64,000 nt of DNA from Ancylobacter sp. WKF20 (GTDB taxonomy: Bacteria; Pseudomonadota; Alphaproteobacteria; Rhizobiales; Xanthobacteraceae), in assembly GCF_029760895.1 (NCBI RefSeq), contig NZ_CP121679.1, forward strand, positions 124,001 through 188,000. The letters are read 5' to 3'. The translations under genes and the position numbers were made by a program. Below the pieces are notes generated by a model that saw only the letters and a list, made by a program, of their open reading frames with translations, was not told the DNA's origin and made no database searches. Positions 1 through 64,000 of the stretch are shown in pieces (position 1 is the stretch's first letter; each line of letters starts with the position of its first letter).

Positions 1-2
1 CC

Positions 3-1646
3 AGTGCCTCACCCGCCTCCGCCGCCAGCGCGGCGCTTGCCGGCCGCGACTTCGATGCCGTCATCATCGGCGCGGGCCATAATGGGCTCGTCTGCGCCAA
101 TTATCTCGCCCGCGCCGGGCTGCGCGTGGCGGTGCTGGAGCGCCGCGACGTGGTCGGCGGGGCGGCGGTGACCGAGGAGTTCTCGCCGGGCTTCCGCGCC
201 TCGATCTTCTCCTATCTGATGAGCCTGCTGCACCCGCGCATCATCCGCGACCTGCGCCTGCGCGAGCATGGCCTCGAGGTGCTGCCCTGCTCCGACATGG
301 TCTCGCCCATTGGCGATGACGACTACATCGCCTTCTCCGACGATGTGGCCAAGACGCAGGCCTCCTTCGCCCGCTTCTCCGCCCATGACGCGGCGATCTA
401 TCCCGCCTTCAACGACTATCTGGTGGAAGCCACGCAGATCGTGCGCCGGCTGCTCTGGGAGACGCCGATCGACCCGGCGCGGCGCGACTGGAAGACCTTC
501 CGCGACGGCGCGGCGCTGCTGTGGAAGTACCGCAAGGTCGGCCGCAAGATGTACCGCATCGTCGACATGCTCTCCATGTCGGCCTACGACTTCCTGCGCG
601 AATGGTTCGAGGACGACCGCGTGATGGCGGTGCTCGCCTATTACGCCTCGATCGGCACCTTTGCGGGGCCGAAATCGCCCGGCTCGGCCTATGTCATCAT
701 GCACCATGTCATGGGCGAGCATGAGGGCGCCGGTGGCTGGGGCTTCATCAAGGGCGGCATGGGGGCGATCACCCAGGCGCTGGCCAGCGCCGCCCGCCAG
801 TCGGGCGTGCACATCGTCACCGGCGCGCCGGTCGCCGAGATCCGCATCGCCAATAACCGCGCCACCGAGGTCGTCACTGCCGTCGGCGACATCTACCGGG
901 CGCGGGCGATCATCTCCAATGCCTCGGCGCCGCATCTCTACCGCGATCTGGTGGGCGAGCAGCATCTGCCGGCCGAGGTGGTGCGCGAAATCCGCGGCTA
1001 CCGCACCTTCAGCACCGCCTTCAAGATGAACATCGCCTGCGAGCGCCCGCCGCAATACCGCATCCTCGACCGCGTGCGGCGGGAGGGCGCCATCGGCTCC
1101 TTCAGCTACCCGACCTACATGCATATCGCGCCGGACATCGACTATCTCGAGCGCGCCTATGACGACGCCAAGCATGGCTGGTATTCGGCGGCGCCCTTCA
1201 TCACCCCGGTGGTGCCGACCATGGTGGACGACACGCTCGCCCCGCCCGGCAAGCACGTGGTCAACCTTTTCGGCGGTCATGCGCCCCACACGCTGAAGGG
1301 CGGCGACTGGGCGACGGAGCGGGCGAATTTCGAGAAGAACGTGTTCGATGTGATCGAGCGCTTCGCCCCCGGCTTCCGCAATGACGTGATCGACGCCCAG
1401 CTTCTGCTGCCGCCGGACATCGAGCGGATCGTCAATCTGCCACAGGGGCACATCTTCCAGGGCGAGCTGTCGGCGGACCAGCTTTTCTTCCAGCGGCCGG
1501 TGTCCGGCTATGCCGATTACCGCACGCCGATCGGCGCGCTGTACATCTGCGGCGCCTCCATGCATCCGGGCGGCGGCGTCTCCGGCATTCCCGGCCACAA
1601 TGCCGCTCGCGAAATCCTGAAAGACATGGGCCGCAAGATCGGCTAG
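3..1646 (+). CDS. FAD-dependent oxidoreductase, phytoene desaturase-like (5' partial)
   Basis: The reading frame is open from base 3 and the true start lies upstream of the window; 547 residues are visible. The dinucleotide-binding motif GAGHNG is at visible residues 23-28, followed by [15 protein letters not shown], the usual FAD-contacting second strand of the phytoene dehydrogenase/PYROXD2 family. The C-terminal part carries [20 protein letters not shown], the family's terminal FAD-binding signature. These proteins are flavin oxidoreductases acting on polyene or other hydrophobic substrates. No carotenoid genes lie nearby, so a carotenoid role is not supported, and the substrate is unknown. 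It is followed after about 65 bp by a YcgN gene on the same strand. Confidence 0.85.
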
Positions 1647-1710
1647 CCACGCAGGCTCAAGCGGGCGGGCGCAGGGCGCCCGCCGCCCACCCCAGCCTGA
1701 TGGACCCGCA

Positions 1711-2247
1711 ATGACCCCGGCCGACGAACCTTTCTGGCGCGCCAAGTCGCTCGAAGAGATGGACGCGGCCGAGTGGGAGAGCCTGTGCGATGGCTGCGGG
1801 CGCTGCTGCCTCGTCAAGCTGCAGGACGAGGACAGCGAGGCGATCGCCTATACCGATATCGGCTGCAAGCTGCTGGACGATGATGGCTGTCGCTGCCGGG
1901 ATTATCCCAACCGGCAGGCGCAGGTGCCCGATTGCGTGCGGCTGACGCCGGAGACGGTGCGCGCGCTCGGCTGGCTGCCGCCCTCCTGCGCCTACCGGCT
2001 GGTCGAGGAGGGGCGCGATCTCTACTGGTGGCACCACCTCGTCTCCGGCAACCGCGACACCGTCCATCAGGCCGGCGTCTCGGTGCGCGGCAAGGTGGCG
2101 GCGCTGGAGGACGACCTGCCGCTGGAAGATTTCATCGAGCACATGGTGCGCTGGCCGCTGCGCCTGCCGCGCGGCGCCGATACAAGGCTGCGGCCGGCCG
2201 CTAGCGCAGGAAGGGCGTCCCCAGCATCATCACCGCGAAAGCGCTGA
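1711..2247 (+). CDS. YcgN family cysteine-cluster protein (UPF0260)
   Basis: A 178-residue protein with the family's cysteine cluster: CDGCGRCC near residue 30, then [18 protein letters not shown] and PDC. The spacing suggests binding of a metal or an iron-sulfur centre. Family members are usually about 150 residues. The conserved part here ends around residue 155 ([11 protein letters not shown]), and the last 20 or so residues overlap the 3' end of the convergent lysE-like gene, so they are probably not conserved. The start is the ATG at 1711. The cellular role of YcgN proteins is not established. Confidence 0.85.
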
Positions 2248-2779
2248 CCGCGGCGGCCCCGAGGCGCGGCACGAGGCTCGCGCGTCCCGCCGCCTGCGCG
2301 GCCCGGCCCATCGCGACGCCGACGCTGATCCAGCCCAGCGCGACGCCCGCCACAAGCGCGGCGAAGGCGCCCATGTAAGCCGGCCAGAGCGGGCTCTCGA
2401 AGGGCACGACGCCGAGCGCGAAGATGATCGCCTTGGGGTTCAGCAGCGTGGTCATGAAGATGCGGGCGGGGGTGATGACTGCCCCGTCGGCGAGGGGGCG
2501 TGACGCCCCGCGCCAGAGCTTCCACGCGACATGAAATAGGTACAAAGACACCGCAACGCGCAGCGCCATGCCGAGCGCCGGAGAGGCCGCGACCACCGGG
2601 CCGAGCGCGAGACCGATGGTGGTGATGGCGATGAGGTAACCGCCTGCCTCCGCCGGGATCAGCGGCAGCGCCCGGCGCATCCCCAGCCCCGCGCCCGCTG
2701 TGGCGAGCAGCGTGTTGGTCGGGCCGGGCGTCGCGAGAATGGCGAGCACGGCGAGGGCGAAGAGCAGCGGGTCGGTCAT
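2201..2779 (-). CDS. LysE/RhtB family amino-acid exporter
   Basis: A 192-residue hydrophobic protein of the usual family length. It begins [22 protein letters not shown], and the early ATPGPTN motif is typical of LysE/RhtB translocators. About six membrane helices can be read, and the loop around [12 protein letters not shown] matches the conserved NPK motif. It would export an amino acid or small metabolite across the inner membrane; the substrate cannot be read from sequence. It is convergent with the YcgN gene and overlaps it by 47 bp. Confidence 0.85.
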
Positions 2780-2834
2780 GCCCCTCGTCTAGCCGCTCGT
2801 GCCGCGCCCGACATCGGGAGCACCCCGTAGCGGC

Positions 2835-3968
2835 TCAGAGCGCCAGCACGCTCCGGTCGACCGTCTCGATGTCCTTGACGCCGGTCAGCGCCATGGAGAC
2901 GTCGAGCTCCCGGCGCATGATGTCGATGGCCTGGGCGACGCCCGCCTGACCGCCCGCCGCCAGCGACCAGAGGAAGGCCTTGCCCATTAGGCAGCCGCGC
3001 GCGCCGAGCGCTCGCGCTTTCAGTATGTCCTGACCGGAGGTGACGCCGCCGTCGAACCAGATCTCGGTCCTGTCACCCACGGCTTCCACCACCTTGGGCA
3101 GCGCCGAGATGGAGGAGACGGCGCCATCCAGCTGGCGCCCGCCATGGTTGGACACGACGATGGCGTCGGAGCCGGTGGCGGCGGCGATCTTCGCATCCTC
3201 GACATCCAGCACGCCCTTGAGGATCAGCTTGCCCGGCCAGATCGAGCGCACCCACTCGACATCCTTCCACGACAGCGACGGGTCGAACTGACCGGCGATC
3301 CACTGCGAAAGGGTGGTGAGGCTGTCGGCCTCCTGGCGCACGGCGAGATTGCCGAAGGAATGGCGCTTGCCCATCAGCACGCTCATCGCCCAGCGCGGCT
3401 TGGTGGCGATGTCGAGCGCATTGGCCAGCGTCAGCTTGGGCGGTACCGCAAGACCGTTCTTGATGTCCATGTGGCGCTGGCCCTGGATCTGAAGGTCGAG
3501 CGTCAGCACCAGTGCCGAGCACTTCGCCGCCTTGGCGCGCTCGATCAGCGATTCCGAGAACTTGCGGTCGCGCATCACATAGAGCTGGAACCAGAACGGC
3601 TTATCGACGGCCGCTGCCACGTCCTCGATGGAGCAGATGGACATGGTGGAGAGGGTGAAGGGAATGCCCGCCGCATGGGCGGCGCGGCAGCCATGGATCT
3701 CGCCGTCGCCGTGGAACAGGCCGGTGAGGCCCGTAGGGGCGATGGCGAGCGGCAGCGAAACCTTCTCGCCGATCATCGTCGTCGCGGTGGAACGCTCGGA
3801 CACGTCGATCATCACCCGCTGGCGCAGCGGGATGGCGGCGAGGTCCGCCTTATTGGCCTTGAGCGTCACCTCGTCATAGGAGCCGCGATCGGCGTAATGG
3901 AAAATGGCCCGCGGCACCCGGCGCTTGGCGATGGCGCGCAGATCCTGAATATTGGTGACGGTGCTCAT
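2835..3968 (-). CDS. lldD: FMN-dependent L-lactate dehydrogenase / alpha-hydroxy-acid oxidase
   Basis: A 377-residue protein from the ATG at 3968; a longer frame upstream has no family similarity. It begins MSTVTNIQDLRAIAKRRVPR, as LldD proteins do. It holds SNHGGRQLDG with the active-site histidine and arginine, and WFDGGVTSGQDILKARALGA with the FMN-phosphate-binding region. The family oxidises L-lactate or related 2-hydroxy acids at the membrane and feeds electrons to quinone or cytochrome. It is divergent from a FadR/LldR-type regulator gene across a 311-bp intergenic region, the usual arrangement for lactate-inducible lldD. Other 2-hydroxy acids remain possible substrates. Confidence 0.88.
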   Translation of the reverse strand: MSTVTNIQDLRAIAKRRVPRAIFHYADRGSYDEVTLKANKADLAAIPLRQRVMIDVSERSTATTMIGEKVSLPLAIAPTGLTGLFHGDGEIHGCRAAHAAGIPFTLSTMSICSIEDVAAAVDKPFWFQLYVMRDRKFSESLIERAKAAKCSALVLTLDLQIQGQRHMDIKNGLAVPPKLTLANALDIATKPRWAMSVLMGKRHSFGNLAVRQEADSLTTLSQWIAGQFDPSLSWKDVEWVRSIWPGKLILKGVLDVEDAKIAAATGSDAIVVSNHGGRQLDGAVSSISALPKVVEAVGDRTEIWFDGGVTSGQDILKARALGARGCLMGKAFLWSLAAGGQAGVAQAIDIMRRELDVSMALTGVKDIETVDRSVLAL

Positions 3969-4174
3969 ATCGGGCCTTTCTCTGCGCCTGCCGCGTGACC
4001 GGGCGCCGCTCAAGGTTGAAGGAAGGCGCCCGGCCTCCCCTGATCCTGCGGAACGTCGCGTTCCCCGCTGTTCTGCCATCCCGCCGCGAGGGATGCCACC
4101 ACCTTGGACGGGGCACCCATCCGGTCCGCATGGCTCTGCTCTGCGGGGAACTGATGCTGTTCTGGTAAAATTAT

Positions 4175-4191
4175 TTGACCACTCCTGTCAA
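4175..4191. promoter_or_regulatory. Candidate operator for the GntR-type regulator
   Basis: In the 311-bp lldD-regulator intergenic region (3969-4279), TTGAC and GTCAA form a perfect 5-bp inverted repeat around a 7-bp spacer. The surrounding stretch is AT-richer than the rest (TGGTAAAATTATTTGACCA). FadR-subfamily regulators bind short dyads of this size, often with GGT/ACC cores, and both half-sites lie upstream of either start. Assignment to this regulator is inference. I saw nothing else convincing in the intergenic region. Confidence 0.4.
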
Positions 4192-4279
4192 TCGGCCAAG
4201 ATCCCACTCCTTGGTTGAACGCACCGGCCCGCTGTCGCATACATCGGGAACCACCGACCCGAGCCCTTCCGGAGCCGCC

Positions 4280-5044
4280 ATGATCGAGCCGCTGCGCACG
4301 CGAAAGCTCGCCGAGACCATCGCCGAGCATATCGAGCGCATGATCCTGGAAGGCGTGCTGCGGCCGGGCGAGAAGCTGGCGAGCGAACGCGACCTCGCCG
4401 AGCGGCTGGAGGTCTCACGCCCCTCGCTGCGCGACGCGCTGCAATTGCTGGAGGCGCGCGGCCTGCTCGCCACCAGCCGCGACGGCACGCGTGTCGCCCA
4501 GTTCCTGGCGCCGCTGACCGAGCCGCTGGTCGCGCTGCTGCAATCCAGCGAGCAGGTAACCGGCGACTATTTCGAGTACCGTGCGGCGGTGGAGGCCAAG
4601 GCGGCCGCGCTGGCGGCGGTGCGCGCCACGGATCCCGAGCGCGCCGCCATCGCCGCCTGCATCGAGGCGATGGAGGCCGCCCATGTCGCCGAGGACGCGA
4701 CGCTGGAGGCGGAGGCCGACATCGAGCTGCACCGCCTCGTCTACGAGGCCTCGCACAATCTGGTCATCCTGCACGTCATGCGGGCCTTTTCCGACATGCT
4801 GAGGCGGGACATTTTCTTCAATCGCGAGAAGCTCTTCGCCCAGCCGGACTTCCGCGTGGCGCTGCTCGCCCAGCACAAGGCCTTCGCCGGCGCCATCATC
4901 GCCGGTGAGCCGGAGACGGCGGAGCGGGCGATTGTCGATCACCTGAACTATACCGGCGCGGCGGTCGAGGCGTTCCGCCGCGATGAGGCGCGGGCCGGGC
5001 TGGCGCTGCGCCGCCTCAACCGTTCGACGCTGCTGGCGGGGTAA
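4280..5044 (+). CDS. FadR-subfamily GntR transcriptional regulator (LldR-like)
   Basis: A 254-residue regulator from the ATG at 4280; the frame is open upstream, but MIEPLRTRKLAETIAEHIER is the natural beginning. Residues about 10-75 are the GntR winged helix (RPGEKLASERDLAERLEVSRPSLRDAL). The rest is an FCD all-helical effector domain (VEAKAAALAAVRATDPERAA..., ELHRLVYEASHN..., FAGAIIAGEPETAERAIVDH). Divergence from lldD suggests it controls lactate or 2-hydroxy-acid use in the manner of LldR/PdhR. Its 3' end overlaps the convergent DMT transporter by 29 bp. Confidence 0.87.
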   Translation: MIEPLRTRKLAETIAEHIERMILEGVLRPGEKLASERDLAERLEVSRPSLRDALQLLEARGLLATSRDGTRVAQFLAPLTEPLVALLQSSEQVTGDYFEYRAAVEAKAAALAAVRATDPERAAIAACIEAMEAAHVAEDATLEAEADIELHRLVYEASHNLVILHVMRAFSDMLRRDIFFNREKLFAQPDFRVALLAQHKAFAGAIIAGEPETAERAIVDHLNYTGAAVEAFRRDEARAGLALRRLNRSTLLAG

Positions 5045-5930
5045 TCTCTTCGGGCCTCTTGCCGCGCGGCAGGCGGACGAGACCAAGCACCAGCGCGCAG
5101 CCGAGCCCGATCACCACCGCGCCGGCGATCTGCGGCACGGAAAGTGGCTCTCCAAGTAATATAGTACCGACAAGCACGGCGACGCCGGTAACGGCGAATT
5201 CGACGCTGATCGCCCGCGTCGGGCCGATGCTGTTGATGAGCCCGAAATACAGCACATAGGTCGCCGCGCTCATCACCACGCCCAGCGTCACCAGCGCGGC
5301 GATGTCGGCAAGGCCCGGCACGCCCGGCACGGGGGCGAGGATGAGCAGGGGCAGGGAGATCAGGCCGCCGGATATGAAGGCGCCGATGGTGGCTTCGCTG
5401 GTGCCGACGCCCTTCAGCCGGCGCCCGGCATAGACGCTGCCGAAGGCGGCGGAGAAGGTCGCGACCAGCGTCGCCGCGCAGCCGATGACGAAATCGGCGG
5501 TCACGGGCACGGCGGGGAAGCCCACCAGCAGCAGGATGCCGAGCGCGCCCAGCGCGATGCCGGCCACCGCCCCGCCATTCAGCCGCTCGACGCCCCAGAC
5601 CCTGGCGATCAGCATGGAGAAGACCGGGATGGTGGCGACGAGGATCGCCGACATGGCGGTGCCGATGAGCGGCATGCCATAGGACAGGAACACAAGCTGG
5701 CCCGCCACGGTGGTTGCCCCCACGATAGCCAGCGGCTTGATCCCGCAGGAGAAATCCAGCCGCTTGCGGCGCAGGCGTGCAATCAGCAGCAGCGTGCCGG
5801 CGGCGATGAAGGCGCGGAACGCCACCGCGCCCGCCCAGCCGAAGCCGTGCACCGCCTGCACCACGCACATGAAGGACAGGCCCCAGGCGATGGCCAGGAA
5901 CAGATAGGCGGAGACGTCTCTCGGTGTCAT
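5016..5930 (-). CDS. DMT-superfamily (EamA) permease
   Basis: A 304-residue protein with ten predictable membrane helices arranged as two EamA repeats, each about 140 residues. It opens with MTPRDVSAYLFLAIAWGLSF, and the second repeat ends with LLGEPLSVPQIAGAVVIGLG, the characteristic LGE...P...GA.LI motif of EamA domains. Such proteins export or import amino acids or other metabolites across the inner membrane; the substrate is not predictable. It is convergent with the GntR regulator, and no partner genes are adjacent. Confidence 0.85.
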   Translation of the reverse strand: MTPRDVSAYLFLAIAWGLSFMCVVQAVHGFGWAGAVAFRAFIAAGTLLLIARLRRKRLDFSCGIKPLAIVGATTVAGQLVFLSYGMPLIGTAMSAILVATIPVFSMLIARVWGVERLNGGAVAGIALGALGILLLVGFPAVPVTADFVIGCAATLVATFSAAFGSVYAGRRLKGVGTSEATIGAFISGGLISLPLLILAPVPGVPGLADIAALVTLGVVMSAATYVLYFGLINSIGPTRAISVEFAVTGVAVLVGTILLGEPLSVPQIAGAVVIGLGCALVLGLVRLPRGKRPEEITPPAASNG

Positions 5931-6138
5931 GCTACGGCCACGCGCGCCCGGCCCACCCAGCGGAATCGCCCGAGCGGCGGCAAGGCGCTCTCCCTTCCAG
6001 AAGATCGCGGGTTTTGAAACCGGGCGCGGCGATCAAATTTCGCGTCGCCCTGTGGCGCTGCCTCAAATCGGCGGGCAACACCAGCAAAATCGCCTTCCCC
6101 GGCTGTTAATCCGGCCGTTCTGGGGTTAAAGAACGCGC

Positions 6139-6486
6139 ATGAAAACGATCGACTCTTTCCACGACCGCCAGAAGAACGCCGCTGCCGCCAAGGCCCGCCT
6201 GCTGGAACAACTCGCCAAGCGTCCCGCCGCCGATGATCCGGCCGTGCTTGCCCGCGCCGCCGAGCGCAAGGCGCAGGCTGAGGCCCGCGCCGCGGCCGCC
6301 GAGGCCAAGCGTATCGCCAAGGAAGCCCGTCTCGCCGAGGAAGCCGCCGCCCGCGAAGCCGCCGCCGCCGCTGAAATCGCCGCGCGCACGGCCGCGCTGG
6401 ACGAAGCTAAGGCTGCCGTCGCCGCCGCCAAGGCCAAGCGTGACGAGCGCTACGCCGCCCGCAAGGCGCGCACCGGCAAGCGGTAA
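6139..6486 (+). CDS. DUF6481 family small alanine-rich coiled-coil protein
   Basis: A 115-residue, strongly basic, Ala/Lys/Arg/Glu-rich protein starting MKTIDSFHDRQKNAAAAKARLLE. Almost the whole chain is predicted to be one long charged helix or coiled coil. The N-terminal FHDRQKNA...AK.ALLE pattern is that of the DUF6481 family, common in Hyphomicrobiales. The function is unknown. It is encoded alone, between the DMT gene and dcd. Confidence 0.75.
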   Translation: MKTIDSFHDRQKNAAAAKARLLEQLAKRPAADDPAVLARAAERKAQAEARAAAAEAKRIAKEARLAEEAAAREAAAAAEIAARTAALDEAKAAVAAAKAKRDERYAARKARTGKR

Positions 6487-6513
6487 TATAATCCGGTCAG
6501 CTTTCGGGCCGGA

Positions 6514-7071
6514 TCAGCCGGCCGCCCGCTGGCCGGCGAATTGCCCGCCATAGCGGCGCTGGGGCACGCCCAGCGTCTGCTCCAGGATCAGCTGGCACAC
6601 CTTCATACCGCTGCGCAGGCGGATCGGGCGCGGGCCGAGATTGATGATCTCGAGTTGGATGCGGCCGGTCGATCCGGCGTGGATGGTCGGTGCAGTCAGG
6701 TGGACGATCAGGCCGATGCGGGCGAGCGAGCTCTTGCCCTCGACGCGCGCGGCGAGCCGCGCCCCGGCGCCGAAATCGACCCGCTCCAGAGTCCAGCCCA
6801 GCACCAGCCGGCCGGGATCGAGCACGAAGCCCTCCTCGCCGATCTCGATGTCATCCGCCATCCGGGTGATGGCCTCGCGAAAACTGTAGCCCGGCCCCGC
6901 CGGGTCGATCACCGGATCTTCGCCCGGCCCCGGCTCCCGGTAGAGGGTGAGCCGGCTGTCGAGCCTGAGGTCCACGCCGTTCGGCGCGTAGAACTCCGCC
7001 GGGGGCGGGGGCTCGATGCTGAGCGTGCCGGCGGCGAGGGCGTCGAGAATGTCGCGGTCGGTCAGAATCAC
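6514..7071 (-). CDS. dcd: dCTP deaminase
   Basis: A 185-residue protein, the usual length for Dcd. It begins MILTDRDILDALAAGTLSIEP and contains VEGKSSLARIGL, the nucleotide-binding loop with its Ser-Ser pair, followed by PTIHAGSTGRIQLEIINLGP with the conserved HAG.xG.I.LE segment holding the catalytic glutamate. It converts dCTP to dUTP for thymidylate synthesis. The gene stands alone. Confidence 0.9.
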   Translation of the reverse strand: MILTDRDILDALAAGTLSIEPPPPAEFYAPNGVDLRLDSRLTLYREPGPGEDPVIDPAGPGYSFREAITRMADDIEIGEEGFVLDPGRLVLGWTLERVDFGAGARLAARVEGKSSLARIGLIVHLTAPTIHAGSTGRIQLEIINLGPRPIRLRSGMKVCQLILEQTLGVPQRRYGGQFAGQRAAG

Positions 7072-7338
7072 AAGCGGGCCTTCCTGCTGCGCAACTCCCG
7101 CGAATCGGTAGCACGCTTCGCGGAGCGGGCAAACGCGCGCCCCCGCCGCAGGTTCCCGCCGCGCGCCACGTCCTCAGCAAGCGCTTTATGGTCGTTGCCG
7201 CAAGGTCATGCGTTCCGCGCAAGCTTTTGTGTGCGGATTTGCAAACCTGCCCCCTTGAGTTCCGTCGGCGCGGCCGTGATCTTGCACGCGATCCGCGTTC
7301 CCATACCGGCGGCGCGCCGCCCAAGGAGTAGAGCTTTC

Positions 7339-7914
7339 ATGACCGACCGCCCGAAGATCCTCGGCATTTCCGGCAGCCTGCGCGCCGGCTCCTTCTCCAC
7401 CGCCGTCCTCGAGGCGCTGAAGGTCGCGCTCGCCGACACGGCGGACCTCACCGTGTTCCGCCTGAACGGCGTCGAGATGTACAATCAGGACGAGGACACC
7501 GAGACGCCGCCGGCCCATGCAGCGGCGCTGCGCGCGGCGATCGCGGCGGCGGATGGCGTCATCCTCGCCTCGCCGGAATATAATTACGGCACCTCCGGCG
7601 CGTTGAAGAACGCCATCGACTGGGGCTCGCGCCCCTATGGCAAGGGCGCGCTGCGCGGCAAGCCGGCGCTCGTGCTCACCTCCTCGCCCGGCTCCACCGG
7701 CGGCATCCGCGCCCAGGCGCAGGTCCGCGAGACGCTGAGCGCCGCCGGCTCGCGCGTCATCGACTACCCGCACCTCGCCATCCCCTCGGTCGGCGAGAAG
7801 GTGAAGGACGGGGTGTTCACGGACGACAAGACCAAGGCCTTCGTGCTCGGCGGCGTCGAGGCGCTCTTGAAGGAGATCAAGCTCCTCGCCCTCGCCAAGG
7901 CGCACGGGCTCTGA
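7339..7914 (+). CDS. NADPH-dependent FMN reductase (flavodoxin-like)
   Basis: A 191-residue protein from the ATG at 7339 in a longer open frame; the region upstream of that ATG overlaps dcd in antisense and has no family features. It starts MTDRPKILGISGSLRAGSFS, the phosphate loop binding FMN. SPEYNYGTSGALKNAIDW is the characteristic FMN/NADPH-site motif of the ArsH/ChrR/SsuE-like quinone or FMN reductases. It is probably a two-electron quinone, chromate or flavin reductase. A strong hairpin about 24 bp downstream may terminate the transcript. Confidence 0.87.
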   Translation: MTDRPKILGISGSLRAGSFSTAVLEALKVALADTADLTVFRLNGVEMYNQDEDTETPPAHAAALRAAIAAADGVILASPEYNYGTSGALKNAIDWGSRPYGKGALRGKPALVLTSSPGSTGGIRAQAQVRETLSAAGSRVIDYPHLAIPSVGEKVKDGVFTDDKTKAFVLGGVEALLKEIKLLALAKAHGL

Positions 7915-7937
7915 GACGACGGCCCTGAGGGCCGTTC

Positions 7938-8400
7938 ACCTCTCCCTGTCGGGGAGAGGTCGGCGCGATCAGCTGGGTGAGGGGGAACGGCGGGTTCCGC
8001 TTGAAGCGTCCCGGCCCCTCACCCCACCCCTCTCCCCGACGGGGAGAGGGAGCCCGGCGCGCCCCGCGATGCGACGCGCCCGATGAAGGGGCGTCGGCCC
8101 CGCATGAGAGCTCCATTCCGAGCATCAGAGCGTCATCCCGGACATCGCCACTGGCGATGAGCCAGGATCGTGTTCCGTCTTCGTCAGCTCTTCCATGTGA
8201 ACGCCCGCCCTTCACCTCTCCCCGGCGGGGAGAGGTCGGCGCCAAGCGCCGGGTGAGGGGGCGCTTGGGGGCCAAGGAAAGGCGTGGATGCCCGGGCCAA
8301 GCCCGGGCATGACGTTGCACCGAAATGATGAGTGTTCGTGCCTTCTGTCAGGCTGAGTTGTTCCGTCATGGCCGGGCTTGGCCCGGCCATCCACGACTTC
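7938..8400. repeat. Cluster of dispersed palindromic repeats upstream of the GTA cluster
   Basis: Gene-free. Three near-identical hairpins of CTCTCCCC/GGGGAGAG type (family D) lie at 7938-7960, 8028-8050 and 8214-8236; the first may terminate the FMN reductase transcript. A family-C-like half (GTCATCCCGGACATCGCC...) starts near 8131. Two B-family half-palindromes (GCCCGGGCCAAGCCCGGGC at about 8284-8314 and its inverted relative at about 8366-8398) face each other across some 50 bp. No open frame with family features was seen. Confidence 0.75.
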
Positions 8401-8446
8401 GGCTCAGCATTCCGAAGACAGAAAACACATAATAGGAAAATAGTCC

Positions 8447-8475
8447 TTGACAGCGTGACGCTGGCGAGGTAGCTT
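8447..8475 (+). promoter_or_regulatory. Candidate sigma-70 promoter upstream of the GTA cluster
   Basis: TTGACA at 8447-8452 and TAGCTT at 8470-8475 are separated by exactly 17 bp, in an AT-rich patch (ACACATAATAGGAAAATAG) unusual for this genome. It is the best promoter-like sequence before the first GTA gene at 8660. I found no CtrA-type TTAA-N7-TTAA site here. Confidence 0.45.
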
Positions 8476-8571
8476 TCGGTCATGCTCCACAGTTGCGTCG
8501 CGAGGCGGCCCGTCGGGCCGGCCATCAAGGCCGGGCGCGGCGGGGTGGTTCCCTCACGCGTCATCCCGCAC

Positions 8572-8595
8572 AGCCGGCCCTCGGGCCGGCTTTTT
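8572..8595 (+). terminator. Intrinsic terminator in the leader of the GTA cluster
   Basis: A perfect 8-bp GC stem (AGCCGGCC / GGCCGGCT) with a 4-base CTCG loop is followed immediately by five T residues. It lies about 100 bp downstream of the candidate promoter at 8447-8475 and 65 bp before the small terminase start. It would therefore either attenuate GTA transcription or end a short leader/small RNA. Confidence 0.65.
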
Positions 8596-8659
8596 CATGC
8601 CTGAACGTTCCCGCCGCCCCTGTGGCGGCCCCGTCCTCACCCCACGCTCAGGAGGCGCC

Positions 8660-9205
8660 ATGTCGGTTCCTGCTCATGTCATCACGCCGGAAGCGCTTGA
8701 TGAGGCGCGCCGGCTTTATGAGCGCAGCAATGTGCCGGTGCAGCAGATCGCCGACATGCTCGGCATCTCCAAATCCACCCTGAACACACGCATTCGCGGC
8801 TGGGGCTGGACCCGGCGGGCCGGGCGCATTCCCCCGCCCGACGCCGACCCCGCGCCCGCCCCGGCGCCCACCGAGGCGGCGCCGCCCCTGGTGCCCGCCA
8901 TTCCTACGGCGGGCGGGGCGCTGCGCGGGAATCTCATCACCCGGCTGGTCGCCCGCATCGAGAGCGAGATCGGCGCGGTCGAGCGCATCGTCGCGCGGGC
9001 CGGGCTCGCCGCAAATGGCGTCACCCAGGCCGAACGGGCCGCGCGCACGCTGGCCATTCTCGTGCGCTCGCTGCGCGAACTCGCCGCGCTCGCCCGCCAG
9101 GAGCCGGAAGAGGAGGACGAGGATGCCGGACGCGACACCGACGCCTTCCGACGCGAGCTTGGCGCGACGCTTGAGCGCGTGCTGGCGGGCGGGAAAGCTC
9201 CCTGA
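8660..9205 (+). CDS. GTA small terminase-like protein (gp1 position)
   Basis: A 181-residue protein with an AGGAGG ribosome-binding site ending 4 bases before the ATG at 8660. Residues about 14-50 form a helix-turn-helix (VPVQQIADMLGISKSTLNTRI), followed by a Pro/Ala-rich linker and a long helical region (ITRLVARIESEIGAVERIV..., LAILVRSLRELAAL). DNA-binding HTH plus helical oligomerisation region, directly before the large terminase, fits a small terminase subunit like RcGTA gp1. It overlaps the terminase gene by 83 bp. Its role in recognising or loading DNA is inferred from position. Confidence 0.75.
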   Translation: MSVPAHVITPEALDEARRLYERSNVPVQQIADMLGISKSTLNTRIRGWGWTRRAGRIPPPDADPAPAPAPTEAAPPLVPAIPTAGGALRGNLITRLVARIESEIGAVERIVARAGLAANGVTQAERAARTLAILVRSLRELAALARQEPEEEDEDAGRDTDAFRRELGATLERVLAGGKAP

Positions 9206-10493
9206 GGCGCTCGCCGCCCTCGACCCCGCCGCCTGCCGCTGGCTGCTGCACCACTGGCCGCTGATCGGCCGCCCGGCGCAGCACCCGCCCGCCTGCGCGC
9301 AGGGCGGGGGCGACTGGCTGACCTGGCTGGTGCTGGGCGGGCGCGGCGCCGGCAAGACGCGGGCGGGCGCCGAATGGGTGCGCGCCCTCGTTCATGGCCG
9401 GGCCGGCCCGAAGGCGGGGCGCATCGCGCTCATCGCCGAGACCTTCAACGATGTGCGCGAGGTAATGGTGGAGGGCGTCTCCGGCCTTCTCGCCATTCAC
9501 CCGCGGGCTGAGCGCCCGCGCTGGGAGCCAACCCGGAGGCGCCTCGAATGGCCGAATGGCGCGGTGGCGCAGGGCTTTTCCGCCGAAGACCCGGAGGCGC
9601 TGCGCGGCCCGCAATTCGACGCCGCCTGGTGCGATGAACTCGCCAAATGGCGCCAGGCGCAGGCGAGTTTCGACATGCTGCAATTCGGCCTGCGCCTCGG
9701 CGCCCGGCCGCGCCAGATGGTGACGACGACCCCGCGCCCGACCGCGCTGATCCGCGCTTTGCTGGCTGATCCGCGCACGGCCGTCACCCGCATGGGCACG
9801 GCGGAGAACGCCGCCCATCTCGCCCCGAGCTTCCTCGACACGGTGGTCGGGCGCTATGCCGGCACGCGGCTCGGCCGGCAGGAGCTGGCGGGCGAGCTGA
9901 TCGAGGACCGGCCGGACGCGCTGTGGAACCGCACGGCGCTGGAGGCCGCGCGGGAAGACGCCGCGCCGGAGATGATGCGCGAAAAGCTGACCCGTATCGT
10001 CGTGGCGGTCGATCCGCCCGCCTCCTCGCGCCGCACGGCGGATGCCTGCGGGCTGGTCGCGGCGGGGATCGACCGCGACGGCGTCGTCCATGTGCTGGCC
10101 GATGAGAGCGCGCAGGGCCTGACGCCAACCGCCTGGGGCGCGCGGGCGGTCGGGCTGTTTCATCGTCTGTCCGCCGACCGCGTGGTGGTGGAGATCAACC
10201 AGGGCGGGGAGATGGTGCGCACCATCCTCGCCGGCATCGACCCCGCCGTGCCGGTGCGCGAGGTGCGGGCGACGCGCGGCAAATGGCTGCGCGCCGAGCC
10301 GGTCGCCGCGCTCTACGAGCAGGGCCGCGTGCGCCATGCCGGGGTGTTCCCCGCGCTGGAGGACGAGATGTGCGACTTCGCCCCCGAGGGCCTGTCCAAT
10401 GGCCGCTCGCCCGACCGGCTCGACGCGCTGGTCTGGGCCGTGACGGCACTCGCGCTGGGCCCCCAGTCCGCGCCTCGGGTGCGGCGGGTGTGA
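9123..10493 (+). CDS. GTA terminase large subunit (gp2)
   Basis: The start is taken at the ATG 9123 (MPDATPTPSD), giving 456 residues, close to RcGTA gp2; a longer frame upstream is a shadow of the small terminase. Walker A GGRGAGKT is at about residues 72-79, a Walker B-like AAWCDE near residue 160, and VTTTPRPT marks the coupling motif of the ATPase. The C-terminal nuclease begins with IVVAVDPPAS, carrying the metal-binding aspartate, and ends with PDRLDALVWAV. It is the ATP-driven motor and endonuclease that packages DNA into capsids. The gene is followed by repeat-filled DNA rather than by the portal directly. Confidence 0.93.
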   Translation: MPDATPTPSDASLARRLSACWRAGKLPEALAALDPAACRWLLHHWPLIGRPAQHPPACAQGGGDWLTWLVLGGRGAGKTRAGAEWVRALVHGRAGPKAGRIALIAETFNDVREVMVEGVSGLLAIHPRAERPRWEPTRRRLEWPNGAVAQGFSAEDPEALRGPQFDAAWCDELAKWRQAQASFDMLQFGLRLGARPRQMVTTTPRPTALIRALLADPRTAVTRMGTAENAAHLAPSFLDTVVGRYAGTRLGRQELAGELIEDRPDALWNRTALEAAREDAAPEMMREKLTRIVVAVDPPASSRRTADACGLVAAGIDRDGVVHVLADESAQGLTPTAWGARAVGLFHRLSADRVVVEINQGGEMVRTILAGIDPAVPVREVRATRGKWLRAEPVAALYEQGRVRHAGVFPALEDEMCDFAPEGLSNGRSPDRLDALVWAVTALALGPQSAPRVRRV

Positions 10494-10510
10494 GGGGCGG
10501 GAGGTGCGCC

Positions 10511-10948
10511 GCCGTGTCCCCGCCAAGTGACGGCGAAGCCGGAGCGCCGAGCCGGGACCCAGCGCAAGAGGCTTTGGCCAACGTGTCTCCCCTGGGCCCC
10601 GGATCATCGCCCCGCTGCGCGTGGCTTGTCCGGGGAACGGGTTCCCGCGCTCACGCGGTCATCCCCGGGCTTGACCCGGGGATCCACGACTTCAGCGGCG
10701 CACCCGGCGCAAGTCGTGGATGGCCGGGTCAAGCCCGCCATGACGGGACCGTGCAACCCCGTCCCGTGTCCCGGACGCCTGAAACGTGAGCGGAAGGCGA
10801 GCCGGGATCCAGCGCAAGAGGCTTTGGCCAACGTGTCTCCCCTGGACCCCGGATCATCGCTCCGTTGCGCGGGGCTCGTCCGGGGAACGGGTTCTCTTTT
10901 GGCGTCATCCCGGACGGCCGCAGGCCGAGCCGGGATCGCGTGCCGTCT
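10511..10948. repeat. Repeat mosaic A-B-A-C' between terminase and portal
   Basis: The 486-bp gap between terminase and portal is almost entirely repeats. A family A copy (CCGTGTCCC... to ...GTCCGGGGAACGGG) spans about 10511-10643. A complete family B palindrome (GTCATCCCCGGGCTTGACCC ... GGGTCAAGCCCGCCATGAC) spans 10658-10744. A second A copy spans about 10763-10893. A left half of family C (GTCATCCCGGACGGCCGCAG...) spans 10903-10948. The portal start codon follows 31 bp later. Confidence 0.85.
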
Positions 10949-10979
10949 GTGACGCACCCTTTCCAACCGGAGCCCTCTG

Positions 10980-12143
10980 ATGCCGCTCTTTCCCTTCACC
11001 CGCCGTCGCGCGGCGTCCGGCGCGCCGGAGGCCAAGGCCTCGCGGACCCATCCGCTGGTGGCGTTCCTCGCCGGGAGCCGGCCGCAATGGACGCCGCGCG
11101 ATTATGGCGCGCTGGCCCGCGAGGGCTATCAGCGCAACGCCGTCGCCCATCGCTGCGTGCGGCTGATCGCGCAAGGGGTGGCCGAGACGCGCTTCATCCT
11201 CAGCGACGGCGGACGCGAGATCGACGATCACCCGCTTATCGCTTTGCTCGCGCGGCCGGGCGGAAAACTCTCCGGGCCGGAGCTGCTGGAGGCGGTGGCG
11301 GCGCATCTGCTGATCGCCGGCAATGCCTATGTCGAGGCGGTGCAACTCGCCGGCGCGCCGCGCGAACTCCATGTGCTGCGCCCGGACCGTATGCGCGTCG
11401 TGCCCGGCGCGGATGGCTGGCCGGAGGCCTATGAGTACAGCGCCGGCGGGCGCAGCGTGCGCTTCGCGCAGAGCGGCGAGGTGCCGCCGATCCGCCATAT
11501 CGCGCTGTTCAACCCGCTGGACGACCATTACGGCGCGCCCCCGCTCGAGGCCGCGCTCACCGCGCTCGACCTGCACAACGCCGCCGGCGCCTGGAACAAG
11601 GCGCTGCTCGACAATGCCGCCCGGCCCTCCGGCGCGCTGGTCTATGCCGGGGCGGGCAATCTGTCGGACGAGCAGTTCGACCGGCTGAAGGAGGAGCTGG
11701 AGGCGAATTTCTCCGGCACCGCCAATGCCGGGCGCCCGCTGCTCCTGGAGGGCGGGCTCGACTGGCGGCCCCTGTCGCTCAGCCCCAAGGACATGGATTT
11801 TCTGGAAGCCAAGAACGCGGCGGCGCGGGAGATCGCGCTCGCCTTCGGCGTGCCGCCCATGCTGCTCGGCATTCCCGGCGACGCGACCTACGCCAATTAC
11901 GCCGAAGCCAGCCGCGTGCTGTGGCGCCAGACCATCCTGCCGCTCGCCCGCCGCATCGGCCATGATCTCTGCGGCTGGCTCGCCCCCGCCTTCGGCGGCA
12001 CCGGCCTGAAGCTGGAGCCCGACCTCGACGCCGTCTCCGCGCTCCACGGCGAGCGCGAGGCGCTGTGGCGGCAGGTGAACGAGGCGAGCTTCCTCACCGA
12101 GGACGAGAAACGCCAGGCGGTGGGCTATGGGGTGCGCGGGTAG
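10980..12143 (+). CDS. GTA portal protein, HK97 family (gp3)
   Basis: A 387-residue HK97-type portal, the normal length. Recognisable pieces are RNAVAHRCVRLIAQGVA near the N-terminus, HPLIALLARPGGKLSG, the PDRMRVVPG...YEY wing, and GVPPMLLGIPGDATYANYAEA in the C-terminal half, the best conserved portal motif. It forms the dodecameric channel through which DNA enters the head. The last codons (RQAVGYGVRG) and the adjoining repeat recur in altered form after the capsid gene at 15161-15190. Confidence 0.93.
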   Translation: MPLFPFTRRRAASGAPEAKASRTHPLVAFLAGSRPQWTPRDYGALAREGYQRNAVAHRCVRLIAQGVAETRFILSDGGREIDDHPLIALLARPGGKLSGPELLEAVAAHLLIAGNAYVEAVQLAGAPRELHVLRPDRMRVVPGADGWPEAYEYSAGGRSVRFAQSGEVPPIRHIALFNPLDDHYGAPPLEAALTALDLHNAAGAWNKALLDNAARPSGALVYAGAGNLSDEQFDRLKEELEANFSGTANAGRPLLLEGGLDWRPLSLSPKDMDFLEAKNAAAREIALAFGVPPMLLGIPGDATYANYAEASRVLWRQTILPLARRIGHDLCGWLAPAFGGTGLKLEPDLDAVSALHGEREALWRQVNEASFLTEDEKRQAVGYGVRG

Positions 12144-12156
12144 GGGGCGATGTGCC

Positions 12157-12510
12157 GCCGTTTCCCGGACGCCTGAAGCGCCAGCGGAGGGCGAGCCGGG
12201 ATCCAGCGGAAGAGTCTTTTGCCGAAGAGTCTCCCCTGGGCCCCGGATCATCGCTGCACGCTGTGCAGCTCGTCCGGGGAACGGGGTTCGCGGTCACTCC
12301 ATTACGTGGTCACGCTGTCACGCCGCCATCCCCGTCACCCCGTCATCCCCGGGCTTGACCCGGGGATCCACGACTTCCTGACCGCTCGCCCGGCCGAAGA
12401 CGTGCATGGCCCGGCCAAGCCCGGCCATGACGGCGCTTTCAGGGGGGCATGGCCCTTCATGCCGTCATCCGGGACGGCCGCAGGCCGATCCGGGATCGCG
12501 TGCCGTCTTC
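12157..12510. repeat. Repeat mosaic A-B-C' between portal and gp3.5
   Basis: The 408-bp gap holds family A (about 12157-12287, with arms GTTTCCCGGAC / GTCCGGGGAAC), a complete family B (about 12342-12431) and a left half of family C (about 12463-12510). About 40 bp then separate the repeats from the next start codon. No gene is seen. Confidence 0.85.
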
Positions 12511-12551
12511 ACGCGGAGAACGCCCCGACGAGACGCCCCAAGGAGACCCCC

Positions 12552-12740
12552 ATGGACACGCTGATCACCGCCTTCGCGGCCAGGGCGGACCTCGCTCATC
12601 TCGCGCTGCTGATGTGGGCGCTCGGCGCTTCGGCGCTGGCGGCGGGGGCGGTGCGCGAGCTTGCCCGCGCGGTGCGCCGCTTCGACGACTTCGTGCGCGA
12701 GATCGCGCGCTTCAACGCCCAGTTCGGAGACGAACCATGA
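12552..12740 (+). CDS. Small membrane protein at the GTA gp3.5 position
   Basis: A 62-residue protein starting MDTLITAFAARADLAHLALL. It has one membrane helix (about residues 14-36, HLALLMWALGASALAAGAV) followed by a charged amphipathic tail (RELARAVRRFDDFVREIARF). RcGTA has a small unassigned ORF, g3.5, between portal and protease, and this gene occupies the same place. Its function is unknown. It overlaps the next gene by 4 bp (ATGA), implying translational coupling. Confidence 0.6.
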   Translation: MDTLITAFAARADLAHLALLMWALGASALAAGAVRELARAVRRFDDFVREIARFNAQFGDEP

Positions 12741-12913
12741 CCTCCACCCCGCGAATCCGGGCCTTTCTGCCCGGCCGCGTGCGTTTGCCTGTCCCCCTGC
12801 CGACCTCCAGCCGCGCCGGGCAGGCGCCGCAGGTGTTTCGCGAATTTGGCCAGACGCTCGGCCGGCTGGAGCGCGCCGCCGCCACCCGCCGCCCGCGCGG
12901 AGACGGCGCATGA
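12737..12913 (+). CDS. Small arginine-rich hypothetical protein in the GTA head operon
   Basis: A 58-residue basic protein (MTSTPRIRAFLPGRVRLPVP...). It is linked by ATGA overlaps on both sides, to the gp3.5-like gene upstream and the prohead protease downstream, so it is probably translated although it has no recognisable domain. The C-terminal half (VFREFGQTLGRLERAAATRR) could form a helix. I do not recognise it in RcGTA; a scaffold-like or protease-leader role is possible but not supported by more than position. Confidence 0.55.
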   Translation: MTSTPRIRAFLPGRVRLPVPLPTSSRAGQAPQVFREFGQTLGRLERAAATRRPRGDGA

Positions 12914-13479
12914 GCGCGCCCGCATCCGCAGGCACGCCGCTGGAGATCAAGGCCGCCGGCAGCCTCGCCACCATCGCCGAGGACGGCACCTTCGAGGGCT
13001 ATGCCGCGCTGTTCGGCCGGGTCGATCTCGGCCGCGATCTCATCCTGCCCGGCGCCTTCGCCGCCTCGCTGAATGAGCGCGGCACGGGCGGCGTGCGCCT
13101 GCTGTTCCAGCACGATCCGGCCGAGCCGATCGGTGTCTGGGAGGAGCTGCGCGAGGATGCGCTGGGGCTGAAGGTGCGCGGCCGCCTCACGCTCGAGGTC
13201 GCCCGCGCCCGCGAGGTGCTGGCGCTGATGCGCGCCGGGGCGATTGACGGCCTGTCGATCGGCTTCCGCGCCGTCGAGGGCCGCACCGAGCCGCGCATGC
13301 GGGTGCGCCGGCTCTCTCGCATCGATCTGTGGGAGATTTCCATCGTCACCTTCCCCATGCAGCCGGAGGCGCGCATCGCCGCGGTGAAGGGCGGCTGGAG
13401 CGCGGGACGCCTCGCCGCCACCATCCGCCGCGGCGCCCGCCGCTTGCGCGCGCTGCCGGCGCTCGCGCCGGTGGGGTAG
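12910..13479 (+). CDS. GTA prohead protease, HK97 family (gp4)
   Basis: A 189-residue protein from ATG 12910, overlapping the previous gene by 4 bp. It opens with an EGYAALFG.VDLGRDLILPGAF segment typical of caudovirus prohead proteases (family S78). The catalytic histidine is in LLFQHDPAEPIG and the nucleophile serine in AIDGLSIGFR. It cleaves the capsid precursor and scaffold during head maturation. The C-terminal extension is arginine-rich. Confidence 0.9.
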   Translation: MSAPASAGTPLEIKAAGSLATIAEDGTFEGYAALFGRVDLGRDLILPGAFAASLNERGTGGVRLLFQHDPAEPIGVWEELREDALGLKVRGRLTLEVARAREVLALMRAGAIDGLSIGFRAVEGRTEPRMRVRRLSRIDLWEISIVTFPMQPEARIAAVKGGWSAGRLAATIRRGARRLRALPALAPVG

Positions 13480-13485
13480 GGGCGC

Positions 13486-13793
13486 CCGTGTCCCGGCCAA
13501 GCGACGGCGAAGCCGGAGCGCAGAGCCGGGATCCAGCGGAGAGTCTTTGGCCAAAGAGTCTCCGGTCAAAGAGTTTCTCCTGGGCCCCGGATCATCGCCA
13601 CGCTGCGCGTGGCTCGTCCGGGGAACGGGTTTCCGCAGTCCCGTCGCCAACCCCGTCACGCCGTCATCCCCTCACACCGTCATCCCGGACGGCCGCAGGC
13701 CGATCCGGGATCGCGTGCCGCTCCTCCCTCCTCACGTGCCGGACGAGCGCGGCGGACGATCCCGGCTCTCCGCTTCGCTCCGGCCGGGATGAC
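13486..13793. repeat. Repeat mosaic A-C between protease and capsid
   Basis: The 358-bp gap holds family A (about 13486-13627) and a complete family C (13679-13793; GTCATCCCGGACGGCC ... GGCCGGGATGAC with inner arms GATCCGGGATCG / GACGATCCCGGC). Only the last 44 bp before the capsid start are unique, and they carry an ACAGGA ribosome-binding site 7 bp from the ATG. Confidence 0.85.
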
Positions 13794-13837
13794 GGCGGGG
13801 AGGTCTCCACACCCCATCCCCTCAACAGGACACGCCC

Positions 13838-15100
13838 ATGACCGCCATGTCCCTGCCCGCCACGTCCCAGACTGCGCCCGAAACCAAATCCGCCGGCCCG
13901 GAGGTCTCCGCCGCCTTCGAGGAGTTCATGAGCGCCTTCGAGGCGTTCAAGGATGCCAATGACCAGCGCCTCGGCGAGCTGGAGCGGCGCGGCGGCGACC
14001 CGATCACCGCCGACAAGGTGGAGCGCATCAACGCCGTGCTCGACACCCAGAAGGCGCTGATCGACGAACTGGTGCTGAAGGCCCGCCGCCCGGCGTTGGG
14101 CGGGGGCGACCTCGTGACCGACCTCGCCGCCCGCGAGCACAAGGCGGCGTTCGACACCTATGTGCGCACCGGCGAGGCGGCCGGGCTGAAGCGGCTGGAG
14201 GCGAAGGCGCTCTCCGCCGGCATCGGCGCCGATGGCGGCTATACCGTGCCGGTGGAGACCGAGCGCGAGATCGGCAAGCGCCTCGCCGCGCTTTCGCCGA
14301 TCCGCGCGCTGGCCGATGTGCGCACCATCTCGCAGGGCACCTACAAGAAGCCCTTCATGACCTCCGGCCCGGCGGTCGGCTGGGTGGCGGAGACCGCCGC
14401 GCGCAGCCAGACCACGAGCCCGGTGCTGGACGAGCTGAGCTTCCCGGCCATGGAGCTCTACGCCATGCCGGCGGCGACGCAGACGCTGCTCGACGATTCC
14501 GCCGTGAATATCGATGAGTGGCTCGCCATCGAGGTGGAGGCCGCCTTCGCCAGCCAAGAGGGCACCGCCTTTGTCACCGGCGACGGCGTCGGCAAGCCCA
14601 AGGGCTTCCTCGCCTATGACACGGTGGCCGAGAGCGCGTGGGTCTGGGGCAAGCTCGGCTTCGTCGCCACCGGAACGGCGGGCGATTTCCCCGCCGCCAA
14701 CCCCTCCGACCCGCTGGTCGATCTGGTCTACGCGCTGAAGGCCGGCTACCGGCAGAATGGCAGCTTCCTGATGAGCCGGCGCACGCAAGGCGCGGTGCGC
14801 AAGCTGAAGGACGAGAACGGCCAGTATCTGTGGGCCGCGCCGACCGCGCCGGGGGCCCAGCCGAGCCTGCTCGGCTTCCCGGTGTTCGAGGCGGAGGAAA
14901 TGCCGAACCCGGCGGCCAACGCGCTCGCCATCGCCTTCGGCGATTTCCGCCGCGGCTATCTGGTGGTCGACCGTGCCGGTGTGCGGGTGCTGCGCGACCC
15001 CTATTCCGCCAAGCCCTATGTGCTGTTCTACACCACCAAGCGCGTCGGCGGCGGCGTGCAGGATTTCGACGCCATCAAGCTGCTGAAGTTCGCGGCGTGA
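13838..15100 (+). CDS. GTA major capsid protein, HK97 family (gp5)
   Basis: A 420-residue protein. Residues about 1-100 are helical and charged (AAFEEFMSAFEAFKDANDQRLGELE...), the delta/scaffold domain expected to be removed by the protease. The HK97 fold then begins (GADGGYTVPVETEREI, TSGPAVGWVAETAARSQT, FVTGDGVGKPKGFL, NGSFLMSRRTQGAVRKLKD). It forms the head shell. It is followed by a family D hairpin and repeats instead of gp6. Confidence 0.93.
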   Translation: MTAMSLPATSQTAPETKSAGPEVSAAFEEFMSAFEAFKDANDQRLGELERRGGDPITADKVERINAVLDTQKALIDELVLKARRPALGGGDLVTDLAAREHKAAFDTYVRTGEAAGLKRLEAKALSAGIGADGGYTVPVETEREIGKRLAALSPIRALADVRTISQGTYKKPFMTSGPAVGWVAETAARSQTTSPVLDELSFPAMELYAMPAATQTLLDDSAVNIDEWLAIEVEAAFASQEGTAFVTGDGVGKPKGFLAYDTVAESAWVWGKLGFVATGTAGDFPAANPSDPLVDLVYALKAGYRQNGSFLMSRRTQGAVRKLKDENGQYLWAAPTAPGAQPSLLGFPVFEAEEMPNPAANALAIAFGDFRRGYLVVDRAGVRVLRDPYSAKPYVLFYTTKRVGGGVQDFDAIKLLKFAA

Positions 15101-15110
15101 GGGGCGCTCG

Positions 15111-15134
15111 CCCCCTCTCCCCGTCGGGGAGAGG
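15111..15134. terminator. Family D hairpin just after the major capsid gene
   Basis: CCCCTCTCCCCGTCGGGGAGAGGGG forms an almost perfect stem-loop about 10 bp after the capsid stop codon. It lacks a T-tract, so if it acts on transcription it may stabilise the capsid mRNA 3' end rather than terminate it. The same hairpin recurs at 7938-8236. Confidence 0.4.
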
Positions 15135-15160
15135 GGTGGGGTGAGGAGCGCCTGACGCGA

Positions 15161-15190
15161 CAGGCGGTCGGCTATGGGGTGCGGTGGTAG
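15161..15190 (+). pseudogene. Displaced copy of the portal gene 3' end
   Basis: Thirty bases here match the last 30 bases of the portal gene (12114-12143) with three mismatches. They keep the codons for QAVGYGV and the stop, then run on through similar GGGGGCG-rich sequence into a family A repeat, just as after the portal. The similarity therefore covers gene end plus repeat edge, showing that a segment including coding sequence was copied with the repeat. Confidence 0.7.
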
Positions 15191-15204
15191 GGGGCGCGAC
15201 GTGC

Positions 15205-15456
15205 CCCCGTGTCCCGGCCAAGCGACGGCGAAGCCGGAGCGCAGAGCCGGGATCCAGCGGAGAGTCTTTTGCCGAAGAGTCTCTCCTGGGCCCCGGATCA
15301 TCGCTGCGCTGCGCGCAACTCGTCCGGGGAACGGGTTTTCGCACTCTCGCCGTCATCCCCGGGCTTGACCCGGGGATCCACGTCTTCCTCGCGCGTCCGG
15401 CCAAGTCGTGGATGGCCGGGCCTGATCCCCGGATCAAGTCCGGGGACGGCCATGAC
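15205..15456. repeat. Repeat mosaic A-B between capsid and the reverse protease gene
   Basis: Family A (about 15205-15336) and a family B variant (15352-15456) whose right arm reads GGGCCTGATCCCCGGATCAAG instead of the usual GGGTCAAGCCCGG. It ends about 24 bp before the stop codon of the minus-strand protease gene. Confidence 0.85.
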
Positions 15457-15479
15457 GGCCTGCTAATTCACACCGCCGC

Positions 15480-16199
15480 CTACCGCCCCATCGCCCGTGC
15501 GGTCGCGTCGATCCAGGCGCGCTGCGGGCCGATCAGCGTCGCGCCGGTGACGCCGCCGCAGCCGCGCGCGCCGCCGGCGGCGGTCGACCAGCCGATGATG
15601 CCGGCGACCGTGCCGTCGAGCAGCACCGGCCCGCCGCTGTCGCCGGTGCAGCCGCCCTTGGCGGCGCCATCCGACAGGCGGACCATGATGCCGCCCGTCG
15701 TGCCGATGCTCGGCAGGCTCGCCATGCGCAGCGTGCCGGCGGATTTGCCGTCGCCATCCTTCGTCACCCCGAAGCCGGCGATGACGAAGCCGGTGCGCTG
15801 GGCCGGCAGCGCGACCTCCGCCGTGAGCGTCGCCGGGCGGAAGCTCGCCGGCAGCGCTTCGGAGAGCCGAACCAGGGCGAGGTCCGGCGTCGGCCGGCGC
15901 GTCGCGAAGGAGTTCGGGTCGAAGCTCGGATGCACGGCGATGCGGCTGATGGGGATGAGGCGCGGCCCGGCGGCCTCGAACACCGCCACCGCATAATCGG
16001 CCGCCGGCTGCACGCAATGCGCCGCCGTCAGCAGCACCGTCGGCGCCAGCACCACGCCGGTGCAGGCGGCACCGCGCGTCGAGACGATCATCGCCGTCTC
16101 CGCCTTCAGATCGGCATCCGCCGGCACGCCGCCGACAATGGCGCGCGCGGGCAGGCTGAGGCAGGCGAGAGCGGCGAGGGAGAGGACGAGGCGGCGCAT
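15480..16199 (-). CDS. Secreted trypsin-like serine protease (S1 family)
   Basis: A 239-residue protein with a cleavable signal peptide (MRRLVLSLAALACLSLPARA) directly followed by IVGGVPAD, the classic mature trypsin N-terminus. The triad is visible: His in LLTAAHCV, Asp in DLALVRLSE, Ser in GDSGGPVLL, and cysteines are placed for disulfides (CTGV...HC; GGC...GCGG). It would act in the periplasm or outside the cell. It is the only minus-strand gene inside the GTA cluster, splitting gp5 from gp6, and has A/B repeats on one side and A/C on the other. A GTA role is unproven; it may be cargo. Confidence 0.88.
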   Translation of the reverse strand: MRRLVLSLAALACLSLPARAIVGGVPADADLKAETAMIVSTRGAACTGVVLAPTVLLTAAHCVQPAADYAVAVFEAAGPRLIPISRIAVHPSFDPNSFATRRPTPDLALVRLSEALPASFRPATLTAEVALPAQRTGFVIAGFGVTKDGDGKSAGTLRMASLPSIGTTGGIMVRLSDGAAKGGCTGDSGGPVLLDGTVAGIIGWSTAAGGARGCGGVTGATLIGPQRAWIDATARAMGR

Positions 16200-16308
16200 C
16201 GGCTTGTTCCGGCGAGAGGCGGGGGAGGAGCGGGCGAAGGGGGCGTGCCAATCGGGCGGGCCCTTGTCGCCGCGCGCGTCGGTCCCGTCAATCGGCCGGG
16301 CCGACCCG

Positions 16309-16581
16309 CCCGTGTCCCGCCCGTTTCCCGGCCAAGTGACGGTGAAACCGGAACGCCGAGCCGGGACCCAGCGGAAGAGTCTTTGGCCAAAGAGTTTCCC
16401 CTGGGCCCCGGATCATCGCTGCGCGATGCGCAGCTCGTCCGGGGAACGGGGCTCCATCTGGCTCACCGTCATCCCGGACGGCCAAAGGCCGATCCGGGAT
16501 CGCGTGCCGCCCCGCCCTCCTCACGTGCCGAACAGCGCGGCGGACGATCCCGGCTCTCCGCTTCGCTCCGGCCGGGATGAC
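16309..16581. repeat. Repeat mosaic A-C before gp6
   Basis: Family A (about 16309-16447) followed by a complete family C (16468-16581). A remnant resembling the B right arm (GGGTCTGATCCCCGGATCAAG) lies near 16610-16632, just before the truncated gp6 copy. The right part of this block belongs to the tandem duplication described at 16417-17354. Confidence 0.85.
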
Positions 16582-16661
16582 AAGGTTCGTACCGCAAGCC
16601 GTGCCGTGCCGGGTCTGATCCCCGGATCAAGACGCTCCACACCCCCAACCACGAGGCACCC

Positions 16662-16899
16662 ATGCCCGCTGTTCTTCTCGCCGGGCCGCCGGCGGAGCCG
16701 CTGACGCTTGCCGAGGCCAAGGCCTATCTGCGCGTCGACCATGAGGCGGAGGATGGGCTGATCGCCTCCCTCCTCACCAGCGCCCGCGCGACCGTGGAGG
16801 CGCTGACGCGGCGCGTGCTGATCGACCAGAGCTGGCGCCTCGCCCGCGATGCCTGGCCGGCCTCCGGCCTGATCCCGGTGCCGGTGAACCCGCTGCGCG
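16662..16899 (+). pseudogene. Truncated duplicate of GTA gp6
   Basis: The first 79 codons match the intact gp6 at 17126 almost perfectly (one visible amino-acid change, Ala for Thr in WRLARDAW). The frame then runs into repeat sequence after VNPLR, where the intact copy continues with ELLAVKVIDAAGG. It retains its start and upstream region, so a useless N-terminal fragment with a repeat-encoded tail could be made. It may be a dominant nuisance or silent. Confidence 0.88.
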
Positions 16900-17050
16900 T
16901 GGCTCGTCCGGGGAATGGGGCTCCATCTGGCTCACCGTCATCCCGGACGGCCAAAGGCCGATCCGGGATCGCGTGCCGCCCCTCCCTCCTCACGTGCCGA
17001 ACAGCGCGGCGGACGATCCCGGCTCTCCGCTTCGCTGCGGCCGGGATGAC
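16900..17050. repeat. Second copy of A-end plus family C between truncated and intact gp6
   Basis: Duplicated repeat DNA: the right end of family A (TGGCTCGTCCGGGGAATGG, about 16900-16919) and a complete family C (16937-17050). It was generated by the tandem duplication and is not an independent insertion. Confidence 0.85.
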
Positions 17051-17125
17051 AAGGTCCGGACCGCAAGCCGTGCCGGGTCTGATCCCCGGATCAAGACGCT
17101 CCACACCCCCAACCACGAGGCACCC

Positions 17126-17692
17126 ATGCCCGCTGTTCTTCTCGCCGGGCCGCCGGCGGAGCCGCTGACGCTTGCCGAGGCCAAGGCCTATCTGCGCGTC
17201 GACCATGAGGCGGAGGATGGGCTGATCGCCTCCCTCCTCACCAGCGCCCGCGCCACCGTGGAGGCGCTGACGCGGCGCGTGCTGATCGACCAGAGCTGGC
17301 GCCTCACCCGCGATGCCTGGCCGGCCTCCGGGCTGATCCCGGTGCCGGTGAACCCGCTGCGCGAGTTGCTGGCCGTCAAGGTCATCGACGCGGCGGGCGG
17401 GGAGACGGCGCTGCCGCTGGGTGCCTTCACGCTCGACACCGCGCGCCTGCCCGGCCTGATCCGGGTGGACCGCGCCGCCGTGCCGGCGCCGGGTCGGGCG
17501 CTCGCGGGCATCGTGCTCGACATCACCGCCGGGCATGGGCCGACCGCCAACCATGTGCCTTCGCCGCTGATCGAGGCGGTGCGGGTGGTGCTGGCGCATT
17601 TCTACGAGCATCGCGACGTGCCGGGCGCCGGCGCCGCCTTTCCCGCCCGGCTCGATGCGCTGGTCGCGCCCTTCCGGGTGACGCGGCTATGA
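17126..17692 (+). CDS. GTA head-tail connector gp6
   Basis: A 188-residue protein beginning MPAVLLAGPPAEPLTLAEAKAYLRV, the signature start of phage gp6-like (phiE125 gp8/HK97 gp6) connector proteins, with ARATVEALTRRVLIDQSWRL next. The C-terminal helix (SPLIEAVRVVLAHFYEHRD) is also typical. It forms a ring beneath the portal. It overlaps gp7 by 4 bp. It is the intact member of the duplicated pair. Confidence 0.9.
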   Translation: MPAVLLAGPPAEPLTLAEAKAYLRVDHEAEDGLIASLLTSARATVEALTRRVLIDQSWRLTRDAWPASGLIPVPVNPLRELLAVKVIDAAGGETALPLGAFTLDTARLPGLIRVDRAAVPAPGRALAGIVLDITAGHGPTANHVPSPLIEAVRVVLAHFYEHRDVPGAGAAFPARLDALVAPFRVTRL

Positions 17693-18015
17693 GCGCGCTC
17701 CCGGTTTCGGCGCTGCGCCACCGGCTGGTGCATGAGACGCCGATCGAGACGCCGGACGGGCAGGGCGGCGTGACCCGCACGTTTCTCTCGGTGGATGCGC
17801 TGTGGGGTGCGGTCGAGACCGTGGCGAGCGCGGGCGAGATCGCCGACCGGCCGGGCGCCGTGCTCGCCCATCGCGTGACCATCCGCGCGCCCGCCACGGT
17901 GCAGCCTGGCGACCGGCTGCGGCTGGGGGCGCGGCGCTTCACCGTCGAGGCGGTGAGCGACCCCGAGGGGCGCGGGCGCCGCCTCGTCTGCGACTGTCGG
18001 GAAGAGGCCCCGTGA
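17689..18015 (+). CDS. GTA head closure / head-tail adaptor gp7
   Basis: A 108-residue protein starting at an ATGA overlap with gp6. RHRLVHETPIETPDGQGGVTRTF and the C-terminal GDRLRLGARRFTVEAVSDP...RRLVCDCREE match the SPP1 gp16-like head closure family. It would seal the head-tail interface after packaging. Confidence 0.87.
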   Translation: MSALPVSALRHRLVHETPIETPDGQGGVTRTFLSVDALWGAVETVASAGEIADRPGAVLAHRVTIRAPATVQPGDRLRLGARRFTVEAVSDPEGRGRRLVCDCREEAP

Positions 18016-18025
18016 GGAGGACGCC

Positions 18026-18106
18026 ATGAAGTTCGAGGTGCGGATGAAGGGCCTCGCGGCGCTGGCCCGCCGGTTGGCGCAGATCGCCGCGCGGGGGCGC
18101 CGATGA
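18026..18106 (+). pseudogene. Truncated HK97-gp10-like tail component
   Basis: A 26-codon ORF (MKFEVRMKGLAALARRLAQI...) with its own GGAGG site and an ATGA overlap with gp8. The sequence looks like just the N-terminal strand and helix of HK97 gp10-like tail proteins (MKxEVxxKGL..L...L), whose full proteins exceed 100 residues. The most likely reading is a remnant reduced by deletion but kept for translational coupling; a functional micropeptide cannot be excluded. Confidence 0.45.
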
Positions 18107-18525
18107 GCGCGAGTTCTACCGTGAGCCCCGCCAATGCGCTGCGCGCCGCCGTCCATGCCGCGCTCATCGCGGATGCGTCGCTCACCGCCGCTCTGGGCGG
18201 GCCGCGCATCCATGATGTGCCGCCGGCGTCGCCGGAATTTCCCTATGTCACGCTCGGCGAGGCGCAGGTGATCGACTGGTCGACGGCGACCGAGACCGGC
18301 CATGAGCACCGGCTGACGCTCAACGTCTGGTCGCGCCAGGGCGGGCATGGCGAGGCGCATCATCTCGCCCATCTGGTGCAGGCCGTGCTGCATGATCAGC
18401 CGCTCGCCCTCGACGGCCACCTTCTGGTCAATCTGCGCGCGACCAGCGCTGAAATCCGCCGCGAGGCGGGCGGGCGCACCTATCGCGCGCTGCTGCGGCT
18501 GCGGGCGGTGACGGAAACCGGTTGA
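18103..18525 (+). CDS. GTA tail completion protein gp8 (DUF3168)
   Basis: A 140-residue DUF3168 protein: NALRAAVHAALIADASLTAAL, then FPYVTLGEAQVIDW...HRLTLNVWSRQGGHGEA and VNLRATSAEIRRE. DUF3168 proteins are tail terminators that cap the tail at the head-proximal end. A 224-bp gap with no repeats follows (18526-18749). It is somewhat AT-richer and contains TTAA and GTTAAC but no gene, and could hold a promoter for the tail genes. Confidence 0.88.
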   Translation: MSASSTVSPANALRAAVHAALIADASLTAALGGPRIHDVPPASPEFPYVTLGEAQVIDWSTATETGHEHRLTLNVWSRQGGHGEAHHLAHLVQAVLHDQPLALDGHLLVNLRATSAEIRREAGGRTYRALLRLRAVTETG

Positions 18526-18749
18526 GGTTTTCCGGAGCTGTCAGCAAACCGCGCCAAGCGATTCCGCCGACTCGTGAATCCGCATGAAGTTGATTCAGAA
18601 GATGAGCTCACTTGCGGCGATTTCTTGAATCAAGCCGCGAAGCTGTGCGGCGGCGTCTCAGTGCCGTCACGTTCTTAAACTGCCACATCAGGGTTAACGC
18701 TCCCTGAATACACGCCATTACCAGCAAATGCCAGAGAAGGAGGCCCGCC

Positions 18750-19157
18750 ATGGCGGCGCAGAAGGGCAAGGACCTGTTGCTGAAGCTCTCGGACGGCAGC
18801 GCCCTCGTCACCGTCGCAGGGTTGCGCTCGCGGCAGATCGCTTTCAACACCGAGCCGGTCGACATCACCCATGCCGAGAGCGCCGGGCGCTGGCGCGAGC
18901 TGCTCGCCGGCGCCGGGGTGAAGCGCGCCTCGATCGCCGGCTCCGGCCTGTTCAAGGACGCCGCGTCTGACGCGCTGATCCGCCAGAGCTTCTTCGACGG
19001 CGATGTGCGGCAGGGGCAGGTGGTGGTGCCGGATTTCGGCACGCTGACCGGCCCGTTCCAGATCACCAGCCTGGAAATCGCCGCCGAGCATGACCGCGAG
19101 GTGACCTTCGACATCACGCTGGAAAGCGCCGGCGAGATCGTCTTCGCGGCGCTGTGA
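18750..19157 (+). CDS. GTA major tail protein gp9
   Basis: A 135-residue TP901-1-like tail tube protein: MAAQKGKDLLLKLSDGS, RSRQIAFNTEPVDITHAESAGRWRELL, and QGQVVVPDFGTLTGPFQITSLEIA. This pattern (KG.DLLLK...T..SR...FN...VD.T) is the usual alphaproteobacterial GTA gp9. An AGAAGGAGG site precedes the start. It polymerises to form the tail tube. Confidence 0.9.
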   Translation: MAAQKGKDLLLKLSDGSALVTVAGLRSRQIAFNTEPVDITHAESAGRWRELLAGAGVKRASIAGSGLFKDAASDALIRQSFFDGDVRQGQVVVPDFGTLTGPFQITSLEIAAEHDREVTFDITLESAGEIVFAAL

Positions 19158-19165
19158 GGAGCACC

Positions 19166-19522
19166 ATGGCCAACCGGCATCGCGGCGAGATTGCCGCTGA
19201 CCTCGACGGGCGCAGCCGCACCCTCGTGCTGACGCTGGGCGCGCTGGCGGAGCTGGAGGAAGCGTTCGGGGTGGACGACCTCGTGGCGCTGACCGAACGC
19301 TTCGGCCGCGGCCGGCTCGCCGCGCGCGACGCCATCCGCCTTGTCGCGGCGGGCTTGCGCGGGGCGGGGGAGGCGGTCACCGAGGAGGAGGTGGCGCGCA
19401 TGACCACGCCCGGCGGCGCCGCCGGCTTCGCGCGCCTTGTGGGCGACCTCATCGCCGCGACCTTTGGCGGGGAAACGGCCGCGCCGGCGGCCGCGCCGGG
19501 AGACCCCGCCCGCCCTTTCTGA
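19166..19522 (+). CDS. GTA gp10, tail assembly chaperone N-terminal part
   Basis: A 118-residue protein: MANRHRGEIAADLDGRSRTLVLTLGALAELEEAFG, the GTA-gp10 family beginning, and AIRLVAAGLRGAGEAVTEEEVARM. The position after the tail tube and before the tape measure is that of tail assembly chaperones such as lambda G. The last two codons form a -1 slippery heptamer with the preceding base, directly before the TGA stop (see 19513-19519). Confidence 0.88.
   Translation: MANRHRGEIAADLDGRSRTLVLTLGALAELEEAFGVDDLVALTERFGRGRLAARDAIRLVAAGLRGAGEAVTEEEVARMTTPGGAAGFARLVGDLIAATFGGETAAPAAAPGDPARPF
19513..19519 (+). other. Candidate -1 programmed frameshift site (CCCTTTC)
   Basis: C CCT TTC in the gp10 frame fits the X XXY YYZ slippery pattern and is followed at once by the TGA stop at 19520-19522. 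A -1 slip would move CCT to CCC and TTC to TTT and continue as L-S-P-R-P-T-P-F-Q... into gp10.1. Many phages make a G/GT-type chaperone fusion this way. No experimental support is available here. Confidence 0.45.
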
Positions 19523-19734
19523 GCCCGCGCCCCACGCCGTTCCAGTCCTCCAAGCCGTTTCCTTGGGGCGCGGCGATGGGGTTCGGGCTCGGGCGCCTCG
19601 CTCTGCCGTCCGAGGCGTTCTGGCGCATGACCCCGCGCGAACTCGCTTGCGCCATGGAAGCCGTGCTCGGCCCCGCCCGCACCCCGCTCGACCGCGCGGG
19701 TCTTGCCGCGCTGATGACGCGGTTCCCGGATTGA
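19519..19734 (+). CDS. GTA gp10.1, tail assembly chaperone (start uncertain)
   Basis: A short protein too small to be obvious. The conserved part FPWGAAMGFGLGRLALPSEAF is followed by WRMTPRELACAMEAVLG, the hallmark of the rcc01693-type phage tail chaperone. No ATG, GTG or TTG lies between the end of gp10 and the conserved FPW segment. The only in-frame ATG (19576) would remove that segment. Either CTG at 19519 (CTGA overlap) is used or the ORF is read by -1 frameshift from gp10, for which a slippery heptamer is in place. The coordinates assume one of these. Confidence 0.7.
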   Translation: MSPRPTPFQSSKPFPWGAAMGFGLGRLALPSEAFWRMTPRELACAMEAVLGPARTPLDRAGLAALMTRFPD

Positions 19735-19751
19735 GGGGAGCCATGAGCGCC

Positions 19752-20053
19752 GTCATCCCGGACGGCTGAAAGCCGATCCGGGATCGGTCTCAGGTTGGGA
19801 AGCGATCCCGGCTCTGCGGCTTCGCCTTGGCCGGGATGACGATGTCCATCATCCACGGGCGGGGCTGGCGAGGTGTCGCTGAAGACTCTCCCCTGGGCCC
19901 CGGATCATCGTTGCGCTCTGCGCAACTCGTCCGGGGAACGAGGTCCACACCTAGAGCAACGTCATCCCCGGGCTTGGCCCGGGGATCCACGACTTCTCCC
20001 GCTCCACCTGCGCACGCAAGACGTGGATGGCCGGGTCAAGCCCGGCCATGACG
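19752..20053. repeat. Repeat mosaic C-A'-B between gp10.1 and tape measure
   Basis: The 374-bp gap holds family C (19752-19840, shortened centre), the right half of family A (about 19880-19942) and a complete family B (19961-20053). Just before it, a well-formed translation start (GAGGGGAGCC ATG at 19743) reads only eight codons before a stop inside the C repeat, as if a repeat had replaced the original beginning of the next gene. Confidence 0.82.
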
Positions 20054-20108
20054 GCGCGCGGGCGGGCCCGGCGCCCCATCACCTTCCCCCCAACCCCCGG
20101 AGACCCCC

Positions 20109-20699
20109 ATGGCCGAGGACAGCTTTGAGGCCGAGACCGTCACCGTCGCCATCGCCGCCGATACCAGCGCCTTTCGCCGCGAACTGTCGGAGGCGGAGCG
20201 ACTGGCGCGGGGCTTCGGGCGGGTGGTGGGCGATGCGCTGACCGGTGCGGCGGTGAAGGGGCGCGAGGCGGACGATGTGTTCCGCTCGCTGGTCACGCGC
20301 CTCTCCAGCCTCGCCATCAACGCCGCCTTCCGCCCATTGGAGCAGGGCGTCGCTGGCCTGTTCCAGAATCTGGGCGGGTCGCTCGGCTTCGCGCAGGGCG
20401 GGGCGTTCCAGAGCGGGCGCGTCGTGCCCTTCGCCAGCGGCGGGGTGGTGGCGGCGCCGACCTATTTTCCGCTCGCCAATGGCCGCACCGGCTTGATGGG
20501 CGAGGCCGGCGCCGAGGCGATCCTGCCGCTGCGGCGCGGGCCGGACGGCACGCTGGGCGTCGCCTCCGGTGGCGGCGGGCGGGCCATGAACGTGACGGTG
20601 AATGTCGCGACGCCCGACGCCTCGTCCTTCCGCCGCTCCGACGCCTATCTCTCCGGCCTCGTCGCCCGCGCCGTGGCGCGCGGGGAAAGGAGCCTCTAG
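20109..20699 (+). CDS. GTA tail tape measure protein gp11
   Basis: A 196-residue protein, short like RcGTA gp11, in keeping with a short tail. The N-terminal half is helical (TSAFRRELSEAERLARGFGRVV). The C-terminal half is Gly-rich with FAQGGAFQSGRVVPFASGGVV and LMGEAGAEAILPLRRG, the conserved end of tape measure proteins. It sets tail length and passes into the target envelope. It abuts gp12 directly (TAG ATG). Confidence 0.88.
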   Translation: MAEDSFEAETVTVAIAADTSAFRRELSEAERLARGFGRVVGDALTGAAVKGREADDVFRSLVTRLSSLAINAAFRPLEQGVAGLFQNLGGSLGFAQGGAFQSGRVVPFASGGVVAAPTYFPLANGRTGLMGEAGAEAILPLRRGPDGTLGVASGGGGRAMNVTVNVATPDASSFRRSDAYLSGLVARAVARGERSL

Positions 20700-21341
20700 A
20701 TGCCCGCCTTTCACGAGACGCTGTTCCCGCTCGACATCGCGCTCGGCGCGGCGGGCGGGCCGGAGCGGGCGACGGAGATCGTCACCACGCTCACCGGGCG
20801 CGAGGAGCGCAACACGCGCCTGAAACATTCGCGCCGGCGCTGGGATGCCGGCTATGGCGTGACCTCGCTGGCGCAGCTTCAGGCCGTGGTCGCCTTCTTC
20901 GAGGAGCGGCGCGGCCGGCTCTATGGCTTTCGCTGGCGTGACCGGCTGGACCACGCCTCCGCCGCGCCCGGCGCCACCGTCACGCCGCTCGACCAGGCCC
21001 TCGGCACGGGCGACGGGGCGCGGGCCAGTTTCCCGCTCATCAAGACCTATGGCGGCACCCACGCGCCCTATGCACGGCCCATCGTGAAGCCGGTGGCCGG
21101 CTCGTTGCGGGTGGCGGTGAATGGGGTGGAGAGTACCGCCGGCACCCATTTCGCGGTCGATGTGACCACGGGCCTCGTCAGCTTCCTCGCCGGCCATGTG
21201 CCGCCGGTGGGCGCGAGCGTCAGCGCCGGCTTCCTGTTCGATGTGCCGGTGCGCTTCGACACGGATTTTCTCGAAGTGAACCTCTCCGCCTTCGAGGCGG
21301 GGGCCATTCCGCGCATTCCGGTGGTGGAGATCCGGCTATGA
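20700..21341 (+). CDS. GTA distal tail protein gp12 (DUF2460)
   Basis: A 213-residue DUF2460 protein starting MPAFHETLFPLDIALGAAGGPE. It has FFEERRGRLYGFRWRDRLDH and VRFDTDFLEVNLSAFEAGAIPRIPVVEIRL; all three are diagnostic. RcGTA gp12 is the distal tail ring. It overlaps gp13 by 4 bp. Confidence 0.92.
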   Translation: MPAFHETLFPLDIALGAAGGPERATEIVTTLTGREERNTRLKHSRRRWDAGYGVTSLAQLQAVVAFFEERRGRLYGFRWRDRLDHASAAPGATVTPLDQALGTGDGARASFPLIKTYGGTHAPYARPIVKPVAGSLRVAVNGVESTAGTHFAVDVTTGLVSFLAGHVPPVGASVSAGFLFDVPVRFDTDFLEVNLSAFEAGAIPRIPVVEIRL

Positions 21342-22198
21342 GGGACATTCCGGCCGGGCTTTCCGCCGCGCTGGCGGAAGGGGTGACGACGCTCGCGCGC
21401 GGCTGGCGGATCACACGGCGCGATGGCGCGGTGATCGGCCTCACCGAGCATGATGACGACCTGTTCGCGGACGGCACCGTCTTCCGCGCCGCCGGCGGCG
21501 TCACCGGCTCGGAGGAAGCCTCCGCGCTCGGCTTCGCGGTGGGCGGGGGCGAGATGGCGGCCGCGCTGTCCTCCGATCTCATCGACGAAGCGGACCTGCT
21601 TGCCGGGCTCTATGACGGGGCGAGCGTCGAACTTGTGCTGATCGACTGGGCGGCCCCGGCGAATTTCCTGCGGCTGCGGCGCGGCACCATAGGCGACGTG
21701 CGCCGCGAGGGCGGCGCCTTCACCGCCGAGCTGCGAGGGCTCGCCAGCGCGCTCAATGTGGTGCGCGGGCGGCTGTTCACCCGCGCCTGCGACGCCGATC
21801 TCGGCGATGCCCGCTGCGGCGTCGCGCTCACCGGCGCGTTCCGCGCCGAAGGGACAGTGGCGGCGGTGGAGGGCGCGGGGCTGTTCGTCGCTGGCGGGCT
21901 CGGCGCTTATGCGGCCGGCTGGTTCACGCAAGGTCGGCTGGCGATGGACAGCGGCACCAATGCGGGCTTTGCCAGCGAGGTGAAGGCCCATGCGGTGGCT
22001 GGCGGCGTGGTGCGCGTTGAGCTGTGGCAGCGCCCGCCCGAGCCGCTCGCGGCTGGCGACGCCTTCACCGTCACCGCCGGCTGCGACAAGCGGCTTGCCA
22101 CCTGCCGCGACCGCTTCGCCAACGCGCTGAACTTTCGCGGCTTCCCGCACATGCCCGGCAATGACGCCGTGCTGCGCGTCGCCACGCCCGGAGGGTGA
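21338..22198 (+). CDS. GTA tail hub protein gp13 (DUF2163)
   Basis: A 286-residue DUF2163 protein: MRDIPAGLSAALAEGVTTLARGW, DGAVIGLTEHDDDL, and a C-terminal cluster of CDADLGDARCGV and CDKRLATCRDRFANALNFRGFPHMPG. The four conserved cysteines coordinate an iron-sulfur cluster in the RcGTA hub, and all are present here. It forms the baseplate hub with gp14 and gp15. Confidence 0.92.
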   Translation: MRDIPAGLSAALAEGVTTLARGWRITRRDGAVIGLTEHDDDLFADGTVFRAAGGVTGSEEASALGFAVGGGEMAAALSSDLIDEADLLAGLYDGASVELVLIDWAAPANFLRLRRGTIGDVRREGGAFTAELRGLASALNVVRGRLFTRACDADLGDARCGVALTGAFRAEGTVAAVEGAGLFVAGGLGAYAAGWFTQGRLAMDSGTNAGFASEVKAHAVAGGVVRVELWQRPPEPLAAGDAFTVTAGCDKRLATCRDRFANALNFRGFPHMPGNDAVLRVATPGG

Positions 22199-22199
22199 G

Positions 22200-22652
22200 A
22201 TGGAAAGCGAGAATGTGCGCGCCCGCCTCGTTACCGAGGCGCGGGAATGGATCGGCACGCCCTATCTGCACCGCGCCTCCTGCAGGAATGAGGGGGCGGA
22301 CTGCCTCGGCCTCATTCGCGGCGTGTGGCGGGCGGTGATCGGCGCCGAGCCCGAGGGCCTGCCGGCCTATGCGCCGGACTGGGCCGAGGCACTGAAGGCC
22401 GAGACGCTGGCGGCGGCGGCGGGGCGCCATATGCGCGCCGTGCCGCTGGAGGCGATCCAGCCGGGGGATGTGCTGCTGTTCCGCTGGCGCGCGCACCTGC
22501 CGGCCAAGCACGCGGCCATTCTGGTGGCGGGATGGGAAGCGGGAGAGGGGCGCATGGTCCACGCCCATGACGGCGCGGCGGTGGCCGAGGTGTTCCTCGC
22601 CCCCTGGTGGCGCCGGCATCTGGCTTACGCCTTTGCCTTTCCGGGGACGTGA
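22200..22652 (+). CDS. GTA cell-wall peptidase gp14 (NlpC/P60)
   Basis: A 150-residue NlpC/P60 protein: VTEAREWIGTPYLHRASCRNEGADCLGLIR carries the catalytic cysteine (GADCLGL), PGDVLLFRW is the core strand, and AKHAAILV supplies the histidine. Located at the tail tip in RcGTA, it would cut peptide cross-links of the recipient wall during DNA delivery. It starts at ATG 22200, overlapping the gp13 stop region (TGAGATG). The next gene is 557 bp away behind repeats. Confidence 0.92.
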   Translation: MESENVRARLVTEAREWIGTPYLHRASCRNEGADCLGLIRGVWRAVIGAEPEGLPAYAPDWAEALKAETLAAAAGRHMRAVPLEAIQPGDVLLFRWRAHLPAKHAAILVAGWEAGEGRMVHAHDGAAVAEVFLAPWWRRHLAYAFAFPGT

Positions 22653-22670
22653 GGGGGTGCGCCCACCTCC

Positions 22671-23185
22671 GTTTCCCGGACGACTGTAGCGTGAGCGGAA
22701 GGCGAGCCGGGACCCCGCGCAAAACATTTTGGCGATGTCTCTACTGGGCGGCTCACGGAGGGCGGCCGAAGACTCTCCCCTGGACCCCGGATCATCGCTG
22801 CGCCTTGCGCAGCTTGTCCGGGGAACGAGGGCCTTTGCCGTCATCCCGGACGGCCGGAGGCCGATCCGGGATCGCGTGCCATGCTGGCTCCTTAGGCGGG
22901 GCGACGGCGGCCGACGATCCCGGCTCTCCGCTTTGCTTCGGCCGGGATGACGGTTCCTCGATCATCCCCGGGCTTGATCCGGGGATCCACGACTTGGGCC
23001 GGGTGCACTGGCAGGGAAGTCGTGGATGGCCGGGTCAAGCCCGGCCATGACGACGCTCAGAGGCGGCACCGCCGGGCGGCGGGGCAACGCTTTGGCCGTC
23101 ATCCCGGACGGCCAGCGGCCGATCCGGGATCGCTCGAGGTCGTAGAGCGGTCCCGGCTCGGCGGCTTCGCCTGTGGCCGGGACGA
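22671..23185. repeat. Repeat mosaic A-C-B-C between gp14 and gp15
   Basis: The largest gap in the cluster (557 bp) is filled by family A with an internal insertion (about 22671-22830), family C (22840-22951), family B (about 22961-23052) and a second family C (23098-23185). Only about 25 bp separate the last repeat from the gp15 start, so the gp15 leader is essentially repeat-derived. Confidence 0.87.
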
Positions 23186-23209
23186 CGCCTTTCACGAATT
23201 GGAGCTTCC

Positions 23210-26200
23210 ATGGCCACTCTCATTCTCGGTGCGGCGGGCGGGGCGTTGGGCGGGGGGCTGCTCGGGCCGGTGGGCGCGCTGGCCGGGCGGGCGCTGGGCG
23301 CTATCGGCGGCTCGGCGCTCGACAATATGCTCCTCAGCGGCAAGCGGGTCACCGGCCCGCGCCTCACCGATCTCGGCACGATGACTTCGACCGAGGGCGC
23401 GCCGCTGCCGCGCCTTTACGGCCGCGCGCGGCTCGCCGGTCAGGTGATCTGGGCGGCGCCGGTGGAAGAGGTGGTCTCGACGCAGACCCAGTCCTCCGGT
23501 GGCAAGGGCGGGATCGGCAGCGCGCTCGGCGGGTCGTCCACCACGACGACGACCTACAGCTATTTCGGCAGCTTCGCCGTCGGGCTGTGCGAGGGGCCGG
23601 TGAGCCGGATCGGCCGCATCTGGGTCGATGGCGAGTTGCTGGACGAGCCGGGCCTTGCCATCCGCCGGCATCTCGGCGGCGAGGGGCAGCTGCCCGACCC
23701 GCTGATCGAGGCACGCGAGGGGGCGGTGCCGGCCTATCGCGGCCTCGCCTATCTCGTCTTCGAGCGCCTGCCGCTGGCGCCTTACGGCAACCGCCTGCCG
23801 CAGGTGACGGTCGAGATCGTCCGCGCGGTCGGCGAGCTGGAGAGCCGCCTGAAGGCGGTGACGCTGATCCCCGGCGCCAGCGAGTTCGGCTATGACCCGC
23901 TGGAGGTGCGCCGCGTCGACCGGCCGGGCGTCTACCAGCCGGAAAACCGCCATGTGACGACCGCCGACAGCGACATCGACGCCGCGCTCGACGACCTGAT
24001 GGCGCTGTGCCCGAACCTTGAGCGCGTCGCGCTGGTGGTGAGCTGGTTCGGCACCGATCTGCGCGCCGGCACCTGCCGCATCGAGCCTTCGGTGGAGCGG
24101 CGGGACAAGACCACGGAGGTCGCCGGCATGCGCGCCCCGCTCGCTTGGCGGGTGGCGGGGCGTACGCGCGCTACCGCCCGGCTGGTGACGCAGCATGCGG
24201 GCAAGCCCGCCTATGGCGGCACGCCGTCGGATGCGAGCGTCATCCGCGCCATTGCCGCGCTGAAGGCGCGCGGGCTCAAGGTCACGCTCTATCCCTTCGT
24301 GATGATGGACATCGCCGCCGGCAACGCCCTGCCGGACCCGTGGGGCGGGGCGGAGCAGGCGGCCTATCCCTGGCGCGGGCGCATCACCTGCCACCCCGCG
24401 CCGGATCGGCCGGGCTCGCCGGATGGGACGGCGGCGGCGGGCACGCAAGTCGCGGCGCTGTTCGGCACGGCGAGCGCCGTCCATTACGCGGTGACGGGCG
24501 AGGGTGTGAGCTATGCCGGCCCGGACGAGTGGACGCTGCGCCGCATGGTGCTGCACTGCGCGGCGCTGGCCGAGGCGGCGGGTGGGGTGGAGGCCTTCCT
24601 GATCGGATCGGAAATGGCCGCGCTCACACGCGTACGGTCGGCCTCGGGCGTCTATCCGGCGGTGCAGGCTTTCGCCGCGCTGGCCGGCGAGGCAAGGGCA
24701 ATCCTGCGCGCCGGCACGCAGATCGGCTATGCCGCCGACTGGACGGAATATGGCGCGCATGTGCGGGAGAGCGGGGCGGAGCTGCGCTTTCCGCTCGACC
24801 CGCTCTGGGCCTCCCCGGCCATCGACTTCATCGGCATCGACTGGTACGCGCCGCTCGCCGACTGGCGCGAGGGCGAGACCCATGCCGACGCGGCGCTGAC
24901 CACCAGCCCTTATGACCGCGCCTATCTCGCCGGCAACGTGACGGGCGGGGAAGGGTTCGACTGGTACTATGCCGACGAGGCCGGGCGCCTCGCGCAGGCG
25001 CGCCTGCCGATCACCGACGGCGCCTATGGTGAGCCCTGGGTGTTCCGCCAGAAGGGCATCGCGCAGTGGTGGGGTAGCGCCCATCACGAGCGTATCGGCG
25101 GCATCAGACAGGCGAGCCCGACCGCCTATGTGCCGGGCGTGAAGCCGATCCGCCTCACCGAGATCGGCTGCGCGGCGGTGGACAAGGGCGCGAACCGGCC
25201 GAGCGTCTTTCCCGATCCGAAATCGGCGGAGAACGGCCTGCCGCCCTTCTCCAACGGCCAGCGCGACGACCTGATGCAGCGCCGCCACCTTGAGGCAACG
25301 CTGGATGCCTTCTCGGGCGTTGCCGCCAACCCGCTCGCGCCCGCGCTGCCCGGCGGGCGGATGATCGACCCGGCGGCGATCTATGCCTGGACCTGGGACG
25401 CGCGGCCCTTCCCGGTGTTCCCGCTCGCCACCGATGTGTGGGCCGATGGCGCGAACTGGTCGAACGGCCATTGGCTCAACGGCCGGCTCGGCGGGGCGCC
25501 GCTGGCGGAACTGTGCGAACGCCTCGCCGCTGACGCCGGGGTGACGCTGGAGGCGGGCGCGCTCACCGGCGTGATCGACGGCTATGTCGTCGACCGGCCG
25601 ATGAGCGTGCGGGCGGCGCTGGAGCCGCTCGCCCGCGCCTTCGGCTTTGACCTGATCGAGCGGGCCGCCGGCCTCACTCTGCGCCCGCGCGGCGGGGCGG
25701 TGGTGGCGCGGCTCACCGACGAGGATCTGCTGGCGGGCGAGGACGTGCCCGCGCCGAGCTTCACCCGCGCCGACGAGGCCGACTTGCCGCTGAGCCTGAT
25801 GCTCGGCTTCACCGACGGCACCAGCGACTACCGCCGCGCCACCGCCGCCTCGCGCCGTCTCGCCGGGGCGGCGCGGGCGCAGACCGGCGAGGACGTGGCG
25901 ATGGTGGCCGACCCCGCCCTCGCCGCCGCGCTGGCCGAACGCGCCTTGCAGGATGCCTGGGCGACGCGCGAGAGCGGGCGCCTCGCCGTGCCGCTGTCGC
26001 GGCTCGCGCTGGAGCCGGGCGATGTAGTCGAGCTTGACCGCGACGGCCGGGTGCGGCTGTTCGAGATCACCGCGACGGAAGACCGCGAGGCGCGCAGTCT
26101 CTCCCTGCGGAGCATCGACCCGTCGGTCTTCGCGCTCGCCGTGCGCACGGGCGAGACTGCGACGCCCGTCCTGCCGCCGAGCTACGGCCCGCCCGAACTC

Positions 26201-27118
26201 ATGCTGCTCGACCTGCCGCTGCTCACCGCCAGCGAACCGCCGGTGCTGGCCTGGCTGGCGGCGGTGGCGGCCCCCTGGCCCGGCGCGCTTGCCGTGTGGC
26301 GGGCGGTGGACGGGGCGAGCTTCGAGCGGATCGGCACGATGGCCGCGCCCGCGCTGACCGGCGCGACGCTCACCGCCCTGTCGCCGGGCGCGCTTTGGCG
26401 CTTCAACCGCGCCGCCGTGCTGGAGGTGGAGCTCGACGCCGGGCTGATTGCCGGGGCGAGCGAGGAAGCGGTGCTCGGCGGGGCCAATGCGCTGGCGCTG
26501 ATCGGCGCGGACGGCGTCGAGGTGCTGCAATTCATTGAGGCCGAGCTGATCGGCACGCGGCGCTGGCGCCTGTCGGGGCTGCTGCGCGGCCAACTCGGCA
26601 CGGAGGCGCGCGCGGGCGCGGTCTGGCCCGCCGGCACGCGGCTGGTGCGGCTCGACCGCAATCTGTTCGCGGCGGCGAGCGGGCTCGACCTCGTTGGCCG
26701 CGCGGTCACCTACCGCGTCGGCCGGGCCGACCGCGACCACGGCGATGCCGGCGTGGCGGAGATCGCCGGAACCGTGGGGAGCACCGCGCTGCGCCCGCTC
26801 GCCCCGGTCCATGCGCGGGCGCGGCGGACCGTGGCTGGTGTCTCGTTGAGTTGGACCCGGCGCACCCGCCGCGACGGCGATTCCTGGGATCTCGCCGAGG
26901 TGCCGCTCGCCGAGGAGGCGGAAGCCTACCGGGTGGAGGTGCTGGCCGGTGCCACTGTCCGGCGCACGCTGACCACGGCCACGCCGCGGGTCGTCTACCC
27001 GGCGGCGGATGAGATCGCCGATTTCGGCGTGCCGCAGGCGACGCTTTCCGTCCGCATCGTCCAGCTCTCCGCCGCCATCGGCGCCGGGCAGCCGCTGACC
27101 GTGACCCTCACAATCTGA
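23210..27118 (+). CDS. GTA host-specificity megatron gp15
   Basis: A 1302-residue protein, the largest of the cluster. The N-terminus is hydrophobic and Gly-rich (LILGAAGGALGGGLLGPVGA), then GARLAGQVIWAAPVEEV. Residues roughly 430-730 form the GTA TIM-barrel-like domain (QIGYAADWTEYG, IDFIGIDWYAPLADWREG, IRLTEIGCAAVDKGANRPS). A phage tail-3 type domain follows (GVTLEAGALTGVIDGYVVDR), with beta-rich C-terminal modules. In RcGTA it closes the baseplate and contacts the recipient. No truncation or frameshift is seen. Confidence 0.92.
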   Translation: MATLILGAAGGALGGGLLGPVGALAGRALGAIGGSALDNMLLSGKRVTGPRLTDLGTMTSTEGAPLPRLYGRARLAGQVIWAAPVEEVVSTQTQSSGGKGGIGSALGGSSTTTTTYSYFGSFAVGLCEGPVSRIGRIWVDGELLDEPGLAIRRHLGGEGQLPDPLIEAREGAVPAYRGLAYLVFERLPLAPYGNRLPQVTVEIVRAVGELESRLKAVTLIPGASEFGYDPLEVRRVDRPGVYQPENRHVTTADSDIDAALDDLMALCPNLERVALVVSWFGTDLRAGTCRIEPSVERRDKTTEVAGMRAPLAWRVAGRTRATARLVTQHAGKPAYGGTPSDASVIRAIAALKARGLKVTLYPFVMMDIAAGNALPDPWGGAEQAAYPWRGRITCHPAPDRPGSPDGTAAAGTQVAALFGTASAVHYAVTGEGVSYAGPDEWTLRRMVLHCAALAEAAGGVEAFLIGSEMAALTRVRSASGVYPAVQAFAALAGEARAILRAGTQIGYAADWTEYGAHVRESGAELRFPLDPLWASPAIDFIGIDWYAPLADWREGETHADAALTTSPYDRAYLAGNVTGGEGFDWYYADEAGRLAQARLPITDGAYGEPWVFRQKGIAQWWGSAHHERIGGIRQASPTAYVPGVKPIRLTEIGCAAVDKGANRPSVFPDPKSAENGLPPFSNGQRDDLMQRRHLEATLDAFSGVAANPLAPALPGGRMIDPAAIYAWTWDARPFPVFPLATDVWADGANWSNGHWLNGRLGGAPLAELCERLAADAGVTLEAGALTGVIDGYVVDRPMSVRAALEPLARAFGFDLIERAAGLTLRPRGGAVVARLTDEDLLAGEDVPAPSFTRADEADLPLSLMLGFTDGTSDYRRATAASRRLAGAARAQTGEDVAMVADPALAAALAERALQDAWATRESGRLAVPLSRLALEPGDVVELDRDGRVRLFEITATEDREARSLSLRSIDPSVFALAVRTGETATPVLPPSYGPPELMLLDLPLLTASEPPVLAWLAAVAAPWPGALAVWRAVDGASFERIGTMAAPALTGATLTALSPGALWRFNRAAVLEVELDAGLIAGASEEAVLGGANALALIGADGVEVLQFIEAELIGTRRWRLSGLLRGQLGTEARAGAVWPAGTRLVRLDRNLFAAASGLDLVGRAVTYRVGRADRDHGDAGVAEIAGTVGSTALRPLAPVHARARRTVAGVSLSWTRRTRRDGDSWDLAEVPLAEEAEAYRVEVLAGATVRRTLTTATPRVVYPAADEIADFGVPQATLSVRIVQLSAAIGAGQPLTVTLTI

Positions 27119-27130
27119 CCGGGAACCATC

Positions 27131-27823
27131 ATGAGCGAGATCACGCCGCTGCTCGCCCTGCCGCTCATTGCGGCGGCGCAGGCGCAGAAGCATGTCACCC
27201 ATAATGAGGCGCTGGAAAAGCTCGACGCGCTGACCCAGCTCGCCGTGCTCGACCGCACCCGTGCGAGCCCGCCCGTCGCGCCTGTGGCGGGCGACCGCCA
27301 TCTCGTCGCGGCGGGGGCGAGCGGCGACTGGGCGGGAAGGGACGGCGCCATCGCGCTTTATGGCAGCGATGGCTGGAGCTTCCTCACCCCCGCCGCCGGC
27401 TGGCGCGCCTATGTCGCGGCCGAACGCCTGACGCTGGTGCATACCGGCACCGGCTGGGCGGACCTGATCGCCGGCACACCCTCCGGCGGCGCGGTGAGCC
27501 TGCGCGCGGCCGAGATCGAGGCGGTGCTGAGCGGCGCCTCGGTCACTACCGCTCTCGTCATTCCCGCCCGGACCATCTGCCTCGCTGTGGCGAGCCGTAC
27601 CGTCACCGCCATCACCGGCGCCAGCGCCTATGAGGTCGGAATAACCGGGGAGACCTCGAAATTCGGCGGCTCGCTCGGCATCGCCGCCGGCAGCAGCAAT
27701 ATCGGGGTGATCGGCCCGCAGGCCTTCTATGCCGACACGCCGCTGCGCCTCACCGCGCTGGGCGGCGCCTTCACCGGCGGGCGCGTGCGGCTCGCCCTTT
27801 TCACCCTCGCCTTCGCCCTCTGA
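27131..27823 (+). CDS. DUF2793 tail-fibre-like protein
   Basis: A 230-residue protein starting MSEITPLLALPLIAAAQAQKHV; the TP.L.LP.I.AAQAQKHVTHNEAL motif defines DUF2793. A short VAGDRHLV...GDWAGRDGAIALYGSDGWSFLTP module follows, then a beta-rich tail. RcGTA uses a DUF2793 protein (rcc00171) as tail fibre, encoded at a distant locus; here it sits 12 bp after gp15. It is probably the receptor-contacting fibre. Confidence 0.8.
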   Translation: MSEITPLLALPLIAAAQAQKHVTHNEALEKLDALTQLAVLDRTRASPPVAPVAGDRHLVAAGASGDWAGRDGAIALYGSDGWSFLTPAAGWRAYVAAERLTLVHTGTGWADLIAGTPSGGAVSLRAAEIEAVLSGASVTTALVIPARTICLAVASRTVTAITGASAYEVGITGETSKFGGSLGIAAGSSNIGVIGPQAFYADTPLRLTALGGAFTGGRVRLALFTLAFAL

Positions 27824-27839
27824 CCATCGGGAGACACCC

Positions 27840-28145
27840 ATGCCCTATGATTCCGCCAAGGATCCCTGGCGCGGCAGCGCCGTCGGGCCGACCGGCCTCG
27901 GCCGCTCCGGCGCTGTCGTGACCCCGAGCGACACGGTGGACCTCGCCCGCTATGCCCGCATCCGCGTCTTCGCCCCGGCGAGCCTGTCGAGCGCGCAGCT
28001 GCGCATCCTGCCGGTCGATCAGGCGGATGACGCGCCGCTGACGCTTCAGGTGACGCCCGGCCAGCCGAGCGTGCTGGAGTTTCTGGTGCGCAGGGTGCTC
28101 GCCACCGGCACCACGGCCGGCCTCGACATCCATGCGGTGAACTGA
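27840..28145 (+). CDS. Head-spike base protein (GhsA / rcc01079 family)
   Basis: A 101-residue beta-rich protein: MPYDSAKDPWRGSAVGPTG, then VTPSDTVDLARYARIRVFAPA and FLVRRVLATGTTAGLDIHAVN. The P..D..DP......GPT..A..VTPSD..DL pattern is that of the spike base proteins named after R. capsulatus rcc01079. Such proteins anchor capsid spikes. It is followed one base later by the GhsB-like gene, the same order as rcc01079-rcc01080, but here within the main cluster. Confidence 0.75.
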   Translation: MPYDSAKDPWRGSAVGPTGLGRSGAVVTPSDTVDLARYARIRVFAPASLSSAQLRILPVDQADDAPLTLQVTPGQPSVLEFLVRRVLATGTTAGLDIHAVN

Positions 28146-28146
28146 G

Positions 28147-29058
28147 ATGGCGGTGCGCATCGGCCCGTCCCTCGCCCTCGCGACGGCCCGCCGGCGCGCC
28201 GGCGCGCGCCGGGCGCCGCTCGACGGCATCGCACCCTATGCCGCGCACGGGTTGCAGCGGCTGCTCTCAAGCTATCGCGGGCCGCTCTTGCGGGCGCGGC
28301 GCGGGTCGGACAACGCGCAGGCGGATTTCTACCCGCGCGGCGATGGCTGGCTGGATGTCGCGGCGCTCACCGCCTGGGGTGGGAGCGCCAGCGTCTTCCT
28401 CGTCACGCTCTATGACCAGACCGGCAATGGCCGCCATGCGGGCCAGACCACGGTCGGGGCGCAACCGCGCCTCGCCCTCAGCGGCGTGGCTGATCTCGGG
28501 CCCAATGGCCGGCCCGTGGCGGTGTTCGACGGCGCGGATGACTGGCTGCTGCTGGCGGACAGCGTCGGCTTCTCGCCGGCGCAGGCGAACCTCACCCTCG
28601 CCACCGTCGCGGCGCGGGCTGGGGCGAACGCAGCGGCGGGCAACCAGCAGCTCGTCTATGCGCCGACGGGCGGGAGCACCGTGCTGACACGGGCGAGCCT
28701 CGCCTTTTTCTCGACCGACAGCTATCGCTGCGCGGCTGGCGGGCGACGGCTCGACACGGACAGCTTCGTTCGCGTCACCGCCGCCACGGCGCCGGCGGTG
28801 GGAAGCTGGAATCGGCTGGTCGGCCGGCTGCGCTACGGCGCGGCGCAGGCGGATATCGCCATCAATGGCGCCTCCACCAGCGGTGCCTTCCAGGCGGCCG
28901 GTTCGACCTCGGCCACGGCGCAGAGCGCCGGCGTGATGATCGGCGCCAACCATTCGCCGGCCGAGTTCTTCGCCGGGGCGCTGACGGGCACGGTCATCGC
29001 GCAAAGCGCGCTCGACCTGGCTGCGCTCGATACCGCGCTCACCCAGCTTCTTCCCTGA
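28147..29058 (+). CDS. Head-spike-like protein with arabinofuranosidase-type fold (GhsB position)
   Basis: A 303-residue protein. After a short basic N-terminus it reads LSSYRGPLLRARRGSDNAQADFYP, LYDQTGNGRHAGQT and PVAVFDGADDWLLLADS. This is the pattern of GH54-like arabinofuranosidase catalytic or LamG-type modules (LLSSY.GP..RVRR..D; YDQSGNGR). A sugar-binding adhesin role fits a capsid spike that binds recipient capsule, as GhsB does in R. capsulatus. Whether it has glycosidase activity cannot be told. The start is directly after the GhsA-like stop. Confidence 0.65.
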   Translation: MAVRIGPSLALATARRRAGARRAPLDGIAPYAAHGLQRLLSSYRGPLLRARRGSDNAQADFYPRGDGWLDVAALTAWGGSASVFLVTLYDQTGNGRHAGQTTVGAQPRLALSGVADLGPNGRPVAVFDGADDWLLLADSVGFSPAQANLTLATVAARAGANAAAGNQQLVYAPTGGSTVLTRASLAFFSTDSYRCAAGGRRLDTDSFVRVTAATAPAVGSWNRLVGRLRYGAAQADIAINGASTSGAFQAAGSTSATAQSAGVMIGANHSPAEFFAGALTGTVIAQSALDLAALDTALTQLLP

Positions 29059-29082
29059 TCCTTCCTCCAGCGGAGAGACACC

Positions 29083-29868
29083 ATGACCGCGTCGAGTTTC
29101 GACGGGGCGCTGGCGCGCGTCCTCGTGCATGAAGGCGGCTATGCCGACCATCCCGCCGATCCCGGCGGGGCGACGATGAAGGGCGTGACCCAGCGCGTCT
29201 ATGATGGCTGGCGCCGCCGCAACGGCCTTGCGCTCCGCCCGGTCCGGCGCATCGCCCAGGCCGAGCTCGCCGCCATCTACCGCGCGCAGTACTGGGACGC
29301 GCTGCGGGCGGACGACCTGCCGGCCGGGCTCGACTACTGCCTGTTCGACGCCGGGGTGAATTCCGGCCCGGCGCAGGCGGCGAAATGGCTCCAGCGCGCG
29401 CTGGGCGTTAGCGCCGACGGGCAGATCGGCGAGGCGACGCTGGCGGCGCTCGACGGGCGCGACGTGCCGGTGCTGATCGACGCCGTGTGCGAGCGGCGCC
29501 TCGCCATGCTGCGCACGCTCACCACCTTCCGCACCTTTGGGGCCGGCTGGACCCGCCGTGTCGCCGAGGTGCGGAGCGCCGCCATGGCGATGGTCGAGGG
29601 CGTCTCTTCCGCCGCACCCGAGGGGCCGGCATGCGGGCGCGCGCGGCCGGCGGACACCCGCCTGTCGCGCACGCCGGAAGGGGCGGGGAGCCTGATCGCC
29701 GGTATTGGCGGCCTCGGCGCGGTGGTGGCCGAGCAGGCCGACCGCCTCGCCCCGCTCGCCGCCTATGGCGGGCCGCTGAAATGGCTATTCGCCGCGCTGA
29801 TGGTGGCGGGTGTCGCGCTGACGCTGAAGGCGGCACTCGCCCGGCTGCGGGCGGGGGAGGCGGCATGA
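29083..29868 (+). CDS. GH108 endolysin with C-terminal membrane segment
   Basis: A 261-residue protein. Residues 1-165 are a GH108 muramidase: VLVHEGGYADHPADPGGATMKGVTQ contains the catalytic glutamate (HEGGY), and GLDYCLFDAGVNSGPAQAAKWLQ and the C-terminal peptidoglycan-binding-like repeat are typical. The last third has LIAGIGGLGAVVAEQADRL and then a membrane helix (LKWLFAALMVAGVALTLKAA). This resembles the holin-associated N-acetylmuramidase of R. capsulatus (rcc00555). No separate holin gene was recognised, so the C-terminal helix may anchor or assist export. Donor lysis to release GTA particles is the inferred role. Confidence 0.85.
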   Translation: MTASSFDGALARVLVHEGGYADHPADPGGATMKGVTQRVYDGWRRRNGLALRPVRRIAQAELAAIYRAQYWDALRADDLPAGLDYCLFDAGVNSGPAQAAKWLQRALGVSADGQIGEATLAALDGRDVPVLIDAVCERRLAMLRTLTTFRTFGAGWTRRVAEVRSAAMAMVEGVSSAAPEGPACGRARPADTRLSRTPEGAGSLIAGIGGLGAVVAEQADRLAPLAAYGGPLKWLFAALMVAGVALTLKAALARLRAGEAA

Positions 29869-30113
29869 GCCTAGTCCTCACCCTCTTTGCCTCGCCCGCT
29901 GGCCGGCTGGTGGGGCTGGTGCTGCTCGCCGCGCTTGCGGGCGGCGGGCTCTATCTCAAGGGACGCCATGAGGGCCGGGCGGCCTGTCTGGCTGAAGGAG
30001 AACGCGATGTTGTCGAGACGATCGCGCGGGCGGACCGCGCGCGGGCTGATGCTGATGAGCGCCTTGCCGATCCTCGCCGGCTGCGCGAGCCTGACGCCTT
30101 CCGCCGCGAGTAG
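29865..30113 (+). CDS. Rz/i-spanin-like small inner-membrane protein
   Basis: An 82-residue protein, ATGA-coupled to the endolysin. One N-terminal membrane helix (residues about 12-30, RLVGLVLLAALAGGGLYLKG) is followed by a charged periplasmic helix (EGERDVVETIARADRARADADERLAD). This is i-spanin-like topology, though shorter than classic Rz. The out-of-frame lipoprotein gene nested in its second half supports the idea. I do not know a close family. Confidence 0.6.
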   Translation: MSLVLTLFASPAGRLVGLVLLAALAGGGLYLKGRHEGRAACLAEGERDVVETIARADRARADADERLADPRRLREPDAFRRE

Positions 30114-30237
30114 AGGCGCGTGCGGCGCCTTCCGGCCGATCAGCTGGGCCGACGCTGACACGGATCCGACGATCCGGCAGGTGAAGGCGCACAATGCCGT
30201 TGGCCGCGCGCTGTGCGGGTGGGGCGGGGCAGGTTGA
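30007..30237 (+). CDS. Rz1/o-spanin-like lipoprotein nested in the preceding gene
   Basis: A 76-residue protein with a basic start (MLSRRSRGRTARG), hydrophobic core and lipobox LPILAGC, placing the lipidated cysteine at residue 26. The mature part is short and ends GRALCGWGGAG. It begins 107 bp before the stop of the i-spanin-like gene in another frame, as Rz1 does in Rz. Its AAGGAGAA ribosome site lies inside that gene. It probably spans the periplasm with its partner to disrupt the outer membrane at the end of lysis. Confidence 0.65.
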   Translation: MLSRRSRGRTARGLMLMSALPILAGCASLTPSAASRGACGAFRPISWADADTDPTIRQVKAHNAVGRALCGWGGAG

Positions 30238-30245
30238 TGGGATGG

Positions 30246-30605
30246 AGGTTTTCCGGACGCCTGTAGCGTGAGCGGAACGAGGCTCCCCCCTGTCACACGT
30301 CATCCCCGGGCTTGACCCGGGGATCCACGTCTTTCTCGCCCATCCAAGTCGTGGATGGCCGGGCTGATCCCCGGATCAAGTCCGGGGACGGCCATGATGG
30401 CGCAGGGCGGGGCGCGGTAGGTCGCGGGCTGTTCGCTCTCCCCGTTTCCCGGACGCCTGTAGCGTGAGCGGAAGGCGAGCCGGGATCCAGCGCAAGACTC
30501 TTCGGCGAAATCCTATTAGCGCGCATCAGCGGTCGCGGTGGTTCAGCCGAAGACTCTCCCCTGGGCCCCGGATCGGCCTTGCGCTGCGCGCAACTTGTCC
30601 GGGGC
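30246..30605. repeat. Repeat mosaic A'-B-A closing the GTA cluster
   Basis: The 475-bp gap between the lysis genes and feuP holds a left stub of family A (about 30246-30282), a family B variant (30299-30400) and a family A copy with an internal insertion (about 30440-30605). The remaining 107 bp before the regulator are unique. No gene is seen. This is the last place in the window where these repeats occur. Confidence 0.85.
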
Positions 30606-30712
30606 GCTGGGCGGCTCGCGCGGCGCGCCACCGTGCCGACCTGACATCGCCCTTTTGTGGTGGCATTCTCCGGCCGCCGCGCGAACCCTGCGCGGTGTGC
30701 CGAGGAAAAGCC

Positions 30713-31384
30713 GTGCGCCTGCTCGTTGTCGAGGACGATCCCGATCTGAACCGCCAGATGCATGAGGCGCTGGTCGATGCCGGCTATGCCGTCGACCGGG
30801 CTTTCGATGGCGAGGAAGGCCACTATCTCGGCGAGACCGAGCCCTATGACGCGGTGGTGCTCGACATTGGCCTGCCGAAGATGGACGGGCTCTCCGTGCT
30901 CGAATCCTGGCGCCGCGCCGGCAAGAAGATGCCGGTGCTGATCCTCACCGCCCGCGACCGCTGGAGCGACAAGGTGCAGGGCTTCGATGCCGGCGCCGAC
31001 GATTATGTCGCCAAGCCCTTCCACATGGAGGAGGTGCTGGCGCGCATCCGCGCTTTGCTCCGCCGTTCCGCCGGCCATGCGGCGAGCGAGCTGACCTGCG
31101 GGCCGGTGATGCTCGACACACGCTCGGGCCGTGTCACCGTCAACGGCAACCCGGTGAAGCTCACCTCGCATGAGCACCGTCTGCTCGCCTATCTGCTGCA
31201 CCATGCGGGCCGCGTGGTCTCGCGCACCGAGCTGGTCGAGCATCTCTACGATCAGGATTTCGACCGCGATTCCAACACGATCGAGGTCTTCGTCGGCCGC
31301 TTGCGCAAGAAGCTCGACGTGGACGTGATCCAGACCGTGCGCGGGCTCGGCTATCTCTTGGTGCCGCCGGAAGCCCCACGTTGA
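30713..31384 (+). CDS. OmpR-family response regulator (FeuP-like)
   Basis: A 223-residue regulator. The start is the GTG at 30713, preceded by GAGGAAAAG; it gives MRLLVVEDDPDLNRQMHEAL, the expected receiver start. The phosphoacceptor aspartate is in VVLDIGLPKMDG, with ILTAR and DDYVAKPF completing the receiver. The C-terminal winged helix has LTSHEHRLLAYLLHHAGRVVSRTEL and NTIEVFVGRLRKK. It overlaps the kinase gene. Position before the cyc operon resembles rhizobial feuP-feuQ; the name is inferred from that synteny. Confidence 0.85.
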   Translation: MRLLVVEDDPDLNRQMHEALVDAGYAVDRAFDGEEGHYLGETEPYDAVVLDIGLPKMDGLSVLESWRRAGKKMPVLILTARDRWSDKVQGFDAGADDYVAKPFHMEEVLARIRALLRRSAGHAASELTCGPVMLDTRSGRVTVNGNPVKLTSHEHRLLAYLLHHAGRVVSRTELVEHLYDQDFDRDSNTIEVFVGRLRKKLDVDVIQTVRGLGYLLVPPEAPR

Positions 31385-32769
31385 TCCGCGCCCGCTCCAT
31401 CGCGCTTCGCCTCTTCCTCTCCGCGACGGTGGTGATGGTGGTGGTGCTGGTGCTGACCGGCATCACGCTGTCCTCGCTCTACCGCGCGGCCGTGGAGCGC
31501 GCCTTCGACCAGCGGCTCGACGTGTACCTCAAGACCATCGTCGCCGATGTCGCCAATGCGCCGGCGGGCGTCATGCCCGAGCCGACCACGCTGGGCGATC
31601 CGCTGTTCAACTTCCCCATCTCCGGCTGGTACTGGCAGATCACCCGGCTCGACGGTGCCGCGCAGCAGGTGAAGACCTCCCGCTCGCTGCCCGAGGGCAA
31701 GCTGCCGCTACTGGTGGAGAGCGAGGGCAAGCCCGAACTGTCCGGCTTGCGCGAAGCCTATGCGCTGGGGCCCTCCAACCAGAATCTGCGCGTCGTCGAG
31801 CGCATCGTCGATCTCGGCGACGATGGGCGCTACGCCGTGGCGGTGGCGGCGGATGCCGGCGAGATCGAGGATGAGGTCGAGGGCTTCAACCGCTCGCTCG
31901 CCGTCACCCTCGCCGTGCTCGGCGGCGCCTTCCTGCTGACGCTGGCCTTTCAGGTGCTGTTCGGCCTGCGCCCGCTCAAGCGGATGCTCGCCGCGCTGTC
32001 CGCCGTGCGCGCCGGCAAGGCTGACCGGATCGAGGGCGACTATCCCATCGAGATCGCCCCGCTGGCGGCGGAGGTGAACGCGCTCATCGAGACCAACCGC
32101 GAGATTGTCGAGCGCGCCCGCACCCATGTCGGCAATCTCGCCCATGCGCTGAAGACGCCGATCAGCGTGCTGCAGAACGAATCCGCCCGCGCCGCCGCCC
32201 TCGCCCCCGGCGATGGCCTCGCCGCCAAAGTGGGCGAGCAGGCGGAGATCATGAAGGGGCAGGTGGCGCATCATCTGGAGCGTGCCCGCATGGCCGCCCG
32301 CGCCTCGGTCGTCACCTCGGTGGAGGAGGTCGGGCCCATCGTCGAGAAGCTCGCCGGTACGCTCGCCAAGGTGTATCGCGGGCGCGGCATCGAGGTGGAG
32401 ACCGCGCCCCTGCCGGCGCTGCGCTTTCGCGGTGAGCGGCAGGATCTGGAGGAGATCCTCGGCAACCTCATCGACAATGGCTGCAAATGGGCCGAGCACC
32501 GCGTGGCGGTGTCCGTCGCCGCCTTGCCCGGCAGCGGCGGGCAGCGCGACTTCTTCGAGATCGTCATCGAGGATGACGGGCCGGGCCTGACCGAGGCGCA
32601 GCAGTCCGAGGCGCTCCAGCGCGGGCGCCGGCTCGACGAGACCAAGCCGGGTTCGGGGCTGGGGCTGTCCATCGTCACCGAGCTTGCCGCGCTCTATGGC
32701 GGCGGGCTCACGCTGGAGCGCGCCACGCTCGGCGGCCTGCGCTGCCGGGTGCGGCTGCCCTCTGCTTGA
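31381..32769 (+). CDS. Sensor histidine kinase (FeuQ-like)
   Basis: A 462-residue kinase starting at TTG 31381 in a TTGA overlap with the regulator. Transmembrane helices lie at about residues 10-32 and 180-200 with a periplasmic loop between (FPISGWYWQITRLDG...). A HAMP-like linker precedes GNLAHALKTPISVLQNES, the phosphorylated His box, and the ATPase has ILGNLIDNGCKWAE, DDGPGL and GSGLGLSIVTELAALYGG. The signal is unknown; PhoQ/FeuQ kinases respond to periplasmic or envelope cues. Confidence 0.85.
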   Translation: MIRARSIALRLFLSATVVMVVVLVLTGITLSSLYRAAVERAFDQRLDVYLKTIVADVANAPAGVMPEPTTLGDPLFNFPISGWYWQITRLDGAAQQVKTSRSLPEGKLPLLVESEGKPELSGLREAYALGPSNQNLRVVERIVDLGDDGRYAVAVAADAGEIEDEVEGFNRSLAVTLAVLGGAFLLTLAFQVLFGLRPLKRMLAALSAVRAGKADRIEGDYPIEIAPLAAEVNALIETNREIVERARTHVGNLAHALKTPISVLQNESARAAALAPGDGLAAKVGEQAEIMKGQVAHHLERARMAARASVVTSVEEVGPIVEKLAGTLAKVYRGRGIEVETAPLPALRFRGERQDLEEILGNLIDNGCKWAEHRVAVSVAALPGSGGQRDFFEIVIEDDGPGLTEAQQSEALQRGRRLDETKPGSGLGLSIVTELAALYGGGLTLERATLGGLRCRVRLPSA

Positions 32770-32873
32770 AACGGTTCGCAAGTACGGGTGACCGGGCCGT
32801 GGTTTCGCCCTATTCCTGACGCCATCTGCCGGCCGGTCGGCTGCTTCGCGTCAGGTTTCTGGAAGGACTGCTC

Positions 32874-33341
32874 ATGCGCGCTACTCAACTCGTCGCCCTT
32901 GGCCTCATCGGCGCCACCCTCGCGGGCTGCACGGCCACGCAGGAGAACCCGAACATGGTCGGTGGCGCCACATTGGGCGCGGTGACCGGCGGCGTGATCG
33001 GCGCCATTGCCGGCCGTAACGTGGCGGGCGCCGCCATCGGCGCGCTGGCCGGCGGTCTCATCGGCGGAGCCATCGGTAGCGCGCTGGATGATCAGGACCG
33101 TCAGCGCGCCCAGCAGGCCGAGATCCAGGCGTTGGAATATGGCCAGCCCGGCGCGCCGGTGAGCTGGCGCGGCGATGACGGCGCCTATGGCACCATCGTT
33201 CCCGGCCCGGCCTATGCGCGGGGCGGCTCGCCGCGCTGCCGCGAATACACCCACACCATCTACATTAACGGCCAGCCGCAGACCGCGCGCGGCACCGCCT
33301 GCCGCAACCCGGACGGCACGTGGACGCCCGTCGCCGGCTGA
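32874..33341 (+). CDS. 17-kDa surface-antigen-like glycine-zipper lipoprotein
   Basis: A 155-residue outer-membrane lipoprotein. MRATQLVALGLIGATLAGC gives a lipobox with cysteine at residue 19. A glycine zipper follows (GAVTGGVIGAIAGRNVAGAA, GGLIGGAIGSALDD), then a C-terminal RT0821-type domain (SPRCREYTHTIYINGQPQTA, ACRNPDGTW). Rickettsial 17-kDa antigen relatives are envelope proteins of unclear function. It stands between feuQ and the cyc operon. Confidence 0.83.
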   Translation: MRATQLVALGLIGATLAGCTATQENPNMVGGATLGAVTGGVIGAIAGRNVAGAAIGALAGGLIGGAIGSALDDQDRQRAQQAEIQALEYGQPGAPVSWRGDDGAYGTIVPGPAYARGGSPRCREYTHTIYINGQPQTARGTACRNPDGTWTPVAG

Positions 33342-33508
33342 TGCCAGCATTCGGCGCCGGTCGCGGGCCAAAGGCCCGCCGCCATCACGCTCGCGTGACG
33401 GAACGCCGTGGACTCGCGCCTCTGTGAGCCTGCGGCGATCCGACTGAGGGTGATACTTATTGGCGGAACGCCGCGCGTCAGTTACCTCAGCGCATTAGAG
33501 GAAGCCTA

Positions 33509-34639
33509 ATGTCGCTGTGGATCGCCCTTCTCCTGATGACCGCCGCCGCCATACTGGCGGTGCTCTGGCCGTTGCGCACCGGGCGCGCGGCCGATGACGC
33601 GGCGAGCGCCGCGCAGGCGGACCTCGCCGTCTACCGCGACCAGCTCGCCGAGATCGAGCGTGACCGCGCCACGGGACTCATCGGCGCGGCGGAAGGCGAG
33701 GCGGCGCGCACCGAGGTCGCCCGCCGCATCCTGCGCGCCAGCGCCGAGGCGGGGCACGATCCCGCGGCCGGCAGTTCGGATAGGCGGCGGCGCGTCACCG
33801 CTGTCATCGCCCTCGTCGGCATCCCGCTTCTCGCCGGCTCGCTCTACATCGCGCTAGGCTCGCCCGGCTACGGGCCGCAGCCGCTGGCGGCGCGGCTGGA
33901 AGCCAAGCCCGAGCAATCCGACATCGCCATCCTCGTCCGCAAGGTCGAGGCGCATCTGGAGGCCAACCCGCAGGACGGGCGCGGCTATGAGATCATCGCG
34001 CCGATCTATGCCCGTATCGGCCGGCTGGATGACGCGGCGCGCGCCTGGGCTAACGCGATCCGCCTGCTCGGCTCCAGCCCGCAGCGCCAGACCGGGCTCG
34101 GCGAGGCGCTCACCGCGCAGGCGGGCGGCGTCGTCACCGCCGAGGCGAGGGCGGCGTTTGAGGCGGCGCTGGCGGCCGACCCGAAGGATCCGAAGGCGCT
34201 CTATTTCGCTGGCCTTGCCGCCGAGCAGGATGGCCAGCCGCAGCAGGCCGCCGCCATCTGGACGAAGCTTGCCAGCGAGAGCCCGGCGGACGCGCCGTGG
34301 ATGGGGCTTATCCAGCAGGCGCTCGCCCGCGTCGGCGCGCCCATGCCGGCGAGCACCGCGCCGGGACCGGACCAGGCGCAGGTTGCCGCCGCGGCCGAAC
34401 TCACGCCTGAGCAGCGCCAGCAGATGGTGCGCGGCATGGTCGACCGTCTCTCCGCGCGGCTGGCGCAGAACGGCGATGATCTCGACGGCTGGCTCCGCCT
34501 GATGCGGGCCTGGACGGTGCTGGGCGAGGCCGACAAGGCCAAGGCCGCCGCCACCGATGCCCGCACCCATTTCGCGCGCGACGACGGCGCTCTCGGCCGT
34601 ATCGACGCGCTCGCCCGCGAACTCGGCCTCGGGAGCTGA
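33509..34639 (+). CDS. ccmI: Cytochrome c maturation protein CcmI (CycH)
   Basis: A 376-residue protein. Two membrane helices flank a coiled segment ([20 protein letters not shown] and [22 protein letters not shown]) with [17 protein letters not shown] between. A periplasmic tetratricopeptide domain follows ([22 protein letters not shown]..., [16 protein letters not shown]). CcmI carries apocytochrome c to the heme lyase. It is the first gene of the ccmI-ccmE-ccmF-(insert)-ccmH operon, and a four-base gap precedes ccmE. Confidence 0.9.
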
Positions 34640-34643
34640 CACC

Positions 34644-35090
34644 ATGACCCGCAAAGGGCGCCGCCTCGTTCTCATTTCCGCCGCGCTCGGCGTGCTCGGC
34701 ATCGCCGCCGGGCTGGTGCTGTTCGCGCTGAACGACACCATCGTGTTCTTCCGCGCTCCGAGCGAGATCGCCGCCGAGCGCACCGCGCCGGGCACGCGAC
34801 TGCGCCTCGGCGGGCTGGTGAAGGATGGCAGCGTGGTGAAGCAGGACAACGCCCATGTGCGCTTCGTCGTCACCGATGGCGGCGCCGACATCGCGGTGGC
34901 CTATGCCGGCATCCTGCCGGACCTGTTCCGCGAGGGGCAGGGCGTCATCGCCGAGGGCGTCATGGAGGGTGACGGCAGCTTCCGCGCCGACACCGTGCTC
35001 GCCAAGCATGACGAGAAATACATGCCCAAGGAAGTCGCCGACGCGCTGAAGAAACAGGGCGTCTGGAAGGAAGGCGAGGCGACGCAATGA
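34644..35090 (+). CDS. ccmE: Heme chaperone CcmE (CycJ)
   Basis: A 148-residue protein from ATG 34644: [21 protein letters not shown] is a basic anchor and membrane helix, and [23 protein letters not shown] starts the OB fold. The C-terminal [14 protein letters not shown] carries the heme-binding histidine and the nearby tyrosine (HxxxY). It binds heme covalently and hands it to CcmF/H. It overlaps ccmF by 4 bp. Confidence 0.93.
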
Positions 35091-37084
35091 ACCCGGAAAT
35101 CGGCCAATACGCGCTGGTGCTGGCGCTGGCGCTGGCGATCCTGCAGACGGTGCTCCCCATCTGGGGCGCACGGGTGGGGGACGCGGCGCTGATGCGCACC
35201 GGCCCGGCGCTCGCCATCGGGTTCCTCGGCTTTGTCGCGCTGAGCTTCGCGGTGCTGACGACGGCCTATGTGCAGTCCGATTTCTCGGTGCTGAACGTGG
35301 TCGAGAATTCGCACTCGCTGAAACCCATGCTCTACAAGGTCACCGGCGTGTGGGGTAACCATGAGGGCTCAATGCTCCTCTGGGTGCTGGTGCTGGCGAT
35401 CTTCGGCGCTCTGGTGGCGCTGTTCGGCTCCAATCTGCCGGCGAGTCTGAAGGCCAATGTGCTGGGCGTGCAGGGCTCGATCGGTGTCGCCTTCCTGCTG
35501 TTCATGCTGCTGACCTCCAACCCGTTCGCGCGGGTGGTGCCGCCTCCGGCGGAGGGGCAGGATCTGAACCCGATCCTGCAGGATATCGGCCTCGCCATTC
35601 ACCCGCCGCTGCTCTATCTCGGCTATGTCGGCTTCTCCGTGACCTTCGCCTTCGCGGTCGCCGCGCTGCTCGACGGGCGCATCGACGCCGCCTGGGCGCG
35701 CTGGGTGCGGCCCTGGGCGCTCGCCGCCTGGGCCTTCCTCACCGTCGGCATCGCCATGGGTTCCTACTGGGCCTATTACGAGCTCGGCTGGGGCGGCTGG
35801 TGGTTCTGGGATCCGGTCGAGAACGCCTCGCTGATGCCGTGGTTCGCCGGCACCGCGCTGATCCATTCCGCCGTGGTGATGGAAAAGCGCGACGCGCTGA
35901 AGGTGTGGACCATCCTTCTGGCCATCCTCGCCTTCTCGCTGTCGCTGCTCGGCACCTTCCTGGTGCGCTCGGGCGTGCTCACCTCGGTCCACGCCTTCGC
36001 GACCGATCCCTCGCGCGGCGTGTTCATCCTCTGCATCCTGATCTTCTTCATCGGCGGCTCGCTCGCGCTCTACGCCCTGCGTGCGCCAATGCTGCGCCAG
36101 GGCGGCATCTTCGCGCCGATCTCGCGCGAGGGCGCGCTGGTGCTGAACAATCTGTTGCTCACCGCCGCCGCCGCCGCCGTGCTCGTCGGCACGCTCTACC
36201 CGCTGGCACTGGAATCCTGGAACGGCGCCAAGATCACGGTGGGCCCGCCCTATTTCAATCTGACGGTCGGCGCGCTGATGTTGCCCGTCGTCTTCGCCAT
36301 GCCGTTCGGCCCGCTGCTCGCGTGGAAGCGCGGCGATCTCGCCGGGGCGGCGCAGCGGCTGATGGTGGCCTTCGGCGCCGCCATCCTCATCGCCGGCCTC
36401 GCGCTTTACATGCAGGGCGGCGGGCCGGCGCTGGCCCCTCTTGGCATGGGCCTCGCGGCCTTCATCGTCATCGGCGCGGTGGTGGACATCGCCGAGCGCG
36501 GCGCGGTCGGCCGCGTGCCGGCGGCGACCTCGATCGCCCGCTTGCGCGGCCTGCCGCGCGCCACCTGGGGCGCGGCCATCGCCCATGCCGGCGTCGGCGT
36601 CTGCCTGTTCGGCATCATCGCGGAAACCAGCTGGAACGCCGAGCGCATCACCGGCGTGAAGCTTGGGGAGAGCTTCGAGGTCGGCGGCTATGAGCTGACC
36701 CTCGCCCGGCTCGAGCCGCGCAACGGGCCGAATTACCGCGACCTCGCCGGCATCTTCACCATCCGGCGCGCCGGGGTGGAGATCGGCACCATCGAATCCT
36801 CCAAGCGCATCTTCCTCGCCCGCAACATGCCGACGACGGAAGCGGGCATCCGCACCTTCTGGTTCAGCCAGCTCTATGTGAGCCTGGGCGATGAACTGCC
36901 CGGTGGCGGTGTCGGCGTGCGTGCCTATTGGAAGCCGCTGGTGACGCTGATCTGGCTCGGCTCGGTGGTGATGGCGCTGGGCGGGGTGCTCTCGCTCTCC
37001 GACCGCCGCCTGCGCGTCGGCGCGCCCAAGCCCGCCAAGAAGCCGAAAGCCGCCCCGACCGCGGCGCCGGTAGCCGCGGAGTGA
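35087..37084 (+). CDS. ccmF: Heme lyase subunit CcmF (CycK)
   Basis: A 665-residue, multi-spanning membrane protein. The periplasmic tryptophan-rich WWD motif reads [19 protein letters not shown], and conserved histidine regions include [12 protein letters not shown] and [12 protein letters not shown]. It joins heme from CcmE to apocytochrome c at the periplasmic face. It is followed after 3 bp by an inserted DUF4258 gene rather than by ccmH. Confidence 0.95.
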
Positions 37085-37087
37085 GGT

Positions 37088-37339
37088 GTGGCACGGCTTC
37101 GCTTCAGCGCCCATATCCTCGACGTAATGGAGGAGCGGAGCATAGAGGCGGAGTGGGTTGAACGCACCTTGTCGGAGCCCGAGTGGGTTGAACCTGATCT
37201 CGCGGATCCGGGGCTCCGTCGCGCCTTCCGGGCCATACAGGAGCGCGGCGACAGAATTTTGTGTGTAGTTTATCGCGATGACGGTGAAGCCCTTTTCGCT
37301 GTCACCGCTTTTTTCGATCGCGGAGCGCGGCGGCCATGA
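37088..37339 (+). CDS. DUF4258 protein, toxin-like, inserted in the cyc operon
   Basis: An 83-residue protein from GTG 37088. FSAHILDVMEERSIEAEWVERTLSEPEWV and DRILCVVYRDDGEALFAVTAFFDRGA match the DUF4258 fold, a small alpha/beta family related to RelE/BrnT-type toxins. It overlaps the DUF2283 gene by 4 bp. Gene pairs of these two families are widely regarded as toxin-antitoxin candidates; function here is untested. Confidence 0.75.
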   Translation: MARLRFSAHILDVMEERSIEAEWVERTLSEPEWVEPDLADPGLRRAFRAIQERGDRILCVVYRDDGEALFAVTAFFDRGARRP

Positions 37340-37527
37340 AGCTTAAATATGATCCCGAGGCGAACGCGCTCTATGTGCGGTTCAGCACGGGGGATGTCGT
37401 CGAAAGCGAGGAAGTCTCGCCCGGCGTCATCCTCGACTATGACGAGGCCGGGCATATTCTCGCGCTCGAGCTGCTGCAGGCGCGGGAGAAACTCTCGCCG
37501 GAAGTGCTGACGGAGGCCGCGGAGTGA
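37336..37527 (+). CDS. DUF2283 protein, antitoxin-like
   Basis: A 63-residue protein: MKLKYDPEANALYVRFSTGDVVESEEVSPGVILDYDEAGHILALELLQA, the complete DUF2283 motif (YD...D.LYI.....V..S.EV..GVILDYD..G.I.GIEIL.A). It is coupled by ATGA to the DUF4258 gene, and its stop overlaps the GTG start of ccmH, so the pair sits seamlessly in the operon. Confidence 0.82.
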   Translation: MKLKYDPEANALYVRFSTGDVVESEEVSPGVILDYDEAGHILALELLQAREKLSPEVLTEAAE

Positions 37528-38027
37528 GGGCGATGCGGCGCAGCTTGCTCGCTCTGAGCCTTTCCCTCGCTTTCTTGTCCGGGCCGGCGCTGGCCGTGCA
37601 GCCGGACGAGATCCTGCCCGATGCGGCGCAGGAGGCGCGGGCGCGCGAGCTCTCGAAAGAACTGCGCTGCCTCGTTTGCCAGAACCAGTCGATCGACGAT
37701 TCCGACGCCCCGCTCGCCAAGGATCTGCGCCTGCTCGTGCGCGAGCGCATCGAGGCGGGCGACAGCAACCAGCAGGTTCTCGATTTCCTCGTCGCGCGCT
37801 ATGGCGAGTTCGTGCTGCTGCGCCCGACTTTCCACGGCGCCAATCTGCTGCTCTGGGCCGCGCCCTTCGCGGTGCTGGTGATCGGCGCGGCCGGCGCTGT
37901 CGTCGCCTACAGGCGGCGCCGGGCGAGCACGGAACCCGCGACGCCGCTCTCCCCGGAAGAGGAAGCGCGGCTGCGCGCGGCGCTCGGTGAGGCCGGCGCA
38001 GCGGGTGGTGATGTTACAAAAGTTTAA
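37524..38027 (+). CDS. ccmH: Cytochrome c maturation thioredoxin-like CcmH (CycL)
   Basis: A 167-residue protein; GTG 37524 overlaps the DUF2283 stop, with ATG 37533 as an alternative start. A signal peptide (SLLALSLSLAFLSGPALAVQPDE) precedes LRCLVCQNQSIDDSDAPLA, where LVCQNQ and the preceding Cys form the redox CxxC. A C-terminal membrane helix (ANLLLWAAPFAVLVIGAAGAVV) anchors it. It reduces apocytochrome cysteines before heme attachment. Confidence 0.92.
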   Translation: MRAMRRSLLALSLSLAFLSGPALAVQPDEILPDAAQEARARELSKELRCLVCQNQSIDDSDAPLAKDLRLLVRERIEAGDSNQQVLDFLVARYGEFVLLRPTFHGANLLLWAAPFAVLVIGAAGAVVAYRRRRASTEPATPLSPEEEARLRAALGEAGAAGGDVTKV

Positions 38028-38120
38028 TCGCCCCGCCAGCCTGCGTTAAGGCGACGGCCTTTAGCTTCTCCTTCAACGCCTCCCGAGCCGGGGGGACAGA
38101 CGTTGAACGAGGAACGCTAC

Positions 38121-39665
38121 ATGTCGCGCACCGCGCCTTCGCAGCCCACCACTTCCACCCTGCGCCGCAGCCGCACCCGCCTGCTCGCCGGCGTGTTCAC
38201 CCTCGCCCTTGCCGGCGGCGCCGTTGGCGGCCTCCTGCTGCCGGAGAGCGTGACCCCGGCCAATGCCCAGATCTCCACCAACCAGCCGGCCGGCACTTTC
38301 TCCTTCGCCGACATCGTCGAGAAGGTTTCGCCCGCCGTCGTCAGCGTGAAGGTGAAGAAGGATGGCGACGACGAGGTCGCCATGAATGAAGAGGGCAACC
38401 AGAACGTTCCCCCGCAGATCGAGCGCTTCATGCGCCGCTTCGGCCTCGGCCCGAACGGTCCGGAGATGGGCCCGCGTCGCGGTGGCCCCGGCCATGGCCG
38501 CGTCGTCGGTCAGGGCTCCGGCTTCTTCATCTCGGCCGACGGCTATGTCGTGACCAACAACCACGTCGTCGACGGCGCGTCCGAGGTCGATGTGACCCTC
38601 ACCGACGGCAAGACCTACACCGCCAAGGTGGTGGGCACCGATCCGCGCACCGACGTGGCGCTGCTGAAGGTGGACGGCAAGTCGGACTTCCCCTGGGTGA
38701 AGCTCGCCGGCAAGGCGCCCCGCGTGGGTGACTGGGTGGTCGCGGTCGGCAACCCGTTCGGCCTCGGCGGTACCGTCACCGCGGGCATCGTCTCGGCGCG
38801 TGGCCGCGACATCGGCTCGGGCCCCTATGACGACTTCATCCAGATTGACGCCCCGATCAACCGCGGCAATTCCGGCGGCCCGACCTTCAGCCTCGACGGC
38901 GACGTGATCGGCGTGAATACCGCCATCGTCTCCCCCTCGGGCGGCAATGTCGGCATCGCCTTCGCCATCCCCTCGGAGACCGTGCTCCAGGTGGTGGACG
39001 CGCTGAAGGCCGGTGGCCAGGTGGCGCGCGGTTATGTCGGCGTGCAGATCCAGCCGGTGAGCGACGAGGTCGCCGAAGCGCTGGATCTCAAGGATGCGCA
39101 GGGCGCGCTCGTCGCCCAGGTGCAGCCCGGCACGCCCGGCGAGAAGGCCGGCCTGAAGGCAGGCGATGTCGTGACCGCCATTGACGGCGCGATCATCAAG
39201 GACTCCCGCGAAATGTCGCGCGAGGTCGCCCGCAAGAAGCCCGGCACGACGATCAATCTGAGCGTGCTGCGTGACGGCAAGACGATCAACGTTCCGGTCA
39301 CGCTGGAGCAGCTGCCCACCGACGTCGCCTCGAACGACGCTGCCAAGGGTGGCCAGCAGGAGGAAGGCGGCCGCGACGTGCCGCGTCTCGGCCTCAGCCT
39401 CGCCCCGGCCAAGGGCGTTGCCGGTGCCGGCGATCAGGGCGTGGTCATCACCGAGGTCGACCCGAACGGCCCGGCGGCCGAGCGCGGCCTGAAGGCGGGT
39501 GATGTCATCCTCGATGTCGGCGGCAAGCCGGTGATGAGCCCGCGTGACGTCCGCGACGGCCTCGCCGCCGCCAAGAAAGACAACCGCAAGGCCGTGCTGA
39601 TGCGCGTGAAGTCCGATCAGGGCACCCGCTTCGTCGCGATCTCGCTGGGCGACCAGCGCGGCTGA
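38121..39665 (+). CDS. degP: Periplasmic DegP/Do-type serine endoprotease
   Basis: A 514-residue protein taken from ATG 38121 with a GAGGA site; an in-frame TTG lies 18 bp upstream. An N-terminal signal or anchor helix (LLAGVFTLALAGGAVGGLLL) is followed by the trypsin-like domain with His in VTNNHVVDG, Asp in DPRTDVALLKV and Ser in RGNSGGPTF. Two PDZ domains follow (RGYVGVQIQPVSDEVAEAL and the C-terminal NGPAAERGLKAGDVIL). It degrades or refolds misfolded envelope proteins. Location after the cyc operon and before a two-component system matches rhizobia. Confidence 0.93.
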   Translation: MSRTAPSQPTTSTLRRSRTRLLAGVFTLALAGGAVGGLLLPESVTPANAQISTNQPAGTFSFADIVEKVSPAVVSVKVKKDGDDEVAMNEEGNQNVPPQIERFMRRFGLGPNGPEMGPRRGGPGHGRVVGQGSGFFISADGYVVTNNHVVDGASEVDVTLTDGKTYTAKVVGTDPRTDVALLKVDGKSDFPWVKLAGKAPRVGDWVVAVGNPFGLGGTVTAGIVSARGRDIGSGPYDDFIQIDAPINRGNSGGPTFSLDGDVIGVNTAIVSPSGGNVGIAFAIPSETVLQVVDALKAGGQVARGYVGVQIQPVSDEVAEALDLKDAQGALVAQVQPGTPGEKAGLKAGDVVTAIDGAIIKDSREMSREVARKKPGTTINLSVLRDGKTINVPVTLEQLPTDVASNDAAKGGQQEEGGRDVPRLGLSLAPAKGVAGAGDQGVVITEVDPNGPAAERGLKAGDVILDVGGKPVMSPRDVRDGLAAAKKDNRKAVLMRVKSDQGTRFVAISLGDQRG

Positions 39666-39916
39666 CCGTCGGTTCCGGACGCAGTCTGTTCCGTCGCCCC
39701 CCTTGGGCTGCGACCGGTCCGGTGGCGCGGGGAGTCCGAAAGGGCTTCCCGCGTCCTCGTTTCAAGCTCCCCGGCGGTCGCTGATGTAGCGCCGCGATAG
39801 GCGCGAGGGCCGAAATGACGTACATGGAGATGAGTTCCCACCGCGCCGATTCCGCTGCGGGCCGCGAGCCCCTGACGCTCGATCCGGCGGATATCAGGAA
39901 GAGTGCCGAAGACGCC

Positions 39917-40597
39917 ATGCGCCTGCTCGTCGTGGAAGATGATCGCGATGCCGCCGACTATCTGCGCAAGGCATTCCGTGAGGCCGGCCATGTGGTGGAC
40001 ATTGCCGGCGACGGCGAGGAAGGCCTCGCTCTGGCGCTGGACGGTGGCTACGACGTCCTTGTCGTCGATCGTATGCTGCCGCGCCGCGACGGGCTCTCGC
40101 TGATTTCCGACCTGCGCGGGCGCGGCGACAAGACGCCGGCGCTGATCCTCTCCGCCCTCGGCCAGGTGGATGACCGCGTGACCGGCCTGCGCGCCGGCGG
40201 CGATGATTATCTGCCCAAGCCCTATGCCTTCTCCGAGCTTCTCGCCCGCGTCGAGGCCCTCGCCCGTCGCGGCGGGCCGCAGGCGACGGACACCGTGTAC
40301 CGGGTCGCCGATCTCGAACTCGACCGGCTGGCCCACCGCGTCACCCGCGGCGGGCAGGAAATCGTGCTCCAGCCGCGCGAGTTCCGCCTGCTCGAATATC
40401 TCATGCGCCATGCCGGGCAGGTGGTGACACGCACCATGCTGCTGGAGAATGTGTGGGACTATCATTTCGACCCGCAGACCAACGTGATCGACGTTCACGT
40501 CTCGCGCCTGCGCTCGAAGATCGACAAGGGCTTCGATCCGCCGCTGCTCCATACGGTGCGCGGCGCGGGATACATTGTCCGTGACGTCGCTCGCTAG
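39917..40597 (+). CDS. OmpR-family response regulator
   Basis: A 226-residue regulator. ATG 39917 gives MRLLVVEDDRDAADYLRKAF; an in-frame ATG at 39815 would add 34 residues of no family character. The receiver has VVDRMLPRRDG with the phosphoacceptor Asp and DDYLPKPYAFSELLAR. The DNA-binding domain has IVLQPREFRLLEYLMRHAGQV and NVIDVHVSRLRSKID. It overlaps the kinase gene by about 20 bp. The signal is unknown; proximity to degP suggests an envelope stress link. Confidence 0.88.
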   Translation: MRLLVVEDDRDAADYLRKAFREAGHVVDIAGDGEEGLALALDGGYDVLVVDRMLPRRDGLSLISDLRGRGDKTPALILSALGQVDDRVTGLRAGGDDYLPKPYAFSELLARVEALARRGGPQATDTVYRVADLELDRLAHRVTRGGQEIVLQPREFRLLEYLMRHAGQVVTRTMLLENVWDYHFDPQTNVIDVHVSRLRSKIDKGFDPPLLHTVRGAGYIVRDVAR

Positions 40598-41984
40598 GCT
40601 GATCCGTTCCACCGCCTTCAAGCTGATCGCGGCCTATATCATCGTCTTTGCCGTCTTCGCCGGCTCGGTCATCGCCTATCTCGGCTGGCACACGCAGCGT
40701 CTCGTCACCCGCCAGGCGGTGGAAGCGATCGAGAGCGACATCCGCTTCATGCAGGGCCAGTTCGAGCGCGGTGGCGTGAACCGGCTCGTGCAGGTGGTCA
40801 ACCGCCGCGCGCGCGCTCCCGATGCCGGCCTCCTGCTGGTCACCAGCTTCAATGGCGAGCCGCTCGCCGGCAATGTGCTGAACCTGCCGCTGAACTTCCT
40901 CGACAAGGAAGGCTGGCGCGAGATCGACTATGTCGGTTCGGACGAGCAGTCTGCCCCGCCCAGCCGCGCGCTGGTGAATGTCATCTTCCTTCCCGGAGAG
41001 TTCCGCCTGCTTGTCGGCCGCGACGTGGTCGAGCGTGAGGAACTGCGCAAGATCATCATCGGGCCGGCGCTGTGGGGGCTGGGGCTGCTCGTGCTCATGG
41101 GCATTGCCGGCGGCCTGTTCGTCACCCGGCGCGTGCTGAAGCGCATCGACCGGATGACCGCGACTTCCGAAGTCATCATGGCCGGCAATCTCTCGCGCCG
41201 GCTGGAGGTGGACGGCACGGGCGACGAGTTCGACCGGCTGGCCCTCAGCCTGAACGCCATGCTCGAGCGCATCGAGGCGCTGATGGCGGGGCTGAAGGAG
41301 GTCTCCGACAACATCGCCCATGACCTCAAGACGCCGCTTACCCGCCTGCGCAACCGGGCCGAGGACGCGCTGCGCACGGCGCGCAGCGATGGCGAGTGGC
41401 GCGCCGCCACCGAGCAGACCATCGACGAATCTGACGGGCTGATCCGTACCTTCGACGCCCTGCTGATGATCGCTCGCGCCGAGGCCGGGCAAGCCAGCGC
41501 CTCCATGGTCCGCGCCGACCTCGCCACCATGGTCGAGGGCGTCGCCGAGCTCTATGAGCCGGTGGCCGACGAGAACGGGCTCGACCTCGTGGTGGAGGCG
41601 CAGGCGCCCCTGCCGGTGCAGGCCGTGCGCGAACTGGTGGCGCAGGCGCTCTCCAACCTCATCGACAACGCGATCAAGTACAGCACGCCGGAGGTGCCGG
41701 GCGAGCGCCGGCAGATCCGCATCGAGGCCCGGCGGGTGGAGGGCAGGGCGCGTCTGGTGGTCAGCGATCAGGGCCCGGGCATTGCCGAGGCGGACCGCGC
41801 CCGCGTGCTGGAGCGTTTCGTGCGGCTGGAAGCCAGCCGGACGCGGCCGGGCTTCGGGCTTGGCCTCTCGCTGGTGGCGGCGGTGGTGCGCCTGCATGGC
41901 GGGACCATCGCGCTCGAAAGCAACGATCCGGGGCTCAAGGTGATTATCGAGCTGCCGCTCGATGCGGAGGAGGGGCCGGTCTGA
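40575..41984 (+). CDS. Sensor histidine kinase paired with the upstream regulator
   Basis: A 469-residue kinase starting at TTG 40575 or GTG 40581. Two membrane helices (about residues 15-37 and 160-182, WGLGLLVLMGIAGGLFVTRR) flank a periplasmic sensor. HAMP (DEFDRLALSLNAMLERIE), His box (SDNIAHDLKTPLTRLRNR), N box (LSNLIDNAIKYST), DQGPGI and GFGLGLSLVAAVVRLHGG follow. It phosphorylates the regulator encoded just upstream. glnE follows on the same strand with a 97-bp gap. Confidence 0.88.
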   Translation: MSVTSLARLIRSTAFKLIAAYIIVFAVFAGSVIAYLGWHTQRLVTRQAVEAIESDIRFMQGQFERGGVNRLVQVVNRRARAPDAGLLLVTSFNGEPLAGNVLNLPLNFLDKEGWREIDYVGSDEQSAPPSRALVNVIFLPGEFRLLVGRDVVEREELRKIIIGPALWGLGLLVLMGIAGGLFVTRRVLKRIDRMTATSEVIMAGNLSRRLEVDGTGDEFDRLALSLNAMLERIEALMAGLKEVSDNIAHDLKTPLTRLRNRAEDALRTARSDGEWRAATEQTIDESDGLIRTFDALLMIARAEAGQASASMVRADLATMVEGVAELYEPVADENGLDLVVEAQAPLPVQAVRELVAQALSNLIDNAIKYSTPEVPGERRQIRIEARRVEGRARLVVSDQGPGIAEADRARVLERFVRLEASRTRPGFGLGLSLVAAVVRLHGGTIALESNDPGLKVIIELPLDAEEGPV

Positions 41985-42081
41985 CCCGGGCAGTCTCCGC
42001 GCGTGCCGGAACGGAATGCCTCAGGATTCGGCAACCAAATCCCGCTACAGTCATTGGACAGGGTGGGAGGCCGAACACGAC

Positions 42082-45000
42082 ATGGCGGAGAAACACGCCA
42101 GCAGGGCGCCGGCGCAAGGGAATCTTCGGGCGGATGCGCTGGCGATAAGCGAGAGGGCGTCGGTGCATGGCAGCCTCGCCGTGCGGCTGCGGCTGGAAAA
42201 GGGCGCGCGGGTTCCCGCCAAACCGCCGGCCGCGCTGCGCGCGCTGTTCGACGACGCAGATCCCGCCATCCGTGATCGTCTGGACGCGCTGCTGGCCGCG
42301 TATCCCGGCGCGCGCGGCGTGCTGGCCCGTGTCGTTGCCCATTCGCCCTTTCTGACGGAACTGATCCGGCTCGATCCGGCGCGCCTTGTCGCCATCCTTG
42401 AGAGCGACCCGCTGGAAGCCCTCGCGGAGGGCCGCGCCGCGATGCAGGTGGCGGTGGCGGCGAGCAAGGACGATGCGGCGGTGGCGACAGCGCTGCGGCG
42501 CTTGCGGGCGCAGAGCGCGCTCACTATCGCGCTGGCTGACATTGGCGATGTGCTCGACCTCACGGCGGTGACGGCCGAACTCACCGCCTCGGCGGACGCT
42601 GCCATTGCCGCCGCCACTGATTTCCTGCTGCGGGAGGCGCATACGGACGGGAAGCTGCGCCGTGGCGAGGCCGCAGGCTGCGGCTACACGCTGCTCGCCA
42701 TGGGCAAGCACGGGGCGGGCGAGCTCAACTATTCCAGCGATGTCGACCTGATCGTGCTGTACGACCCCGAGGCGGCGCCGCTGGCCGAGGGTGTGGAGGC
42801 GGCGCCCTTCTTCGTCAGGCTGACCCAGCGCCTCGTTCGCCTCATCCAGGAGCGCACGGCCGACGGCTATGTCGCCCGCGTCGATTTGCGCCTGCGTCCC
42901 GATCCGGCCTCCACGCCGGTCGCCGTCTCTGTGGAGGCGGCGCTCGATTATTACGAGCGCGAGGGCGCGACCTGGGAGCGGGCCGCGTACATCAAGGCGC
43001 GGCCCATCGCCGGCGATATCGCGCTGGGCGAGACCTTCCTTCGGCAGCTCTCGCCCTTCGTCTGGCGCCGCTCGCTCGACTGGGCGGCGGTGGCCGATGT
43101 CCACGCCATGAAGCAGGACATCCATGCCTTTCGCGGCCATGGCGCCATTGCGGTGGAAGGGCACAACGTCAAGCTGGGGCGCGGCGGCATTCGCGAGATC
43201 GAGTTCTTCGCCCAGACCCAGCAGCTCATCGCCGGTGGCCGCGACCCGGATCTGCGCACCCCGCGCACGCTGGAAGCGCTGGCCCGCCTCGCCAGGACCG
43301 GCTGGATCGGTGAGGAGGCCCGCGCCGAGCTGGACGAGGCCTATCATTTCCTGCGCCGGGTCGAGCACCGGCTGCAGATGGTGGCGGATGCGCAGACCCA
43401 TTCCCTGCCGGAGGATGAGGAGGCGCTGGCCGGCTTCGCCCGCTTCATGGGCTACGCCAAGCTCCCCATCTTCGCCCGCGCGCTGACCGAGCGCCTCACC
43501 TGCGTGCAGGATCATTATGCCCGCCTGTTCGAGGACGCCCCGCCGCGCGCGGCGGTGGAGGGGCGGCTGGACTTCCCGCCCGACAAAGACGACCGCGAGA
43601 CGCTGGCGACGCTGCACAAGCTCGGCTATGCCGAGCCACTCGCGGCGAGCGCGCTGGTGCGCGGCTGGATGAGCGGCGAATACCGGGCGCTGCGGCCGAA
43701 GCACGTCCGCGCCGAGCTTGCCGCCATCGTGCCGCTGCTGCTCGACGCGCTGGCGCGTGGCGGGGCGCCCGATGCCGCGCTGATCGGCGCCGACCGTTTC
43801 TTCCAGGAGATGCCGACCGCGCTGCGGCTCATGCCGGCGCTGGTCCACAATCCCGATCTGGTGCGCCTGCTCGCCACCATTCTCGGCACCGCGCCGCGCC
43901 TCGGCGAGATGCTGGCGCACCGCCCGTCGCTGATCGACGCGCTGCTCGACCCCAGCTTTTTCGGGCCGCTGCCGGACGAGGCGGCGCTGACCGAGCGGCT
44001 CAATCGCGAGCTGGAATTCGCCGAGAACGAAGAAGACCTGCTCGACCGCGCCCGTCGCTTCCGGCAGGAGCAGCATGTGCTGATCGGCGTGCGCATCCTC
44101 TCCGGCACGCTGCCCGCAGCCCGCGCCGGCGAGGCTTTCGCGCGGCTCGCCGATGTGCTGATCCGCGCGCTGGAGACGGCGGTGGCGGCACGCTTCCGCG
44201 AGGCCTATGGGCAGCTCGCTGGCGCCGAGATGGCGGTGCTCGCCATGGGCAAGCTCGGCGGGCGGGAGATGACGGCGGGCTCGGATCTCGATCTCATCGT
44301 GCTCTATGATTTCGACGCCGACCGCCCCGAGAGCGACGGGCCGAAGCCGCTCTACGGCGCGCAGTATTTTGCCCGTCTCACCCAGCGCCTTGTCAGCGCC
44401 CTGACCACCCCGACCAATGCCGGCCAGCTCTATGAGGTGGATCTGCGCCTGCGTCCCTCCGGGCGCTCCGGCCCGGTGGCGACCAGCCTGCCGCGCTTCG
44501 AAGTCTATCAGGCCGAGGAGGCCTGGACCTGGGAGCACATGGCGCTCACCCGCGCCCGTGTCGTCTCCGCATCCCCGGCCTTCCGTACGCGGGTGGAGGC
44601 CGCGATCACCGAGGTGCTGCGCCGCGAGCGCGATCCCGTCCGGCTCGCCGAGGACATTCGCGACATGCGCAGCGCCATCGCCGACGAAAAGGGCGACGAG
44701 GCCCGCTGGGATCTGAAATACGCCAAGGGGGGGCTGGTCGATATCGAGTTCATCGCCCAATATCTCGTCCTTGCCCATGGGCGGGCGCATCCCGCCATTG
44801 TCGAGACCTCGACGCTGAAGGTCATTACCCAGGCGGCGCAGGCCGGGCTCATCGCGCCGCAGGACGGGCAACTGCTCGCCGACACCGGCAAGCTGATGCA
44901 CGACCTCACGCAGGTGCTGCGCCTGTGTATTGCCGGCGCCTTCAAGCCCGAAGAGGCGAGCCCCGCTTTGCGCCGGCTGCTGGCGCGTGCGGGCACGCTG

Positions 45001-45111
45001 CCGGACTTCTCAACCCTGGAGGCGCATCTGTTTGAGGCGCAGGACGCGGTGCGCGAGGCGTTCGAGCGCATCCTGTCGCAGCCACCGCTGCGCCAGCGCC
45101 GGCGGGCCTGA
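42082..45111 (+). CDS. glnE: Glutamine synthetase adenylyltransferase/deadenylylase
   Basis: A 1009-residue protein from ATG 42082; an in-frame ATG at 42016 could extend it. Both nucleotidyltransferase domains are visible: GKHGAGELNYSSDVDLIVLYD near residue 206 and GKLGGREMTAGSDLDLIVLYD near residue 720. The connecting GlnD-like linker includes GRGGIREIEFFAQ. It adds or removes AMP on glutamine synthetase in response to PII. It is convergent with the next gene, with only 3 bp between stops. Confidence 0.95.
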   Translation: MAEKHASRAPAQGNLRADALAISERASVHGSLAVRLRLEKGARVPAKPPAALRALFDDADPAIRDRLDALLAAYPGARGVLARVVAHSPFLTELIRLDPARLVAILESDPLEALAEGRAAMQVAVAASKDDAAVATALRRLRAQSALTIALADIGDVLDLTAVTAELTASADAAIAAATDFLLREAHTDGKLRRGEAAGCGYTLLAMGKHGAGELNYSSDVDLIVLYDPEAAPLAEGVEAAPFFVRLTQRLVRLIQERTADGYVARVDLRLRPDPASTPVAVSVEAALDYYEREGATWERAAYIKARPIAGDIALGETFLRQLSPFVWRRSLDWAAVADVHAMKQDIHAFRGHGAIAVEGHNVKLGRGGIREIEFFAQTQQLIAGGRDPDLRTPRTLEALARLARTGWIGEEARAELDEAYHFLRRVEHRLQMVADAQTHSLPEDEEALAGFARFMGYAKLPIFARALTERLTCVQDHYARLFEDAPPRAAVEGRLDFPPDKDDRETLATLHKLGYAEPLAASALVRGWMSGEYRALRPKHVRAELAAIVPLLLDALARGGAPDAALIGADRFFQEMPTALRLMPALVHNPDLVRLLATILGTAPRLGEMLAHRPSLIDALLDPSFFGPLPDEAALTERLNRELEFAENEEDLLDRARRFRQEQHVLIGVRILSGTLPAARAGEAFARLADVLIRALETAVAARFREAYGQLAGAEMAVLAMGKLGGREMTAGSDLDLIVLYDFDADRPESDGPKPLYGAQYFARLTQRLVSALTTPTNAGQLYEVDLRLRPSGRSGPVATSLPRFEVYQAEEAWTWEHMALTRARVVSASPAFRTRVEAAITEVLRRERDPVRLAEDIRDMRSAIADEKGDEARWDLKYAKGGLVDIEFIAQYLVLAHGRAHPAIVETSTLKVITQAAQAGLIAPQDGQLLADTGKLMHDLTQVLRLCIAGAFKPEEASPALRRLLARAGTLPDFSTLEAHLFEAQDAVREAFERILSQPPLRQRRRA

Positions 45112-45114
45112 CGC

Positions 45115-46236
45115 TCACGCGGTCGCGACGAGCTTTTCCGCCACCAGATCGCCAATGGCGAGGCTGGCGGTGAGGCCGGGGGACTCGATGCCGAAGAGCT
45201 GCACGAGGCCTGCCACGCCGTGCTCGGCCGGTCCGTCGATGCGGAAATCGGCGGCCGGCGCGCCGGGCGGCGTGATTTTCGGGCGGATGCCGGCATAGGC
45301 GGGGTTCAGCGCCCCGTCCGGCAGCGCCGGCCAGTAGCGACGGATCGCGTCATAGAACACCGCGCCACGTGCCGGGTTCACGTCATAGTCCATCGCCGCG
45401 ATCCACTCCGTGTCCGGCCCGAAACGGGCCTGACCGCCGAGATCGAGGGTGAGGTGGACGCCAAGCCCCGCCTGTTCCGGCACGGGATAGATGAGGCGCG
45501 CGAAGGGCGCCTTGCCCGACAGCGTGAAGTAGCTGCCCTTGCAGAAATAGGCCGTAGGGATCGACTCCGGGGGAATGCCCTCGATGGCGCGCGCGATGGG
45601 CACGGCGCCATGACCGGCGGCGTTGATGAAGCTGCGGCAGCGCAGAGCCATTGGCTCCTCGCCGCCGACGCGCAGGACGATGCCGTCCGTCGTCACCTCG
45701 CCGCCAAGGATCGGCGCGTTGAAGGCGATCATGCCGCTGGCGTCTTCCAGATCGCCGCGCAAGGCGAGCATCAGGCCGTGGCTGTCGATGATGCCGGTCG
45801 CGGGCGAGAGCAGGGCCGCGACCGCGTTCAGGGCCGGCTCCAGCGCCCGCGCCTCCGTGCCGGTGAGCGGTTCGAGATTGGTGACGCCGCAGGCGCGGGC
45901 ATGGGCGTCGATGGCGGCGAGCTTGGCCGTCTCCGCCTCGGTGGTGGCGACGATCAGCTTGCCGCACTTGCGGTGGGGAATGGCGCGCTCGGCGCAATAG
46001 GCATAGAGCGCCTCGCGCCCGGCGACGCAGAGCCGTGCCTTGAGCGTGCCGGCGGGATAATAGAGGCCGGCATGGATGACCTCGCTGTTTCGGGCCGAGG
46101 TCTCCGAGCCGACGAGACCGGTCGCCTCCAGCACCAGAACCTCGCGCCCGGCGCGGGCGAGCGCGCGGGCGATGGCGAGGCCGACCACGCCGGCCCCCGC
46201 CACCACACAATCAATGAAGCTCGGATCGTCGCTCAT
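45115..46236 (-). CDS. lhgO: L-2-hydroxyglutarate oxidase-like FAD oxidoreductase
   Basis: A 373-residue DAO-family flavoprotein. [22 protein letters not shown] is the FAD-binding loop, followed by [26 protein letters not shown], a close match to L2HGDH/LhgO ([14 protein letters not shown]). [23 protein letters not shown] and the C-terminal YAGIRPKI...DFRIDG and [16 protein letters not shown] also match. It would oxidise L-2-hydroxyglutarate to 2-oxoglutarate with electrons to quinone. Related glycerol-3-phosphate or amino-acid oxidases are less likely. Confidence 0.82.
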
Positions 46237-46245
46237 GAGCGGTGT

Positions 46246-48579
46246 TTAGCGCGCAGGCAGCGCCGGCGCATTACGATAATGCAGCGCCGGGCGGCCCTGC
46301 AGCGGCAGGCGGATCACCACCGTCGTGCCGACGCCTTCGGAGGAGCGCAGGCGCATCGTGCCGCCATGCAGCTCCACGAGCGACTTGGCGATGGCGAGGC
46401 CGAGGCCCGAGCCCTTGTAGGTCTTGGTGAACTGGCTCTCGACCTGCTCGAACGGCTTGCCGATCTTGGCCAGCGCGCTCTTGGGGATGCCAATGCCGGA
46501 ATCCTCGATCACCAGCAGCGCCGCGCGGTTGGAGGCGCGAGTGCGAATGGTGATGCGTCCGTGCTCCGGCGTGAACTTGATGGCGTTGGAGATGAGATTG
46601 AGCGTGATCTGCTTCAGCGCGCGGCGGTCCGCCTCGATGGTGACGGCCTCATCTGCCTCGCTGACGATGGTGAGGTGCTTCTCATCCGCTCGCACCGACA
46701 TGACGCGGATGGCGTCGGTGACGATCTCCTCGAGATTGGTCGGCTGCAGGTTGAGCTGCACCCGGCCCGCCTCGATGCGGGACATGTCGAGAATATCGTT
46801 GATGACGTCGAGCAGATAGCGGCCGGAATCGCGGATGTCGCGGCAGTACTCGTTGTATTTGTCGCTGCCGAGCGGCCCGAACAGGCCGCTCTCCATCAGT
46901 TCCGAGAAGCCGATGATGGCGTTGAGCGGCGTGCGCAGCTCATGGCTCATATTGGCGAGGAATTCGGACTTGGCGCGGTTGGCGTCCTCGGCCTTGGTCT
47001 TCTCGTCGGCGTAGTTCTGCGCGAGTTCGGCGAGCTGGAGGGCCTGCATTTCCAGCGTCTGCTGCGATTTTCGAAGGTCCGCGACCAGCGCCATCAGGCG
47101 CTTTTCGCTCTCCATCAGCCGTTCTTCGTGGCGCTTCAGCGCGGTGATGTCGGTGCCGACCGAGACGAAGCCGCCATCCTTGGTGCGACGCTCGGCGACC
47201 TTCAGCCAGCGCCCGCCTTCAAGCTGCGCCTCGAAGGCGCGGGCGCCTTCCTCCGGCCGGTCCTCGGTGCGCAGCGGAATGCGCACCACGGGCTGGCGGG
47301 CGATGGCGGCGATGGTCTCGAAGGGCGTGCCCGGCGCGACATTGGTGTCGCCGAAGCCGTGCAGCGACTGGAACTTGGAATTGCACAGCACCAGCCGGTT
47401 GGCGCTGTCCCACAGCACGAAGGATTCCGAGATGCTCTCGATGGCGTCGCGCAGCCGCATGTCGGCGGTGGCGGTGCGCTCGGCGAGGCGGCGCTCCTCG
47501 GTGACATCGACGGCGATGCCGACGAGATGCGGTGGCTCGCCATTCTCCTGCGCCACCACTTCTGCCCGCGCCCGCAGCCACACCCAATGGCCGTCCGCGT
47601 GCTTCATGCGGAAGACACGTTCGATAGTGCGGCCCGGCTTGTCGGCGATTTCCTTGGCGACGTCATAGAGGTTGGTGTCGTCGGGATGCACAAGCGCGGC
47701 GACCTCGCCGAAGGAGACGAGCTCGTCGCGCGGCTCATGGCCGAGCATCTCGAACATGGAGCTCGACCAGAACATGCGCCCGCGGCCCATGTCCCAGTCC
47801 CACAAACCGCAGCGACCGCGCGAGAGCGCGGTGTCGATGCGCGCGCGCACCGTATCGTAAATCCCGTCCGCCTCGCGCGCCCGCGTCGCCTGCCAGTGAA
47901 AGGCGAAGCCGAGGATCATCAGCACCGCGCCGGTGGTACTGAGGAGGGTGACGGTGAGGATGGTGTCGGATTGCCAGGTCGCCAGCGCGCTGCCGATCGG
48001 CTGGAGCGCCACGAGTTGCAGCGGCAACGCGTGGAGATTGTGGACCGTCGCAAGCGCCGGCGTGCCGTCGGGCAGCGAAACTTCGAGCACCCCGGCATCT
48101 TCGGCAAAGATGGCGAGGGCCTGCACATTGCTGATGAGGTGGCGGATCGCGTCGGCTGTGCCGCTGGCGCTGGTCCCGGCGCCGTCCGCGTCATGGGTGA
48201 CGATGACCTTGCCGGCGGCATCGACAAGGCCATAGCGGCGCCGGTCGTCGACCGCGCGGGCAGGCAGGGCCGCAGCCAGCACGGCATCGGCGCCCGTGCC
48301 AGCGGCGCCGCGCCGGTCGATGTCGCTGGAGATGGCGGCGGAGAAGAGGGCGAGCTCGTCCTTGGCATTGGCGAGTGCATCCGCCCGGTAGGAGCGGATC
48401 TGGATGATCGCGGCTATGGCGACGATGGCGATGAACGCCACGATCAGCGCCGGCACCGCCTTGCGCATGAAAGGTTCGGCGTCGACCAGCCGCTGATATG
48501 CAGGTTTCGCTACCGAGCGCGCGAGGCCTTGCATGGCCTGCGCGCGCACGGATGCGCCTGCAGCGTTGGCGCGCGCCAT
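46246..48579 (-). CDS. PleC/PdhS-type PAS sensor histidine kinase
   Basis: A 777-residue kinase; ATG 48579 has a GGGGGAG site 7 bp upstream and is preferred to ATG 48636. A membrane helix (about residues 41-60, ALIVAFIAIVAIAAIIQI), a periplasmic domain and a second helix lead to two PAS domains (RCGLWDWDMGRGRMFWSSSM; FVLWDSANRLVLCNSKFQSL). The His box is MSHELRTPLNAIIGFSE and the ATPase carries GSGLGLAIAKSLVELHGG. The His-box region is that of PleC/PdhS kinases acting on DivK in alphaproteobacterial cell-cycle control; the specific partner is inferred. Confidence 0.83.
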   Translation of the reverse strand: MARANAAGASVRAQAMQGLARSVAKPAYQRLVDAEPFMRKAVPALIVAFIAIVAIAAIIQIRSYRADALANAKDELALFSAAISSDIDRRGAAGTGADAVLAAALPARAVDDRRRYGLVDAAGKVIVTHDADGAGTSASGTADAIRHLISNVQALAIFAEDAGVLEVSLPDGTPALATVHNLHALPLQLVALQPIGSALATWQSDTILTVTLLSTTGAVLMILGFAFHWQATRAREADGIYDTVRARIDTALSRGRCGLWDWDMGRGRMFWSSSMFEMLGHEPRDELVSFGEVAALVHPDDTNLYDVAKEIADKPGRTIERVFRMKHADGHWVWLRARAEVVAQENGEPPHLVGIAVDVTEERRLAERTATADMRLRDAIESISESFVLWDSANRLVLCNSKFQSLHGFGDTNVAPGTPFETIAAIARQPVVRIPLRTEDRPEEGARAFEAQLEGGRWLKVAERRTKDGGFVSVGTDITALKRHEERLMESEKRLMALVADLRKSQQTLEMQALQLAELAQNYADEKTKAEDANRAKSEFLANMSHELRTPLNAIIGFSELMESGLFGPLGSDKYNEYCRDIRDSGRYLLDVINDILDMSRIEAGRVQLNLQPTNLEEIVTDAIRVMSVRADEKHLTIVSEADEAVTIEADRRALKQITLNLISNAIKFTPEHGRITIRTRASNRAALLVIEDSGIGIPKSALAKIGKPFEQVESQFTKTYKGSGLGLAIAKSLVELHGGTMRLRSSEGVGTTVVIRLPLQGRPALHYRNAPALPAR

Positions 48580-48825
48580 CGCTGGTCTCCCCCGAAGTCC
48601 CAGTGCCCGATCCGATGAAGGAGGGATGTGCCGCATCTCTCCGAATCACCCCGATTTGAATCGAATCGCCCCCTCCCTGTCCAGAGTCCCGGGGAGTCAA
48701 GTTAAGGAATCGGCAATCTCTGGGTGGTCGCAGTGGTGCAGCGGTAATGTCGGTGAGGCGCATGGACGGAGCTAAAGCCCTGATGCTATGCGCTCTCCAG
48801 CGGCACGCGCACCCTGGAGAGAAAA

Positions 48826-49365
48826 ATGAGTGAAATTTGGTTCCGCACCGGCGAGGCGACGGTGCTCGCGGCGGAAGGCCAGTACACCGATGCCATGCCC
48901 GAAGTGCTGATCGGCTCGGTGCGAGGCCCGGCCGGCCACGCCTTCGCGTCGATGATGGGCCAGGTGCAGGGTCACACCCGCATGTTCGTGGTCCGCGACC
49001 TGAACCAGCAGGTGCGGCCGGCGACGATGATGACCACCAAGGCGACCATCCACACGCTGGAATATGTCGACCTGCTCGGCGGCGTCGTGCAGGGCGCCAT
49101 CGGCGATGCCATCGTCGACGCGCTGGCCGAGGGTATCCTGCCCAAGGACCAGGCGGATGAGCTCTGCATGATCGTGATGGTGTGGCTCGACCCGCGCTGC
49201 GCCGAGGATGCCAACCTCGACAAGGCGGATCTTTACCGCACCAATTACGAGGCGATGAAGATCGCGCTGGAGCGCGCCATGACCGGCAAGCCCACGGTCG
49301 ACGAGCTCATCGCCAACCGCAAGACGGTCAAGCACTACGCCCTCGACGGCGTGGTCGAGTACTGA
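48826..49365 (+). CDS. Formaldehyde-activating enzyme homologue (Fae-like)
   Basis: A 179-residue protein of the Fae family: PEVLIGSVRGPAGHAFASMM, then VVRDLNQQVRPATMMTTKATIH, and VQGAIGDAIVDALAEGILPKDQADEL, the best conserved Fae stretch. Fae condenses formaldehyde with H4MPT. In canonical Fae, as I recall it, the segment before LIIGPRG carries a catalytic histidine (H17). The aligned segment here reads DAMPEVLIG with no histidine, so it resembles the Fae2/Fae3 paralogues. It lies 12 kb from mtdB, is divergent from the PleC-like kinase, and its true activity is uncertain. Confidence 0.8.
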   Translation: MSEIWFRTGEATVLAAEGQYTDAMPEVLIGSVRGPAGHAFASMMGQVQGHTRMFVVRDLNQQVRPATMMTTKATIHTLEYVDLLGGVVQGAIGDAIVDALAEGILPKDQADELCMIVMVWLDPRCAEDANLDKADLYRTNYEAMKIALERAMTGKPTVDELIANRKTVKHYALDGVVEY

Positions 49366-49372
49366 GCGGCAG

Positions 49373-49393
49373 CCCGGCCTCATTGAGGTCGGG
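49373..49393. terminator. Hairpin between convergent fae-like and pepN genes
   Basis: CCCGGCCTCA and TGAGGTCGGG pair with one mismatch around a single-base loop region, in the 50-bp space between two convergent stop codons. It lacks a T-tract on either side, so termination strength is doubtful. Confidence 0.4.
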
Positions 49394-49415
49394 CCAACCG
49401 ATCGACGCCCCGCGC

Positions 49416-52064
49416 TCAGTCGAGCGCGCGGGCGGCGATGTCGGATACATCCGGCGACAGGCCCGGCGTGTCGGAGACGCGGCGCAGCGCGCTCTGCGCG
49501 CGCCCGGCGCGGACGGCTTCGAGCGCCCGCCAGCTCTTGAAGGCGGCGAGCAGCCGCGCCGCGACTTGCGGGTTGCGGCTGTCGAGGTTGAGCACCGTTT
49601 CCACCACGAACTCATAGCCGGCCCCGTCCGGGCGGTTGAACTGCGTCGGGTTGGCGCTCGCGAAAGAGCCGATGAGCGAGCGCACCCGGTTCGGGTTGGT
49701 CATGGCGAAGGCCGGATGGGCGCTGAGTTCGCGCACCCGCGCCAGCGTGCCCACCTCGGCGATCTGCGCCTGCAGCGCGAACCATTTGTCGATGACCAGC
49801 GGGTCGTCGCGGTAGCGCTCATAGAAGGCGGCAAGGGCCGCCTCCCGCGCGTCGGGCGCGTTGTGGGCGAGCACGGAGAGTGCGGCGAGGCGGTCCGTCA
49901 TGTTGTCGGCGGTCTCGAAATGCGCCGAGGCCCGCGCGATGTCCGCCGTCCCGCCGGTGGCGGCCAGCAGGTCCAGCGCGGTGTTGCGCAGGGCGCGCCG
50001 TCCCGCCGAGGCGGCATCCGGCGCATAGTCACCCGTGGGCGCCACACGCGCATAGGCGGCTTCCAGCGGTCCGCGCAGCGCCTCGCCGAGTGAGCGGCGC
50101 AGCCATTGCCGGGTCTGGTGGATGGCGTCCGGGTCAACGTCCCGCCCGACCTCGCGGGCGACATCGGTCTCCGAAGGCAGGGCCAGGGTCTGGGCGAGGA
50201 ATGCCGGGTCGAGCGTGTCGTCCGCCAGTGTGGCGGAAAGCGCCGTCACCAGCGGCACCGCCGAGGGGGACGGCTCACCATCCCGCAGCGCCCGCGTCGC
50301 CGTGACGAGATGGGCCAGCGCGAGGCTCTGCACCGCGTCAAAACGGTTGAACGGATCGCTGTCGTGACCGGCGAGGAACACCAGATCGTCCGTCGTCAGG
50401 TTCGAGGTCAGCTTGACGGGCGCCGCGAAGCCGCGATTGAGCGAGGGCACCGGCCGGTGCGGTAGATCGCGGAACACGAAGGTCTGCTTCGGCGCGCGGA
50501 TCAGCAGCACGCCGCGCTCGGCATTGGAGCCGTCATCAAGGTTCAGCGGGAGGTCGGTGCCGTCGCGACCGACAAGGCCGAGCGCCAGCGGGATCACCAT
50601 GGGCTGCTTGCTCGGCTGGCCCGGCGTCGGCCGCAGGCGCTGCTCGACATCGAGCCGCAGCGTGCGCGCCGCCTCGTTCCAATAGGATTCCACACGAAGC
50701 TCCGGCGTGCCGGACTGCGCGTACCACAGCGCGAACTGCGCGAGATCGACACCATTGGCGTCGGCGAAGCAGGCTAGGAACTCCTCCACCGTCGCGGCAT
50801 CGCCGTCATGGCGGTCGAAATAGAGGTCCATGCCGGCCCGGAAGCCTTCCACGCCCAGCACGGTCTTGAGCATCCGCACCACCTCGGCGCCCTTCTCATA
50901 GACGGTCGCCGTGTAGAAGTTGTTGATCTCGCGGTACGTGCTCGGCCGCACCGGATGGGCGAGCGGGCCGGCGTCCTCGGAGAACTGATGGGCTTTCAGC
51001 AGGCGCACATCGGCGATGCGCTTCACTGGTCGTGAGCGCATGTCGGAGGAGAATTCCTGATCGCGGAAGACGGTCAGTCCTTCCTTGAGGCAGAGCTGGA
51101 ACCAGTCCCGGCAGGTGATGCGGTTGCCGGTCCAGTTGTGGAAATATTCGTGGGCGATGATCGCCTCGATATTGGCGTAGTCCGCATCGGTCGCCGTCTC
51201 GGGCGTCGCCAGCACGTATTTATCGTTGAAGACGTTGAGACCCTTGTTCTCCATCGCCCCCATGTTGAAATCGGCCACGGCGACGATGTTGAACACGTCG
51301 AGGTCGTACTCGCAGCCAAAGACCTCCTCGTCCCAGCGCATGGAGCGCTTGAGCGCGTCCATGGCGTAGCCGGCGCGGCCCGTCTTGCCCGGCTCGACAT
51401 AGATGCCGAGTTCCACCTGCTTGCCGGTGGCGGTGGTGAAATGGTCGCCGATGCGCTCCAGATTTCCACCCACCAGGGCGAAGAGGTAGCAGGGCTTCGG
51501 CCAGGGATCGTGCCAGATCGCGTAATGGCGGCTCGTGCCCTCGATGTCGCCCGCTTCCACCCGGTTGCCATTGCCGAGCAGCACGGATGCTTCGTCGCGT
51601 TCGGCTTCGATGCGGGTCGTGTAGACGGCGAGAACGTCCGGCCGATCCGGGAAATAGGTGATGCGGCGGAAGCCCTCCGCCTCGCATTGCGTGCAATAGG
51701 TGCCGCTCGAGCGGTAGAGGCCCATCAGCTTGGTATTGGCGGAGGGGTCGATCAGCGTCTCGATGGTCAGTTCGAGCGGCTGCTGCGGCGGGGCGAGGAT
51801 GGTGAGCGACTCGGGGCTCGCGGCATAGGACGTGCCGGCCAGCGGCTCGCCATCCAGCGCGACTGACTTCAGCACCAGCCCGTCGCCATCCAGCACGATG
51901 GGCGAGCCGGCGCGCCCCTCCGGGTTCGGTCGAAGGGCGAGGCGGGCGACGACGCGCGTGGCGGTGGGATGCAGGCGCACATCGAGATGCACGGTATCCA
52001 CGAGCCAGTCCGGCGGGCGGTAGTCGCTGAGGCGGACAGGCTGAGGCTCGGCATCACGCAACAT
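49416..52064 (-). CDS. pepN: Aminopeptidase N
   Basis: An 882-residue M1 metallopeptidase from ATG 52064 (MLRDAEPQPVRLSDYRPPDW); a longer frame adds 25 unlikely residues. FNMGAMENKGLNVFN is the substrate-binding GAMEN motif, and IIAHEYFHNWTGNRITCRDW, with the downstream glutamate in LKEGLTVFRDQEFS, is the HExxH-E zinc site. Length and C-terminal helical domain match E. coli-type PepN. It is a cytoplasmic broad-specificity aminopeptidase. Confidence 0.95.
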   Translation of the reverse strand: MLRDAEPQPVRLSDYRPPDWLVDTVHLDVRLHPTATRVVARLALRPNPEGRAGSPIVLDGDGLVLKSVALDGEPLAGTSYAASPESLTILAPPQQPLELTIETLIDPSANTKLMGLYRSSGTYCTQCEAEGFRRITYFPDRPDVLAVYTTRIEAERDEASVLLGNGNRVEAGDIEGTSRHYAIWHDPWPKPCYLFALVGGNLERIGDHFTTATGKQVELGIYVEPGKTGRAGYAMDALKRSMRWDEEVFGCEYDLDVFNIVAVADFNMGAMENKGLNVFNDKYVLATPETATDADYANIEAIIAHEYFHNWTGNRITCRDWFQLCLKEGLTVFRDQEFSSDMRSRPVKRIADVRLLKAHQFSEDAGPLAHPVRPSTYREINNFYTATVYEKGAEVVRMLKTVLGVEGFRAGMDLYFDRHDGDAATVEEFLACFADANGVDLAQFALWYAQSGTPELRVESYWNEAARTLRLDVEQRLRPTPGQPSKQPMVIPLALGLVGRDGTDLPLNLDDGSNAERGVLLIRAPKQTFVFRDLPHRPVPSLNRGFAAPVKLTSNLTTDDLVFLAGHDSDPFNRFDAVQSLALAHLVTATRALRDGEPSPSAVPLVTALSATLADDTLDPAFLAQTLALPSETDVAREVGRDVDPDAIHQTRQWLRRSLGEALRGPLEAAYARVAPTGDYAPDAASAGRRALRNTALDLLAATGGTADIARASAHFETADNMTDRLAALSVLAHNAPDAREAALAAFYERYRDDPLVIDKWFALQAQIAEVGTLARVRELSAHPAFAMTNPNRVRSLIGSFASANPTQFNRPDGAGYEFVVETVLNLDSRNPQVAARLLAAFKSWRALEAVRAGRAQSALRRVSDTPGLSPDVSDIAARALD

Positions 52065-52233
52065 GGAAAAGGCTCCGTACAGGGGTGCCCAAGAAGTAGA
52101 GCCTTGCGCCGCGATCTGAAAGCCCCCGCGCGCGACCACCTTTCAGGCATCAGGGAACCTGATCCGGCCCTCCCGGTTAATGGAGCGCTGGGTGAGAGCC
52201 CGGCGCGGTCAAGGCTGCGCCTGCGGAGGACAC

Positions 52234-53487
52234 ATGAGCATGAAGATGACGGCGACGAACGAACGGTTCGAAGCTCTCGATTCCTGGCGCGGTATCTGTG
52301 CCGTCATGGTCATCATCTACCATTTCATTTACATTGTACGACTGGATTATCTGCATTGGAGCGTGATCTCCAATGCGTATCTGTTCGTCGATTTCTTCTT
52401 CGTGCTGTCGGGTTTCGTGGTCTGCCACGCCTATCGCGACCGCCTGCGCAGCGGACGCCATGTCGGCGGGTTTCTGCTGCGGCGTGTCGGCCGGCTCTGG
52501 CCGCTGCATCTGGCGGTGCTGTTCGCCTTCATGCTGGCGGTCATGGCCATCAATATCTACGGCCGGCATCCCGACAATCTGATGATCGAAGCCGGCACCG
52601 GCAACTACTCCCTACGGGCGCTGCTGCTGAACGTGGCGCTGCTCAACTCCATGGGCTTTTACGGCGTCGCCTGGAACGGCCCGGCCTGGAGCATCGGGGC
52701 GGAGTTCTACACTTACGCGCTGTTTGCGGCGGTCACTCTTCTGGCGGGAGCCCGGCGGCTTGTGCCGGCGGCGATCACCGTCATGCTGCTGGCGATGGGC
52801 GCCATTCTGCTGGTCGCGCCGACCTATATGAACTCGACCGCCGATTACGGCTTCATCCGCTGCATCGCCGGCTTCTTTGGCGGGGTGCTGACCTATCATC
52901 TTCACCAAAGGCTGCGCCACCGCGCCTTGCCGATGGCGACGCTTTGGGAAGTGACGGTGGTCGTGCTGGCGGGGCTATTCATCGCCTCGGTCGGCATCGG
53001 ACCGGACGAGGTGCGGCCATGGAGCGTTCTTGCCCCTGTCGCCTTCGGCGCGGCGATCCTTGTCTTCGCCCGCGAGGGCGGCATGGTCTCGGTGGCGCTG
53101 CGCACCCGCCCGCTGCGCGCGCTGGGCGGCTGGTCCTACTCGATCTACCTGATCCACATGCCGCTGCTGATCCTGATGGCTTATGGCATCTGGCTCTATG
53201 GCGACGTGGCGGGCGTGGCGGTGCGCCAGCAAGTGGATGTGCTCGGTCACGCCAAGACGCTGTACGACCTCGGCAATCCGCTGCTCACCACGGCGCTGCT
53301 CGCTGGCTTCGTCGGGTTGGTGATCGCGCTGGCCTCGTTCACCTATACGCGGATCGAGGAGCCGTGGCGCGACCGCTTCGCCCGCGTCGCCCGCAATTAC
53401 GAGACGCGCGGGCGCAGCTACGCCCCGCTGCCCTCGCGTTCGGTGACCGGCATGACCGTTCCCGTGCGGATCCAGCGGCGCCGCTGA
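52234..53487 (+). CDS. Membrane acyltransferase (acyltransferase-3 family)
   Basis: A 417-residue protein from ATG 52234 with a GGAGGA site. FEALDSWRGICAVMVIIYHF, then NAYLFVDFFFVLSGFVVCHAYRDRL and LRRVGRLWPLHL, are the N-terminal signature of the acyltransferase-3/OafA family (LD..RG..A..V..YH; FFVLSGF). About ten helices follow and YSIYLIHMPLL lies near the end. It O-acylates a cell-surface glycan or similar acceptor; the substrate is unknown. It runs towards the H4MPT cluster and ends 4 bp before the folB-like stop. Confidence 0.85.
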   Translation: MSMKMTATNERFEALDSWRGICAVMVIIYHFIYIVRLDYLHWSVISNAYLFVDFFFVLSGFVVCHAYRDRLRSGRHVGGFLLRRVGRLWPLHLAVLFAFMLAVMAINIYGRHPDNLMIEAGTGNYSLRALLLNVALLNSMGFYGVAWNGPAWSIGAEFYTYALFAAVTLLAGARRLVPAAITVMLLAMGAILLVAPTYMNSTADYGFIRCIAGFFGGVLTYHLHQRLRHRALPMATLWEVTVVVLAGLFIASVGIGPDEVRPWSVLAPVAFGAAILVFAREGGMVSVALRTRPLRALGGWSYSIYLIHMPLLILMAYGIWLYGDVAGVAVRQQVDVLGHAKTLYDLGNPLLTTALLAGFVGLVIALASFTYTRIEEPWRDRFARVARNYETRGRSYAPLPSRSVTGMTVPVRIQRRR

Positions 53488-53491
53488 AGGC

Positions 53492-53854
53492 TCAGCGCTC
53501 GCGTGTGATCTCCACGCCGGCATCGCGGAAGATGCCGGCGATGGGGGCTGACGGTTTGTGCAGCTCGACCCGCACCTTCGTCACCGCCGCATAGCGCTCG
53601 AGCACGGCCTGACAGATCGCCTGCGCCAGCGCCTCCAGAATGTGGAAGCGGTGGCCGGACGAGACCTCGTGGACCAGCGCGAAGACCTTCTCATAGCCCA
53701 CCGTCGCCCCGTAATCGTCGGCCACCGCGGCGGGTGCCGCGTCGAGCCACCAGTCGATGTCGACGATGAAGCGCTGGCCGAGCCGCGCCTCTTCCTCGTG
53801 CAGCCCATGGTGAGCGTGCAGTTCGATGCCTCGGAGGAAGATGCGGTCGGACAT
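53492..53854 (-). CDS. Dihydroneopterin aldolase-like protein (FolB family)
   Basis: A 120-residue FolB-fold protein: IFLRGIELHAHHGLHEEEARLGQRFIVDIDWWLD, with the usual G.....E....Q.F..D strand, YEKVFALVHEVSSG and VRVELHKPSAPIAGIFRDAGVEI. It cleaves dihydroneopterin or a related pterin. Its place at the end of a C1-cofactor operon suggests a role in H4MPT rather than folate synthesis, but this is not shown. Confidence 0.82.
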   Translation of the reverse strand: MSDRIFLRGIELHAHHGLHEEEARLGQRFIVDIDWWLDAAPAAVADDYGATVGYEKVFALVHEVSSGHRFHILEALAQAICQAVLERYAAVTKVRVELHKPSAPIAGIFRDAGVEITRER

Positions 53855-53869
53855 GAGCGTTCTCGAGCT

Positions 53870-54910
53870 TCAGGCGGTGAGGGCGGCGGCAAGGAGGCCG
53901 ACGGCGACGGCGGGCGCGCAATCCGCCGCGGCGGCTGCGAGGCTCTCGTCGTCGGTGAGCACATTGGCAAGGTCGAGATAGGTCACATCCCGTCGCTCGG
54001 CGAGGCGGGCGGCGAGAAAACGTCCGACGCCGGCGCCGACGATCAGGTCGATCTCGTTCTCCTGCGCCGAGGCGACACAATCCATGGCGCGGCTGAGCCG
54101 GTGCAACTGCGCCTCCGACAGATGCCGGGCAAGTGCCCTGGCAGGGGCAAGGCCCCCGGGCGCGAGGTCGTGACCGACCATGCGCAGCAGACGGCGCGCG
54201 CTGGCTTCCTCGGTCTTCGGCCCGCCATCCGCGCTGGCATGCAGGTCCGCCCCCTCCGGCAGATCGCCGGTGAGGCGGTAGATATCCGCTGTGGTCGCGT
54301 AATGCTCGGCCATGAGCGGCAGCCAGCGCCCGCCAAAGGGAGCTTCCTGGGCCAGCGCCATGACGGGCGTGCGCGCCGCGCCGGTATAGATCAGCTCATT
54401 GCTGGCAAGGCGTTCGGCATCGGTGAAGCCGCGCGCCGTCACCCGGCCGGAGGAAAAGGGGATGATGTCGGCGGTGGTCGAGCCGATGTCGATCAGCAGC
54501 CCGCCCGGCAGCAGATGCGCCAGCACGGCGGCGGTGGCGTACCAGTTCGCCGATCCGATGCTGTCGGCATGGGCGACCGCCTGCTCGGCCGGCACGAAGC
54601 CTTCCGGTCCCGCGAACAGGGCCAGCGGGGCGCCGCTGAGTTCCTCCATGAGGATCGCCGCCGTGCCGATGACGCCGCTGCGCCGGTCCGGCCAGAGATC
54701 GGCGACTTCGGCCGTCATGGTCACGGCGGAAGGCACGTCGGCGGCGAATTCGGCGCGCAGGCTGCGGATCGCCTCACGCAGGTTATCGGCACCCTTCCAG
54801 ACCGGACAGGGCACGATGCGCACGGCCTTGAGGCCTCCCTCGAATCCGAAGGCGGCAAGCTTCACATGGGCGCCGCCAACATCCCAACCAAGGCGGGCAA
54901 TACGGGTCAA
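53870..54910 (-). CDS. H4MPT-linked C1-transfer pathway protein (MfnF-like, hydantoinase/oxoprolinase fold)
   Basis: A 346-residue ASKHA-fold protein starting MTRIARLGWDVGGAHVKLAAF, a phosphate-binding DxGGxH loop. LLIDIGSTTADIIPFSSGRV is the second nucleotide loop, and the C-terminal VGAGVGRFLAARLAERRD the adenosine motif. The archaeal relative MfnF makes the furan-phenol ether of methanofuran. Bacteria with this family build methylofuran, the carrier for the Fhc complex. It overlaps the ATP-grasp gene by 4 bp. Confidence 0.82.
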   Translation of the reverse strand: MTRIARLGWDVGGAHVKLAAFGFEGGLKAVRIVPCPVWKGADNLREAIRSLRAEFAADVPSAVTMTAEVADLWPDRRSGVIGTAAILMEELSGAPLALFAGPEGFVPAEQAVAHADSIGSANWYATAAVLAHLLPGGLLIDIGSTTADIIPFSSGRVTARGFTDAERLASNELIYTGAARTPVMALAQEAPFGGRWLPLMAEHYATTADIYRLTGDLPEGADLHASADGGPKTEEASARRLLRMVGHDLAPGGLAPARALARHLSEAQLHRLSRAMDCVASAQENEIDLIVGAGVGRFLAARLAERRDVTYLDLANVLTDDESLAAAAADCAPAVAVGLLAAALTA

Positions 54911-55869
54911 AGGCTGATCTCGACTGGGTGGGAGGGAGGAAGACTGTTCATGTCCGGCACCATCCCGTCCTGCACGAGCTCGGCGACGAAGGCCAGAGGG
55001 TTGATGCCGAGCGCGCGCCGCAAGCCGACATAGGCGGTGGTCAGCCGTGGGTTGATCTCGACGACGACAGGCCCGCTCGGCGTCGCGATATAGTCGACGC
55101 CGAGTATCCCATGCAGGCCGGGCAGGGCGGCGCCAATGGCATCCGCCAGCGCCCGCAGGGTATCATCGACCGGGAAGGCGCCGACCGTCAGGCCCCTGAA
55201 AAGGAGCTGTCCGTCGGCCTCGACCACATGCTGGCGGTTGGCGGTGAGTACCTGGGCTCGCCCCGACTGGCAGAGCAGGGTCAGGCTCGCGGCCGTGCCA
55301 ACGATAAAGGGCTGGATCACCACCCCGGTGGGATAGGGACCGGGCGGCAGGCGCCGGAACACGTGCACGTCCATGGCGCCCGCGCCATCATCCGGCTTGA
55401 TGACCAAGGGGCCGGACAGGCCCGCCGGCACCGTGGAGGGCGACCAACTTGGCACAAAGGGGATGCCCGCCGCGGCGAGGTGGGTTGCCGTCCGCAGCTT
55501 TGAGCTGCACGTCTGCAACGTCTCGACATCGCAGGCGATCACCCGGCGGTTGCGGGCGCCCAACTGCTCGACCAGGCTGTGCAGGATGCCCTCGCATTCC
55601 GGCGCGATCGGCCAGCAGCAATCGGTCTGCGCCGCAAGTTCGCTCCAGATAGCCCGCGTGTCCTCCCCCGGCCCTATGGCCCGGCTCTCCCCGCAGGGCG
55701 GGGCAGGCAGGCGGGCGTCGTGCGTGGTGAAGACGCGGACCCCCGGCAGATCCTCCAGATCAGCGATGAGCGCATCGCGCATCATCGCACCTTCGGCTAT
55801 CAGCGTTTCGGGAAGATCGGTGCCGGCATAGTCGCCGCCGGAGACCGTTTCGCAGACGAAGACCCGCAT
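54907..55869 (-). CDS. ATP-grasp ligase, MfnD-like
   Basis: A 320-residue ATP-grasp protein: MRVFVCETVSGGDYAGTDLPET and LIAEGAMMRDALIADLEDLPGV form the N-terminal domain. GPLVIKPDDGAGAMDVHVF is the P-loop equivalent, and GVDYIATPSGPVVVEINPRLTT supplies the metal site. The N-terminal pattern resembles archaeal tyramine-glutamate ligase MfnD, suggesting addition of glutamate during methylofuran synthesis. The specific reaction is inferred from family and cluster. It is divergent from the HisA-like gene with 44 bp between. Confidence 0.75.
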   Translation of the reverse strand: MRVFVCETVSGGDYAGTDLPETLIAEGAMMRDALIADLEDLPGVRVFTTHDARLPAPPCGESRAIGPGEDTRAIWSELAAQTDCCWPIAPECEGILHSLVEQLGARNRRVIACDVETLQTCSSKLRTATHLAAAGIPFVPSWSPSTVPAGLSGPLVIKPDDGAGAMDVHVFRRLPPGPYPTGVVIQPFIVGTAASLTLLCQSGRAQVLTANRQHVVEADGQLLFRGLTVGAFPVDDTLRALADAIGAALPGLHGILGVDYIATPSGPVVVEINPRLTTAYVGLRRALGINPLAFVAELVQDGMVPDMNSLPPSHPVEISL

Positions 55870-55913
55870 CAGACTTTCAAGCCCGGATAGACACGTCCCG
55901 GAAGGATCGCGCC

Positions 55914-56612
55914 TTGGAACTTATACCTGTCCTCGACCTGATGGGAGGTGTGGTCGTGCATGCCCGGCGCGGCATGCGCGCCCACTACCGGCCGATCGCC
56001 ACCCCGCTCTGCCCGAGCGCCGAGCCGGCGGAGGTCGCCGCGTCCCTCCTCGCTCTTGCGCCCTTCCGCACGCTCTACATCGCCGATCTCGACGCCATTG
56101 CCCGCAAGCAGGGGCATGGCACGACCGTGCGCGGGCTGATGGAGAGCCATCCGGGTGTGGACATGTGGGTCGATGCGGGCGAGGCCGCGCCTCAGGCGGT
56201 CGCGCGCCGCGCCGCGCAGGGGCCCGGTCGGCCGGTGGTTGGCAGCGAGGCGATGGCTGATCTCGCCACCGGGAGCGCGGCGCTGGCGGTCGGCGGGGCG
56301 ATTCTGTCGCTCGACTACGGCCCGGAGGGACCGCGCGGGCCGGCGCTGTTCCATGAGGACGCCACGCTGTGGCCAGAGGCGGTGATCGTCATGACGCTCA
56401 CCCGCGTCGGCGCCGGCGAGGGGCCGGATCTGGAGCGTCTGGGCGACATCATCCGCCGCGCCGGCAACCGGCGCGTCTACGCGGCCGGCGGGGTGCGTGA
56501 CCTCGATGATCTCACGCGCCTTGCCGATGCCGGAGCGGCTGGCGTGCTGCTGGCCAGCGCGCTTCATGACGGGCGGCTTTCGCCCGATGCCATCGCCCGC
56601 TTCATGGGCTGA
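55914..56612 (+). CDS. HisA/HisF-related TIM-barrel protein of C1-cofactor clusters
   Basis: A 232-residue protein from TTG 55914 with a GGAAGGA site 8 bp upstream: MELIPVLDLMGGVVVHARRG, then LYIADLDAIARKQGHG and VYAAGGVRDLDDLTRLADAGAAGVLLASALH. The fold and phosphate-binding ends are HisA-like, but true histidine genes are absent nearby. A HisA-like protein is a regular member of bacterial H4MPT gene clusters, with its reaction not firmly known. It overlaps the convergent CitG-like gene by 11 bp. Confidence 0.8.
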   Translation: MELIPVLDLMGGVVVHARRGMRAHYRPIATPLCPSAEPAEVAASLLALAPFRTLYIADLDAIARKQGHGTTVRGLMESHPGVDMWVDAGEAAPQAVARRAAQGPGRPVVGSEAMADLATGSAALAVGGAILSLDYGPEGPRGPALFHEDATLWPEAVIVMTLTRVGAGEGPDLERLGDIIRRAGNRRVYAAGGVRDLDDLTRLADAGAAGVLLASALHDGRLSPDAIARFMG

Positions 56613-57423
56613 GCGCCGCCGCGAACAGGGTGGCGACCGTCAGATCAGCGGTCGTGCCCGGGTTGAGGCCGCGCTGCTTCAACGCCTGGTCGAAAGCGAG
56701 CAGGGGCGGGTGCCGCTCGGCCGCCGGAGCGGCGAAGTCGACCTCGCGGGCGATCTCCGCCGCCTCCCGGCGCACCGCCTCCGCAACCTCCGGGCCGAAT
56801 TTGCGGGCGATATGGCTGTCGGGGAAGGCCGCGAGAAAGCCGAGATGCACCGCTTCCGCGCGGGCTTCCGGCTCGGCATCTTCGAGGTTTCTGAAGCGCG
56901 ACAAGCCGAGATCGAAGACATCGGCAAAGCCGCTGGCATATTGCCGGGCGATGCGGTCGCGCCCCGCCGCCAGTGTCATGGCCTGGATCAGGCCGATGCG
57001 CGGGGGGGCCGCCACATCATGCGATTCATGCCGGCCGAGTCCGCCCGGATTGGCCTGCGCGATGGCCCGAAAAGTCGCCTGCGCGTCGGACGCATCGAGA
57101 TCCTCCAGCACGACGTGAAGGCTGTCGCGCAGCGGCCCGCCCCGCTCGGCTGCCAACGCAAGTGGCGCGCAGAGCAGGACGATGCCGAGATTGGTGTTGA
57201 GCCCGGTCGCCGCGAGCGAGGCCGCCACTGCCCCCTCAATGCGCGCCCCGATCCGTTCGCCCGCGGCGGCGATGAACGGCGCGGCGGCCGCGGCCGCTTG
57301 CTCGAAATGGCGCACTTCCATCCCGTGACCGGGGCTGAAGCGGTGGACATTGCCCGCTTTCAGCGCGGCAAGCTCGGCCGCGCAGGCATGCTGAAAAGCC
57401 AGGGCGATGGCGTCGGGCGTCAT
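56602..57423 (-). CDS. CitG/MdcB-like triphosphoribosyl-dephospho-CoA synthase family protein
   Basis: A 273-residue protein. AFQHACAAELAALKAGNVHRF and the helix LASLAATGLNTNLGIVLLCAPLA-type segment (TGLNTNLGIVLLCAPL near residue 75) are the CitG signature, as are RGLNPGTTADLTVATLF at the C-terminus and KFGPEVAEAVRREAAEI. No citrate or malonate lyase genes are present, whereas CitG-like genes recur in H4MPT clusters, so a nucleotide or pterin ribosyl-phosphate transfer is likelier. It is joined to the next gene by TGATG. Confidence 0.8.
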   Translation of the reverse strand: MTPDAIALAFQHACAAELAALKAGNVHRFSPGHGMEVRHFEQAAAAAAPFIAAAGERIGARIEGAVAASLAATGLNTNLGIVLLCAPLALAAERGGPLRDSLHVVLEDLDASDAQATFRAIAQANPGGLGRHESHDVAAPPRIGLIQAMTLAAGRDRIARQYASGFADVFDLGLSRFRNLEDAEPEARAEAVHLGFLAAFPDSHIARKFGPEVAEAVRREAAEIAREVDFAAPAAERHPPLLAFDQALKQRGLNPGTTADLTVATLFAAALSP

Positions 57424-58343
57424 CAGGCATCGATCCGGGTGTCGGCACGCTGCGCGATGCTTCGGGCCACATGCGCGGCGAGGGCGGCTGCGACGTCGAC
57501 CTCGGTTGCCTTCTGCAAGCCCTTCCAGGCCGGCATGGAGTTGACCTCCAGCACCTGGAAGCGGCCTTCCGCATCCTCGATCAGGTCCACCCCGGCATAG
57601 TCCGCCCCGACGGCGGCGGTGGCGCGTATGGCGAAGTCGAATGCCTGTTCGTGGAAGGGTGCCGGCTCGCCGACCGCGCCCTGATGGATGTTGGTGATCC
57701 AGCGTGGCGAGCGGCGGATCATGGCGGCGGCAACATTGTCCCCGATGACAAAGACCCGCCAGTCGCAGAAGTCCGTGCGCGCCGGTTGGGCCACGAAGTC
57801 CTGCAGATAATAGACGCCACCGACCTTGTCGGGCTCCGGCAGTTCGGTGCGTGCCGGCACGCGGCGTATGCCCTTGCCCTGCGCACCGAAGAGCGGCTTC
57901 AGCACCAGATCGCCCGGCGCCTCGTCCACCAGCGCCTGCATCGCGGTGCGATCCTCACCGACGAAAGTGCGCGGTGTCGGCAGGCCGGCGCGGCCGACGA
58001 GAAAGCTGGTCATGCTCTTGTCGACGCAGCGTTCGACCGCCCGCGCATCGTTCATGACGAGAACGCCGAGCTCGCGCAGCGCGTGCAGCAGGCCGAGCCG
58101 CGCGGTGATCTGCTCGGTCGAGCCCTTGGCGATGAGCCGCACAAAGGCGGCGGCTGGCAGCTTGTCGCCGAAGCCGGGCAGCACCAGACCATGCGCGGTC
58201 TCGCCGATGGCGAAGCCGCAATCATTGAGCGAGAGTACGCTGACGCCGAGACCCTCGCGCTCCAGCGCCGCCTTCAGCGTGCGGGTGTGCCAGTCGGCAT
58301 CCTCGGTGAAGATGACGACGCGGTCGCTGCGCGGGGCGCTCAT
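57423..58343 (-). CDS. RimK-like ATP-grasp glutamate ligase (MptN-like)
   Basis: A 306-residue RimK-type protein. DLVLKPLFGAQGKGIRRVPA is the ATP-binding loop, YYLQDFV...DWRVFVIGD the substrate strand, and VDLIEDAEGRFQVLEVNSMPAWKGL the metal site. RimK relatives add glutamate to cofactors, and MptN does so for H4MPT. Operon partners mch, mtdB and beta-RFAP synthase favour a H4MPT tail role. It overlaps mch by 4 bp. Confidence 0.82.
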   Translation of the reverse strand: MSAPRSDRVVIFTEDADWHTRTLKAALEREGLGVSVLSLNDCGFAIGETAHGLVLPGFGDKLPAAAFVRLIAKGSTEQITARLGLLHALRELGVLVMNDARAVERCVDKSMTSFLVGRAGLPTPRTFVGEDRTAMQALVDEAPGDLVLKPLFGAQGKGIRRVPARTELPEPDKVGGVYYLQDFVAQPARTDFCDWRVFVIGDNVAAAMIRRSPRWITNIHQGAVGEPAPFHEQAFDFAIRATAAVGADYAGVDLIEDAEGRFQVLEVNSMPAWKGLQKATEVDVAAALAAHVARSIAQRADTRIDA

Positions 58344-59308
58344 GCGAAGGATCGGTCGAGCACCGCCTCATTATACGCGCCGTGGCTGAAGCTGCGGCCG
58401 GTTTCGAGCGCCGTGACGGTGACGCGCGCCGGGCTGAACAGCATCGGGTCCATGGCGTAGAAATCGCCATTATAGGCCGCGAAAATCTCCCCGAACGGCC
58501 GGCCATAGTCACGCGAACTGGCGCTTGGCAGGCCGGAGGCGAGCACGGCGGCTTCTTCTTCGGGACCATCGACGAAGAGATGCACATCGCCGCCATAGAG
58601 AGTGGCGTCGTTGGTGCGGCCCATGGCGGCGACGAAATCCGGCGCGGGCGGCGGCAGCGGCGCGCTGGCCAGCCCGTCGATGATGCGGTCCAGCGGGAAA
58701 TGCAATGCGTGCGCCTTGTGCAGCGCCACTTCCATCACGCGGGCGACGATCTGCACCGTGCCGGCGAGGCTGCGCGTGGGCGTGAGGATGAGGGTCAGCC
58801 GGTCCACCGCCACGCCGCAGTCGAGGGCGATGCGGTCGATCAGCGGCTCGGGCGGGAACTGGTCGACCTCGAGCACCAGCGTGGCGCTGGCAGCGCTGTC
58901 GCGGTAGCCGAGTTCCTCAAACAGCTTCTCCTTGGCATGGAGCGCGCGGCCGGGACCGGAGCCGAGCGCGAAGAAGTCGCCCTCGGCAAGGCTCCAGCCG
59001 GCATATTGGCTGGCGAGGCAGCCCATGACCGGATCGGGCGAGCGCACGCTCACCAGCGTGCCCCAGCGGGCAAAGCGTGGGGCCGGGACGATTTCGACGC
59101 TGCCGAGGCCGCCAAGGCAGATCTCGGCAATCAGCCGACCCGCCTCGATGCCGCCCCGCGCGACAATGCCGGCGTCGACGATCCGCGCGCCCTTGGCGCT
59201 GTGCGTGACCGAGAGGCGCAAGGTTTCGGCGCGCGCGACCAGCGCCTCGACGAGCGGCGCGGCGAGGGCGGAGACGCTCGGGCGCGAGGGGTGGAAAGGG
59301 GTATCCAT
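58340..59308 (-). CDS. mch: Methenyl-H4MPT cyclohydrolase
   Basis: A 322-residue Mch. HSAKGARIVDAGIVARGGIEAG, then CLGGLGSVEIVPAPRFARW, VRSPDPVMGCLASQYAGW, and GRTNDATLYGGDVHLFVDG are family hallmarks. It interconverts methenyl- and formyl-H4MPT in formaldehyde oxidation, after MtdB and before the Ftr/Fhc step. It belongs to an operon with the RimK-like gene (overlap) and an upstream ATP-grasp gene (7-bp gap). Confidence 0.95.
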   Translation of the reverse strand: MDTPFHPSRPSVSALAAPLVEALVARAETLRLSVTHSAKGARIVDAGIVARGGIEAGRLIAEICLGGLGSVEIVPAPRFARWGTLVSVRSPDPVMGCLASQYAGWSLAEGDFFALGSGPGRALHAKEKLFEELGYRDSAASATLVLEVDQFPPEPLIDRIALDCGVAVDRLTLILTPTRSLAGTVQIVARVMEVALHKAHALHFPLDRIIDGLASAPLPPPAPDFVAAMGRTNDATLYGGDVHLFVDGPEEEAAVLASGLPSASSRDYGRPFGEIFAAYNGDFYAMDPMLFSPARVTVTALETGRSFSHGAYNEAVLDRSFA

Positions 59309-59315
59309 CAGAGTG

Positions 59316-60479
59316 TCACTCCGCAGCTTGGCGGCTGGCTGCGTTCAGCCCATGCCAGATGTGGTCGAGGCGCCCGGCGAGCACGGCACGGGCTTCCGAG
59401 ACGGTGGAGCCGCCAGCGAACACGGTGCAGACCGGTTCGCCGGGGCCGATGGGTGTGCCGGGCGCCGGTCGATCGGCGGTCCAGTCGGGGAGAGGATCGG
59501 TGCCAGTCTCGACCGGCCGGTCGGCATAGAGGATGGCGGCGGCCTGGGCACCGCCGAACGTCTCGGCGTCAGCGAGTGCCAGCGCCGGAAGGCGCCCGGC
59601 ACAGGCCTCGCTGTGAAGGCCCAGCAGCGGGGGCAGCGGCGCGCGGTCGAACAGGTCGAGCGTCGCGCCGGGGCGCGGGTTAATCTCGATAAGCCACCAG
59701 CGTCCGCCATCGACGATGAGATCGGCACTGGCCAGCCCGACCAGCCCGCTGGCGCCGGTGATGGCGTCGAGCGCATGGCCGACTTCGGCTTCAAGGCGCG
59801 CCGCGAGGCGGATCGGCCCGGCCGCGCCGCCATAGCGGAAAGGCGCGCCGGGGGCGGGCGCGCACCATTGCTCGGAAAAACCGATCAGCCGCGCTTGTCG
59901 GCCATTGCCCAGAAACAGCGCTGAGACGGCATGGCCCGCCACGAACTCCTGCAGGTAGTGGCCGGCTCCCCGCGCCGTATCCGCAAAACGCACATGCCCG
60001 CCGCCCGCGCCCCCCGCCTGCTTTTCAACCGTGCGTACACCGGCGGGTGCTGTCGTCTCGAACATGCGCGGGTGCGGCACGCGAAGATCGGCCAGCAGGC
60101 CGGCAAAGGCCTCCGGCGTCTTGAGCCAGGTCAGCGTGCGCCGGCCATTGGCGAGCAGCGGGAAGCGCGTCGCCAGCGTCTCCACCAGGTCAGGCCGATC
60201 CTCGAAGCCGCTGCCGAGCACGACGGGCATCCCCGCCGGCAGATACGCGCCGAGCTGCGCTATGAGATCGTCCGCGTCGAAGCTCAGCCCGCTCCCCGAG
60301 CGCAGCCGCACATATGTCGCGGCGAGCGCACGCGTGTCCTCGTCCCCGAACAGGTCGAAGACGAGAGGGCGCAGTCCCGCCCGGCGCGCGGAGGCGGCAA
60401 GCGCCCGCGCGCTGAGCGCGACAACCGCGATGTCGGCGTCCGTCTCAGGCGGCGAGGGAGCGTGCGAGCGCAAAGGCAT
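59316..60479 (-). CDS. ATP-grasp protein of the H4MPT cluster
   Basis: A 387-residue ATP-grasp protein. The N-terminal domain reads AVVALSARALAASARRAGLRP with PLVFDLFGDEDTR next. TVEKQAGGAGGGHVRFADT is the nucleotide loop, and LVGLASADLIVDGGRWWLIEINPRPGATLDLFDR the metal-binding end. This ATP-grasp type is found beside mtdB and mch in methylotrophs. It is the third ATP-grasp protein in this cluster, and its acceptor is unknown. It overlaps mtdB by 35 bp, so a later start is possible. Confidence 0.75.
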   Translation of the reverse strand: MPLRSHAPSPPETDADIAVVALSARALAASARRAGLRPLVFDLFGDEDTRALAATYVRLRSGSGLSFDADDLIAQLGAYLPAGMPVVLGSGFEDRPDLVETLATRFPLLANGRRTLTWLKTPEAFAGLLADLRVPHPRMFETTAPAGVRTVEKQAGGAGGGHVRFADTARGAGHYLQEFVAGHAVSALFLGNGRQARLIGFSEQWCAPAPGAPFRYGGAAGPIRLAARLEAEVGHALDAITGASGLVGLASADLIVDGGRWWLIEINPRPGATLDLFDRAPLPPLLGLHSEACAGRLPALALADAETFGGAQAAAILYADRPVETGTDPLPDWTADRPAPGTPIGPGEPVCTVFAGGSTVSEARAVLAGRLDHIWHGLNAASRQAAE

Positions 60480-61341
60480 CCTCGAAACCGAAGGTGAGGG
60501 CTTCCGTCGTAACCTTCATCCGCTTCAGCAATTCATGCTGCACGCGGTACTTCAGGTGCCCGATGGTGAGCGCGCCGATGCCCAGCGTTCCGTTCGCCAG
60601 CACCTTGCCATCCGCATGGGCGTCGATGCCCGCGATGCCGGCGGGCGGCACGGCGTTCACGTCGGCGGCGGCGATGAGATTGCGGGCGGAGGCGAGGGCG
60701 TCGGCCGAGAGGATTTCGACACCGGCCTTGCCGCAGGCGAGCACGACATGCGCCTCCGGCACCAAAGCGCGCTTCTCATCCTCGCTGGCAGCGCTGGCGC
60801 TGGCGATGTCGACATCGAAGCGGCGCTGGAAGTCGCGCGCCTTCACCGCCACCGCCTCGACGTCGCGATGGCTGACGAAGGTGACATGGGCGCCGGCCTG
60901 CGCGGCGATAACGCCGGCAATGCCGCCGACAACGCCAGTCGCGCCATAGACCTGAACTTTCAAGCCCTTGACGCCATCGGGATGCGTCGGGCGCAGCTTG
61001 CGCTCGACTTCCGCAACCATGGCAGCGGCGGTGGTGAAGGAGCCGGCCGGGTCGACGAAGACGGAAATCTCGAAGGGCGGAAACAGCACGCTCTTCGCCT
61101 TGGCCGCCATGTCGAGGGCGAGGCTCGCATCCTTGCCGCCGATGAACAGGCCGGTGCGCGGTGCCGCCTGCGGGGCGCGCGAGAACATCATGTCCTGCGT
61201 CAGGTCACCCATCTCATCGAGGGTGACGCCCGAATAGGGCAGGATGGTCGCGTAGCCGGCGTCGACGGCCATGTTCACGTCGAAAGGCGAGACGTGACGC
61301 AGTGGGGAGACGATGTGGAGAATCGGGGCGATGTCCGCCAT
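60445..61341 (-). CDS. mtdB: NAD(P)-dependent methylene-H4MPT dehydrogenase
   Basis: A 298-residue protein: ADIAPILHIVSPLRHVSPFDVNMAVDAG with the conserved PF..NMA.D, GVTLDEMGDLTQDMMFSRAP, and the Rossmann motif KVQVYGATGVVGGIAGVIAA. RNLIAAADVNAVPPAGIAGID completes the family match to MtdB/MtdA. It oxidises methylene-H4MPT to methenyl-H4MPT with NAD(P). The sequence GDLTQDMMFSRAP favours MtdB over MtdA, though this is recalled, not aligned. Confidence 0.92.
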   Translation of the reverse strand: MADIAPILHIVSPLRHVSPFDVNMAVDAGYATILPYSGVTLDEMGDLTQDMMFSRAPQAAPRTGLFIGGKDASLALDMAAKAKSVLFPPFEISVFVDPAGSFTTAAAMVAEVERKLRPTHPDGVKGLKVQVYGATGVVGGIAGVIAAQAGAHVTFVSHRDVEAVAVKARDFQRRFDVDIASASAASEDEKRALVPEAHVVLACGKAGVEILSADALASARNLIAAADVNAVPPAGIAGIDAHADGKVLANGTLGIGALTIGHLKYRVQHELLKRMKVTTEALTFGFEDAFALARSLAA

Positions 61342-61425
61342 TGGTTTCGATCCCTAGGCAAAAACGGGCCTTGCGGCCTCTGATGATGGGGAAGGAGCGA
61401 CGCGGGCCCTAAGCCAAAGCCGTCG

Positions 61426-62466
61426 CTAGCGCTGCTCGACGCAGGCAAGCCATTCGATCCGTGCGCCGGCATTGCTGCCGCGTACACAGTCGAAAGCCAG
61501 AGCGGGCCGGTCGCCGAAAAGCGCGCGGGCCTCGCTGATCACCTGGTCCGCCTCTTCCGGGCTGCCGAGAATGGCAAAACCGGTGGGGCCCCAGGAACTC
61601 TGGCCGAGCCCGCGCAGACCGCGCGTCTCCAGCCAGTCCATCACCTCGGCGACGGCCGTGCTTGTATAGCGGCCACCTTGGGCGTCCGCATAGTGGTCGC
61701 CGAGGAGTCGTTGCATTTCGCCGATTGCGGCGGCGAAATAATCCACATCCGCTTCCGCCAGCGCCGGCAGTGCCACCATCACGGCAAGCCGCGCCATGTG
61801 GCTCGCCAGCGTGTCGGCGAAGGGCGGAAGATTGTCCATCGCCGAGACTTCGGCAGCGCCGCTAAGCCCCTGATGGGCGTTGTCATATACCAGCAGAATG
61901 CGCCAGTGATCGGGGAAGGGCAGGCGCGAGAGGATGGGCGGCGGCGCGTCGGAGCCGCGCTTCTTGCCGCCGTCCAGGATCACCCCGCCCTCGGTAAAGG
62001 CGCCGATGCCGATGGCCGAACGCGCCCCGCGACCCAAAGCCGCGCCGATCTCGCGGGGAGAGAGCGTCAGGTCGTTCAGCAGGCACAGACCGGTCGCCAC
62101 GGCGATGCCGAGCTGGGTTCCCGAGCCGAGGCCCGAATGCGGCGGCAACGCTGATTCCACCGTGATTTCAACGGCTTTGTCGATCTGAAAACGCTGCGCC
62201 GCCCTCTCCGCCGCCGCCAAGGCGCGGCCCGCATCGGGGCCGGAGGCGGTCAGTGCGGCGCTTTTGCGCATCCGCACGATGGTCGAGGGGCGGTCGAGGG
62301 TGATGCCGAGGCTGCCGAAGCGGCGGCCGAGGGTGCCGGCGAGGTCGATGAAGCCGAGGTGCAGGCGTCCGGGCGCGGTGATGCGCACCACGTTCAGGCC
62401 GTCCTCCTGGCGCGCCGTCGGCGATTGGCGTGTTGTTTTGTTCACCGGCGTTTCCTCGTGCTGCAT
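61426..62466 (-). CDS. Beta-ribofuranosylaminobenzene 5'-phosphate synthase
   Basis: A 346-residue GHMP-fold protein; the ATG at 62466 (MQHEETPVNK) is preferred over an upstream one. VRITAPGRLHLGFIDLAGTLGRR is the N-terminal signature of beta-RFAP synthase, SALPPHSGLGSGTQLGIAVATG the GHMP loop, and RGLGQSSWGPTGFAILGS the C-terminal one. It catalyses the first committed step of H4MPT synthesis, from PRPP and p-hydroxybenzoate or p-aminobenzoate. The presence of this gene shows the cell makes H4MPT. It is divergent from the pterin dehydratase gene. Confidence 0.9.
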   Translation of the reverse strand: MQHEETPVNKTTRQSPTARQEDGLNVVRITAPGRLHLGFIDLAGTLGRRFGSLGITLDRPSTIVRMRKSAALTASGPDAGRALAAAERAAQRFQIDKAVEITVESALPPHSGLGSGTQLGIAVATGLCLLNDLTLSPREIGAALGRGARSAIGIGAFTEGGVILDGGKKRGSDAPPPILSRLPFPDHWRILLVYDNAHQGLSGAAEVSAMDNLPPFADTLASHMARLAVMVALPALAEADVDYFAAAIGEMQRLLGDHYADAQGGRYTSTAVAEVMDWLETRGLRGLGQSSWGPTGFAILGSPEEADQVISEARALFGDRPALAFDCVRGSNAGARIEWLACVEQR

Positions 62467-62657
62467 CGTAAGGCTCCCGTGGCACGCAGGACAAGCGCCA
62501 CTGTGACCCTGTTGAACGCCTGCCGCGCGGATTTGCTGCCGATCTGGCGACAATTGTCCGCGAGTTGGGGTTTGCCGGGCGCCCCCGCCACGTGCTACCG
62601 AATCGTTAAAAGCTGCCCGCGACAGAACGGGTGGACCTGCCAGGAGGACGCCGGCGC

Positions 62658-63038
62658 ATGGCCGTTGATCCCAAAAAAACCTTTACCTCCAAAGAGGTAG
62701 AGGATCGTCTCGCGATCGATCTGCCGCACTGGAAGCTCCAGGACGGGTGGATCCGGCGTACCTATCGCACCTCCAGCTGGAAGGGGACGCTGATGGTCAT
62801 CAACGCCGTTGGCCATCTGGCGGAGGCGGCTTGGCACCATCCGGATATCACGGCGTCCTATGCCTGGGTGGAGGTGCGGCTGATGTCGCACGATGCCAAG
62901 GGCATCACCGAGCGCGATTTCCAGCTCGCCAAGAAGATCGAGGAGGTGGTCTCCTGGCAGCCCGCCCTTGAGCCCGGCAGCGCGCTGGAAGGCACGCCGC
63001 GCGGCGATCTGCGCTTCTCCTACATCAAATACGATTGA
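62658..63038 (+). CDS. Pterin-4a-carbinolamine dehydratase family protein
   Basis: A 126-residue PCD/DCoH protein. HLAEAAWHHPDITASYAWVEV carries the catalytic histidines in the family motif, and THD-type RLMSHDAKGITERDFQLAKKIE completes it. An N-terminal extension (MAVDPKKTFTSKEVEDRL) is present. In methylotrophs PCD genes stand next to fhc genes and may act on H4MPT intermediates, since no aromatic hydroxylase is nearby. AGGAGG lies about 10 bp before the start. Confidence 0.85.
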   Translation: MAVDPKKTFTSKEVEDRLAIDLPHWKLQDGWIRRTYRTSSWKGTLMVINAVGHLAEAAWHHPDITASYAWVEVRLMSHDAKGITERDFQLAKKIEEVVSWQPALEPGSALEGTPRGDLRFSYIKYD

Positions 63039-63055
63039 CAGATCAGGTAGTTACC

Positions 63056-64000
63056 ATGGCCGAGGTGCAGACGTTCGAGAATGTGGCCTGCGGCTTCTGC
63101 GGGCTCGGCTGCGATGATCTGACCCTCGAGGTGGAGGGCCGCGCCGTCCGCGCCAAGGCCGGGCCCAGCGGCGCCATCTGCCCCGAAGCGGCCCGGCTTT
63201 TCCGGCGTCTGGATACCGCCGAACCGGTGGCGCGTGTGGCCGGTGAGGTGACCAGTCAGGCCGATGTGTACAGAGAGGCGCACCGCATCCTCGCCGGCGC
63301 CACCGCCCCGGTGATTGCCGGCTTCGGCACCGACATGGCTGGGGCCGGCGCCCTGGTCGATCTCGCCATCCGCTTCGGTGGGGTGCTCGACCATCACGCC
63401 TCGCAGGGGCTGTTCCGCAACTATGCGGCGGTGCAGCGCACCGGCTGGCTCTCCACCACGCTCGCCGAGGTCCGCAACCATTGCGACCTGCTGGTCGTGG
63501 TGGGCGACGACCCGACCGCGAACTGGAGCCGGCTGTTCGAGAAGTTCTACCCGGCCACCCCGCTCTTCGCGACCGGGGAGCGGCGGGTGGTGTTCCTCGG
63601 CGGCTCCCCGTCGGAGAAGGCCCGCCGGCAGCTCGAAGGCATCACGATCTCGGAGCTTGCCGGCGATCCGGTCGAGGTGCTGGAGGCGCTCGCCCTTCTG
63701 GTGTCCGGGCGCACCCCGCCGGTGGCCGCCAGCGGCAGCCTGCCGCTCGCCGAGCTGGCGGCGCTGGCCGAGGCGCTGCGCGCCTCGAAATACGCCGTGG
63801 TGACGTGGAACGCGGGGGCGCTCGATGATGGCGACCTTGTCGCCGAGCGCGCCACCGCGCTGGTCGACGCGCTGAACGTGACCACCCGCGCCGGCGTGTT
63901 CCCGTTGGGCGGCGTCGACAACATCGTCGGCGTGAACCAGCTGCTGCTGTGGCGGCTCGGCTACCCGCTGCGCACGCTGGTGCGCGGGCAGGGCAGCGCC
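63056..64000 (+). CDS. fhcB: Formyltransferase/hydrolase complex subunit FhcB (3' partial)
   Basis: It starts at ATG 63056, 17 bp after the pterin dehydratase stop, and runs off the window (315 codons visible). It opens with FENVACGFCGLGCDDLTLEV, a CxxCxxxC cluster also found in formylmethanofuran dehydrogenase subunit B. HHASQGLFRNYAAVQRTGWL, LVVVGDDPTANWSRLFEKF and GVDNIVGVNQLLLWRLGY follow, each typical of FhcB/FmdB. In M. extorquens FhcABCD hydrolyses formyl-methylofuran to formate. The other fhc genes are expected just outside the window. Confidence 0.9.
   Translation, partial: MAEVQTFENVACGFCGLGCDDLTLEVEGRAVRAKAGPSGAICPEAARLFRRLDTAEPVARVAGEVTSQADVYREAHRILAGATAPVIAGFGTDMAGAGALVDLAIRFGGVLDHHASQGLFRNYAAVQRTGWLSTTLAEVRNHCDLLVVVGDDPTANWSRLFEKFYPATPLFATGERRVVFLGGSPSEKARRQLEGITISELAGDPVEVLEALALLVSGRTPPVAASGSLPLAELAALAEALRASKYAVVTWNAGALDDGDLVAERATALVDALNVTTRAGVFPLGGVDNIVGVNQLLLWRLGYPLRTLVRGQGSA

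Follow-up and report, generated by a model that had tools for sequence, protein, structure and literature searches.

The GTA operon of Ancylobacter sp. WKF20 is the main REP sink of its chromosome. We analyzed a window of 64,000 nucleotides (NZ_CP121679.1, positions 124,001 to 188,000), within which a profile search (nhmmer) identified 42 palindromic modules, all located between 8,279 and 30,604. These comprise 13 B halves, 8 C-left, 5 C-right, 10 A-right, and 6 A-left modules, and the same search returned no modules from reversed sequences for any of 61 sources. The arrays and the genes around them, which were called with a home-made codon-score caller, are as follows.

8279 to 8400, no strand assigned: B-type array, two B halves in inverted order, upstream of the GTA cluster (nhmmer; CGTC-hairpin scan at 8288 and 8364)
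9015 to 29868, + strand: RcGTA-type structural cluster, terminase to GH108 endolysin (Pfam/NCBIfam)
10512 to 10939, + strand: A-B-A-C (left half), junction of terminase (9015-10493) and portal (10980-12143), where Caulobacter has terGTA
12156 to 12499, + strand: A-B-C (left half), 3' of portal
13500 to 13796, + strand: A-C, junction of prohead protease and capsid (13838-15100)
15206 to 15460, + strand: A-B, 3' of capsid
15480 to 16199, - strand: trypsin-like gene between the capsid and connector genes, flanked by the 15.2- and 16.3-kb arrays
16321 to 16584, + strand: A-C, 5' of the head-tail connector gene
16890 to 17053, + strand: A (partial)-C, second copy, from a tandem duplication of ~465 bp that includes the 5' part of the connector gene
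19750 to 20054, + strand: C-A (right half)-B, 5' of the tape-measure-like gene (20109-20699)
22668 to 23133, + strand: A-C-B-C (left half), junction of the NlpC/P60 gene and the GTA_TIM gene (23210-27118)
30248 to 30604, + strand: A (partial)-B-A, downstream border of the GTA cluster

Palindromic arrays in and around the GTA cluster

The cluster was recognized by matches to terminase, portal, protease, capsid, connector, tail, GTA_TIM, Rcc01698_C, and Glyco_hydro_108 families; the tape-measure-like call rests on NCBIfam RcGTA_tape at a score under the family cut-off. An initial annotation of the window had placed the repeats in nine named gaps, and all nine are occupied, the first at 8.28 to 8.40 kb. 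Its further observations that A, B, and C are absent from the rest of the window and that tight or overlapping junctions are repeat free also held, as none of the 12 GTA gaps up to 60 bp long holds a module. Its description of the repeats as filling GTA junctions applies to seven internal junctions, while the 8.3- and 30.3-kb arrays flank the cluster. Besides B and half of C, the terminase-portal array contains two A copies (10512 and 10762) that lie 250 bp apart and are 75% identical. Near the connector gene, the tandem duplication has 297-bp copies that are 99% identical and 188-bp copies that are 94% identical, at a spacing of 464 to 469. A fourth family, unrelated to the other three, was also seen (GGGGAGAGG...GGGTGAGG at 7.95, 8.02, 8.23, and 15.1 kb).

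Five elements folded singly were far more stable than their shuffles (z of -4.1 to -6.6). Compensatory changes in family A reached 33 double-change cells versus 8.0 in shuffles that do not preserve the relatedness of the copies (0/500 as high), while further pair types numbered 12 versus 10.0 (32/500). No Rfam family was matched at gathering thresholds within 7900 to 31000.

Predicted relationship to CGTC-tagged REPs

CGTC-tagged REPs form a described class that lacks a dedicated transposase, and comparison with their description (PMC3733652) indicates that B is probably a member, C a variant, and A a related palindrome only. B, of structure ATCCCCGGG-CTTGA-CCCGGGGAT-CCA, shares the AT-starting stem of 8 to 9 bp, the loop of 4 to 5 nt, and the CCA tail. 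The left half of C has a like 8-bp stem but a structured 14-nt loop and a CGC tail rather than CCA, and A has CGTT/CGTG ends and lacks the AT start, although a CCAG tail is present. Members of the described class are mostly head-to-head dimers, as are these repeats; B and C appear to be head-to-head heterodimers of CGTC-tagged REPs, and most of the 71 listed occupied gaps contain B+ B- and C1/C2 pairs. A family-blind scan for CGTC hairpins (tag [CT][GC]TC, stem starting AT), which finds CGTC-type hairpins only and so misses family A, yielded 23 hits in the window, none of them outside 8,288 to 30,298; the background had 89 across 800 kb, and the reversed control had 1 across 800 kb.

A search for the Y1/RAYT transposase (PF01797), a check proposed in the initial annotation, had no matches across the genome, while 5 of 14 control genomes were positive. 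RAYT-driven spread was rejected on the absence of this Y1 (HUH) transposase. The BIMEs of enterobacteria are mosaic arrays of palindromic units at gene 3' ends. The arrays described here resemble them in this respect and differ in the lack of a RAYT and in their strong concentration at one locus. E. coli REPs lack clear clustering, as far as the excerpted text reports (PMC12306157). Br-REP1/2 of Bradyrhizobium, in the same order as Ancylobacter, are likewise found in 3' UTRs and vary strongly in abundance among species, but their sequence is different and the excerpts of that report make no link to a GTA cluster (PMC5082802). Most CGTC-tagged families are spread across genomes, clusters being reported for T. 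roseum, Neisseriae, and Wolbachia, and the excerpts of that survey describe no concentration in a single gene cluster of known function (PMC3733652), unlike what we observe.

The GTA cluster is the genome maximum of repeat density

Across the genome, the B core was found at 95 places (0 for the reversed pattern), the C core at 165 (10 reversed), and the A core at 33 (1 reversed), 3 of which, with 2 to 3 mismatches, were excluded as likely chance matches, leaving 30. The GTA cluster, 0.5% of the chromosome, holds 9 of the 30 A places (0.15 expected), 7 of the 95 B places (0.47 expected), and, among the matches listed, 6 of 100 C places (0.49 expected). Counting 100 of the 165 C places, the genome has at least 128 sites; the GTA cluster has 9 of these and 22 core hits in its 22.7 kb, a density of sites that no other stretch of the 4.63-Mb genome reaches, the next having 7. 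Uniform placement of the 128 sites never reached 9 in 22.7 kb (0/2000). Repeats occupy 8 of 23 GTA gaps, a count that excludes the 8.3-kb array, versus 37 of 700 gaps in an even background sample (Fisher 2.9e-5; 40 evenly spaced 20-kb stretches, the GTA step omitted and the last step shifted 10 kb). The possibility that ordinary intergenic sites carry an equal density, raised with the initial annotation, was thus not borne out.

In the even sample, repeats occupied 0 of 92 divergent gaps, compared with 37 of 608 for all other gaps; among gaps of at least 61 bp, they occupied 28 of 245 co-directional and 9 of 41 convergent ones. Among 20 stretches picked for holding repeats, 6 occupied gaps were called divergent; in the GTA cluster, 2 of 8 were, owing to the trypsin-like gene and a doubtful short minus-strand ORF. 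This scarcity in divergent gaps agrees with the gap rule described for CGTC-tagged REPs, which favor unidirectional and convergent gaps (PMC3733652).

Recurrence and turnover in related genomes

Enrichment recurs in relatives: 19 Ancylobacter-type relatives have 19 B hits in GTA clusters versus 1.77 expected (~11-fold), although some insertions are shared by descent, which makes the p-value of this comparison too small, and genome sizes were rounded. Individual junctions hold different families in different species, indicating fast insertion turnover. Summed over the tree, junction-by-family states changed at least 71 times, counted as the fewest gains plus losses and with decayed copies under the search threshold scored as losses. 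Given this number, the several families, and the varied junctions, the cluster keeps gaining and losing repeats. Occupancy is 10/21 loci at the protease-capsid junction, 10/21 at the last tail junction, 9/21 between portal and the next gene, and 7/20 between terminase and portal, and at any given junction at least half of the loci are repeat free.

Five relatives with 0 to 1 B copies have no repeats inside the GTA cluster while retaining all 17 anchor genes, scored as tblastn presence of the anchor proteins rather than as reading-frame integrity. As the arrays are not conserved and these relatives keep 17/17 anchor genes, the arrays are not required. The enrichment read from the window stands both genome wide and in relatives, and the initial interpretation is supported in part.

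These patterns bear on a serious rival to the explanation that we favor below. If most cells keep the GTA operon off, inserts there may be nearly free of cost, and roomy junctions would collect REPs with no role for anti-termination. This neutral accumulation, which we regard as possible but on the doubtful side, is favored by the five repeat-free clusters and by the rise of GTA module number with genome B copy number in the 19 relatives (Spearman, 0.79), with exceptions such as L084 and L076, where modules are many although B copies are few. It also fits the poor alignment between species of two often-occupied junctions (mean identity, 0.19 and 0.22) relative to the repeat-free g8-g9 spacer (0.44). 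Against it, GTA genes are core-like and lie in low-plasticity regions (PMC9836097). Moreover, background genes preceding repeats have higher codon scores than others (0.476 versus 0.411; p 0.0007; even sample), whereas GTA genes score low (0.33). Low expression alone is thus no predictor of repeats, and a low-expression sink was rejected, as codon scores in the background run the opposite way.

Local spread and orientation of the repeats

Following an initial insertion, copies may instead have passed between neighboring GTA junctions through gene conversion or duplication. In family A, 8 of 9 copies have their nearest relative inside the GTA cluster (4/1000 permutations as high), all in a single orientation, and an A-C pair was carried by the ~465-bp tandem duplication. 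The corresponding counts are 3/5 for C-right (16/1000 permutations), 3/8 for C-left (61/1000), and 2/12 for B (291/1000), in a test that used scores of at least 25 and mixed the even sample with picked stretches; both C values include the duplicated pair. Local spread is thus supported for A and weakly for C but not for B, and as an explanation we consider it fairly improbable.

C is uniformly in the + orientation in the GTA cluster (8 left and 5 right halves), and relatives' GTA clusters show + orientation for 15/15 C-left, 13/15 C-right, and 17/25 A-right modules. Outside the GTA cluster, C leans weakly to the leading strand (45 versus 25 sites; p 0.022; origin set by hemE, terminus read roughly from GC skew), a lean that would favor uniform orientation in the GTA cluster even without local spread. 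C-left modules in sampled and picked co-directional gaps were 21 sense and 23 antisense; on this balance and the leading-strand lean, a sense-strand RNA function for C was dropped.

Termination, anti-termination, and the arrays

In C. crescentus, terGTA follows the first GTA gene and is made up of three direct repeats of 150 bp that are GC rich and contain imperfect inverted repeats; it is a strong terminator that GafZ passes in part (PMC11150451). The Ancylobacter arrays are alike in having GC-rich direct and inverted repeats straight after terminase in a genome with gafYZ-like genes. They differ in occupying seven internal junctions and both edges, in belonging to genome-wide REP families, and in varying among species; and whereas terGTA terminates transcription (PMC11150451), they are putative terminators.

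The gafYZ-like pair lies at genome position 114.9 to 115.9 kb, ~17 kb upstream of the first GTA gene. It consists of a DUF6456 protein (115384-115782; E, 6.5e-47) whose ORF is overlapped by that of a DnaA-C-terminal-like protein (Bac_DnaA_C; E, 5.3e-7; 30 bits, under the cut-off of 31.5). We take DUF6456 to be the mark of GafZ; among 14 control genomes, the family was found in Caulobacter only. The name DUF6456 does not occur in PMC11150451, and GafY is DnaA domain IV-like according to the excerpted text of PMC9632790.

We tentatively favor, at somewhat less than even probability, an explanation in which REPs are tolerated in the GTA operon through GafZ-type anti-termination. REPs would enter gaps downstream of genes chromosome wide. 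The RNA polymerase that transcribes the GTA operon would carry a GafZ-type anti-terminator, such that hairpin or terminator-like inserts between its genes would cost little when the operon is on and, when it is off, could only help to halt stray transcription. Equal arrays inside other operons would cut off downstream genes. We infer that the repeats terminate transcription and that a GafZ-like protein passes them, and that the GTA cluster would collect REPs because the anti-terminated polymerase passes their hairpins. Intrinsic terminators were rejected as an explanation, as such sites are not enriched (3 found versus 6.3 expected). Avoidance of intra-operon positions by background REPs, which this explanation predicts, was not supported: the last module lies 40 to 76 bp from the next start at six GTA junctions, versus a background median of 75.5 bp in 28 gaps (p 0.44).

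Alternatively, the arrays might be kept by selection as terminators or mRNA stabilizers that set gene dosage or shut a lethal operon, a punctuation or silencing role that the initial annotation had also considered. The experimental Caulobacter precedent (PMC11150451), the reoccupation of the same junctions across loci (up to 10/21), and the strong folding and covariation speak for this role. However, at least half of the loci are repeat free at any junction, and these empty junctions mostly lack a replacement structure. With gaps of 51 to 700 bp and 25 shuffles each, mean z was -0.68 (10 loci), -1.83 (9), -0.13 (11), and -0.37 (10) at four junctions and -3.22 at g9-g10 (2 loci). Individual strong folds also occurred, such as those of L076, L077, and L080 at portal-g3.5 and of L078 at g14-g15. 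Across other alphaproteobacteria, a strong fold after terminase (z < -3.5) was found in 4 of 27 scored loci, 15 of which had no portal hit and were represented by the first 200 bases after terminase, and in 2 of 6 loci in another run; a class-wide conserved terminator 3' of terminase was rejected on this minority. Repeat-free complete clusters and mostly unstructured empty junctions argue against conserved punctuation. Required punctuation is therefore disfavored, the elements being neither conserved nor required, and selected punctuation more broadly seems unlikely.

Implications for REP and GTA biology

We found no paper linking REP biology to the anti-termination control of GTAs in the literature searched. 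Our findings bear on why REPs sit where they are found and on how CGTC types move without a known transposase. Returning to the favored explanation of tolerance through anti-termination, a broader and rather improbable extension is that anti-terminated operons are refuges for terminator-like mobile repeats, whose stacked arrays would act as serial locks that only GafZ-modified polymerase opens; genomic parasites would then also serve to keep a lethal domesticated phage switched off. If true, REP density would report which operons are anti-terminated, and the strength of GTA silencing would be open to study through array removal or through sister species with and without arrays.

Palindromic repeats of three families crowd the GTA cluster

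The genome is a single contig of 4.63 Mb, and its positions 124,001-188,000 hold an RcGTA-type gene transfer agent (GTA) cluster, whose capsid protein has its closest relatives mostly in Ancylobacter (identity, 83-91%). This places the genome in the Xanthobacteraceae, as one of Ancylobacter type. The genes are:

About 9 to 30 kb: RcGTA-type cluster, head genes (terminase, portal, prohead protease, HK97-type capsid, connector, head completion)
Same cluster: tail genes (tail completion, TP901-1 major tail, Rcc01695-type distal tail, hub, NlpC/P60 peptidase, GTA_TIM/Phage-tail_3/Rcc01698_C)
Same cluster: lysis gene (GH108 endolysin)
15480-16199, minus strand: trypsin-like protease gene, between the capsid and connector genes

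The cluster also encodes a protein resembling the RcGTA tape measure, with a score under the model's cut-off. The protease gene is matched at the same place in 21/21 Ancylobacter-type loci and in the additional loci L087, L091, L096, L097, and L103.

The initial annotation described palindromic families A, B, and C as filling the GTA junctions and absent elsewhere in the window, and this description proved accurate: a profile search found 42 modules (repeat units or halves), all within 8,279-30,604, and none in the reversed sequence. Modules form mosaics, among them A-B-A-C, A-B-C, A-C, C-A-B, and A-C-B-C. B reads CGTC-ATCCCCGGG-CTTGA-CCCGGGGAT-CCA; a second unit, with another stem, is attached to it head to head. 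As described in PMC3733652, REPs of the CGTC class have a CGTC tag, an 8- to 9-bp stem starting with AT, a 4- to 5-nt loop, and a CCA tail; they form head-to-head dimers, often heterodimers, have no dedicated transposase, and sit in unidirectional and convergent gaps. B matches this description, C shares the tag and stem and differs by a long structured loop, and A lacks the tag but has a CCAG end. The inner stem of A carries compensatory changes, with 97.3% of cells paired and 33 cells changed on both sides versus 8.0 in shuffles. No Y1 transposase was found in the genome.

All three families are spread genome-wide, beyond the GTA cluster, with cores at 95 (B), 165 (C), and 33 (A) places and reversed patterns at 0, 10, and 1, respectively. 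The crowding nevertheless held at the scale of the genome: when all listed B places, 30/33 A places, and 100 of the 165 C places (the first listed) were merged into at least 128 sites, the GTA region ranked first, its 22.7 kb holding 9 sites and 22 core hits. The next-densest regions among the places listed reached 7 and 5 sites, or 12 core hits. None of 2,000 uniform placements reached 9 sites, a null that is generous to the finding because real sites clump more than uniform ones. An even sample of the genome (40 stretches of 20 kb) held 102 modules (mean 2.55, maximum 13 per stretch), versus 42 in 22.3 kb at the GTA cluster, and repeats occupied 8/23 GTA gaps versus 37/700 sampled gaps (Fisher, 2.9e-5). 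Within the even sample, repeats lay in 0/92 divergent gaps versus 37/608 others; six gaps called divergent did hold repeats, in stretches picked for repeats. In the second-densest region, the eight proteins examined comprise a regulator, a metal pump, and otherwise ordinary enzymes. Large tandem C-B-C-B arrays occur elsewhere in the genome (stretches L122:7581-8385, L128:2836-4755, and L123:6506-7680); the gaps holding two of these were called divergent.

Repeats turn over at permissive junctions

Across 19 relatives, B copies per genome range from 0 to 92 (29-nt B pattern, 3 mismatches), and the GTA clusters hold 19 copies versus 1.77 expected by length, some of them common by descent. GTA module number tracks the genome's B copy number (Spearman 0.79). 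The five relatives with 0 or 1 B copy have no modules inside the GTA cluster, and in two of these one A half lies just upstream. Mapped on a 21-locus tree built from eight GTA genes, family-by-junction presence implies a sum of at least 71 changes, and different families re-occupy the same junctions in different loci. We conclude that the repeats reflect ongoing turnover at permissive junctions rather than inherited ornament. Among the loci compared, junctions g6-g7, g7-g8, g8-g9, g12-g13, and g13-g14 never carry repeats, and g3.5-protease and g11-g12 are each occupied once. GTA clusters are poor in eight loci belonging to other genera (L091-L093 and L095-L099), with one module in total by the A/B/C profiles and 0 to 2 per cluster by a generic CGTC scan.

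A required function of the repeats in the GTA operon is disfavoured. Where repeats are lacking, four junctions show little structure (mean z -0.68, -1.83, -0.13, and -0.37), with single strong exceptions and with g9-g10 (mean z -3.22, two loci) standing apart, and strong folds after terminase are sporadic in other families (4/27 in one survey, 2/6 in another).

Copies may also have spread locally within the GTA cluster. This is supported for A, in which 8/9 copies have their nearest relative inside the cluster, and weakly for C (left 3/8, right 3/5, both partly tandem duplicate), but is unsupported for B (2/12). Two further repeat features lie in the window:

16389-17363: tandem duplication of about 465 bp, taking in an A-C array plus the connector gene's 5' part
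7951, 8017, 8227, 15126: fourth repeat family, GGGGAGAGG...GGGTGAGG

The duplicated connector-gene fragment ends at the 9-nt word CGCTGCGCG, which A also carries in its inner stem, making the palindrome the apparent breakpoint. The 800 kb of background contain about 4 sites of the fourth family; similar words are present after terminase in L146, a locus of another genome.

Anti-termination may make the GTA operon a refuge for REPs

The genome encodes one DUF6456 protein, a family found among 14 control genomes in Caulobacter only. We take DUF6456 to mark GafZ. The ORF of the DUF6456 protein overlaps that of a DnaA-C-terminal-like protein:

L131:1056-1977 (stretch of the same genome; genome 114,939-115,860): gafYZ-like ORF pair; the first GTA gene lies about 17 kb downstream

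This overlapping pair fits the gafYZ description in PMC9632790. An ORF for a ROS/MucR-type regulator lies about 500 bp upstream of it. In Caulobacter crescentus, the first GTA gene is directly followed by three GC-rich direct repeats of 150 bp that contain imperfect inverted repeats; these were shown to be a strong terminator, past which, as past a standard terminator, GafZ lets part of the polymerases (PMC11150451). Given this precedent and the gafYZ-like pair, we propose that anti-termination would take away the cost of hairpin arrays inside the GTA operon, which would then become a refuge for REPs; the arrays may also help hold the operon shut. Counting against this proposal, the distance to the next start is not clearly greater for background REPs than for those of the GTA cluster. 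Alternatively, REPs might collect neutrally in a mostly silent cluster. Neutral accumulation accounts for both the turnover and the correlation with genome copy number, but leaves unexplained that repeats elsewhere follow genes with above-average codon scores; we consider it a serious, if somewhat less likely, alternative.

One spacer is a candidate for a regulatory region inside the GTA operon:

18526-18749: spacer before the major tail gene, GC 0.56

It is free of repeats in 21/21 Ancylobacter-type loci, and its length is kept at 200-240 bp, or 366-369 bp in four loci. Together, the spacers of the 21 loci (5,265 bp) contain 107 copies of GANTC, the CcrM site (PMC9836097), or 20.3 per kb versus 1.0 per kb in a genome sample; single-letter shuffling gave a mean of 19 and a maximum of 34 (200 shuffles), and six other patterns reach 0.9-9.7 per kb. 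GANTC numbers are as low as 1-2 in a few loci (L080, L082, L083, and L086).

Among the papers found on gene transfer agents and repeats, titles and abstract openings contain no mention of REPs in GTA clusters, and E. coli REPs are described as having no clear clustering (PMC12306157). Long repeats, those of more than 800 bp, are reported to be distant from GTA clusters (PMC9836097). The crowding seen here is compatible with that report, because the repeat analysis described there covered long repeats only. For REPs in one genus, it adds a trend in the other direction.
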